DNA of 64,000 nt from Mimachlamys varia (lineage: Eukaryota > Mollusca > Bivalvia > Pectinida > Pectinidae), in contig OX392541.1 in the NCBI GenBank assembly GCA_947623455.1, positions 3,610,701 to 3,674,700 of the forward strand. Reading direction: 5' to 3'. The first letter of the stretch is position 1. The number at the start of each line of letters is the position of its first letter. The translations under genes and the position numbers were made by a program. The notes under the pieces are model-generated. The model searched no databases, was not told the origin of the DNA, and saw only the letters and a program-made list of their open reading frames with translations. Below are positions 1-64,000 of this stretch, piece by piece.

Positions 1-306
1 CAATAGATTAGAGACATGCAGGACTTTGGGGTTTTCCTTCAGTACATTCACTAGATGTGATTTCTAACAATTGCTGAAACATAGCTAGACTTAGCGGTTT
101 TCCTTCGGCACATTCACTACACGTTTTCTCAAAAATAGCTAACTTTCGTGGTTTTCCTTCAGCACATTCAATAGATGTTTTAGTATCTATAGTAGCTAGA
201 CTCACATTAAGCACATTCAATGAATATAATCTCTAAAACAGCTAGACTTACGTGGTTTTCCTTCAGCACATTCAATAGACGTAATCCCTAACGACCACAG
301 GTCACT
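1..306. repeat. Approximately 60-bp degenerate tandem repeat derived from kinase exon 11 and its donor
   Basis: Sequence like ggttttccttcagcacattc recurs near 29, 89, 151 and 253 (the last is the real exon), with a partial copy near 208. Each copy holds about 25-30 bases of coding sequence (ECAEGKP) plus the adjoining intron. The array probably continues left of the window. Confidence 0.85.
252..306 (-). CDS. TNIK/MINK1/MAP4K4: Kinase coding exon 11 (helix F), last exon in window
   Basis: Fifty-five bases encoding SDLWSLGITSIECAEGKP plus one base (phase 1). Acceptor tttcag, donor CCAC|gtaagt. SDLWSLGIT is the helix-F segment. The IECAEGKP part replaces the more usual IEMAEG. The exon 3' end recurs in at least three degenerate copies between position 1 and 180, each with the donor GT lost. 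The next exon, expected to begin with PLCDMHP-like sequence, is outside the window. Confidence 0.9.
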
Positions 307-1039
307 CTGAAAACACAAATAAATGTCATTAATTACGAGTACCAAATACTATAAATAGAACATAAAGCACAGATTTCTCATAACTTGTCATAAAATTTCT
401 ACAGAACTTGACCGTGGTAGTTTGTTTATGACAAGGTCAGACCTAGGTGACCTGATGCTGGTTTCTGGTAGACCTGACAAAGCCTTGAATCCATAAACTT
501 TTGTAAGTAGCCAGAATTTATCAGGAGAATGCCACATTAAACAACAGACTGATTGTTTTGTATAGACAAACAGGCTTTATAATAGGCAGGAAAAGCAGTG
601 GGAGAATTAGTGGGAGTAAATCAGTTGAGAGGGTGAGGGGGATGTGATTAACTAGATGAGTCAGTACAGTTATGACATGAATGCCCCCCATTGATAACCA
701 AAGAAAAGTGCATTTCTGGTGAAATTAAAAAAAAATCATTGGTGTTTGACAAGCTAGGCTATCTTATGTCTGTTATACCATTTCACTTAAATTTTCAAAA
801 ATAAAATTGGCCGTAGCTATGGAATGGAATAACGGCCAAAGGCACCACTATATGCCCTGGCCATTTCATGGTAGGGGCATGCATAAAACCCTAAAAGCCA
901 GGGCCCCTAGTGATCCTTTCGTAGAAATATACGGAGATACAACAGGTATACCGTTAACAATAACCCCCACAATACCACTACTTAGATCTGTATCTGTCAA
1001 TACGCGTTTTATAGATCAAGGGCAGATAACTGTACAAAC

Positions 1040-1097
1040 CCTGTTGTCGTAGGTGGCATCAGGATTTTCATCACAGGCTATAACTTCAGGCGCCATC
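1040..1097 (-). CDS. TNIK/MINK1/MAP4K4: Kinase coding exon 10 (APE motif)
   Basis: Fifty-eight bases: one base completing Trp195, then MAPEVIACDENPDATYDNR. Acceptor accaacag, donor AGG|gtttgt, phase 0. The polypyrimidine and acceptor region is partly duplicated in the repeat array immediately upstream in transcription (1098-1600). Confidence 0.93.
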
Positions 1098-1600
1098 CTG
1101 TTGGTCAGAGAGAAATGTATAACACTATATTTCTATAACAATAGATCAGAGATAAATGCATAATCAGCCTTCCTGTTGGTCAGAGAGAAATGTATAACAT
1201 TATGTTTTTATAATAATAGATCGATTAAAAATGTATAAAATCAATTTATAATAATGGATTAGATAGAAAGGTATAAAATTATATTTTTATAATAATAGAT
1301 CGATTAAAAATGTATGAAATTAATTTATAATAATGGATTAGATAGAAAGGTATAAAATTATATTTTTATAATAATAGATCGATTAAAAATGTATGAAATT
1401 AATTTATAATAATAGATTAGATAGAAAGGTATGAAATTATATTTTTATAATAATAGATCAATTAAAAATGTATAAAATTAATTTATAATAATAGATAAGA
1501 TAGAAAGATATAAAGTTATATTTTTATAACAATAGATCAGAGAGAAATGTATAACACTATATTTTTATAATAATAGATTAGAGAGAAATGTATAAAATCA
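1095..1600. repeat. Approximately 60-bp AT-rich tandem repeat at the kinase exon 10 acceptor
   Basis: Units containing agagagaaatgtataa and ataataatagat recur about eight times. The first units share cctgttggtcagagagaaat with the exon 10 acceptor (1097/1098); a second copy of that junction lies near 1167. Later units diverge. Confidence 0.75.
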
Positions 1601-1859
1601 TATTTATTTACACTTCTATTCACACATGATAACTATCTATGTCTTATATCTAAGTGATCCATAGTATTCAGCTTGATAAGATTTCGACAACAACTCCTTT
1701 CAGAATTGAACATCTTTTTTTCCCATGGCAGTTAATCAGCTATCCCTCTGTATTACAATACATTGTGATAAAATACAAACTTGTTTTTTAATTATGAAAC
1801 AAGTGTTTTCAACTTTTATCAATTACTCTTGTTGGTTTAAATGTTAGCATATAGAGGGT

Positions 1860-1985
1860 CTTATTGTGGGACGAAACTGGTTATCTAGAGAAAACCCAGG
1901 TGGTCGACCCTGTACCGTTTTGCATCCGATCTAGGAATCAAACCCAATCTGCCTTGGTGCAAAGTACACCATCTAACCACCCTAT
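1860..1985. repeat. Fragment of dispersed SINE-like element
   Basis: The stretch tgggacgaaactgg...agaaaacccaggtgg resembles, in reverse complement, the gggttttctccgggtactcc type sequence found again near 38188 and 47286. It is probably a decayed SINE or MITE body within intron 9. No complete ends are visible. The rest of intron 9 (1600-2133) shows nothing else. Confidence 0.4.
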
Positions 1986-2132
1986 ATTGCGATACTCTCC
2001 AGGCATTAAATTTCACCCTTTCTTTTATTTTAAATGAAGTCAAAATCTATACAACATTTATTTCTTCCCTGTTTAATTTTACCATAAAATAAGAATGCCT
2101 GTACCACTACACTATCTTTTCAATATATCTTA

Positions 2133-2237
<105 letters not shown>

Positions 2238-2520
2238 TCAAGGGAAAGTTCTAAATCGAGATGATGGGGCTCATATTCTCTTGCACATCTATGACCAAGT
2301 ATTAAACAAAGCATATTAACTAATACAGTAATTTTAGTACAATTATAACGCTATTGCATAGCTTTACACAGCTTAACATCACAGCCGAAAATGATGATCA
2401 TTTGTCTGATGAAGTTGACAGAGTACATACCTTACTAGTCAACAAAATATCACATATTAAACAATATTTCTTGATTGTGTAAAGGGAATCTTTACACAAA
2501 GTTGCATTATATGTTTGCTA

Positions 2521-2829
<309 letters not shown>

Positions 2830-2888
2830 TTAAAGACATACTCATCAAAATGGTCCAGCAATGATTTCTATATTAAATCTGTATCCTA

Positions 2889-3361
2889 TAGCGTGTTCCA
2901 TTTAGAGGAACGTTCCGGTTGTTCCAGAACGAACCGGACGTTCCGCTAAATGGAACACGACGTTCCAGCGGAACGAACCGGTTCGTCGGGAACGTTTCAT
3001 TTGAGGGTTCCAAGTTGGATCCAATATGGCGGCCAGTGAAAAGTTTTAGTTTCAGGTGTTCAATAAACTGTTAATAGACCTAACTGTAACCAGCTAGGCT
3101 GCATTTCATCAGTAAAATATAATACTTCCAACTCAAAGTGGCATCGTTGTGTGTAAAATGTGTAAATAAAAGGGATTACTCGCATTGTTTTGCGGATTTT
3201 ATGACGGAACCGTTTTGGTTATTCCCCGAAAAGTTGTTTCTTTTTCCTTTTAGATCATCAGATTTTCACCTGCAGGAACGGAATTTGGCACGTTCTGTTC
3301 CATTTAGCGGACCAGTTCCAAGTTGGCACATATGGAACATTCCGATAAATGGAACACGCTA
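2889..3361. mobile_element. MITE-like element with 16-bp perfect terminal inverted repeats
   Basis: TAGCGTGTTCCATTTA at 2889-2904 is the exact reverse complement of 3346-3361. Inside are further copies and inverted copies of the gttccatttagcgg and ggaacgttcc type. No transposase frame is present. The outermost TA may be the target duplication. It lies in kinase intron 7. Confidence 0.75.
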
Positions 3362-3870
3362 TTAGTGTACTAAAGTCAAGCTTTAAAGACATTTTCACAA
3401 TAGTTATCTTATAGGTCATTCTCCTTCCCCATCTCCCTCGAGTTCCCCCTAACAAACAACAATTTCAAAGAACTTGACAGGACATCTGTGCCAATGACAG
3501 CAGAAAGCCTATATCAAGACAAATATACTTTCTGATTGAGAATAACATTTCAAATTACATTTTTTTGTGAAGAATTATATTTCAAAATAAGAGAGAATCA
3601 TTGAGGCCCAAGACAGGGAAACTCAATCTCACAGAAAGTTATGTTTGGTCGTGGGATCTATTTATAGTGATATTGACCTTGATCTTACATCTTCAGACCT
3701 AAAGACACTGATGATACAAATTACAAAGATGCGATTGTTTTTCTGTGAAAATATAGAGTAAGCCGAATCTTCAAATAGATTCATTTTCGTTGAAAAAGCT
3801 CAGGGAAGAAAAGTTTATATTTTTCAGATTGTAGCAAATTCGAAAGCCTTTTGCTGACTGGTCTACGTAC
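3362..3870. other. Remainder of kinase intron 7
   Basis: No repeat, exon or conserved motif seen. The short open frames here lack splice support or family resemblance. Confidence 0.4.
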
Positions 3871-3932
3871 CCTCAGGATTTCTCTGGCAATATAGGCTAT
3901 CCACTCCTCCTTCAGGGAGTTGCCCTTCGTGG
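3871..3932 (-). CDS. TNIK/MINK1/MAP4K4: Kinase coding exon 7 (helix E start)
   Basis: Sixty-two bases: two bases completing an alanine codon, then TKGNSLKEEWIAYIAREILR. Acceptor attacag, donor AGG|gtacgt, phase 0 at the 3' end. The sequence aligns with the vertebrate GN(T/S)LKE(D/E)WIAYI(S/A)REILR segment. Confidence 0.94.
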
Positions 3933-4860
3933 CTGTAATAAGGTAATGAAATCTGTCAGAACATGTCTTATTTATTTTACAAGCTGAAGTGTTAAGATAA
4001 ACATTCAATCACACACAACAGAAAATGTCTGATATTAACCTACACTTGATATACTCTAATACACTAGAGCGAAAAAAGACAAAATCCCAAAAATATGCAA
4101 AATTGAATTTTTTCTAAAAAATTATTCTAAATTTGATCCCATGAAATAGATGTTGAACCCGTGCAGGAAGGGTGTAGAATTGTACCTGTTGTTCCGAATG
4201 CATGATTCAACTATATTTTGAATCTTAAATTATCTTTTCTCTTCTTTCTAAAACCACAATTTCCTTTCCTGACATCTTTCTTGACATCACCTTACTTTTG
4301 GCCTCTAGTTAAGTGTTCATTCCTGTGAGGAAGGCTAATTCCTACCTAACGCTTAGCATTATTGGAGTGGAATGACTTGTTTGCCTGTTGTTAGTTTAAT
4401 GTGACCAGAGCCCATTTATTCAAATGATGATTAGCTTAATCAATGATTTGCGCAAATTTTAATTATTCTGTAACTTTGAAATGAAACCATAGATTCAGTT
4501 ATAACTTTTCAGATTTCAAATATCTTGTAGTGTCTACTTACATGCAATTTTTTAAGATTTTACCTTGTACACTGACAGAAGTATTAAAGTTTGAAAAATG
4601 TTGTTAAATAGTGATCAAGCTAATCACCCTTGGAATAACCGGACCCAGGTGGGTTAGCACTAAAGATTGGTAAAAGTTATGAATTATCGCAAGGAGGCAT
4701 ACAGGAACATAACGCAGCCTCCCAAATACTCACCTAACATTTACACTCACATTACATACACCGGGAGGCCGTTTTTTTATGACCCTAGCTGTTGACATGA
4801 TAACCTCATCAAACAGACAAACCAAATAAGTAGAAATATTGAATTTTTGGCAACTCTCTA
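3933..4860. other. Kinase intron 6, single-copy part
   Basis: AT-rich intron sequence without array or recognisable element, up to the fold-back element at 4872. Confidence 0.4.
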
Positions 4861-4871
4861 AAGAAATTTGT

Positions 4872-5116
4872 CAGGATGATTCCAGTATATGCCCCCCCCC
4901 CCTTCCCCATCAACCAACCACCCAAAACCTGGAGCAGTGATTGTTACTATCAGTTAACACATATTTCTATACACATATGTAACAACTTTGTATAATTTTG
5001 TAATTTTAGTTTCAATACAGAAATATGTGTTAACTGATAAACAGTAACAATCACTGCTCAAGGGTGGTATGTTGAGGGGAAGGAGGGGGGGGGGTGCATA
5101 AACTGGAATCATCCTG
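4872..5116. mobile_element. Fold-back MITE beside kinase exon 6
   Basis: About 110 bases at 4872-4985 are nearly the reverse complement of 5005-5116; the termini are caggatgattccag and ctggaatcatcctg. Poly-C and poly-G tracts fall at matching positions of the two arms. A clear target duplication is not visible. It could form a long hairpin in the transcript about 40 bases from the exon 6 donor. Confidence 0.75.
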
Positions 5117-5156
5117 TCGGAATTCGGAGACTTTTTTAGCGTAATTATAAACAAAC

Positions 5157-5205
5157 CTTTGACTAGATCAGTTACAGAACCAGCTCCACAGAACTCCATA
5201 ACCAG
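5157..5205 (-). CDS. TNIK/MINK1/MAP4K4: Kinase coding exon 6 (hinge)
   Basis: Forty-nine bases encoding LVMEFCGAGSVTDLVK plus one base of a split codon. Acceptor tttcag, donor AAAG|gtttgt (phase 1). MEFCGAGS is the hinge region characteristic of GCK-IV kinases. The donor has a weaker GTTTGT consensus than the others, and a fold-back MITE lies about 40 bp inside the intron. Confidence 0.94.
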
Positions 5206-5395
5206 CTGAAACACAAGACAACTGGTATTACATACATATAACTACGGTGTATGGTGAGTACAGTATACTATAGATCGAATGACCAAAATTGTAATACAGG
5301 TATATATATATTTATTTTCATATCTTCGAGGCTTGTGTAGGGCACGGGTCAAAAATTGTCTTCCTTCGTCATTTGTGTTTCTGTGTAATTTGTCT

Positions 5396-13045
<7,650 letters not shown>

Positions 13046-13090
13046 TTTTTTAAGAACATTAATTTCCAGTTTAATTTCTTCTTCTTCATC
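13046..13090 (-). CDS. TNIK/MINK1/MAP4K4: Kinase coding exon 4 (helix C)
   Basis: Fifteen codons, DEEEEIKLEINVLKK, phase 0 at both ends, acceptor ttctag and donor AAA|gtgagt. Glu70 in LEI is the expected helix-C glutamate that pairs with Lys55. Confidence 0.93.
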
Positions 13091-13354
13091 CTAGAAAAAT
13101 TACAACAATATGATCAGTTCTGAGATGGATTTCATAATGAACTACTCCAGCTTTAGAGTTCGAATGTGTCTTTAGGGGTGAGTGAGTTTAAAAAAAAGAA
13201 CTTATATAATTTTATAGAGGGCTCTTTTTTATATATATGGAATAACAAGATCAGAAGAAAGAACTTTATAATTTGTCTAAGAAATAAATACCCCCCCCCC
13301 CCTCCCCAATATAGCTACAATTGTACAGTAATTTGAACAACAATTGTACATACG

Positions 13355-13666
13355 CAGGGGTTAATCTAGGATTAAGGGGAAACTACCTTTTTGTACTTTA
13401 GGGGGGAAAAAAGCTCTTCAGAGGGGAATTTGTAATAATCACAAATTTTCACTTTTTAAACTTTAAAGCATATTTTTCAACTGAAAACAGCAAAAGATAA
13501 TCAGAAAAAGACAAATATGAAAGATTTGGGTAGATATTGACATAAAAAATGAAGGAAAATGCAACATTTCAGTAAATTTAACACAATTCTGAGGGGAAAA
13601 AGGGAAAAAAATTCTGAGGGGAAACTACCCATAACCGGTAGTAAAAAAGGTCTAGATTGACCCTTG
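13355..13666. mobile_element. Probable MITE in kinase intron 3
   Basis: Imperfect terminal inverted repeats: caggggttaatctagg at the left and, in reverse complement, aagggtcaatctagacc at the right. The interior has repeated gaggggaaa and ggggaaactacc motifs, also in inverted orientation near the ends. No coding capacity. Confidence 0.5.
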
Positions 13667-13901
13667 ATACGTCTACCTTGGCTTAAATTCTAACACCACT
13701 GTACTAATACAAGCACCGGTCAAATACCAGACCTTGTAAAATAATTTGATAACATATATTTAACTGAAATTATGACAACAGAAAATTGATAGGTCCAAAA
13801 ATGATTCAGATTGCCTATAGCTCATTTAAATTCAGCTTGGATTTCAGATAGTTCAAAATATTGTTATAAATCTACGGCCCTGACACAAACAACAATCTTA
13901 C

Positions 13902-13958
13902 CTCTGTCACATTCATCACTTTAATAGCTGCCAACTGCCCAGTCTTGGTATGGCGACC
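13902..13958 (-). CDS. TNIK/MINK1/MAP4K4: Kinase coding exon 3 (ATP-binding lysine)
   Basis: Nineteen codons, phase 0 at both ends, acceptor tttcag and donor GAG|gtaaga. It encodes GRHTKTGQLAAIKVMNVTE. The lysine in AAIK is residue 55, the VAIK-type lysine that contacts ATP phosphates. Intron 2 upstream is about 7 kb and contains two minisatellites. Confidence 0.95.
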
Positions 13959-14249
13959 CTGAAAGTATAAAGACATTGGATGAAACACTCTGTATGTCTG
14001 CAAAAATTGATTAAAGCTACTAATATAATATTTGCTGAGTTTGGTTTCATATTGATTAAATTCCAAATGTATCTCGACTTATGAAAAGCGTAACTGAACT
14101 AAACAGGTAGTTTAATTCTATAAACTACACATGTATGACTGGCTGTAGCTAAGCTACCAGCCCGAAGTCTTCATGGAGAATTCCTCAACTTCTAGTTTAT
14201 TACTAGCTTATCTACCCTAGTTTAGAACTTTTAGACATCCAAGAATCAA

Positions 14250-14390
14250 AATTATTTGAGTTAATGTACAAACATACGCAATATTTAAATATTAAAATTA
14301 TTTGAGTTAATGTAAAAACATACGCATTATTTAAATATTAAAATTATTTGAGTTAATGTACAAACATACGCAATATTTAAATATCTATAT
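14250..14390. repeat. 63-bp tandem repeat, about 2.3 copies
   Basis: Units containing aaaattatttgagttaatgt and catacgcaatatttaaat occur at about 14250, 14311 and 14338-14383. Confidence 0.8.
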
Positions 14391-16260
14391 AATATTCTAG
14401 AGACAGCTGAGGCCAGTCTAATATTTGTATCACGTTTGTGTGTTCCACAAAGAGGCATCAGAGTAAGCGTAGCCCCCATACATCAGTATTAGTTAATCAG
14501 GGGGTCATAATGCCCGACAAAGAAGCTGTCCTCCGACATATTTAATACAAAGTATATGTTCCCTATGTCAGTTTGTATCATTCCTTCATAGTACATTATA
14601 AATATCAACAAAGTTTTTCTTTTAGGACTCAGACTGTATATTTTTTATCTCAGCAAGTGTCAAAAACTGAAAGTTCGCCATTTATGATTATAAAATATAT
14701 ATCCCCAAATTGAGACAGGGTGACAGGCAGAAAGAAAGAAAGAAAGAAAGCCACACAGATAGACCGGAAAAAAAACAGACAGACATAAAGATAGAACAAA
14801 AAGAAAGAACGAACAGAACAAAAAGAGAGACGTTATACCATGGGGGGGGGGGGGGGTAAATAATATTGTTAAATACATATAAACAGGAAGTGGGTAATTA
14901 CAGTTTTTAGCCGTGTGGTTTAAGTTAATTCTTGTATCTCTCACTCTAGCCAGCAATCCACCAACATACAACTCACTACAGTACAGAGATATATTGCTGA
15001 TACAGATTTCCAGTATTGAAGCCTGTGCACCTGTCATGTTTTTGAGGAGCTTGACATGTGGCTGTAGTACCTGGGCTGTGAGTATAAGTCAGCTAGCCTG
15101 ATGTGAACCAGCTATACAATCTCACACGGAGAGCTACAAGCCTAGTCCTATCACAGTATTTCATCCTCAAGGAAACAGCTCAATAAATTAAACATTAACT
15201 CCAGCGAGAAATTCAAAACTTCAATTTGAAGTTCAAATGAAAAACACCCACTGGTGATATGATTATATAATGTTCCTATATATTCTGTAAAAATACCACA
15301 GGAATATACCTGCTTGAATACAGAAATATTACATTAATAGTTTTTTTGTCTTTTTAAAATTTCCTGTTATTTCACTTGATGTACCACTTAATAAATTGTA
15401 TTATCTGTGTTATGCTAGGGATGGTACCAATGTACCAATCAGGAAGTGAACGTACAGTTTATATACAAAATATACTTATATGACATATGACTAGAAATCC
15501 TATATACAAGAATTGTATATGAAGTTACACCATACCAAATTAATGCAACTGCAAGCAAAGATGGTTAGTACATGTATATCCTACAGAAAGTCTGATGTAC
15601 ATGTAGTCATACATACAGAGCTCTATATATATATAGCCTCACTTCATTCAGGTTCATACATATCATCAACTGTCTGTTCAAATACCTGAGGAACACATGC
15701 ACACATGATGCAAATTAAATGGATAAAACAAATTCCATGAAAAAGCAACAAAGTACAAAAAAATGCTGTTTAATACAATATTCCATGGGTAAAATAAATC
15801 AGTTTTAGTCACTAGATGAAAAATTTTCACTTGCTAACTCCGACAAATGAAGATGAAAAACAGATACATGTACTACCATATTCAAAGAGAATTTGTTTAT
15901 CACTGCCATACATGACATATCTTTCTAACAATGCACATTATCTTGGTTAATCATTTAATTTCATTTTTTTCAAGACATATATATCTTCACGCAGAAATTT
16001 GGGACTGAAATACGTATAAAACCCGGCATATTACCAACACTAATGCGTGTTTTACTGGTGGATGATGTGTGCTAGTTTCCAACTCTGCCATTAAACGTTA
16101 AACAGCATGTGTGTTGTACAACCCAGATCAAGTACTGCTCTCTTGGTGGTAAATATTGATGGTTCACTCATTAATAATTTCTACGTTTAATCAAACAACA
16201 GTTACAATCAAGTGTTGGATGGTAAAAGTCAAGGTCGGCCACACCTAAAAACGGTCTAAA
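14391..16260. other. Kinase intron 2, single-copy part with microsatellites
   Basis: Contains a gaaa microsatellite (14732-14752) and a poly-G run (near 14842-14856). The open frames here come from low-complexity sequence and are not considered genes. Confidence 0.5.
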
Positions 16261-16261
16261 C

Positions 16262-16816
16262 AGCAACCGATTTCGTACTCGACCAGGCATGGTCACTGAT
16301 GATCTTGTACTTAACCAGACATGGTCACTGATGATCTTGTACTCGACAAGGCATGATCACTGATGATCTTGTACTCGACCAGGCATGATCACTGATGATC
16401 TTGTACTCGACCAGGCATGATCACTGATGATCTTGTACTCGACCAGGCATGGTCACTGATGATCTTGTACTCGACCAGGCATGATCACTGATGATCTTGT
16501 ACTCGACAAGGCATGGTCACTGATGATCTTGTACTTAACCAGACACGGTCATTGATGATCTTGTACTCGACCAGGCATGGTCACTGATGATCTTGTACTC
16601 GACCAGGCATGATCACTGATGATCTTGTACTCGACCAGGCATGGTCACTGATGATCTTGTACTCGACCAGGCATGATCACTGATGATCTTGTACTCGACC
16701 AGGCATGATCACTGATGATCTTGTACTCGACCAGGCATGGTCACTGATGATCTTGTACTCGACAAGGCATGGTCAATGATGATCTTGTACTTAACCGGGC
16801 ACGGTCATTGATGTTT
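16262..16816. repeat. 32-bp minisatellite, about 17 copies
   Basis: The unit combines gatgatcttgtactcgacc and aggcatggtcact; the G/A alternation in catggtcac/catgatcac and the cttaacc variant recur in blocks. It lies within kinase intron 2 and touches no exon. Confidence 0.95.
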
Positions 16817-18539
16817 TTGTAGTTGACCAAACATATGCTCAGAGCACATGAATACCAATATATATCATTTGATCTTATATTGCACATGCAGGAACGATGG
16901 AACAGAATGAATATGTTCTGCATTCAGTCAAATTGATTTAAATTTACAATAAACCTGTCAGTCAAATTCTTTTTTTTATAATATTTATTTTTTTTCATAC
17001 ATAAATTAAGTGCAAAAGGATTTTTTTGTCATATATCCTTCATCTCCTTGTGGAAGAAAGTGGCAACGGACATGTGCTCAAGTGCCTCGTTTCCAGCTTA
17101 AATTATTACACAATCTAAATACTTGTGTTATACACCATTAACCTGTATAATATAATTATGATTCAGACTCCGTATACACAACCTTTCGTTGACTTTATAC
17201 ACCAACCTATCAACGCTTTATTCATGAATATTTACAAACCAGTCTTTGGTTGAAATTCATTTTTAATGCCCCAGCCATAAAATGACCGATTCTCTTACAC
17301 TGAATTGGTCGTCATTCTGTCATTGCCCCATAATTTTATTTCCGCTTATTTAATAATTAAGTAACAGATAAAGATATTGAACTGTTCTTTGTTATAAACC
17401 TGTTCAATAATAAGATATAGTCAAGCTCTGATTTGGTGATGATCCACCAATTTTTTTAAAGAGTTTTGGCCAAATCTAACTCTGAAAATTTCAGTCAAGC
17501 AATGCATTCATGTCATACTGACACATTTAATTTTATCACAAATTCTATACTGCATTTGTGTATTTCTATTAACGAAAAACAAAATACCTAAACATGAAAA
17601 GTATCTGTCCCTGAACCAAGGCATTCCGGGCGCTTCATTATAAATCTGGTTAAGAACCCACTGCTATAGGGTTCCATGGATCTCGATCATCTCACTATAT
17701 GTAAGACCAGAATCAAAACCCTCAGGGGAACGGCCAGATCCTACAGCTAACCATGGTAATATATATAATCATGTGTCATTTTTCTTATGCCAAGCAAGTA
17801 TACATATTTGATTATAGATTTTGGGAATAACAACCGTATCCAAATTATAATTTAAGAACTAAGAAACAACATGTTGTTTTATAAATCATAAGTCTGAACC
17901 GTTAACGAGCAGATAATCTGAAATCATTATCTCATTACAGGCCATGTGAACCTCCAGGCCAATACTCAAAAGTTGACAATCTGTCTGTCTTATTCACCAA
18001 GTGTAAAGAAAATATTTCAAAAGTTTTCCGAATTTCATACTCTTTTTCTCAATGTTTATCTTGTGGATGAAAAGTCTAAATTTCGGAGTCATTTCCTCAC
18101 TAATTTTAAGATATTTATCTTGCTCCCACTAAAATTCTAAAGAGATATTTTTTTCATTAAAACTATTTTTTTACCATATATTTACTGTTCTAAAAGATAT
18201 TTTGGAATTACCACGCTTCATCCCAATTATCATCTTGGGACAAATCGCCATGCTATTATTTCAGCTTCAGAATCTTTAATCTCTTTGTTGTTGTTCGATT
18301 CGCACACAGAGTGTACTCGGTGGACGATGACACCGACATTCTAAATTCTGCCTTCGGCTAACGCTAGCCGAATGGCTTACTGATATTGAAATAACCAAAA
18401 CCACTTCTTATTATACTTTTAATATTGTTTTCGTTATGTAATTGTTTTATGTCACTTTGTGTCTTGATAAAGGAGTGGATTGCCCCGAAAATTTTATGTT
18501 GGAACTACTTCTTATAGCCCTTTATAGGTAATTTTGGAG
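16817..18539. other. Kinase intron 2, single-copy part
   Basis: AT-rich, with no array or clear element. It includes 17333-17367, whose exact copy is embedded in the exon 2 minisatellite (20795-20829). Confidence 0.5.
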
Positions 18540-22259
<3,720 letters not shown>

Positions 22260-22592
22260 GCACGGCCAGACTGGGGTTCGAACCTGGGACCTTCAGAACT
22301 CTAGACGGACGCTCAACCAATTGAGCTATCTGGTCGCCAACGATCGTACCGGTCAAGATCAGCTACATTCGCCCCTCCTTCAGCAAAGTCTTCTACCACA
22401 ATAACATCACGATTTACAACCCAGGTTCGGGTATCCCCTTGCTAAGTATGCACCCAGTACTTAAAACAAAGTTTACATGGTCACAGGCACCAAATGTAAC
22501 AGGAGAGGAAAAATGCACGACCAGGCTGGGGTTCGAACCCGGGACCTTCCAAACTCTAGACGGACGCTCAACGAATTGAGCTATCTGGTCGC
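22260..22592 (-). mobile_element. tRNA-derived SINE, head-body-head dimer
   Basis: On the minus strand two tRNA-like heads (22592-22516 and 22336-22262) begin gaccagatagctcaatt, continue ggttgagcgtccgt (A-box type), and contain ggttcgaacccc (B-box type). The first is followed by a body of about 180 bases ending at the second head; the head tail reads tgcatttttcctctcc. Related copies are at 34930-35215 and 61216-61307. RNA polymerase III promoter elements are inferred from resemblance to tRNA. Confidence 0.8.
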
Positions 22593-23153
22593 TGTCAATC
22601 GACCCAGTCTAGATCGTACGTACTGTGTACATGTCTGGAAGGAATTTTGGGGATAATTGAACATTGACAGCTTGTGATCAGGTGATATATATATATTGAG
22701 ATACTACATATAAAGTGAGTGAACATTATGAAATATAATACCAAGTACGTGAACTACACTGTTAGTAGCCCCTGCTAGTGTACACACGTGTACCTGTCCA
22801 GAAACACGTGTGTTACACAGGAGTGGAGACACATGAGTCACCAATGAAAATCAATGTATTTCGTCTGTTATAAACCCTAGAAACATAGGAATCAATGTAT
22901 TTAATGTTTTATTGTTGGTTTTATAAGTAACAGAACCAGTCAAATATCTCGGAGTTTGTTTCTACCCTAAAAAACAAGGTAGAACGAGGCCTTTGTTGTC
23001 ATTCGCCTCTCGTCAGCTGATTCGGTACTGACATTCGGTAGATGTTTTATCACATGAAGGCCATCAAATCAAACTTATATGAAGCTGATTGGGTTTAAAT
23101 GTTTTACTTTTAACTATTTTTCCAAGCGTGCGTTCATCAGAGTAAATACTCAC

Positions 23154-23213
23154 CCGTAAACTTGACAAATCTATGTCATCCAGACTGACGTTCACAGACT
23201 GTGTGGCCGCCAT
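23154..23213 (-). CDS. TNIK/MINK1/MAP4K4: Kinase coding exon 1 (start codon)
   Basis: The ATG at 23213-23211 has A at -3 and G at +4. It encodes 20 residues beginning MAATQSVNVS and ending DDIDLSSLR, which resembles the N-terminus of vertebrate MAP4K4/TNIK just before the kinase domain. The donor is CGG|gtgagt, phase 0. An out-of-frame ATG just upstream opens a short overlapping reading frame. The start codon itself sits in a YY1-like motif. The 5' UTR continues upstream; its start is not visible. Confidence 0.92.
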
Positions 23214-23216
23214 ATT
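23206..23216 (-). promoter_or_regulatory. YY1-type motif overlapping the kinase start codon
   Basis: On the minus strand AATATGGCGGC matches the YY1 consensus AAnATGGCGGC, and its ATG is the predicted initiator. In vertebrates YY1 sites often sit just downstream of transcription starts and overlap start codons, so the promoter may lie a few tens to hundreds of bases away, near 23250-23480. Function in this organism is inferred. Confidence 0.45.
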
Positions 23217-24094
23217 TGATCTTCATTCGAAAACACACCGTTTCCTCTTGATTTCTAGGCTCAGAAAAACAGTCGCCGAGCAGTTTTTTACGGCCAATTT
23301 TCACCAGGTAGCTTCTCAAAGAGTCATTCTCTTGGATCGTCTGCCAATATTTAAACCATATTCCGATATGAAGCAAGAAACCTGCCTCGAAATGTCAATC
23401 TTAACATTTATATTTACAATGTTAAGTTTATCGTGACAGATGAGGTGCATTGTGGGTAAAGGAAGAGAATCTCGGCGTTGAACTACACCGGGAGGATGAG
23501 GTCATCCCCGATTGAGCCAAGCCCACTAAATTTATTCACGATATTTAAGTCACTACTTCCAATTATTTAACAATTCTACAACTGCAATAACAACCAAATC
23601 GTTTAATTGATTTGTTTAACCCGTCTTCCACGCAATAATAATAAATTTTGTTTTGCATAACCATGCAGTTACAGCGCTGTAGGTCAGTATTGCAAGCTTA
23701 ATGGTAGCAACAAACATGTTTTTTTTTATTTTATGTAATTCATACATAGTCTGAAATCATTTTAGAAATCAATTGTATTCTACTATGCGTCTTATATGTG
23801 TATGTATGAGTATCACTATTATGCATTACAGCATGATCGACAGCACTTAATTAGAGGATATATAATTCGTCGCGATCGGCTGTAAGCTAACCAATCTACG
23901 TGAGATACACATGTGCGAGACCGGGGCAAAATCGGCTCGGTTTGTCCGAAATAACTTATTACCCCCTTTTATCTGTTTTATCTTCACACCGACAAAAAAC
24001 GGTTTTTATCAAGATTAGTCATTTTCTTTCGAATACCCAGGGCAATATTCTTCACAATAATAACTCTTATTTGAACGACTAGAAAACATTCACT
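23214..24094. other. Upstream region of the kinase gene
   Basis: Should hold the 5' UTR and promoter. Visible: the start-codon region is GC-richer than its surroundings, and gcattgtgggta at 23447-23458 resembles promoter motifs known in animals. No TATA box can be chosen with confidence. Confidence 0.35.
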
Positions 24095-24145
24095 CTACAA
24101 AGCAGGGACGTATATGTTAGACATATATACGTCCCTGCTACAAAG
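24095..24145. mobile_element. 35-bp palindromic micro-MITE with perfect 8-bp target duplication
   Basis: The element at 24103-24137 begins CAGGGACGTATATGT and ends ATATATACGTCCCTG with a 5-base centre. It is flanked on both sides by ctacaaag (24095-24102 and 24138-24145). CAGGG termini and an 8-bp duplication are hAT-superfamily traits. A related terminus, cagggacgtatata, occurs at 26027. Confidence 0.85.
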
Positions 24146-27100
24146 CGATGTGCGTGAACAACACCATAAACGATGAAAATGCAGTTCTTGAAATTTATTT
24201 TCAAAACAAGAAACAATGATACATTATTTTTTTAGTCGCATACATTTTTACAAACAGTATTAACTTATGTGAGCTATTATTGCGACAAGGAAAAAAGAGA
24301 AAAACAATGACATCACTTAATTTTAATCCGCTTTGATTTTGAAAACTGATTTTAAATCAAATTGCTACTAATCATGATGTCATACGAGGCTTAGCAAAAG
24401 TAACAGACGAGGCACCGGTAACACGTGAAAAATGATGAGATTGACGAGAAAACTTATTAATTAATTCCGTAGTGATTTTAGATCTATCTCGCCTTAAAGT
24501 GTCGGTCTGACAGAGTCCAGGCAAAAGTCTTTATTGTAAAATCTGAATAGAAAAAAATGCATAGTCTTTTACAACGCTATCTAAATCTCTGTTTTACGGT
24601 TATGTATAATTAGATATATAATGCATTTTTGTATTTATTTTTTTTATTATTTAAAAAAAAAGAGGCACATGCAAGGACTACATTATGCCTTGAAAGGAGT
24701 CAGTTGCCCGCCCTCGATATCCAAGAGTCGATTCTCTACGCTTATCCACAGGGACACTAGAATTGTTACAGCTTTATTCGGACAGCCCGTACATTGGCAC
24801 GAGCTCTCTTTTGCTTCGGTGCATGTATACGTAGATCAAGCCTATTGTATTTTATTTTTTCACTCCTTTGAGGGTAGAACAATATCACTAGTGCTGGGTT
24901 TCCATGTCTCACAACCAAATTGGAGAATGACAATTTTTGCTAGCATCGTGTTCGCAATTTATTTGTCTCTCTAATCCTAAAATAACAGTGTACCCGCGTG
25001 TTTTATTGTCATGTCCACATCACAAAAGTCTTGATGCAATACTGCAACTAATATAAATTATAAAACTGCGTATTTAAAAAGAGAAAATGCTCTTTTTGTG
25101 CACACATTTTTGCAAGACTGTGTTGAAGTGTTTGATAAAAACTGTAATATTTCGGTACAAAACAACTATTAGTGTTAAAAGTGCATGTCTTGCTGCAGTT
25201 GCGAGTTGCAAGATTATGAATTTTTACGTTGATTCAACTCGCAACCAACTCGCACTTTTCCCCAAGCTGTCGTCCACATATTTAGCGGGTCAGAGAGTTA
25301 GAACCCTGCGGACTAGTCTCACCGGACTTTCAATGATGAAAGCGCTTAAGAGGAATGTCCTAACTTACTCAACTATACTCAAACAAAAGGTGAAGTTTTG
25401 GATCTATTAGGATGACCAGAAGATATTAACGATATCAGCATATCAGTATGCCGGTCAGACACAATATATAACATGTTGTAGCATTTACTATTTAGACCAT
25501 AATTCCAAAGCAGGATATTTTATGTGTAACGAAATATCTATTCCAGCGTAACTACACGACATGTTTCAAAAACACTTTTTATCATATGATAGATATGACA
25601 GAAATCAATTCATAATGGATACCATTCTTATTATTTTCTTTTAATTTCTTGACAAGTGCAGACATAATTGTCACCAATAGCGACTGAAACTCACTCTCAA
25701 GTTAAAAGTAAAAATGCTGTGTTTAAACCAACAATCTTCCAACTCACTAACTCATGTGATACGACCAAACAGTGGGGTTTAAACATTGAGAACGGTATTC
25801 CGCTTTCAGTCTCACTACATCGTCGGAAACCCACGGTACACTTCTCTGACGTTTGCATCCCGTGGGCCAGAATCGGTCTAAACCTTCGTTTCCCCGAATA
25901 GAAGTTTATTCGGAGATTTCAACCAATCAGAATAGTCGTTTCTTGTGACACTCTGTTAGATGATTTTACCGTGACCACGACCAGCATATTTCTGTAGGCA
26001 TGACGCCGATGTCAATCGCCGTATACAGGGACGTATATAGCAGAACCTTATATTTTTATCACAATCGACACAATTATAACACAATCGACAGGTTTTGTTG
26101 ACAGGCGGTGCTACAAAAATCAAAGTACTGAAAGTACTGAAACGCTAAAACTTCTAACAAAAGTATGTATTTTTTAACAGTTTATGAAGTGATTTTGTTG
26201 TGTGGGTTACTAAGTTTCGATATCAGAAGGTTTCAGAATAGGGATTAGATTAGTTAGTATTTAGAGTAAACATAATTTACACGCAAATTGTTTAGATTGA
26301 CGAGTTGTTTTCAATGTACATGTTCAATTTAGTGCAGTGCTTTTACAATTTGACTAAATTATCATTTTTTTTTAAATTTTGAAATGAATATTGATCAATT
26401 TACAGGGAAGCGAATGGGTTTTTTTTAATATATGCATTGAAATTAACAGTATTAGTTTGTTAGACACAAAATGAAGCTTTATTTCATAAACCTTCCCTGC
26501 AACACTTAAAACAATCTAAGCAAAACATCACACCTGAGATCCAGTTGGAAATGCAAGATGAGGATTAATTACGGGAGCAATGGCAGATCAAAGTTGAAAC
26601 GACATATACTGGTTTGTTTTGATAATAAAATGTTTGTTTGTAAGGTAATAACAGTTTGCATTATGGAGTAGACATATCATACCAACCTCCTAAAAGTACG
26701 ATTAATGAAAACGGATGTAATGTAGCAATTTAAACATTTCGTTTCATTTCATTCTATATCATACATATGTACATGTATATCTCATAAAAGATTTAAGATA
26801 TGATGTCGTTTGTAGAAAACCAAATGCGACATTAACTTTAGAACATATATACACTGTATAAACTATTAAGTCTTATAAACATTTAAGACATCGGATAAAG
26901 AATATCCCGTGCATCAGAGACACTAACGTATGCACTTACATAGTAAGTCAAACATATCTGTATGAATATTAAACGATAGGTCCCAGAAGGATCTTGGTAC
27001 CCACCATAGACTATCTTCATTTGTTTTTTTAAAAAGTTGGATTTTTTCCTTTCTTTTTTCTTCTTAAGAAAAGGCATTATCAACTGAAAGATGGTATTCT

Positions 27101-27740
27101 GTGAGCTAAATGTCCAAGATGGCCGTCGGTCAGAAATCAAATCAAAACGAGGACTGTTGGCTATGAAGCGATTATATAATCAAAGTTTAATACAAATTGC
27201 ATGACAGTACACACGCACCTGTTAGCGGTATGTCTGGGACATACCACGATCCGTACATACGAGTGTATATATAGCACCGATCGCGAGAGCTCGAGGTTAT
27301 ATATGGTGTGTGTAGCTATACACCGAGAGGTTATGTATACACAGATGGGTCAAACTAAGACCAGAGACGTAATATTTAAATGAGCTGTGGGAGTGAAAAA
27401 TTGATTTCTTTGTTACAAATTGCATATATATTATTGAAGTCATCATAATTATCAACAATACCATGGGAACATCATTGCCTTTAATATTCAGGCTTTCAAA
27501 TAGTTCATATATCATGCGATTGGTAGTTATTCAAGCTTTTCCGGAGCGGGAGGGGAAAAAATGACATGGGTCAAAAGGTCACAGAATAGTGGCAGCAATA
27601 GACGCCAAAACTACTCGTAGTTTTAGCGCTAAAAACCGGATAACCCGGCTTGATGTCCCGGCTGTATGTAGTCACTGATGAAACCATCGATATGATTGGC
27701 TACTATTTTAGTACGAAAACGAGAGTTTCTTTCCATTTTA
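24146..27740. other. Intergenic region between kinase and minisatellite block
   Basis: No supportable gene. Frames at 24621-24974 and 25087-25410 lack recognisable domains and splice context. It contains a single copy of the 58-bp unit (25262-25325), a gcgagttg/caactcgc inverted repeat (25198-25256) and the dispersed motif at 25818-25865. Confidence 0.5.
25818..25865. repeat. Dispersed repeat copy, plus orientation
   Basis: catcgtcggaaacccacgg followed by tacacttctctgacgtttgc and atcccgtggg. Its reverse complement recurs at 27743-27771 (second half) and 43137-43175 (first half), and its first half is the unit of the array at 42965-43120. Confidence 0.7.
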
Positions 27741-27742
27741 AC

Positions 27743-27771
27743 CCACGGGATGCAAACGTCAGAGAAGTGTA
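27743..27771. repeat. Dispersed repeat copy, inverted relative to 25838-25865
   Basis: cccacgggatgcaaacgtca followed by gagaagtg is the exact reverse complement of 25838-25865; the two could be terminal repeats of an approximately 1.9-kb element. Immediately right, the 58-bp array begins. Confidence 0.6.
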
Positions 27772-27776
27772 GTGTC

Positions 27777-28610
27777 CAAATATTTAGCGGGTCAGAGAGT
27801 CAGAACCCTTCGGACCAGTCGACCACCTGCGTCCAAATATTTAACGGGTCAGAGAGTCAGAACCCTTCGGACTAGTCGACCGCCTGTCGTCCAAATATTT
27901 AGTGGGTCAGAGAGTCAGAACCCTTCGGACTAGTCGACCGCCTGTCGTCCAAATATTTAGCGGGTCAGAGAGTCAGAATCCTTCGGACTAGTCGACCGCC
28001 TGTCGTCCAAATATTTAGCGGGTCAGAGAGTCAGAACCCTTCGGACTAGTCGACCGCCTGTCGTCCAAATATTTAGCAGGTCAGAGAGTCAGAACCCTTC
28101 GGACTAGTCGACCACCTGTCGTCCAAATATTTAACGGGTCAGAGAGCCAGAACCCTTCGGACTAGTCGACCGCCTGTCGTCCAAATATTTAACGGGTCAG
28201 AGAGTCAGAACCCTTCGGACTAGTCGACCACCTGTCGTCCAAATATTTAACGGGTCAGAGAGTCAGAACCCTTCGGACTAGTCGACCGCCTGTCGTCCAA
28301 ATATTTAGTGGGTCAGAGAGTCAGAACCCTTCGGACTAGTCGACCGCCTGTCGTCCAAATATTTAGCGGGTCAGAGAATCATAACCCTTCGGACTAGTCG
28401 ACCGCCTGTCGTCCAAATATTTAGCGGGTCAGCTCCTTTTTTCAGCTCCTTTTTGAAATCATAACCCTTCGGACTAGTCGACCGAATCATAACCCTTCGG
28501 ACTAGTCGACCGCCTGTCGTCCAAATATTTAGCAGGTCAGAGAATCATAACCCTTCGGACTAGTCGACCGCCTGTCGTCCAAATATTTAGCGGGTCAGAG
28601 AGTCGAAGAG
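27777..28610. repeat. 58-bp minisatellite, about 14 copies
   Basis: The unit combines gtccaaatatttagcgggtc, agagagtcagaacccttcgg and actagtcgaccgcctgtc. It is interrupted at 28431-28456 by pieces resembling the neighbouring 41-bp array. Single diverged copies occur at 25262 and 61636. Confidence 0.95.
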
Positions 28611-28829
28611 CTGGAATTTGACAACGGAAATTTAATGCTGCTTTTTCTTAAGGGTTAAAGAATGGATGATCCGATCTTTCTCAAATTTTATATGCTGATT
28701 TCCTTGGTCCCAAGTTGTGTTCTTTTAATATATGGAAAAATAATGATTAAAAATATGGCTGACAAACAGCTGTCATAAGGGATTTGGCAATGGAAATTTG
28801 TTACCGCCAGACTCAAACAACCCGTTTCT

Positions 28830-31800
28830 TTTTCGAGATATGTTTGTGCTGCCTCGGGTATCGGCTCCTTTTTGAGATAATGTTTGTGCTGACTCAGGGA
28901 ATCAGCTCCTTTTTGAGATAATGTTTGTGCTGACACAGGAATTATCTCCCTTTGGAGATAATGTTTGTGCTGACTCAGGGATTCGGCTCCTTTTTGAGAT
29001 AATGCTTGTGCTGACTCAAGGAACCAGCTCCTTTCGAAGATAACGTCTGTGCTGACTCGGGAATCAGCTCATTATTGAGATAATGTTTGTGCTGACTCAG
29101 GGAATCAGCTCCTTATTGAGATAATGTTTGTGCTGACTCAGGGAATCAGCTCCTTTTCGAGAAAATGTTTGTGCTGACTCATAGAATTATCTCCTTTTTG
29201 AGATAATGTTTGTGCTGACTCAGGGAATTATTTCCTTTTTGAGATAATGTTTGTGCTGACTCAGGGTATCAGCTCCTTTTTGAGATAATGTCTGTGCTGA
29301 CTCAGGGATTTATTTCCTTTTTGAGATAATGTTTGTGCTGACTCAGGGTATCAGCTCCTTTTTGAGATAATGATTGTGTTGACTCAGGGAATCAGCTTCT
29401 TTTTGAGATCATGTTTGTGTTGACTCAGGGAATCAGCTCCTTTTTGAGATAATGTCTGTGCTGACTCAGGGAATCAGCTCCTTTTCGAGAAAATGTTTGT
29501 GCTTACTCAGGGAATTATTTCCTTTTTGAGATAATGATTGTGTTGACTCAGGGAATCAGCTTCTTTTTGAGATAATGTTTGTGCTGACTCAGGGATTCGG
29601 CTCCTTTTTGAGATAATGCTTGTGCTGACTCAAGGAACCAGCTCCTTTTGAAGATAACGTCTGTGCTGACTCGGGAATCAGCTCATTATTGAGATAATGT
29701 TTGTGCTGACTCAGGGAATCAGCTCCTTATTGAGATAATGTTTGTGCTGACTCAGGGAATCAGCTCCTTTTCGAGAAAATGTTTGTGCTGACTCATAGAA
29801 TTATCTCCTTTTTGAGATAATGTTTGTGCTGAATCAGGGAATTATTTCCTTTTTGAGATAATGTTTGTGCTGACTCAGGGTATCAGCTCCTTTTTGAGAT
29901 AATGTTTGTGCTGACTCAGGGATTTATTTCCTTTTTGAGATAATGTTTGTGCTGACTCAGGGTATCAGCTCCTTTTTGAGATAATGTTTGTGCTGACTCA
30001 GGGAATTATTTCCTTTTTGAGATAATGCTTGTGCTGACTCAGGGAATCAGCTTCTTTTTGAGATCATGTTTGTGTTGACTCAGGGAATCAGCTCCTTTTT
30101 GAGATAATGTCTGTGCTGACTCAGGGAATCAGCTCCTTTTCGAGAAAATGTTTGTGCTTACTCAGGGAATTATTTCCTTTTTGAGATAATGTTTGTGCTG
30201 ACTCAGGGTATCAGCTCCTTTTTGAGATAATGTTTGTGCTGACTCAGGGAATTATTTCCTTTTTGAGATAATGCTTGTGCTGACTCAAGGAACCAGCTCC
30301 TTTTTGAGATAATGTTTGTGCTGACTCAGGGAATCAGCTCCTTATTGAGATAATGTTTGTGCTGACTCAGGGAATCAGCTCCTTATTGAGATAATGTTTG
30401 TGCTGAATCAGGGAATTATTTCCTTTTCGAGAAAATGTTTGTGCTTACTCAGGGAATTATTTCCTTTTCGAGAAAATGTTTGTGCTTACTCAGGGAATTA
30501 TTTCCTTTTTGAGATAATGTTTGTGCTGACTCAGGGTATCAGCTCCTTTTTGAGATAATGTTTGTGCTGACTCAGGGAATTATTTCCTTTTTGAGATAAT
30601 GTTTGTGCTGACTCAGGGTATCAGCTCCTTTTTGAGATAATGTTTGTGCTGACTCAGGGAATTATTTCCTTTTTGAGATAATGCTTGTGCTGACTCAAGG
30701 AACCAGCTCCTTTTTGAGATAATGTTTGTGCTGACTCAGGGAATCAGCTCCTTATTGAGATAATGTTTGTGCTGACTCAGGGAATCAGCTCCTTATTGAG
30801 ATAATGTTTGTGCTGAATCAGGGAATCAGCTCCTTTTCGAGAAAATGTTTGTGCTGACTCATAGAATTATCTCCTTTTTGAGATAATGTTTGTGTTGACT
30901 CAGGGAATTATTTCCTTTTTGAGATAATGTTTGTGCTGACTCAGGGTATCAGCTCCTTTTTGAGATAATGTCTGTGCTGACTCAGGGATTTATTTCCTTT
31001 TTGAGATAATGTTTGTGCTGACTCAGGGTATCAGCTCCTTTTTGAGATAATGATTGTGTTGACTCAGGGAATCAGCTTCTTTTTGAGATCATGTTTGTGT
31101 TGACTCAGGGAATCAGCTCCTTTTTGAGATAATGTCTGTGCTGACTCAGGGAATCAGCTCCTTTTCGAGAAAATGTTTGTGCTTACTCAGGGAATTATTT
31201 CCTTTTTGAGATAATGTTTGTGCTGACTCAGGGTATCAGCTCCTTTTTGAGATAATGTTTGTGCTGACTCAGGGAATTATTTCCTTTTTGAGATAATGCT
31301 TGTGCTGACTCAAGGAACCAGCTCCTTTTTGAGATAATGTTTGTGCTGACTCAGGGAATCAGCTCCTTATTGAGATAATGTTTGTGCTGACTCAGGGAAT
31401 CAGCTCCTTATTGAGATAATGTTTGTGCTGGCTCAGGGAATCAGCTCCTTTTCGAGAAAATGTTTGTGCTTACTCAGGGAATTATTTCCTTTTTGAGATA
31501 ATGTTTGTGCTGACTCAGGGTATCAGCTCCTTTTTGAGATAATGTTTGTGCTGACTCAGGGAATTATTTCCTTTTTGAGATAATGCTTGTGCTGACTCAA
31601 GGAACCAGCTCCTTATTGAGATAATGTTTGTGCTGGCTCAGGGAATCAGCTCCTTTTCGAGATAATGTTTGTGCTGACTCAGGGAATTATTTCCTTTTTG
31701 AGATAATGTTTGTGCTGACTCAGGGAATCAGCTTCTTTTTGAGATCATGTTTGTGCTTACTCATAGAATTATCTCCTTTTTGAGATAATGTTTGTGCTGA

Positions 31801-32690
31801 CTCAGGGAATTATTTCCTTTTTGAGATAATGTTTGTGCTGACTCAGGGTATCAGCTCCTTTTTGAGATAATGTTTGTGCTGACTCAGGGAATGATTTCCT
31901 TTTTGAGATAATGTTTGTGCTGACTCAGGGTATCAGCTCCTTTTTGAGATAATGATTGTGCTGACTCAGGGAATCAGCTTCTTTTTGAGATCATGTTTGT
32001 GCTGACTTTGGAATCGGCTCCTTTTTGAGATAATGTTTGTGCTGACTCAGGGAATCAGCTCCTTTTTGAGATAATGTTTGTGCTGACTCAGGAAATTATT
32101 TCCTTTTTGAGATAATGTTTGTGCTGACTCAGGGAATCAGCTCCTTTTTGAGATAATGTTTGTGCTGACTCAGGGTATCAGCTCCTTTTTGAGATAATGT
32201 TTGTGCTGACTCAGGGAATTATTTCCTTTTTGAGATAATGTTTGTGCTGACTCAGGGTATCAGCTCCTTTTTGAGATAATGTTTGTACTGACTCAGGGTA
32301 TCAACACCTTTTTGAGATAATGTTTGTGCAGACTCAGGGAATTATTTCCTTTTTGAGATAATGTTTGTGCTGACTCAGGGAATCAGCTCCTTTTTGAGAT
32401 AATGTTTGTGCTGACTCAGGGAATTATTTCCTTTTTGAGATAATGTTTGTGCTGACTCAGGGAATCAGCTTCTTTTTGAGATCATGTTTGTGTTGACTCA
32501 GGGAATCAGCTTCTTTTTGAGATCATGTTTGTGTTGACTCAGGGAATCGGCTCCTTTTTGAGATAATGTCTGTGCTGACTCAGGGAATCAGCTCCTTTTT
32601 GAGATAATGTTTGTGCTGACTCAGTGAATCAGCACCTTTTTGGGATAATGTTTGTGCTGACTCCGGGAATCAGCTCCTTTTTATTACAAT
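28830..32690. repeat. 41-bp minisatellite, about 94 copies, with AP-1/Maf-like and GATA-like motifs
   Basis: The unit combines tttgtgctgactcagggaat, cagctcctttttgagataat and g. Alternating variants (atcagctcc, attatttcc, tattgag, ttcgagaaa) form higher-order blocks; the marker aggaaccagctcc followed by gataacgtctgtgct recurs 612 bp apart (29020 and 29632). No exon abuts it. Confidence 0.97.
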
Positions 32691-33884
32691 TATTATGATT
32701 ACTTTTTTTTGAAGAAGGAATATCAAAATAACAATGAAAAAACAAGATTTATTTCACAAATAAATTTTAATACATCAATGAAAATGAAACCCATTCTGTG
32801 ATGTAAACAAATTGATGATCATTGCTAAGTATGTTGCTGTGTTGCTACATAATGCAACAATCTGCCATTTCTTAAGTGGTCAATCTTTTAACAAAAGAGA
32901 CGGCACTATGTGAAAACAATAACCCTGTAAGCAACACACTGTCAAACAGCTCCACGCAATGCTATATATCTCAACCAGAAAGCCTCAGATTTCTACATAG
33001 CATGATCAATAATGAAATGTTTTAATGTATTTTATAGATTCAAACGTACATTAAATGGGGTTTAATTCTACTTTTGCGAATGAATCAAAATCGTGAAATG
33101 TTAGATCTGCGAAATTGCATGTTTACATGGCATAATTAAGCATTCCTACATGGGCTTCTAACATTAGTTATGTCATAACACATATATATATTTTCATCAT
33201 TTTGTAATATTTTTAGAATTTATCAAAATACTGTTAATTGTAACAAAGGCAGTCTGGCACAAGACTACAGTGAATCGGAGATGCACATTAATTTGAGCAA
33301 AACTAAATTTTCCGCTGCAAACCAACTTTTTGAACAGATAGACAAGATTGTGACATCATTTAAAAAGAGAGACTTGGAATACTTAGAAATATCCCTGAAC
33401 CAATTTCAGTGATTTGTAATACTGAGGCAAAGTTTAATTTCTGTATTCAATCTCACGTGTTTTTATGGGTGTTTATATGTGATATAAGTACCACATGTGG
33501 TGCACTTGTGTGTGCGTGTGTGTGTGTGGGGGGGGGGGATCCCTCCCAGGTGGTCCAGTAGAGTTCCTTCTGTAAAATATAAACATAAATGGACGGATAG
33601 AGTCAATAGAAATATTGAACAAGTAACAAATGGACGGATTTATGTTTGAAAATAAATTAACCATATACTCTCAAATAGAAGGCATGATAGTCTAACGTCG
33701 GTCCTGTGACCGAAGGGTTGCGGTTCGAGTCGCATTATGGCACTGTGTTATATAGCAAAGTAGGTGCTACCAGTAGTAGAATATGTTAGCTGTGAGTGCT
33801 TAAATGGCAGCACCTAAAAGTACAAAGTTGTGAACATTACATGTATGTTAAAATCAAACATGTTATCAGCATTTTCTAAAAAAA
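32691..33884. other. Intergenic, low-complexity and possible SINE fragment
   Basis: Holds a TG/poly-G tract (33507-33538) and a tRNA-like stretch near 33690-33745 with ggttgcggttcgagtcgc (B-box type). No gene seen. Confidence 0.4.
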
Positions 33885-34277
33885 TTTAAAGGCGCAATAT
33901 ACGTAACTTCAGGAATTCTTTTGGGATTCTGAAAAATTATGAAAAAAAATCCAGTTGATAACCATACAAAAATAAGTCGAAAACGAAGTAAACCTGAGCA
34001 TTAACTAGCAAGAAACTCTTGACAAAAAAATCCAAAGAATTGAAATCATTCAGGTGTGGCCCACTTCAACAACAAGCTGAAGATAAAAGACAGTTCGAAA
34101 CGGACGTGTGTTTACAACAACCGAGTTTCAACTGCTGCTGTACCGGTAACCGCGTAAGAATTCATCTTGGATATTGCTGATACCAGTTAATCTTAACTAA
34201 ATCTTTAAATATAATAAGTTATTAGGCTTGATTTTCTCTTCAAGTTTTGCCGAAAGTCACGTATATTGGGCCTTTAA
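33885..34277. mobile_element. MITE with approximately 20-bp terminal inverted repeats
   Basis: Left end tttaaaggcgcaatatacgt; the right end is the reverse complement with one mismatch (acgtatattgggcctttaaa). No coding capacity; 393 bp. Confidence 0.75.
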
Positions 34278-34929
34278 AGGTATACCCTTCCATGTTTACC
34301 AGGTGAAAAAAAAAGAACTTATCACTTGAAATAAAAGGATTGTCAAAATGAGAAATGACTCACAAGAAAAAAAATATATATAAAAAAGTCAAAATATTTT
34401 AAACCACAGCAATCCAGATTCCAAACAATACAAAGAAAAGCATGCAGCGCACTATGAGTAAAAGGTCATCACCTTTATGTACATACACAATATATAACAG
34501 TGACAAGCATTTCTTTCCTTTCAGACAAAATTGGCGAGAACTAGTGCACACAAGCTTTAATTAATGGGAGTATAACCATGCAGCTTTCAGTTCCCATTTC
34601 ATTTTATGGCTAATATAAGCACATAATGTTCCAGTTGCAATATTAGGCCCCAAAAAATAATATTCTCTGTTCAGATACTCCAATCGACCCAAGCTTTTTC
34701 TGCCGATAAAAGATATTTTATCACCTACATGTATATATCTGAGACTACCAGTAATTAAATCTATAATCCATACAGGCACAGTTCGCAATTCCACAGCCCC
34801 TCATTAAAATGTACTTTCTTTCTATTTTTGGTGTCCAACCCTATTTCTGATATCTAATTATTATCCATGTAGGGAAATAACACTGTAAAATTTGATAAAA
34901 TCGTAACAGGATAGAAGGAATGCACAGTA

Positions 34930-35215
34930 ACATCATTGTTCGAACTTAGGACCTTCTGAACTCCAGACGGTCGCTTAACCAATTTCAACTAAGCTGTCTG
35001 GTTGCCATCAATCAAAACAGTCCAGTTCCTCTACATTCCTCCCTCCTTTTTCAAGTCTTTGCCCCCAAAGATACAACTATTTACAACCAAAGTTTAGTAT
35101 CCCCTTGCCAAGTACATGTATACACCAAATACTTGAAACAAGGGTTAAGTTGGTCACAGACACGACTGTAACAGGAGAGGGAAAACGCACAGGCAAATTA
35201 GGGTTTTAACCCGGT
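34930..35215 (-). mobile_element. Diverged copy of the tRNA-derived SINE
   Basis: Shares with 22262-22592 the head (ggaccttctgaactccagac), the body (tatccccttgccaagtac) and the tail/head junction (gtaacaggagaggg). More decayed than the kinase-intron copy. Confidence 0.65.
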
Positions 35216-36149
35216 GTCATATCATATTTATATCCCCCATCAAAAAAGTATCTGGATACTTTTTTTGGCCTTCAAAAAAGTATCCCCCCTATAGTATTTG
35301 TATCTTACAAACTCTAGATGGACATTGTACAAATTGGGCTTCCCGGTATCTAATTGCCGGAGATCAAACCAGTCCAGTTCTGCTACATAAAGCAGAAAAT
35401 TGACCATTGAAAAAAAAAAAAAATAATCAAAATCATAGTTTTTTCCCAAAAAAAACCACATTATTTTTTTCAGGCATGTTGATAACCTGAAACAATCACT
35501 ATTATTTTTGTTTATCATATTTTTGTGTATTAAAACTCTACTAGTAACCTTGGTAACAACAAACTTTTTAAAAAAAAAAAACAAATTAATACAACACACA
35601 CAACTCATATCACATGTAGCTATTCCAACAATGTAACAATAATGTCACGTATCTTAATATGACATGATAAACATAACATTTCATAAATAAATCAAATACT
35701 TGATAATGCTTGGAGTAAGAGCCATTAAAAGAAACTCTTTTAGCCCTAATTTCAAATTAAAACAGCACTCCAGTACACCTCGATCAGCAAACCAACAACG
35801 AATGTAGATCCCAAAAATCAATGACGGGAATTGTTGGCAAGATACTATGATTACTGTTCAATTCAGAAACGAAGCTTTTGCAAAACAAATTGTGTACATT
35901 TAGCTCTTTTTGAAATTTTGAGGATTGGTTTGGTAATGAAGGTAGATTTAAATGGTTACAATATTATGTATCATTGTTTTCAGCTTAAAACTCCAGGTCT
36001 GCAACAAAGGAAATTCTTAAATACAACCATTAACCTTCCCAATATAAGTATCATCATATGTATAATATGTCAGTACACGTGTACTAATCTATGTACCTAC
36101 ATACATCTACCTTTCATCTTTGTTTACTTAAAGCTAGCAACCTAATTAA
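35216..36149. other. Intergenic
   Basis: AT-rich, with homopolymer runs. The open frames at 35240-35608 and 35831-36145 show no family features. No gene supported. Confidence 0.4.
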
Positions 36150-37060
36150 TGCTTGGTGGAGTAAAGTTGGTGATTACTTGGTAGTGTAAAGTTGGTGATT
36201 ACTTGGTAGTGTTAAGTTGTTGATGTAAAGTTGGTGATGTAAAATTGGTGATTACTTGGTAGTGTAAAGTTGGTGATTACTTGGTAGTGTAAAGTTGGTG
36301 ATTACTTGGTAGTGTAAAGTTGGTGATTACTTGGTAGTGTAAAGTTGGTGATTGTTTGGTAGTGTAAAGTTGGTGATTGTTTGGTGGTGTAAAGTTGGTG
36401 ATTGTTTGGTGGTGTAAAGTTGGTGATTACTTGGTGGTGTAAAGTTGGTGATTACTTGGTGGTGTAAAGTTGGTGATTACTTGGTAGTGTAAAGTTGGTG
36501 ATTACTTGGTGGTGTAAAGTAGGTAGTGTAAAGTTGGTGATTACTTGGTAGTGTAAAGTTGGTGATTACTTGGTAGTGTAAAGTTGGTGATTGTTTGGTG
36601 GTGTAAAGTTGGTGATTACTTGGTGGTGTAAAGTTGTTGATTGTTTGGTAGTGTAAAGTTGGTGATTACTTGGTAGTGTAAAGTTGGTGATTACTTGGTA
36701 GTGTAAAGTTGGTGATTACTTGTGGGTGTGAAGTTGGTGATTACTTGGTGGTGTAAAGTTGGTGATTACTTGGTGGTGTAAAGTTGGTGATTACTTGGTG
36801 GTGTAAAGTTGGTGATTGTTTGGTGGTGTAAAGTTGGTAGTGTAAAGTTGGTGGTGTAAAGTTGGTGATTACTTGGTGGGGTAAAGTTGGTGATTACTTA
36901 ATAGTGTAAAGTTGGTGATTACTTGGTGGTGTAAAGTTGGTGATTACTTGGTAGTGTAAAGTTGGTGATTACTTGGTGGTGTAAAGTTGGTGGTTACTTG
37001 GTAGTGTAAAGTTGGTGATTTCTTGGTCGTGTAAAGTTGGTGTTGTAAAGTTGGTGATTC
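36150..37060. repeat. 25-bp minisatellite, about 36 copies, just 3' of the OTU gene
   Basis: The unit is gtaaagttggtgattacttg followed by gtagt or gtggt, with attgttt and deleted variants. It starts about 47 bases beyond the OTU stop codon, so it may lie in the 3' UTR; no AATAAA is seen on the minus strand between stop and array. Confidence 0.95.
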
Positions 37061-37106
37061 AGTATAATGCGAGTCCTCCAATTGGTACACAAAAAGTCTT
37101 AAAGTG

Positions 37107-37862
37107 TTAATAATCTAGTCCTTGTGGTCTACGGAATGATTTTGGCTTGTCTCGCGGAGTTCGGCTACTTATACCTTTTGCACTGGGGTCAATGTCCAAC
37201 ACTGGTTCAAAGTGTTCGTTTTTGTTACAAATGTAAATGGCGGGATGATTCATGTCAGGGTTATCTAGAGGTTTGAATGTCTGCCATCGGTATTCCGTGA
37301 TTCCACTTATCCTACATGGAAAGAAAACTTCCACAACTGATTTGAGCATGGTTGCTGTAGCTAAGATCTCGACATCTGTGGCCCACTCTTTCGGACGCCT
37401 CATGTTGGACAGGTACTCGTTCATACCGCCGCGACTCATGAGGAAGGTACGGTACATATCCGGATGGTCACTCACATGTTTTGTTATCAACTCACGCACA
37501 CGTAGATGTTCACTTTCACTGCCCGTGATTATCGCGCTGATAGCACGGAAGAAGCAGTTACCGTCTGCTCGGATGGGGATCGTTTGAATTGGAGGCGATT
37601 TGTCGTAAAATGATTTCCGAGGACCATATTCAAAATAAGTTTTCACAGGAATTTTAAACATTTTGGCTTTTTCATTTTGCCAGTTTTTGCTAACTGGGAA
37701 AAACTGTTTCTTATTCCCCAAATCTTCTTCTCTGGGTGGTAGTTCCTCTGTTCTTGGAGTAAGCTGCTGTGTTGCTACCTTTGCTGTTTCTGGGTTGAAG
37801 GGGCGGTCAAAGTCCACGATAGGATTTCTTCTCTGGGGGCGGCGCGGATCCTTCCAACTCAT
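37107..37862 (-). CDS. OTU-family cysteine protease (predicted deubiquitinase), single coding exon
   Basis: 251 residues. An N-terminal region rich in Pro and charge (1-90) leads into an OTU domain at about 93-225. Catalytic landmarks: PIRADGNCFFRAIS with Asp100 and nucleophile Cys103; EWATDVEILATATM (159-172), typical of the OTU central helix; and YICNKNEHFEPVLDI with catalytic His217. OTU enzymes hydrolyse ubiquitin conjugates; substrate and paralogue are unknown. The coding region is intron-free, but the 5' leader is spliced (acceptor at 37919). An upstream frame in the same register ends at a TAG nine bases before this ATG. Intact and probably functional; an old retrocopy is possible. Confidence 0.88.
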   Translation of the reverse strand: MSWKDPRRPQRRNPIVDFDRPFNPETAKVATQQLTPRTEELPPREEDLGNKKQFFPVSKNWQNEKAKMFKIPVKTYFEYGPRKSFYDKSPPIQTIPIRADGNCFFRAISAIITGSESEHLRVRELITKHVSDHPDMYRTFLMSRGGMNEYLSNMRRPKEWATDVEILATATMLKSVVEVFFPCRISGITEYRWQTFKPLDNPDMNHPAIYICNKNEHFEPVLDIDPSAKGISSRTPRDKPKSFRRPQGLDY

Positions 37863-37868
37863 GTCTTG

Positions 37869-37913
37869 CTACGTCATATAGTTTCTTGGGTCAATAGCTA
37901 CGTCCCATGTCAT
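37869..37913 (-). CDS. Upstream ORF in OTU leader, in frame with the main ORF
   Basis: Fifteen codons including stop: MTWDVAIDPRNYMT then TAG, followed by CAA GAC and the main ATG. It is in frame with the OTU ORF, so readthrough would give a 16-residue extension plus one inserted residue. It could reduce translation of the main frame, or the true start may differ. Whether it is translated is not known. Confidence 0.5.
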   Translation of the reverse strand: MTWDVAIDPRNYMT

Positions 37914-38099
37914 TAAACACTGCAAGAAATAAACACAAACATTACGTTAATGTTCTAAACAAACAAATATCGATCAAGTAGCATCTCTGGTATATATCAA
38001 ACTTGTTGTTAACACACAATGTACATCGTAGGTACATATACATTGCTTAGTTTGAGAGAAAAATTTGTTAATGTACCATTTTTGGGTGATGGATATCAC

Positions 38100-38255
38100 A
38101 TTTGTCTTTCACCACAGCAGCCAGGGTTTAATTCCCTGACTAGATTTGAAAAGGTATAGGGATCACCTGCCCGACCACATGGGTTTTCTTCGGGTACTCC
38201 AGTTTCCTCCCACAGTAAGACACCTCAGGCGCTAACATTAGGGCCAACAAGAGAG
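38100..38255. repeat. SINE-like fragment in OTU leader intron
   Basis: Contains gggttttcttcgggtactcc followed by agtttcctcccac, a sequence seen in other SINE bodies here (47286). Ends are not clear. Confidence 0.4.
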
Positions 38256-38299
38256 ATTAATAAAAGTTGGATATTTTTTTTTCATTATTGTTGTAAAAT

Positions 38300-39410
38300 A
38301 AAGTTTATAGGTTCTACTGTACACACAGACCAAAGTCTCCAGACTAACAAGGTTCTACTGTACACACAGACCAAAGTGTCCAGACTAACAAGGTTCTACT
38401 GTACACACAAACCAAAGTGTCCAGACTAACAAGGTTCTACTGTACACACAGACCAAAGTGTCCAGACTAACAAGGTTCTACTGTACACACAGACCAAAGT
38501 GTCCAGACTAACAAGGTTCTACTGTACAAACAAACCAAAGTGTCCAGACTAACAAGGTTCTACTGTACACACAGACCAAAGTGTCCAGACTAACAAGGTT
38601 CTACTGTACAAACAAACCAAAGTGTCCAGACTAACAAGGTTCTACTGTACAAACAGAACAAAGTGTCCACACTAACAAGGCTCTACTGTACACACTAACA
38701 AGGTTCTACTGTACACACAAAGCAAAGTGTCCAGACTAACAAAGTTCTACTATACACAAAAACTTAAGTGTGAAACTTAAAACAAAAACAAAACAAAGTG
38801 TCCAGACTAACAAGGTTCTACTGTACACACAGTCCAAAGTGTCCAGACTAACAATGTTCTATAGCTACTGTACACACAAACCAAAGTGTCCACACTAGCA
38901 AGGTTCTACTGTACACACAAACCAAAGTGTCCAGACTAACAAGGTTCTACTGTACACACAAACCAAAGTGTCCACACTAGCAAGGTTCTACTGTACACAC
39001 AAACCAAAGTGTCCAGACTAACAAGGTTCTACTGTACACACAAACCAAAGTGTCCACACTAGCAAGGTTCTACTCTACACACAGACCAAAGTGTCCACAC
39101 TGGCAAGGTTCTACTGTACACACAGACCAAAGTGTCCACACTAGCAAGGTTCTACTGTACACACAGACCAAAGTGTCCAGACTAACAATGTTCTATAGCT
39201 ACTGTACACACAAACCAAAGTGTCCACACTAGCAAGGTTCTACTGTACACACAGACCAAAGTGTCCAAACTAGCAAGGTTCTACTGTACACACAAACCAA
39301 AGTGTCCAGACTAACAAGGTTCTACTGTACACACAAACCAAAGTGTCCAGATTAACAAGGTTCTACTCTACACACAAACCAAAGTATCCACACTAAAAGG
39401 GTTCTACTGT
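38300..39410. repeat. 41-bp minisatellite, about 26 copies, in OTU leader intron
   Basis: The unit combines ggttctactgtacacacaga, ccaaagtgtccagactaaca and a. Variants include cacactagcaagg and an inserted atagct. It is about 180 bases from the first-exon donor and does not include it. Confidence 0.95.
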
Positions 39411-40330
39411 ACGACAGCAAGCTTTAAGGTTCTATACGCTTACGGTACGTTTAGATCTAAAGTTAATTCGATATTTAACTGTTGATCACAAATTAAATCA
39501 GCTGGACAAACAATCATTGGCCTCGCTACTATATGTAGACACTTCATCTTACCGACATATAGAACATATACATACAAAACGAACTCACCGCAAACACTGC
39601 ACTGTCCGCAATGGCCCCAGCGTCGCCTTCAAATTAGTTTTAATCTGATCAGTACAATTGACAAAGTCTAAATTCAAGAATATCACAAGCTGTTGACATA
39701 ACATGTAATGGTCGCTACTTCCTGTGAACATGCGCACTGTGATAGGTAAATAACGGGTAGATTGTCACCTGTATAATAACAGTGTAATATACACGTCCAG
39801 ACACGAACTATCAATCAAATGTATATACCTGTACTCAATGGTACTGGGATACGTGTACGTAATGTGTAATAGACACCGGGTAGATTTATTGATTTAGCGC
39901 TTCCCCGCCTACAAGAAAGTCTGTATTTCTGTTAATAATTAATAATAATAAAGATGATACCATCAATTTATTTTAAAGTCTATACAGTAGGGCTTACTCT
40001 ATTTACATTGGCAGACTGGTGTGGCCTCTAGTAATTATTTTGAATTACTGTCGTTCACAGCATTTTAGGCAATTTAATTACTATCACGGACTTAAATTAA
40101 ATTGCTATGTAGGGACCCCATTGGAAATAAGCCTTTATGGCTTGAAAGAAGTCAATCTGTGATTTTACCATCTGTGATATTTTAAATTCAAATTAAACTG
40201 TCCATCCAAAGATTGCTTAATTTTATGTATTTAATTGTTGCCTTTTACCTGAATAAATATTATTATTATTACTATCTAAATCCGTGCTATGATACATGTT
40301 TTTAACCTTCCCCGTGCACGTGGTTTTGAC

Positions 40331-40586
40331 AACTGAGCCACAGGGACATGAGAATTTGTTACAACTAGTTTTGGGCCTAAACCGATTTTGAGGTGTTCAG
40401 ATCCAGAGTAATTTAAGAAAATTGATTTAAACCCCCAAAAGAGTATAATTACTTACACCTCAGATTATTTATTTATTTATTTTGAGAGTTTTACGTCCTC
40501 ACATGGCCTTACGACCTTCGGTGGACGATCCTCAGATTAGGTCCAAAACTAACGGTAACAAATTCTCAGGTCCCCGTGATCTGGGC
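40331..40586. mobile_element. MITE copy A, 8-bp-TSD family with CACAGGGACC termini
   Basis: Element 40339-40578, ends CACAGGGACA and GGTCCCCGTG, flanked by aactgagc and atctgggc (6 of 8 match). The centre (about 40470-40530) differs from the other copies. Confidence 0.65.
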
Positions 40587-40738
40587 TTTTTTGTCTAAAT
40601 CATCACTGGGGGAACAAATAGACTTGCAAGAAAATAGTGAATGGAACACAGACTTTACAATATATATGTATCTTTGATTTTATTTGGTTTCGTTTTGTAT
40701 AGTTTATACTTCCCGTAAACAACTAAGATCATTTAAGG

Positions 40739-40826
40739 ATATGAATGCAATCTGGGTGCCAGATAAATATCCGTGACGGTTAGGACGTCATTCTATTCAT
40801 CTTGCACCCAAATTGCATTCATATCG
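40739..40826. mobile_element. Short fold-back element
   Basis: atatgaatgcaatctgggtg and gcacccaaattgcattcata form near-perfect arms around about 45 bases. Confidence 0.6.
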
Positions 40827-41127
40827 ACGATAAATACAATCTGACAGACGTTTAATGGTTAAATATATACACACATCATCACATTACATAATAAGATCAA
40901 TCACATTCGAATAGGATTCGGAAATAAGTTTTAACTTATGTAAATACGTCTCCGTTTATATGTCACATTAATTAAACAGAAACGGCATCAAGTTGGAGAA
41001 TATGTAAATATACATTGATACTTGCAAAGGTGAAAAAAGGAAGAAAATAGTAAAAGACTGAGACTATAGGAAATAAAAGAGGAGAGCTGCCAATGTAATG
41101 ACATGAAATAACTGGTGACTGGAGCCT

Positions 41128-41406
41128 GCTGTAACCACAGGGACCTGAGAGTTTGTTACAGCTAGCTATAGAGTAATTTTACACTTTTGGGGGGTTAGAT
41201 CAATTTTCGATAAAAATGCCCCCTCAATGGTCATAATAGCTTTTATGACCATTGAGGGTGCGTTTTTATCTATTGTGACCATTGAGGGGACATTTTTATC
41301 GAAATTTGATCTAAACCCCACACAAGTGTAAAATTACTCTAAATACGTACCCTTCTTTAGTTCCAAATCTAGCTGTAACAAATTCTCAGGTCCCAGTGGC
41401 TGTAAC
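41128..41406. mobile_element. MITE copy B with perfect 8-bp target duplication
   Basis: Element 41136-41398, ends CACAGGGACCTGAG and CTCAGGTCCCAGTG, flanked on both sides by gctgtaac. The two arms are reverse complements over most of their length; a second inner palindrome around ctcaatggtcataa sits at the centre. Confidence 0.9.
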
Positions 41407-41562
41407 AGCTGTGTTTTGGAAAAAAAACATTCAAATCTTTTAGAATTAATAATGAAGTTTTGAACGCATGAAATAAATCAAAAGGTTTTCACCATGTGTA
41501 AGCTCGTTTTCACTGCAGAGCAGTGTTTCGGTTGAGAGGGGATGGTTTAGAATACTAAATTA

Positions 41563-41961
41563 TTGTGAAACCTCGCTTAAAGACCGCCTCAGAATTAAGA
41601 CCCCCTCGCTATTAGACCACTCATTTCAGTCCCGAAAAAAATCGTCTCTATATCTTTGTATTTTAAGCTTCACTTATAAGACCACCTAGTTTTGAACACA
41701 GGGATCTGAGAATTTGCTACAGCTAATTTTGGCCATAAACTGGGGTGTTAAGAGTAATTTGACACTTTTTGGGGGTTTAGATCAATTTTCGATAAAAAAT
41801 TTCTCTCAATGGTTATAAAGGCTATGGCAATTACTGTGTGTTTAACATTACAAAGCCTATATATACATGTAAGTTAATGGATCATAAAAACGTGTCAAAA
41901 AGTGAATTTCAGAGAGGTGGTCCCTAATTTAAGGTGGTCTTAATAGAGAGGTTTCACTGTA
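41563..41961. mobile_element. Tigger/pogo-like MITE with a nested MITE fragment
   Basis: Left end ttgtgaaacctcgcttaaag; the right end in reverse complement is tacagtgaaacctctctatt, the kind of terminus known from Tigger/pogo elements. A degenerate copy C of the CACAGGG family begins at 41697 inside it and its right end is not recognisable. Confidence 0.6.
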
Positions 41962-42366
41962 CTATAAAACAACGTATGCGAGGGTATGACAAAAACAGAC
42001 AACGTAACACAAAAGGTTCGTTGGTCTTATCTTCTTGATTAAACTAGAGACGTATATAACACATATATCATATACGCCTCTGATTAAACGAGCATAGTGG
42101 CGCTCTACCAAATTAATAAAATTCAAGTGGGCTGCACTCCATCCTCAATCTTGCATGGTGAATCTGATCCAGTCTAGTACCGATATGGAAATAAGATGGA
42201 CCGTTGCACGTGGGGTATTTGATAACTCTATGTTGCATCAAACAGAGAATTCCACAAACTGTTAACAAACCACAGAAAAGTTTAATCTAAAGATTTGTGC
42301 GACAAGAAGGGTGACGAAAGTTCTCGCATGTACCAACAGGAGTGTTATGATCCCGGATGCTGTTAA

Positions 42367-42556
42367 ATATTACGCACAGGGACCTGAGAATTTGTTACGG
42401 CTAGTTTTGGACCTAAACTAGGATGTTTTAGAGTAATTTTACACTTTTTTGGGGTTTAGATCAATTTTCGATAAAAATGCCCCCGTCCCCTTCAATGGTC
42501 ATAAAAGCCTTTTATAATACTTTTGTAATAAATTCTCAGGTCCATGCGTTATTACG
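42367..42556. mobile_element. MITE copy D, 8-bp-TSD family
   Basis: Element 42375-42548, ends CACAGGGACCTGAG and CTCAGGTCCATGCG, flanked by atattacg and ttattacg (7 of 8). The right arm is shortened compared with copy B. Confidence 0.75.
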
Positions 42557-42964
42557 CTGAAGAAGAATTTCTTGTAGATACCAAGGAAGAAGATCGTTAA
42601 CAATTTTTATGGAAATGAATAATTTTATGATATTTGTGTCTTGAACGTCTTGCCCGACACACGACTTGGTTCTTTTAAGACAATATATTCTCATTTAACG
42701 ACAAGACTATAATTTGTTACGTTGATCTATTAACGTTGAACGGCACATGATTTTTTTTCTGTCAGATGCTCTATATCATTTTCACCGGATCAATACCAGT
42801 GTTTCATTGAACACTACTGCTTTGAAATAAATTCAACCCTGGATACTTATACGGGGCTATGTGATTTAGATTACATCTGACGTCACGTATTTGTGTGTAT
42901 GGTAACTATTGACAATAGTCTTCTGAAGGACCTCGGAAGAGGTGAAGGGTCTAAAGTGTACACT

Positions 42965-43215
42965 GCATTGCATCGTCGGAAACCCACGGTACACCAACCG
43001 CCATCGTCGGAAACCCACGGTATATATACCAACCGCCATCGTCGGAAACCCACGGTACACCAACCGCCATCGTCGGAAACCCACGGTACACCAACCGCCA
43101 TCGTCGGAAACCAACGGTACACTTATCTTAAGTATGCAAACGTCAGAGAAGTGTACCGTGGGTTTCCGACGATGACCAACCGCAAGCATCAGTGTACCGT
43201 GGGTTTCCGACGATG
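42965..43215. repeat. 31-bp tandem repeat with inverted end copies
   Basis: The unit is catcgtcggaaacccacggt followed by acaccaaccgc, five copies to about 43115, then two copies in reverse orientation at 43155-43175 and 43193-43215. The frames on both strands (HRRKPTVHQPPSSET-type) are only translations of the repeat. Confidence 0.9.
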
Positions 43216-43394
43216 ACTGCATTGCTATTTTTCCACAATCGCTTCCCCTCTCAAAGACGTTCCAGTACTTGATGATAAGTATATCTCTGTATATGATAAA
43301 TAAGAACTCGTCGAAAATATTTAAGTTTTCGGGATTTTCTTCATAAAAAACTTTTGGACTAATTCCAGGATCAGCATCTTTATATATTTTTTAA

Positions 43395-43615
43395 AATCTA
43401 GTGGTCAGCATACGGTCAGTGTAAAATATAGTGGTCAGCGATGCGGTCCGTGTAAAATCTAGTGGTCAGCGATGCGGTCAGTGTAAAATCTAGTGGTCAG
43501 CGATGCGGTCAGTGTAAAATCTAGTGGTCAGCGATGCGGTCAGTGTAAAATCTAGTGGTTAGCGATGCGGTCAGTGTAAAATATAGTGGTCAGCGATGCG
43601 GTCTGTGTAAAATAT
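43395..43615. repeat. 31-bp minisatellite, about 8 copies
   Basis: The unit is aaaatctagtggtcagcgat followed by gcggtcagtgt. No exon nearby. Confidence 0.9.
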
Positions 43616-43636
43616 ACCGATGGGCTTTTTGTTCTC

Positions 43637-43885
43637 GACATATCCACAGGGACCTGAGCATTTGTTACAGCTAGTTTTCGCCCTAAAATAGGGTGTTTAG
43701 AGTAATTTTACACATTTTGGGGGTTAAGATCAATTTTCGAAATAAAATGCCCCACTCAAATGTCATAAAGGGGGCATTTTTATCGAAAATTGATCTTAAC
43801 CCCCAAAATGTGTAAAACTACTCTAAACACCATATTTTAGGTCCGAAACTAGCTGTAACAAATCTTAGGTCCCTGTGGACATATC
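43637..43885. mobile_element. MITE copy E, near-perfect palindrome with perfect 8-bp target duplication
   Basis: Element 43645-43877, ends CACAGGGACCTGAG and CTTAGGTCCCTGTG, flanked on both sides by gacatatc. The two arms pair almost throughout, meeting near catttgggg/cccc at about 43757. Confidence 0.92.
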
Positions 43886-43989
43886 CATATCATTGGTTGG
43901 GGCAACCTCAATCTGATTAAAATACAGATCTTCACTATTACTATCGTGCGTAGGTTTGAATTGGGTATCTCGTGAATGAATTAAGCATT

Positions 43990-45160
43990 TTGAAAATAAC
44001 TAAATTAAAAAGTCCAATTTATTTCACGTGAAATTCACTTTTTACCACATTTCACGTGAAATCCACGTGAAGGCTTAATGCCTCATAGTTTTGGGTAGGG
44101 ATCTTAAGGGTTTCAGAGTTATGACCAAGGGGCCAAATCTGCCAAGGATGGAGACAATTATAGTAACATTATTGTATTTGTCTCCTTATGCCCAGCAATT
44201 TTATAGAGTGCTGGGCTGGGGACCTTGAGCGTTTAAAAGTTATGACCCAGTTGCAAGTGTTCAGTCTGCAAAAGTGTGGCAGACCCCGGGATCAGTTATA
44301 ATATCAGGATTGTGTTATGCCCAACAATTCTTTTTCTAGTTTTAGGTTTGGGACCTTAAGCGTTTCAAAGTTATGACCCAGTGGTTAAGTCTGCAAGGGC
44401 ATGGCAGACCCTAGCACCATTTATAATATCATGGTTGTGTTTTCTCTCTTAATCCCTGGCAATTATATAGGCATATCTTGTTATAGATATGGGATCTCAA
44501 CCAATTCAAAGTTTTAAAGTATTTTTTGGGTGGGGTTGAGGTGTTAATTTATACAATCGTCATTTACCACCACCTGGGATTCTTCCAACAAGTAAAACTG
44601 ATTTCCATATTGTTGGTTACAGAGAAGAAGTTGCTTAAAGCAAATAGCCAGATTAAAGATTTTGGCCATGCCCATAAGCCCTAATATAATATTATGTTCA
44701 ATTCTGAATCCCCACCACCTCAATATGTATACATATATAATTATAATTATACATTTTGGCCTCCCTACTCAGTTTCCTTGGGAGATGGGGTCAGACTTAC
44801 CATTTTTACAATTTCGAATACCTGCTACCCTGGGGCACTGGTGCTACCAGTGAAATATGGTTTTTATCCATTGCTTAGTTTCAGAGAAGTTGCCATCCCT
44901 ACCTTTCATGAATGTTCCCAACCAATTATGATTTATACATGTACGTATCCAGTACATAGTCCTAGAGAAGATGTTTATAACAGCAATATGGTCAAATTTA
45001 CAACTTTTCACCCTTCTACCCCCTTGGAGAATACCACGATCATTTATACAATTTTGAATCCCGACTACCTAGGGATGCTACCAGTGAAATATGGTTGGTT
45101 TCCATTGCTTGGTTCCAGAGAAGTCACTTTTAAACTGATATAGCTAAACCACCTTCAGCC
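43990..45160. repeat. Degenerate dispersed-repeat region
   Basis: Two repeat types: one with aaagttatgacccagt and tggcagacccc (44100-44420, period about 125-150), another with accagtgaaatatggtt and gcttagtttcagagaag (44560-45125, period about 180). Similar wording is common in bivalve genomes. The frames at 44662-45143 are repeat translations without a domain. Confidence 0.55.
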
Positions 45161-45894
45161 GGGCACAGGGGAGTCGGTCCTACCAATATTTGATCATCTT
45201 TGAATCCTCCACATCAATATGCTTACAACTTAAAATTAATACCTTGAAATAGTAATTGTCATACAATTCTTTGAAACATTGTGTAGAAAAAGTGAACCCT
45301 TTCAGAATAAAAAATAATATGTTGAGTCGTCCTCCAATCAATCTGACCTTGAATTTTGACCTTCTGACATAAAACACTTTGTCACAAGTCCACATTTGAT
45401 TCCTTACAATTGTCCACTATCTATACACACAAAAGGGAGATACTAGCCAGGTGGCATAGGACAGTGAGTAAATGCCTGATAAGGCTGCTACTGTGAACTC
45501 CCCCTAATTGTACGTGTGGATTTCATTGATTGTATAAATTGTATACTGTAATAGCCTCCAAACTGTTCAAGATGTGGAAATTTTTGCGCTGCAGTTATGC
45601 TGTTTTGCACAGTGTACCCAAAATACTATTACCCACTGTAACGTTTGAGTGGTGTTAAATAAGTTGGTGTGTGTTTGGTTATATTCGCAGAGATTTGCAC
45701 ACTGCGAAAAATTCCTCTTTTACAGTATCTATGAACTGTAAAGCACTTGAAAGTAGCTTATATTAGCTAGATAGGGTGCTATATTAAATGTTGTATATTT
45801 AATTCATTTAACATTTGTATAAATCCCTCCACTAATACTGTAGGAGAATGATTTTATAGATTTGCCTATAAATCCTGTATCAGGGCCGGATTAC

Positions 45895-46028
45895 CAACAG
45901 GGCTACCACACTCTTCTTGTATCCCAACAGCTCAGTAATGTTCTTCACAGATCCAGTCAAAATCTTTTCTTTTCTGTGATAAGTTGACCGACAGACGTGG
46001 CAGACGCCAGACATGGTGAACTAAAATC
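45895..46028 (-). CDS. Possible first coding exon of an unknown (zinc-binding?) protein
   Basis: Acceptor ttaccag at 46029, ATG at 46014, then 40 open codons beginning MSGVCHVCRSTYHRKEKIL and ending GYKKSVVALL, and a donor TTG|gtaatc (phase 0). The CxxC pair near the N-terminus followed by a leucine-rich helix recalls ZAD-like or other zinc-binding N-termini in invertebrates. No second exon was found to the left, so this may be an isolated or decayed exon. Confidence 0.35.
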
Positions 46029-46446
46029 CTGGTAAAAAACAAAAGTTTCAATAGCATTCTTTTCCAAATAAAATTTTATTAATTAACAGCAAGTAAAAAT
46101 TGTTATTGATTCCATAAAATACTAATTCTTTGTCTCCAAAACAATTAATTACTTAAAAAATGTAATCTGTGTAGCAAAATATTGTATTAAATGTTAAATA
46201 TTAAGTTGAGGAGTTAAAAATCCAAGTCTGCAATACAAGTAGAAGTTTCACTCAACATTTATCTTATTTTAACAATTTTCTCGCTGAAAGCAGTCCGCTT
46301 ATAATAAAGTATAATTGCATCGATTACCATTTTGTAGATTACTTTCTACAGCAAGTCTTGTAAGTGTGCTAATTCACCAAAGTGCTTATCGGTTGAAATT
46401 TCTTAATAAGTAATAAGTATATCTATAGTAAATCTTTGATAAATCA

Positions 46447-47100
46447 GGTTTTATTATAAAACAACCTGTCTAATCCGATTCTTATAAAACAAGCAACTGG
46501 CTGCTGTGTAATCTGATTCTTATAAAACAACCAACTGGCACCTGTGTAATCCGATTCTTATAAAACAACCAACTGGCACCTGTGTAATCTGATTCTTATA
46601 AAACAAACAGCTGGCACCTGTATAATCTGATTCTTATAAAACAACCAACTGGCACCTGTATAATCTGATTCTTGTAAAACAACCAACTGGCACCTGTGTA
46701 ATCTGATTCTTATAAAACAACCAACAGGCACCTGTATAATCTGATTCTTATAAAACAACCAACTGGCACCTGTATAATCTGATTCTTGTAAAACAACCAA
46801 CTGGCACCTGTGTAATCTGATTCTTACAAAACAACCAACAGGCACCTGTATAATCTGATTATTATAAACAACCAACTGGCACCTGTGTAATCCGATTCTT
46901 ATAATACAACCAACTGGCACCTGTGTAATCTGATTCTTATAAAACAGCCAACTGGCACCTGTGTAATCTGATTATTATAAACAACCAACTGGCACCTGTG
47001 TAATCTGATTCTTATAAAACAACCAACTGGCACCTGTGTAATCTGATTCTTATAAAACAACCAACTGGCACCTGTGAAATCTGATTCTTATAAAACAACC
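46447..47100. repeat. 38-bp minisatellite, about 17 copies
   Basis: The unit is ctggcacctgtgtaatctga followed by ttcttataaaacaaccaa. The left neighbour of a SINE at 47102. Minus-strand frames of up to 120 residues are repeat translations. Confidence 0.95.
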
Positions 47101-47101
47101 A

Positions 47102-47375
47102 ACCTGGGCCCCGGTGGCCGAGTGGTTAATGTGTCCCAACATTCTACTACTAGCCCTCCACCTATGGGCCTCGGTGGCCGAGTGGTTAATGGGTCCCGAA
47201 ATTTTACCACTAGCCCTCCACCTCTGGGCTGCGAGTTTAAAAACCCCTGTGGGCCAGTTGCCAGGTACTGACTGTAGGTTGGTGGTTTTTCTACAGGTAC
47301 TCTGGCTTCCCTCCACCTCCAAAACCTGGCCCGTCCTTAAATGACCCTGGCCATTAATAGGACGTAAAACAAAAA
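47102..47375 (+). mobile_element. tRNA-derived SINE with duplicated head
   Basis: Two copies of ggtggccgagtggttaatg (A-box, tRNA-Leu/Ser-like) at about 47111 and 47174 are followed by a decayed B-box near 47230 (gcgagtttaaaaaccc) and a body with ggtggtttttctacagg, tactctggcttccctccacc and a cattaataggacgtaaaac 3' part. Confidence 0.7.
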
Positions 47376-49270
47376 TAAACCTTACTGTAAGTGTTTTACC
47401 ATATCACTGATGAACAAGAACCATAGGTGAGAAGTTCATAACATACAATTCTGAAACTGAATTTACATTTGGTATAATTAGTTCATAATGCAGGTGCATG
47501 GCAAAAGAGAAGTTAAGTTTGATTGGATTGCAACTTTATATAAATGTAGATTGTTAATGTAAATCTAAAAGGTCATTTTTTTTCTATAAGCAATAAATAA
47601 AAACATGTTTTCATGATTATAATTTTAAAATAGCAGACATTTGAAATATTTATGTTCAGAAAATATTTAATACATGTACAGGCAAAAATCTTGAAAAACA
47701 TACAGAATGATTCACAACCGTTGTGTATCTCAATGCTGGAGTGGTATAAAATAGTATGGTTATCTGTCCAGCAGACTAATGTTATTACAAACATGATATG
47801 AACAGGTTAGCATGACTACCTATAAGAAATGGCATGATGAATATTATACAATGAGGTAAAAAACAATGAATTGTGTCCGTATTAAGTGTCAAACATAATG
47901 ACTTCAAATTCTTGGCCCTTTTGCCTAATTAAATCATACAACTTTCAAAAATGTGATTTGTTTTAGATCTTTGAAAAAAAAGATGGTTTTTCCTTTTTAA
48001 AAAATAAAGATTGTTAGGTTTTCTTTGTCATAATTATCAAGATTACATTTGAATTCTAATTAATACAATTAATCTATTCAGGTTTGAGCCTTACGAGGAT
48101 CCCTGTACCAAATCTGATAAGTTACAATTTAACAACAGTTAAAGTATAGCTAATAGTTGAACAACTAGGTACCCGCACAATTCAGTACCAGGCAGTGTCT
48201 TTTTCATAAGTCATCTATATTTTTTTTTAATTTGATAGTTAATCTGATGCCAAGAATTTATATCATGTTATATTGAAAGTTTCAATTAAATTGACTAAGC
48301 TGAACCGGCATGTCTATAAATACATCCCTGCATGTATGTACAGATTTTCATTAAAAATGATAAAAGTAAAAAAAGAAATTAAATTTAGTGGGGTGGGGGG
48401 GGAGTAAGGGGTAGGAGGGATATATAAACATATATGCATAAGAAACACAGTCTACATGAGGTTTTTGAGGACAGGGGCCATGTATAGAAACCGCCTGATC
48501 GGAATGTGTGAAACTATCAAGTCTACAGTAATGATATGTAAAGACAAAATATGTGTGGTACAGGGTGATATGTATGAATCAAACAAAAGGACAAATTCAC
48601 AATTATGTGAGTTAAAAAATACAAACATTAAAAATAAAATCATGTTAAGTTCAGCACCAAATAGACTTCCAGTGTCATGTCTAAGAATCTGGTACTAATC
48701 TCACTGAGGAGGCCCTCTCCACCGTTTGAAGGCTTTCTCAGTTCTAACACCAGACTATCGTGTACCATATGTAATCATAACATGAGATTCATTCAATAGG
48801 TCCTGCTGGTATTAAACAAATAAAGCAGATGTCGATACATTGTAAAAATCTGGATTAAAAAATGGAACATTGTAATGATGAAATTGGTGTACACCACGAG
48901 CAAAAGTACTCGGGAATATTTTGTGTTACACAGTCCAGCTAGTACATGTATTCCTAATTATGATTTCACCAGTCCTTCCGTTACAGATACTGTATAGATA
49001 TATATATGTCGTCAGTCCTAGTATTCCTAATGATTCCACCAGCCGTTACAGATAAGCGTAGTGGAGTGTATCCACTGGATATAAAGAATAATATATATAT
49101 ATATATCTTTGTGATCATGAGTACATGTAAAACGAAATTAAAAACTGTATATGTGAATCTTTAAATTGATTGATTAAATTGATTAAACTTAATACCATTT
49201 TCAACTTGGAATTTTTACCAGGCCATGAATGGATTTAAAACATTTTTACAATAAATTCATTTTTCGAGAC
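47376..49270. other. Region downstream of the membrane-protein gene
   Basis: AT-rich, no gene supported. May hold the 3' UTR of the membrane-protein gene near its right end. Contains a poly-G-rich tract (about 48390-48410) and AT dinucleotides (49092-49106). Confidence 0.4.
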
Positions 49271-49271
49271 C

Positions 49272-49545
49272 TCAGGGCCCGTATTCATGAAACCGTTCTC
49301 ATGCTCAAGCATGGATTTTGTGCTCAAGTCAGCTTTCTTGTACTTTCTTAAATTGTGTCAAATGATCAAAAAGTAAAATGTAAACATTGAAAACAGTATT
49401 TGGCTTCCTCAATCTTATAAATTACTTCAAAACCTTTGGCAATTAAAATATCATTTCATTATTAATTAAATTATAATTGAATCAAGAAATTGGGCTTGAG
49501 CATCAAATCCGTGCTTGAGCAAGATAACAGTTTCATGGTTACAAC
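49272..49545. mobile_element. Fold-back element
   Basis: gtattcatgaaaccgttctc and atgctcaagcatggatttt pair imperfectly with atcaaatccgtgcttgagc and aacagtttcatgg. About 130-bp arms; no clear target duplication. Confidence 0.55.
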
Positions 49546-49677
49546 CCCTCAGAATTTGATTTTCAACATGAGAATGGTCTCATGAATATGTCGCAATTTC
49601 TTATAGTAGGCTTACAACACGGAACACTGTATCATCAGCATGCTTGGTTTTTGTTATCAACACATTCCTAGATGACA

Positions 49678-50009
49678 TCAGCATGTCGGGTTCGCGTTCA
49701 CCACCTGAGTCTGGGGGAGCTGAGAGAACACAACAGCCTCACTGTTTGTTATAGTGGTACTGGTGGAGGACGAGTCAGGTGTGGGGTCTGTACTGTCCGC
49801 CTGACCAGCGGGCTCCCTGACACCAGTAGCTTCCAGGTTATTGACCAACATTGTCTGTGTAAGCTGTTGTTTTCTCAGTTGTCTCCTCCTGATAATGATG
49901 ATGACCACTAGGGCCACGATTGACAGGACCAGCAATGGCACCAACACTCCAACAGCAATTTTAGCAGGGCCGTTCACTACAACAACAAGTCCAGGTGAAT
50001 TACAAAAAC
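49678..50009 (-). CDS. Membrane protein CDS exon 5 (transmembrane helix and tail, stop)
   Basis: Two bases completing Cys138, then FCNSPGLVVVVNGPAK, a 23-residue hydrophobic helix, RRRQLRKQQ and a polar tail ending NANPTC and TGA (49680-49678). Acceptor tttcag at 50010. The tail has a TDPTPDSSSTSTTITNS stretch with possible phosphorylation sites. Confidence 0.88.
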
Positions 50010-50681
50010 CTGAAAGGAGAATTCTGTCATTTATTTTCATTTTAAGGAAATACAAGACAATCAGACTGCCTGCACAATCCATTAGGGTAGAAAGGCTAAA
50101 TACAGTTACACATACCAGATAAAATGCCTGGAGTTGCAGGGTTAGAAACTAACTTTTTCAATATATTAGTCCAAAGGACAAGTAAACTTTATAAGGTACT
50201 AGTCCTGTGGTACTGTGACTTGTCTTAAGGGTTTCAGCCTCATCTAAAACACTAAGTGATGAACATCAAATCGCGAAGCGATGAGCCAGCGGGCTAGTAC
50301 AGAAGGGGGAAGGGGGGTCTCCCACAGAAAAAATTGATATCTTAATGCTCTAAAATGAGTTTTGTGTATCCTGAGTTCTAACTGTGTACCATTTCTTCTC
50401 CTTGAATAAGCTACAGTATAGATTAGAATACAAAAACGAAATAGAAAACTCAACTAGTCCACAGGACTAATAAAGAGCATATTTACTAGTCCTTCAGAAT
50501 TTTTACTAGTCTCGGACTAACAGACTTGTGTTAGTGTCGAACCCTGGGTTGGAGAAAGCTCCAGGAACCAAGAACGATTCACATGTACCAGGAAGGGACT
50601 AAGAACCATTCACGTGTACCAGGAAGGGACTAAGAACCATTCATGTGTACCAGGAAGATTTCTAGTGTTATGAAAACTTAC

Positions 50682-50763
50682 ATGTTGCACATCCCTCGGT
50701 TATCAGTTCCAACTTTTCATCCATAAAATCTACTTTTCCAAGTTTTTCGGAGATGAAATCAAT
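50682..50763 (-). CDS. Membrane protein CDS exon 4
   Basis: Eighty-two bases: IDFISEKLGKVDFMDEKLEL, ITEGCAT and one base. Acceptor attacag, donor ACAT|gtaagt, phase 1. Ends at the juxtamembrane cysteine cluster. Confidence 0.83.
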
Positions 50764-51480
50764 CTGTAATTGAAGAAAACCAGTACTTAAACATTAATCA
50801 TATTATGACGATACTTCAATTCAAAACTCCTGGTAAACAAAAATGCAAAATAGGAAATGCATCTGACCAAAACAGTTTGGAGTAGTACATACATAAATCA
50901 GAAAATTTTAGTTGTAATTTGGCACTTGTCTATTTTATATAAACTTTATTTATTTTACAACAATTATGAAACAAGTTATCCATCATTTTACATATCAATT
51001 TCACCAATCTGATTAAAATACAGATCCTCACTATTACTTTCATGTGTAGGATCTGACAGCGACTGATAAAAGGTCATGTGCAGATGACCTTTATTATTTC
51101 CATATCTTGGAAATGAACAGCCAATCAAAATGCACTTTGTATTAACGGTGGCTGGTAGACGAACAAAAATGGTGACTGTATTTTAATCAGATTGCAATTT
51201 CACCTGAAGGGTAAAACTGTGTAAAACACCGGGGAATATGGAATGTACCATCTTCTAAATATTTTCTGCATCCTTGGAATATGGAATCACACACATAATA
51301 TGTCAGGAAGAGAACTTTGAAGCGACAGATGTGAAGAATGGCTGAGATGAATGCAACCTCTGGAGAATCAGGAATGATACTGTACAGATGTCAGGCATAC
51401 AAGAGGCCCAGAGGACCTGTATTGTTATTTTGAGCCTGTATATTTTAGTGTCCGTGTAACTATGTTGACCCAGTACTCAC

Positions 51481-51615
51481 ATTGACCCTGTATTTTTTAG
51501 CCTCTGTGTAGCCCTGTTGGACTGTTATGAAAACTTCATCATCAAAACCATCAATCATTCTCCTCTCTACTTCTTTGCTGAATGTCGCTTTCCAGTCTAA
51601 GACAGGATTTTTACA
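51481..51615 (-). CDS. Membrane protein CDS exon 3
   Basis: Forty-five codons, phase 0 at both ends: CKNPVLDWKATFSKEVERRM, IDGFDDEVFITVQQ and GYTEAKKYRVN. Acceptor tttcag, donor AAT|gtgagt. Tryptophan and alternating hydrophobics fit beta strands. Confidence 0.87.
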
Positions 51616-51699
51616 CTGAAATCAAACACAATAACACAAATAATCAAACCATCAAACAAAACTCTCAATGCAAATTACACTGTAAAAACTCATAATTGT

Positions 51700-54600
51700 A
51701 TAGGAGGGCAAACTGTTCAGCCTTAACACTGTTCATTCTTTACACTGTTCACTCTTTACACTGTTCAGTCTTTACACTGTTCACCCTTTACATTGTTCAT
51801 TCTTTACACTGTTTACCTTTTACATTGTTCATTCTTTACACTGTTTACCCTTTACACTGTTCACCCTTTACACTGTTCAGTCTTTACACTGTTCACCCTT
51901 TACACTGTTCAGTCTTTACACTGTTCACCCTTTACATTGTTCATTCTTTACATTGTTCATTCTTTACATTGTTCATCCTTTACATTGTTTACCCTTTACA
52001 CTGTTCACCCTTTACACTGTTCACCCTTTACATTGTTCATTCTTTACATTGTTTAGTCTTTACACTGTTCAGTCTTTACACTGTTCACCCTTTACACTGT
52101 TTACCCTTTACACTGTTCACCCTTTACACTGTTCAGTCTTTACACTGTTCACCCTTTACACTGTTCAGTCTTTACACTGTTCACCCTTTACATTGTTCAT
52201 TCTTCACATTGTTCATTCTTTACACTGTTCACCCTTTACATTGTTCACCCTTTACACTGTTCACCCTTTACACTGTTCACCCTTTACATTGTTCATTCTT
52301 TACATTGTTTAGTCTTTACACTGTTCAGTCTTTACACTGTTCACCCTTTACACTGTTCACCCTTTACATTGTTCATTCTTTACACTGTTTAGTCTTTACA
52401 CTGTTCAGTCTTTACACTGTTCACCCTTTACACTGTTCACCCTTTACACTGTTTAGTCTTTACACTGTCCATTCTTCACACTGTTTATCCTTTACACTGT
52501 TCACCCATTACACTGTTTATCCTTTACACTGTTCACCCATTACACTGTTCAGTCTTTACACTGTTCACCCTTTCCACTGTTCATTTTTTACACTATTCAC
52601 CCTTTACACTGTTCAACCTTTACACTGTTCATTCTTTACACTGTTCACCCTTTACATTGTTCACCCTTTACACTGTTCAACTTTTACATTGTTCATTCTT
52701 TACATTGTTCACCCTTTACGCTGTTCATTCTTAACACTGTTCACCCTTTACACTGTTCACCCTTTACACTGTTCACCCTTTACATTGTTCATTCTTTACA
52801 CTGTTTACCCTTTACACTGTTCACCCTTTACATTGTTCATTCTTTACATTGTTCAGTCTTTACACTGTTCACCCTTTACATTGTTCACCCTTTACACTGT
52901 TCATTCTTTACATTGTTCATTCTTTACACTGTTTAGTCTTTACACTGTTCAGTCTTTACACTGTTCACCCTTTACACTGTTCACCCTTTACACTGTTCAC
53001 CCTTTACATTGTTCATTCTTTACACTGTTTAGTCTTTACTTTACACTGTTCATCCTTTACACTGTTCACCCTTTACACTGTTCACCCTTTACACTGTTCA
53101 GTCTTTACACTGTTCACCCTTTACACTGTTTAGTCTTTACACTATTCATCCTTTACACTATTCACCCTTTACAAAGTTCACTCTTTACACTGTTCACCCT
53201 TTACACTGTTCATTTTTACACTATTCACCCTTTACACTGTTCAACCTTTACACTGTTCATTCTTTACACTGTTCACCCTTTACATTGTTCACCCTTTACA
53301 CTGTTCACCTTTTACATTGTTCATTCTTTACATTGTTCACCCTTTACACTGTTCATTCTTTACACTGTTCACCCTTTACATTGTTCACCCTTTACATTGT
53401 TCACCCTTTACACTGTTCATTCTTTACACTGTTCACCCTCTACATTGTTCATTCTTTACACTGTTCATTCTTTACACTGTTCACCCTTTACATTGTTCAT
53501 TCTTTACATTGTTCATTCTTTACACTGTCCATTCTTTATACTGTTTACCCTTTACACTGTTTACCCTTTACACTGTTCACCCTTTACATTGTTCATTCTT
53601 TACACTGTTCAGTCTTTACACTGTTCACCCTTTACACTGTTCACCCTTTACATTGTTCATTCTTTACACTGTTTAGTCTTTACACTGTTCAGTCTTTACA
53701 CTGTTTACCCTTTACATTGTTCATTCTTTACATTGTTTATCCTTTACACTGTTCACCCATTACACTGTTAGTCTTTATACTGTTCACCCTTTACACTGTT
53801 TAGTCTTTACAATGTTCATCCTTTGCTCTATTCACCCTTTACAAAGTTCACTCTTTACACTGTTCACCCTTTCCACTGTTCATTTTTTTACACTATTCAC
53901 CCTTTACACTGTTCAACCTTTACACTGTTCATTCTTTACACTGTTCACCCTTTACATTGTTCACCCTTTACACTGTTCAACCTTTATATTGTTCATTCTT
54001 TACATTGTTCACCCTTTCGATGTTCATTCTTTACACTGTTCACCCTTTACATTGTTCATTCTTTACATTTTTCACCCTTTACATTGTTCATTCTTTACAC
54101 TGTTCATTCTTTACACTGTTCACCTATTACACTGTTCACCCTTTACACTGTTCACCTATTACACTGTTCACCCTTTACACTGTTCACCTTTTACACTGTT
54201 CACCCTTTACACTGTTCACCCTTTACACTGTTCACCCTTTACACTGTTCACTCTTTACACTGTTCACCCTTTACACTGTTCATCCTTACAATGTTCACCC
54301 TTTACACTCTTCACCTTTTTCACTCTTCACCCTTTACACTGTTCACCTTTTACACTCTTCACCCTTTACACTGTTCACCCTTTACACTGTTCACCTTTTA
54401 CACTGTTTATTATTTACACTGTTCATCCTTACACTGTTCACCCTTTACACTGTTTATTATTTACACTGTTCATCCTTACACTGTTCACCTTTTACACTGT
54501 TTATTATTTACACTGTTCACCCTTTGCACTATTCACCCTTTACACTGTTCACCTTTTACACTGTTTATTATTTACACTGTTCACCCTTTACACTGTTTAT

Positions 54601-55110
54601 TATTTACACTGTTCATCCTTACACTGTTCACCCTTTACACTGTTCATCCTTACACTGTTCACCCTTTACACTGTTCATCCTTACACTGTTCACCCTTTAC
54701 ACTGTTTATTATTTACACTGTTCATCCTTACACTGTTCACCCTTTACACTGTTCATCCTTACACTGTTCACCTTTTACACTGTTTATTATTTACACTGTT
54801 CACCTTTTACACTGTTTATTATTTACACTGTTCATCCTTACACTGTTCACCCTTTACACTGTTTATTATTTACACTGTTCATCCTTACACTGTTCACCTT
54901 TTACACTGTTTATTATTTACACTGTTCACCCTTTGCACTATTCACCCTTTACACTGTTCACCTTTTACACTGTTTATTATTTACACTGTTCACCCTTTAC
55001 ACTGTTTATTATTTACACTGTTCATCCTTACACTGTTCACCCTTTACACTGTTCATCCTTACACTGTTCACCCTTTACACTGTTCATCCTTACACTGTTC
55101 ACCCTTTGCA
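51700..55110. repeat. 16-bp minisatellite, about 210 copies, in intron 2 of the membrane-protein gene
   Basis: The unit is tttacactgttcaccc with cagtc, cattc and ttacc variants; from about 54400 a compound unit with tttattatttacactgttc takes over. The plus strand of the unit has no stop codon in any frame, which creates open frames of up to 691 codons that are not genes. Confidence 0.97.
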
Positions 55111-55149
55111 TGGCTTTTTATTCAGTGTATAACACCTAAACAACTATAA

Positions 55150-58100
55150 CTATAGATAAGTTGAGACTGACCGGTCTATATAACTTACGTCTATAGATAA
55201 GCTGAGACTGACCGGTCTATATAACTTACGTCTATAGATAAGTTGAGACTGACCGGTCTATATAACTTACATCTATAGATAAGTTGAGACTGACCGGTGT
55301 ATATAACTTACGTCTATAGATAAGTTGAGACTGACCGGTGTATATAACTTACATCTATAGATAAGTTGAGACTGACCGGTGTATATAACTTACGTCTATA
55401 GATAAGTTGAGACTGACCGGTGTATATAACTTACATCTATAGATAAGCTGAGACTGACCGGTGTATATAACTTACATCTATAGATAAGCTGAGACTGACC
55501 GGTCTATATAACTTACATCTATAGATAAGCTGAGACTGACCGGTGTATATAACTTACATCTATAGATAAGTTGAGACTGACCGGTGTATATAACTTACAT
55601 CTATAGATAAGCTGAGACTGACCGGTGTATATAACTTACGTCTATAGATAAGTTGAGACTGACCGGTGTATATAACTTACGTCTATAGATAAGTTGAGAC
55701 TGACCGGTGTATATAACTTACGTCTATAGATAAGTTGAGACTGACTGGTCTATATAACTTACGTCTATAGATAAGTTGAGACTGACCGGTGTATATAACT
55801 TACATCTATAGATAAGTTGAGACTGACTGGTCTATATAACTTATGTCTATAGATAAGTTGAGACTGACCGGTCTATATAACTTATGTCTATAGATAAGCT
55901 GAGACTGACCGGTGTATATAACTTATGTCTATAGATAAGCTGAGACTGACCGGTGTATATAACTTATGTCTATAGATAAGCTGAGACTGACCGGTGTATA
56001 TAACTTATGTCTATAGATAAGCTGAGACTGACCGGTGTATATAACTTATGTCTATAGATAAGCTGAGACTGACCGGTGTATATAACTTACATCTATAGAT
56101 AAGCTGAGACTGACCGGTGTATATAACTTACATCTATAGATAAGTTGAGACTGACCGGTGTATATAACTTACATCTATAGATAAGCTGAGGGTGACCGGT
56201 CTATATAACTTACATCTATAGATAAGTTGAGACTGACCGGTGTATATAACTTATGTCTATAGATAAGCTGAGACTGACCGGTGTATATAACTTATGTCTA
56301 TAGATAAGCTGAGACTGACCGGTGTATATAACTTACGTCTATAGATAAGCTGAGACTGACCGGTGTATATAACTTACATCTATAGATAAGTTGAGACTGA
56401 CCGGTGTATATAACTTACGTCTATAGATAAGTTGAGACTGACCGGTCTATATAACTTACATCTATAGATAAGTTGAGACTGACCGGTGTATATAACTTAC
56501 GTCTATAGATAAGCTGAGGGTGACCGGTGTATATAACTTACATCTATAGATAAGTTGAGACTGACCGGTGTATATAACTTACGTCTATAGATAAGTTGAG
56601 ACTGACCGGTGTATATAACTTACGTCTATAGATAAGTTGAGACTGACCGGTCTATATAACTTACATCTATAGATAAGCTGAGGGTGACCGGTGTATATAA
56701 CTTACATCTATAGATAAGTTGAGACTGACCGGTGTATATAACTTACGTCTATAGATAAGTTGAGACTGACCGGTGTATATAACTTACATCTATAGATAAG
56801 TTGAGACTGACCGGTGTATATAACTTACGTCTATAGATAAGTTGAGACTGACCGGTGTATATAACTTACATCTATAGATAAGTTGAGACTGACCGGTGTA
56901 TATAACTTACGTCTATAGATAAGTTGAGACTGACCGGTGTATATAACTTACATCTATAGATAAGCTGAGACTGACCGGTGTATATAACTTACATCTATAG
57001 ATAAGTTGAGACTGACCGGTGTATATAACTTACGTCTATAGATAAGCTGAGACTGACCGGTGTATATAACTTACGTCTATAGATAAGTTGAGACTGACCG
57101 GTGTATATAACTTACGTCTATAGATAAGTTGAGACTGACCGGTGTATATAACTTACATCTATAGATAAGCTGAGACTGACCGGTGTATATAACTTACGTC
57201 TATAGATAAGTTGAGACTGACCGGTCTATATAACTTATGTCTATAGATAAGCTGAGACTGACCGGTGTATATAACTTACGTCTATAGATAAGTTGAGACT
57301 GACCGGTGTATATAACTTACATCTATAGATAAGTTGAGACTGACCGGTCTATATAACTTACATCTATAGATAAGTTGAGACTGACCGGTCTATATAACTT
57401 ACATCTATAGATAAGCTGAGGGTGACCGGTCTATATAACTTACATCTATAGATAAGCTGAGACTGACCGGTGTATATAACTTACGTCTATAGATAAGTTG
57501 AGACTGACCGGTCTATATAACTTACATCTATAGATAAGTTGAGACTGACCGGTCTATATAACTTACATCTATAGATAAGTTGAGACTGACCGGTCTATAT
57601 AACTTACATCTATAGATAAGTTGAGACTGACCAGTGTATATAACTTACGTCTATAGATAAGCTGAGACTGACTGGTCTATATAACTTACGTCTATAGATA
57701 AGTTGAGACTGACCGGTGTATATAACTTACATCTATAGATAAGCTGAGACTGACCGGTGTATATAACTTACGTCTATAGATAAGCTGAGACTGACTGGTC
57801 TATATAACTTACGTCTATAGATAAGCTGAGACTGACTGGTCTATATAACTTACGTCTATAGATAAGCTGAGACTGACTGGTCTATATAACTTACGTCTAT
57901 AGATAAGCTGAGACTGACTGGTCTATATAACTTACGTCTATAGATAAGCTGAGACTGACTGGTCTATATAACTTACGTCTATAGATAAGCTGAGACTGAC
58001 TGGTCTATATAACTTACGTCTATAGATAAGCTGAGACTGACTGGTCTATATAACTTACGTCTATAGATAAGCTGAGACTGACTGGTCTATATAACTTACG

Positions 58101-59690
58101 TCTATAGATAAGCTGAGACTGACTGGTCTATATAACTTATGTCTATAGATAAGCTGAGACTGACTGGTCTATATAACTTACGTCTATAGATAAGCTGAGA
58201 CTGACTGGTCTATATAACTTACGTCTATAGATAAGCTGAGACTGACTGGTCTATATAACTTACGTCTATAGATAAGCTGAGACTGACTGGTCTATATAAC
58301 TTACGTCTATAGATAAGCTGAGACTGACCGGTCTATATAACTTACATCTATAGATAAGCTGAGACTGACCGGTCTATATAACTTACATCTATAGATAAGC
58401 TGAGGGTGACCGGTCTATATAACTTACATCTATAGATAAGCTGAGGGTGACCGGTCTATATAACTTACATCTATAGATAAGTTGAGACTGACCGGTGTAT
58501 ATAACTTACGTCTATAGATAAGTTGAGACTGACCGGTGTATATAACTTACGTCTATAGATAAGCTGAGACTGACCGGTCTATATAACTTACATCTATAGA
58601 TAAGCTGAGGGTGACCGGTCTATATAACTTACGTCTATAGATAAGCTGAGACTGACCGGTCTATATAACTTACATCTATAGATAAGTTGAGACTGACCGG
58701 TCTATATAACTTACATCTATAGATAAGTTGAGACTGACCGGTCTATATAACTTACGTCTATAGATAAGCTGAGGGTGACCGGTCTATATAACTTACATCT
58801 ATAGATAAGCTGAGACTGACCGGTGTATATAATTCACGTCTATAGATAAGTTGAGACTGACCGGTGTATATAACTTCCGTCTATAGATAAGTTGAGACTG
58901 ACCGGTGTATATAATTCACGTCTATAGATAAGTTGAGACTGACCGGTGTATATAACTTCCGTCTATAGATAAGTTGAGACTGACCGGTGTATATAACTTA
59001 CGTCTATAGATAAGCTGAGACTGACCGGTGTATATAACTTACGTCTATAGATAAGTTGAGACTGACCGGTGTATATAACTTACGTCTAGAGATAAGTTGA
59101 GACTGACCGGTGTATATAACTTACGTCTAGAGATAAGTTGAGACTGACCGGTGTATATAACTTACGTCTATAGATAAGCTGAGACTGACCGGTCTATATA
59201 ACTTACATCTATAGATAAGTTGAGACTGACCGGTGTATATAACTTACGTCTATAGATAAGTTGAGACTGACCGGTCTATATAACTTACGTCTATAGATAA
59301 GTTGAGACTGACCGGTGTATATAACTTACGTCTATAGATAAGTTGAGACTGACCGGTGTATATAACTTACGTCTATAGATAAGTTGAGACTGACCGGTGT
59401 ATATAACTTACGTCTATAGATAAGTTGAGACTGACTGGTCTATATAACTTACGTCTATAGATAAGCTGAGGGTGACCGGTCTATATAACTTACATCTATA
59501 GATAAGTTGAGACTGACCGGTCTATATAACTTACATTTATAGATAAGTTGAGACTGACCGGTCTATATAACTTACATCTATAGATAAGTTGAGACTGACC
59601 GGTCTATATAACTTACATCTATAGATAAGTTGAGACTGAGCGGTCTATATAACTTACATCTATAGATAAGCTGAGGGTGACCGGATCATC
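55150..59690. repeat. 40-bp minisatellite, about 113 copies, anchored on exon 2 donor
   Basis: On the minus strand the unit is ccggtcagtctcaacttatc, tatagat|gtaagttatatag. The terminal copy contains the real exon 2 end (59658). Variants: ctgaggg/ttgagac, tgtata/tctata, acatct/acgtct. A block at about 57775-58320 is nearly uniform, indicating recent homogenisation. Confidence 0.97.
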
Positions 59691-59785
59691 ACATTGGTTG
59701 ACGTCCACAGTGATGTGGGAAAGGCAAACTCCGTCAATTCTGTAGTAACAATCGGCATGCAAATGATGGTACTTGCATATTTGTC
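59658..59785 (-). CDS. Membrane protein CDS exon 2 (cysteine-rich N-terminus)
   Basis: 128 bases: two completing Gly23, then QICKYHHLHADCYYR, IDGVCLSHITVDVNQ and CDDPVTLSLSID. The other two frames are closed, and the phase matches exon 1. Acceptor tttcag, donor GAT|gtaagt. Its last 27 bases with the donor are the terminal unit of the 40-bp array. Confidence 0.87.
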
Positions 59786-60952
59786 CTGAAATCATAAATT
59801 TATTTCAATACATTATTCAGCAAATTGAATGATTTTTGATGATTTTTTTCGAAATTGTGTTTATGTCTCAGAAATGTTTCATACCAATTAAAATTTACTT
59901 AAATCTTAAGGTTGTGCAGGGGGGTTGATCAGTGGGGCACGTCTTATCAAATGTTGTATATTTATTTTGCTTATTCAAATGATTGTCTATTGGTATACAT
60001 TTAAGTAGAAACACCATCAATATATAGTACCCAGTCTGTTTGAATTCCCTGATCTAACCAGGGCTGACCAGTCCGGATCAATTTCTGTTAACTCAGTTTT
60101 GAAAACATGCACCACATTGATAACTAATTGCTTAAATATCAATGTACATAAATAGAGGATCTTACATGAGTGTCAATGTAATATGGGATTTATTAAATGA
60201 GATCAATAACTTAATATGTCACAAGCCTTTAAGCGAGTGACATAGTGAATTATTTAACGAGTTTAATAAATTCCATACTACATTGATACTCGTGTAAGAT
60301 TCTATATATCATATAACTTATATTGATGAGAAAAAAAAACACTAAAACTCTCAAATTCATTGTCCCTAAGACAGGCAGATTTCTACTTTGACAGTACAAT
60401 TTTCACAACTGAGACAATCATATAATGTCATAAAGTGGCATTTGTTTATGCATCACAATAGTTGTATTACATCATGTGTAATACCATATTTTTGACATAT
60501 GACTGAACAGGTCATACAGTTATGCAGGGCTTTATCAGGGGGTTTTGGGAATCAGACCCTCAGAGATCAAATTGGGAAAAATTGATCGACATAAAAGCTA
60601 TTTGGGAAATTTTGACAAACACCATTATAACAACTAAATACATTATTTCTTTTCTAAATTATTTAAAGCACTGTCATGATCAGTACTCATTACATTTACA
60701 GCCATCTTTCTTGTTCCTTATTAAAATTAATGTCAAAAGAAGCTCCTCAAGCGATGTTAAACAACCAAATTTTTTTCAAGTGTCTGGATTGGGAATTTTT
60801 AAGAGGAAATTTGGGAAAATCACACCTTCTTTTAATTGGGAATGGGTCTGTTTACCGGACCTAAAAAGAGGGGTGATAAAGCCCTGTTATGTGATAAGTG
60901 TATTTTTCTCACAGAGGCACATCTTGTTTAAGGTAATTTACGTATACAGTAC
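59786..60952. other. Intron 1 of membrane-protein gene
   Basis: Contains an inverted repeat at about 60153-60303 (agaggatcttacatgagtgt against its complement near 60285) that looks like a MITE. The plus-strand frame at 60522-60974 shows no domain and overlaps exon 1 in antisense. Confidence 0.5.
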
Positions 60953-61019
60953 CTTGACAAAACTGCAGCAATGAGATAAGGATATATACAATGGCCAATG
61001 TCAACAAGTGATCAGCCAT
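60953..61019 (-). CDS. Membrane protein CDS exon 1 (signal peptide)
   Basis: The ATG at 61019 opens 22 codons of a strongly hydrophobic leader (MADHLLTLAIVYILISLLQF then CQ) plus the first base of a glycine codon. Donor CAAG|gtactg, phase 1. An acceptor (ttgcag at 61088-61093) shows that this exon has 68 noncoding bases and that at least one earlier noncoding exon exists, not located. Confidence 0.85.
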
Positions 61020-61215
61020 GGTTAGGGCCTCACACGTGTCTATCCCATCCTTTGGAAAACTTTCTTTAGTAAATTTTTGGAGTCACCCTGCAAAAATGTA
61101 AAAAGTCTTAAAATTAAACAATTCACAAACCCCAAACTACCATTTAAATTGAGTACAGCAAACTGGCTGAACACTTCAACTCTCTAGAGATTGTCTCATG
61201 TTAATGTAATTATAA

Positions 61216-61307
61216 CACGAGAGGAAAAATGTGCCACCAAACCGAGGTTTTAACCCGGGTCCTTCCAAACTCTAGACAACACTCTACCACTGAGCTACCT
61301 GGTCGCT
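61216..61307 (-). mobile_element. tRNA-derived SINE head
   Basis: On the minus strand: cgaccaggtagctcagtggt agagtg (A-box type), a decayed B-box (gggttaaaacctcgg) and the tail cacatttttcctc shared with the copies at 22262 and 34930. Confidence 0.7.
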
Positions 61308-61683
61308 GATGATCCGTCCAGTTTCGCTATATATTTATAACATTACTTTATACATTATTTTAAGCAGTTTGAATGTACTGTATAACTTTTTGATGTTTGT
61401 ATGTGTCTGCAGTAATTAAGTCATTCAGTGTTCAAATGGCTTTATATGTATAGTTTAACGTTTTGCTCGTGATAGTTTGATGCTTTAAATTTCAAGTCAA
61501 TTGCTAAAAAACATAGCATATATATATATATTATAAAGTACTGCTTAATCAGCGACCTGTGGAAAAGGTCGGGGTCGCAAAAATTTCGCATATCTATTAT
61601 AAGGCGAATTCTGACTCTCGCACCTGCTAGTCTTCCCAATATTTAGCAGATCAGAGTCAGAATTAACCCTTCGAACTATGGTT

Positions 61684-61754
61684 AGGGGGAAAGCACATAA
61701 TAACGGACACTTTCCCAAATGCAAAAGTGTCTGTCATTATGTGCATTTCCCCCA
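61684..61754. mobile_element. 71-bp hairpin element
   Basis: gggggaaagcacataataac ggacacttt pairs with aaagtgtctgtcattatgtg catttccccc. Just left (61636-61680) is a single diverged copy of the 58-bp unit from 27777. Confidence 0.6.
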
Positions 61755-61989
61755 CTGGAGAGGGAAACTATGGTACTTTTGTTTATGAATTAAACTATAG
61801 TACTTTTGTTTATCAATTTAACTAAGGTACTTTTGTTTATCAATTAAAGTGTACAAATATTTAAAAGTCATAAACATGTCAAAAGGTGTTATGTCTTCAT
61901 TCATTGTTCATTACCAGTTTCATTACACAAATATTCGTTTACAAATGTGACGCTTTCCTGATTTCAACTGCTTATTAGAAGAATGTTTA

Positions 61990-64000
61990 CATAACAAGAG
62001 GCCCAAGGGCCTTAACGGTCATCTGACTACCAATTGTGATACCATTATGGAATTAGTTTAAACAATATTTTATTTCCATCAGTGTACATGTATATTACAT
62101 ATATAGAAATTATACAAATAGTGAGGATTGGAAAACAAGCTAATAGCTTATATAAATTCCTCTCCTCTAGGAATTAGTAATACAATCATGTAACAATATG
62201 CCACACAAATGTGGTTTTCAAGATGGTGATGATCATGGATTTCTTCGGAACAGTGCGAAAAATAACATTTGGTCAGAATCATTTTAGGCAAGTTTCAGAT
62301 CATGGAAAGTGTTAGATGTGGATGCAAAATGGGGGCTGTTGCAGCCATCTTGGATCTCTGACGGACTGGAGAAATAACAACATTTGGTTGGGACTATCTG
62401 GGGATCATTTTTCTATGAAAAGTTTTAAATGTGTATTCAAAATGGGGGCTGTGGCAGCCATCTTGGATGTCTGACGGACCCAATAAATAACATTTGGTTG
62501 GGACTATCTGAGGATAATTTTTGCAAGGTTCAGCTCAATGTCACTGGTAGAACTTGAGAAGTTCAAAATGACATATGTGGCGGCCATCTTAGATTTGTGA
62601 CAATGGGCGAGTTCGATTGCCGACTATAGTTACTGTAGTCTACTAGAGTTCAACCGAACACACTTTAGTTATAATGTACTGCGCATGTGTACAGAAAGAA
62701 GGAGTTGAACTTGAGAAGAAGTGAAAAGTTTACGGACGGCAATTTTGTTTTTCAAGATGGCGAATCTGGCGGCCATCTTTGATTTTGGACCAACCCGAAA
62801 TGTAACAACACTTGGTCAGGACCATCTCAGGATCATTTCAGCCAATTTTCAGCTTAATCCCAGTGGTAGAACTTGATAAGAAGTTGGAAACGTGTTTTTC
62901 AAGATTGCGGCTCTGGCAGCCATCTTGGATTTCGGACCGACCCAAAAAGTAACAATACTTGATCAGGACCATCTCAGGATCATGTCAGCCAAGTTTCAGC
63001 TTAATCACACAGGTATAACTTGAGAAGAAGTTTGAAATGTGTTTTTCAAGATGGCGGCTCTGGCGGCCATCTTGGATTTCCGACCAACCTGAAAAATAAC
63101 AACACTTGGTCAGGACAATCTCAGAATCACTTCAGCCAAGTTTTAGCTTAATCCCACAGGTAGAACTTGAGAAGAAGTTGGAAATGTGTTTTGTAAGATG
63201 GCGGCCATGGCGGCCATCTTGGGATTTCGAACCGAGCGAAAAGTAACAACTCATGGTCAGGACCATCTCAGGATAATTTCAGCCAAGTTTCAGCTTAATC
63301 CCACAGGTGAAACTTGAGAGAAATTTGGAAATGTGTTTTTCAAGATGGCGGCTCTGGCGGCCATCTTGGAATTTGGACCAACCCAAAAAATAACAACACT
63401 TGGTCAGGACCATCTCAGGATCATTTCAGCCAAGTTTCAGCTTAATCCCAGTGGTAGAACTTAAGAAGAAGTTTAAAATAGGTGTTTTTCAGGAAAACAG
63501 TGATTGCGCAATCATGTCACAAAATGGCCGCCATGGCACAAATGTCGAGAGTTTTTCGGACCCGAAAAATAACAACATTTTATGGGCTGCCCTTCCTGAA
63601 CATCCCTACCAATTTTCTGCTCACAGGTACCAGTGGAACTGTAGAAGAAGTTTAATATGTGTTTTTCAAGATGTCGGCTATGGCGGCCATCTTGGATTTC
63701 GGACCGACCCGAAAAATAACAACACTTGGTCAGGACCATCTCAGGATCATTTCAGCCAAGTTTCATCTTAATCCCACTGGTAGAACTTGAGAAGAAGTTG
63801 AAAAATGTGTTTTTCAAGATGGCGGCTCTGGCGGCCATCTTGGATTTCGGACCGACCCGAAAAATAACAACACTTGGTCAGGACCATCTCAGGATCATTT
63901 CAGCCAAGTTTCATCTTAATCCCACTGGTAGAACTTGAGAAGAAGTTGAAAATGTGTTTTTCAAGATGGCGGCTCTGGCGGCCATCTTGGATTTCGGACC
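61990..64000. repeat. Bivalve-type dispersed element with approximately 150-bp tandem units, running off the window
   Basis: Starts with aacaagaggcccaagggcc, a wording common in bivalve genomes. From 62210 about 12 units of 140-155 bp repeat: caagatggcggctctggcgg, ccatcttggatttcggaccg, then aataacaacacttggtcagg accatctcaggatcat and gtagaacttgagaagaag. Units become more alike towards the right. The frames are repeat translations. Confidence 0.85.

Follow-up and report, generated by a model that had tools for sequence, protein, structure and literature searches.

Tandem Arrays at Exon-Intron Boundaries

Minisatellite-like tandem duplications of exon-intron boundaries, known as mirages, have been described in amphioxus Adh3, the globin genes BflGb6 and BflGb9, TnC, and PGBD5 (PMC3087553, PMC3902484; both cite the 2002 paper that named them, NAR 30:2871). 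According to the excerpts of these reports drawn on here, mirages extend across 5' as well as 3' boundaries, the authors report that splicing is undisturbed, and the arrays display length polymorphism, somatic instability, and concerted evolution that is less pronounced at the array edges. The arrays of the scallop Mimachlamys varia match this kind: the unit spans a splice junction, with an exon end and an intron start; donors and acceptors are both affected (the latter at kinase exons k10 and k14 and predicted exon kD); sequence and period differ from site to site (28 to 69 bp, compared with 10 to 160 bp in the amphioxus excerpts); and many, although not all, decoys retain splice signals. They differ in that the host is a mollusc and not a cephalochordate, and is known here from one genome assembly; in scale, reaching 122 units and 7.2 kb, whereas two BflGb6 haplotypes are described with 3 and 6 units; and in the spanning of six donors and two to three acceptors within one gene. 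No mollusc case of the mirage type is among the matches listed from the open-licence literature, nor does one appear in excerpts of PMC4039745 and PMC7931591.

Three other systems are related in part, as judged from excerpts or citations. A minisatellite cited in PMC2572611 and PMC3618361 has donor-carrying units as in the scallop; the title of that work says that the repeats supply transcript donor sites, whereas the reading frame and stop codons in the scallop would argue against decoy use. Human segmental-duplication genes also have internal tandem repeats at exon-intron boundaries (PMC2812944), but these change how the exons of recent paralogues are organized and spliced, and the scallop protein appears unchanged. 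Intron gain through tandem duplication of AG/GT segments (e.g., PMC4974935) likewise involves duplication of splice signals; no new intron is evident in the scallop, however, and protein continuity fits boundaries that are older than the arrays.

A curiosity of amphioxus genes is thus extended to a mollusc, at larger scale. Introns with 44 to 122 near-identical tandem donors amount to a natural experiment in spliceosomal choice among equal donors, and the same introns bear on whether duplicated junctions are a source of new introns or altered exons.

Donor-Spanning Arrays

The window, that is, the whole stretch of DNA analyzed, is 64,000 nt long (GCA_947623455.1, OX392541.1, positions 3,610,701 to 3,674,700, forward strand), and contains a kinase gene of the MAP4K4/TNIK/MINK type, a membrane-protein gene, and an OTU-domain gene with a presumed intron in its 5' UTR. 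The kinase gene was also studied beyond the window, with 200 kb of flanking genome added (264 kb in total). Exons are labeled k (kinase gene) or m (membrane-protein gene), and kB, kC, kD, kE, kG, kH, k12, k14, and k15 are all kinase exons. The exon ends of both genes are supported because homologues align without gaps at the joints: eleven spliced kinase exons align gapless with MAP4K4 (two alignments), and the joint of membrane-gene exons 2 and 3 has no gap in five of five homologues. All spliced models were gapless at the joints inspected, and the splicing itself is predicted from sequence.

In a preliminary description of this DNA, four exons (k2, k5, k11, and m2) each ended in the first unit of an array, and all four arrays are present at these 3' ends (a slash marks the exon-intron junction):

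18550..21003, minus strand: k2 array, 44 full units of 55 bp, exon copy counted; exon 21040-20975, donor AAG/GTAGGT.
5397..12573, minus strand: k5 array, 122 full units of 58 bp; exon 12643-12563, donor TGG/GTAAAT.
1..282, minus strand: k11 array, decayed, about five units of ~55 bp; exon 306-252, donor CAC/GTAAGT.
55150..59684, minus strand: m2 array, 110 full units of 41 bp; exon 59785-59658, donor GAT/GTAAGT.

The periods had been given as 55, 58, about 60, and 40; the last two are corrected to about 55 (irregular) and 41. The k2 unit consists of ~30 last coding bases, the donor, and ~25 intron bases, and the k5 unit holds 11 coding bases in an array that occupies about 7.2 of the 7.36 kb of kinase intron 5. 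The k11 array terminates at about the window edge, and its second unit contains a GTGAGT that is shifted from the register by a few bases.

We favor the interpretation, with a probability of roughly 0.7, that the junction arrays are mirage-type minisatellites arising from chance tandem duplication followed by tolerance. In an array-rich stretch of genome, short tandem duplications would occasionally straddle a boundary of exon and intron. Provided that the authentic outermost site were kept in use, the mRNA would be unchanged and all further copies would be intronic, free to expand and homogenize (here up to 122 copies) and later to decay, presumably neutrally. The outermost donor is probably chosen as the first transcribed or through exon-definition selection. 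In-frame stop codons lie 12 (k2), 24 (k5), 32 (k11), and 36 nt (m2) into the introns, so that selection on the mRNA should maintain use of the outermost site. The extension of all arrays toward the intron, pointed out in the preliminary description, is indeed seen, but it does not point to a process, because with the outermost site in use every further copy is intronic by definition. The tolerance on the intron side that it also proposed fits well.

Decoy Sites and the Origin of the Units

The GT is kept in all full units of the k2 (44/44) and k5 (122/122) arrays and in 98 of 110 in the m2 array (exon copy counted; lost in 12), in keeping with a donor in every founder unit as first described, but this fails for k11, where only the exon copy, one of four full units, has a GT in register. 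The intact k2 and k5 donors would be expected if arrays were kept by selection, with many donors acting in cis on, for example, splicing kinetics or U1 snRNP protection from premature polyadenylation in long introns. We think this very unlikely, given the GT losses in m2 and in three of the four full k11 units, a donor that in these two arrays is conserved no better than the other unit positions, and the existence of acceptor arrays. Among unit dinucleotides, the GT ranks first in k2 (of 55) and k5 (of 58), ties included, and 32nd in m2 (of 41) and 48th in k11 (of 55); with ranks high in one pair and low in the other, the decoy donors look passively carried, and donors as specially conserved parts of the unit were rejected on these counts and ranks.

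Long arrays are difficult to assemble, and collapsed or misassembled repeats might have been put at exon ends. Such an artifact is highly improbable, as the units vary (k2, k5, and m2 have 20, 31, and 26 distinct ones, respectively), exon copies keep the reading frame, and k11 and k14 are decayed arrays found alongside regular ones. An origin from a dispersed mobile element or introner, with introns or splice sites brought along by it, has a negligible likelihood, with no supporting point found. All 31 reported exact genome-wide matches to a 27-mer of m2, the sole unit searched genome-wide, are inside its own array; nine junction units have no sequence in common (of 36 pairs, 5 are at or above the 95th percentile of 60 shuffles, and k5-kB is the single pair above all 60); and the kinase units contain, on their exon side, conserved coding sequence. 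This origin was rejected because the same sequence is not dispersed (one unit genome-wide, nine compared).

Acceptor-Spanning Arrays and Flanking Sequence

Splice acceptors are spanned too, and the membrane-protein gene has a single decayed duplicate of an exon end:

1092..1608, minus strand: k10 array, lying across the splice acceptor of kinase exon 10 (1097-1040).
51430..51519, minus strand: m3 duplicate, 51519-51482 at the end of exon 3, with one decayed intron copy at 51467-51430.

The k10 array, a fifth junction array of the window that was overlooked earlier, has one extra copy (at 1197) of the acceptor with six exon bases, 30/31 identical, and its remaining units are pyrimidine tract only. 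The m3 intron copy, offset by 52 nt and 30/38 identical, has a score reached by 0 of 1,000 shuffles, but alone it is not above background, as 88 of 3,000 control fragments (2.9%) match its score. Weak duplicate signals at k7 and k8 (shuffle fractions 0.017 and 0.03) fail after 31 tests.

In the 200-kb flanks, arrays span the donors of k15, kB, and kC, the acceptor of k14 (two copies, 36/40 identical, with TAT replacing TAG in the upstream decoy), the acceptor of predicted exon kD (13 units, acceptor in each), and a predicted donor of a third gene; the kinase gene total is the six donors and two to three acceptors given above. The independent seeding of arrays at splice junctions is real and continues in the kinase gene beyond the window, in DNA that the preliminary description did not cover. 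Two further acceptor arrays were not counted as spanning: that of kH ends 11 to 15 nt short of the exon, and that of k12 has unit-like sequence 7 nt from the exon by alignment, with a TRF edge ~70 nt away.

Placement of Arrays Relative to Junctions

Arrays make up 28,440 of the 64,000 bases of the window and 28.3% of the 264 kb. Intronic arrays, previously put at about eight, number 10 in transcribed sequence, of which four are donor spanning; this list was made by hand, and omits a weak 2.4-copy row (2927-2978) and those arrays that follow the stop codons of the OTU and membrane-protein genes. Arrays that span no junction are as follows:

51712..55107, minus strand: 16-bp array, 42 nt from the 41-bp m2 array and sharing its intron.
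14248..14384, minus strand: intronic array.
16275..16829, minus strand: intronic array.
50563..50657, minus strand: 31-bp array; the exon 4 donor of the membrane-protein gene is 25 nt upstream of its start.
38309..39412, minus strand: array in the OTU-domain gene, within its presumed 5' UTR intron.

The earlier assertion that four donor arrays are unlikely by chance is borne out under random placement of the 10 arrays (0.38 overlaps expected, P[≥4] = 3.5e-4), a post hoc value for a hand-picked window that becomes 0.0047 with a two-unit founder. Kinase donors are spanned in 6 of 27 cases (1.10 expected, P = 0.0007), two of the six having been found via their arrays; homology-first donors give 4/24 (0.98 expected, P = 0.015) and TRF-called acceptors 2/27 (1.10 expected, P = 0.30). 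Donor overlap above random placement counts against pure tolerance, unless founder units prefer exon-like sequence, and it speaks for splice junctions at both ends, donors perhaps more, as hotspots where tandem duplications would arise faster than elsewhere, with transcription-coupled R-loops, polymerase pausing, and template switching among the conceivable causes. We hold this to be possible but doubtful. Also in its favor is a strand-controlled edge test in the kinase gene, in which exon-like donor edges (score of at least 20) were found at 6/53 arrays on the sense strand and 0/53 on the antisense strand (Fisher P = 0.027), but only four of the six were judged real (k2, k15, kB, kC), and k5, k11, and k10 were missed. 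The two false exon calls are at -77221, where the kG donor lies upstream, and at -2838, inside k15; two acceptor calls at 473-bp satellites, among 56 arrays outside the kinase gene, were likewise not counted.

Other evidence weighs against hotspots. The three held-out donors alone give a P of 0.021 or 0.080 (15 or 25 donors assumed), and among all 54 known kinase junctions, 5 are spanned after dropping the three found via arrays (P = 0.069). Donor motifs are not enriched in units of 87 flank arrays, with observed/expected counts of 16/13.2, 7/7.1, 2/3.5, and 2/1.8 at scores of at least 7, 8, 9, and 10, respectively, and most junction cases come from one gene, the kinase. It is a tentative proposition that scallop junctions at both exon ends give birth to arrays several-fold faster than other intronic sites, with ~1/5 of a gene's donors carrying arrays and the spliceosome reliably taking the first of up to 122 competing donors. 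If junction enrichment were true genome-wide, the question of where minisatellites are born would become directly testable.

The donor-specific process put forward in the preliminary description is not established, and a donor-only process is rejected by the acceptor-spanning arrays at k10, k14, and predicted kD. A lean toward donors over acceptors is possible but unproven, the Fisher P ranging from 0.05 to 0.47 with the counting scheme: 6/28 versus 2/28 homology first (0.25; the six include the weak m3 copy), 8/33 versus 2/33 for all known and 7/33 versus 1/33 for TRF-called only (0.082 and 0.054, both counted before kD was found), and 6/27 versus 3/27 in the kinase gene including kD (0.47).

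Array Turnover

In k2, k5, and m2, units are on average 92 to 97% identical across all lags displayed, with little drop with distance in k5 and a slight one in m2. RNA structure is not a trait common to these units, with z scores of -0.65 (k2), 0.19 (k5), and -2.67 (m2), of which only the last is unusual. The k2 array also contains a templated insert:

20795..20829, minus strand: 35 bases within the k2 array, an exact copy of 17333-17367 in the same intron.

This insert can be added to the points in favor of junctions as duplication hotspots; it is a template-switch signature, which tells how arrays change and not why they are at junctions.

Genes of the window

The genes of the window (3610701-3674700 of its contig, in an assembly of 975 Mb and 71 contigs) are as follows.

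MAP4K4/TNIK/MINK-type kinase gene, exons 1-11 inside the window, minus strand
OTU-domain gene, in the window, minus strand
Membrane-protein gene, five coding exons, in the window, minus strand

The 11 spliced kinase exons form a single reading frame, gap-free against solved MAP4K4 kinase domains in the two alignments displayed (best E 7.5e-135), and the gene continues ~90 kb past the window, up to a CNH domain. The membrane protein shares 77% identity with one from Mizuhopecten yessoensis, and the exon 2/3 joint of the window gene lacks a gap in 5/5 homologues; the OTU-domain protein shares 81-83% identity with Argopecten, Pecten, and Ylistrum proteins. Of the window's 64000 bases, 28440 belong to tandem arrays, and across the 264 kb around it the share is 28.3%.

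Arrays spanning exon junctions

Four arrays are placed at the 3' ends of kinase exons 2, 5, and 11 and membrane exon 2, as the preliminary description had it, and the predicted exon ends fit homologues gap-free. Its further claim of a donor in every unit holds for kinase exons 2 and 5 and, with 98/110, largely for membrane exon 2, but not for kinase exon 11.

Donor arrays in the window
Kinase exon 2: 55-bp period, 44 full units (20 distinct sequences), GT in 44/44; first in-frame stop 12 nt beyond the true donor
Kinase exon 5: 58-bp period, 122 units (31 distinct), GT in 122/122; stop at 24 nt
Kinase exon 11: ~5 irregular units, GT in register in 1/4 full units; stop at 32 nt
Membrane exon 2: 41-bp period, 110 units (26 distinct), GT in 98/110; stop at 36 nt

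Unit counts take in the exon copy as one unit and were made after dropping incomplete rows and the plain-exon leading rows (one each for kinase exons 2 and 11, two for kinase exon 5, and three for membrane exon 2). The consensus 58-bp unit of the exon 5 array (5397-12573) contains TACTAAC and ends in TTTATACCAG; it resembles a mini-intron of 52 nt followed by the 6-nt exon CTATGG, a likeness that may be coincidental. Folded as RNA, two 41-bp units (55150-59684) are stabler than shuffles (z -2.67, 1/200 equally stable), a stability not seen in the exon 2 and exon 5 units of the kinase gene.

Acceptors are also affected: the kinase exon 10 acceptor, overlooked in the preliminary description, lies within the array at 1092-1608. 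A hand tally of transcribed window sequence, made without the weak row at 2927-2978 and without arrays that follow a stop codon, gives ten arrays: four at donors, this one at an acceptor, and five elsewhere. Membrane exon 3 has one decayed copy of its exon end inside the intron, which is not above background in a comparison with control fragments.

Further junction arrays lie in the 200-kb flanks (kB, kC, kD, k14, and k15 being kinase exons beyond the window).

Junction arrays beyond the window
kB donor array, kinase gene, flank: 69 bp x8.6, donors intact in 7/8
kC donor array, kinase gene, flank: 56 bp x4.1, donors intact in 4/4
k15 donor array, kinase gene, flank: 28 bp x2.3, exon by homology, exon end by scan
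k14 acceptor, kinase gene, flank: two-copy duplication, AG gone from the upstream copy
kD acceptor array, kinase gene, predicted exon: acceptor in 13/13 units
Third-gene donor array, window coordinate +109.65 kb: 25 units of 50 bp, predicted exon

The kB and kC arrays were reached via a donor-motif scan of array units, those of k15 and k14 were added by testing each junction, and a strand-controlled array-edge scan pointed to kD and the third gene. The kB exon can be recognised by a family motif; kC, kD, and the third-gene exon are based on exon-scan scores, with a weak tblastn match (E 1.5) in addition for kD. Arrays near the acceptors of k12 and kH, also flanking kinase exons, are close but do not span the junction. 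The third-gene units (+109530 to +110899) read CTGTCTCACAG/GTAC, acceptor-like and donor-like together, the pattern of recursive splice sites.

Junction arrays and chance

Were the ten window arrays placed at random, 0.38 donor overlaps would be expected (P(>=4) 3.5e-4; P 0.0047 with a two-unit founder), in keeping with the preliminary view that donor arrays are unlikely by chance, but the test is post hoc. Over its full length the kinase gene holds 53 arrays, which occupy 26.9% of it, and founder units account for 4.1% of the collapsed gene. Arrays are present at 4/24 homology-first donors (0.98 expected, P 0.015) and, as called by TRF, at 1/24 homology-first acceptors, with k14 in addition; known donors have 6/27 (1.10 expected, P 0.0007) and known acceptors, by TRF calls, 2/27 (1.10 expected, P 0.30). 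Together, 8 of 54 known junctions carry an array against 2.2 expected (P 0.0015; P 0.0076 for 70 junctions), a count that takes in three exons discovered through their arrays, and removing these leaves 5 (P 0.069). Across 87 arrays of the 200-kb flanks, the units hold donor motifs at background level.

None of four counts shows a significant difference between donor and acceptor rates, and two of them are near significance: 6/28 versus 2/28 (Fisher 0.25), 8/33 versus 2/33 (0.082), and, TRF-called, 7/33 versus 1/33 (0.054), all before kD was counted, and 6/27 versus 3/27 (0.47) in the kinase gene with kD included. A lean toward donors is possible. Given the placement tests, these counts, and the background-level flank motifs, we regard the excess of junction arrays over chance as suggestive, local, and post hoc.

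Origin and relation to known systems

The arrays most likely began as short tandem duplications that crossed a junction. Such a duplication would leave the mRNA unaltered provided that the outermost site remains in use; later copies would then be intronic, and at liberty to grow, homogenise, or decay. Kinase exons 11 and 14 (perhaps also membrane exon 3) are at the decay stage, and kinase exons 2 and 5 and membrane exon 2 at that of expansion. The kinase exon 2 array contains a 35-nt exact templated insert with its source ~3.46 kb distant in the same intron, which makes it probable that template switching acted there at least once. Either the order of transcription or exon definition may decide that the first of the 122 like donors at exon 5 is picked.

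A 1995 study reportedly described a minisatellite in humans that carries multiple splice donors. The mirages of amphioxus, minisatellite-like tandem duplications of exon-intron boundaries, have the same defining anatomy as the scallop arrays, with both boundaries affected in both, and their splicing is reported to be undisturbed, as described in PMC3087553 and PMC3902484. Because of these precedents the scallop arrays are of a known kind rather than a new one, and they add a larger, molluscan case to it.

Other repeats in the window

The unit of a 16-bp array (51712-55107) includes CAGTGTAAA, resembling the exon 3 acceptor TTTCAG/TGTAAAAA 97 nt off, and the array is possibly derived from that acceptor. 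A 31-bp array (42971-43230) has inverted copies next to it (CATCGTCGGAAACCCACGGTACAC), forming a palindromic repeat, and arrays of ~113-148 bp at 62302-64000 hold CAAGATGGCGGC-like motifs. A tRNA-like stretch (agctcaattggttgagcgtccg and variants) recurs at about 22320, 22590, 34990, and 61300 and is probably a SINE family.
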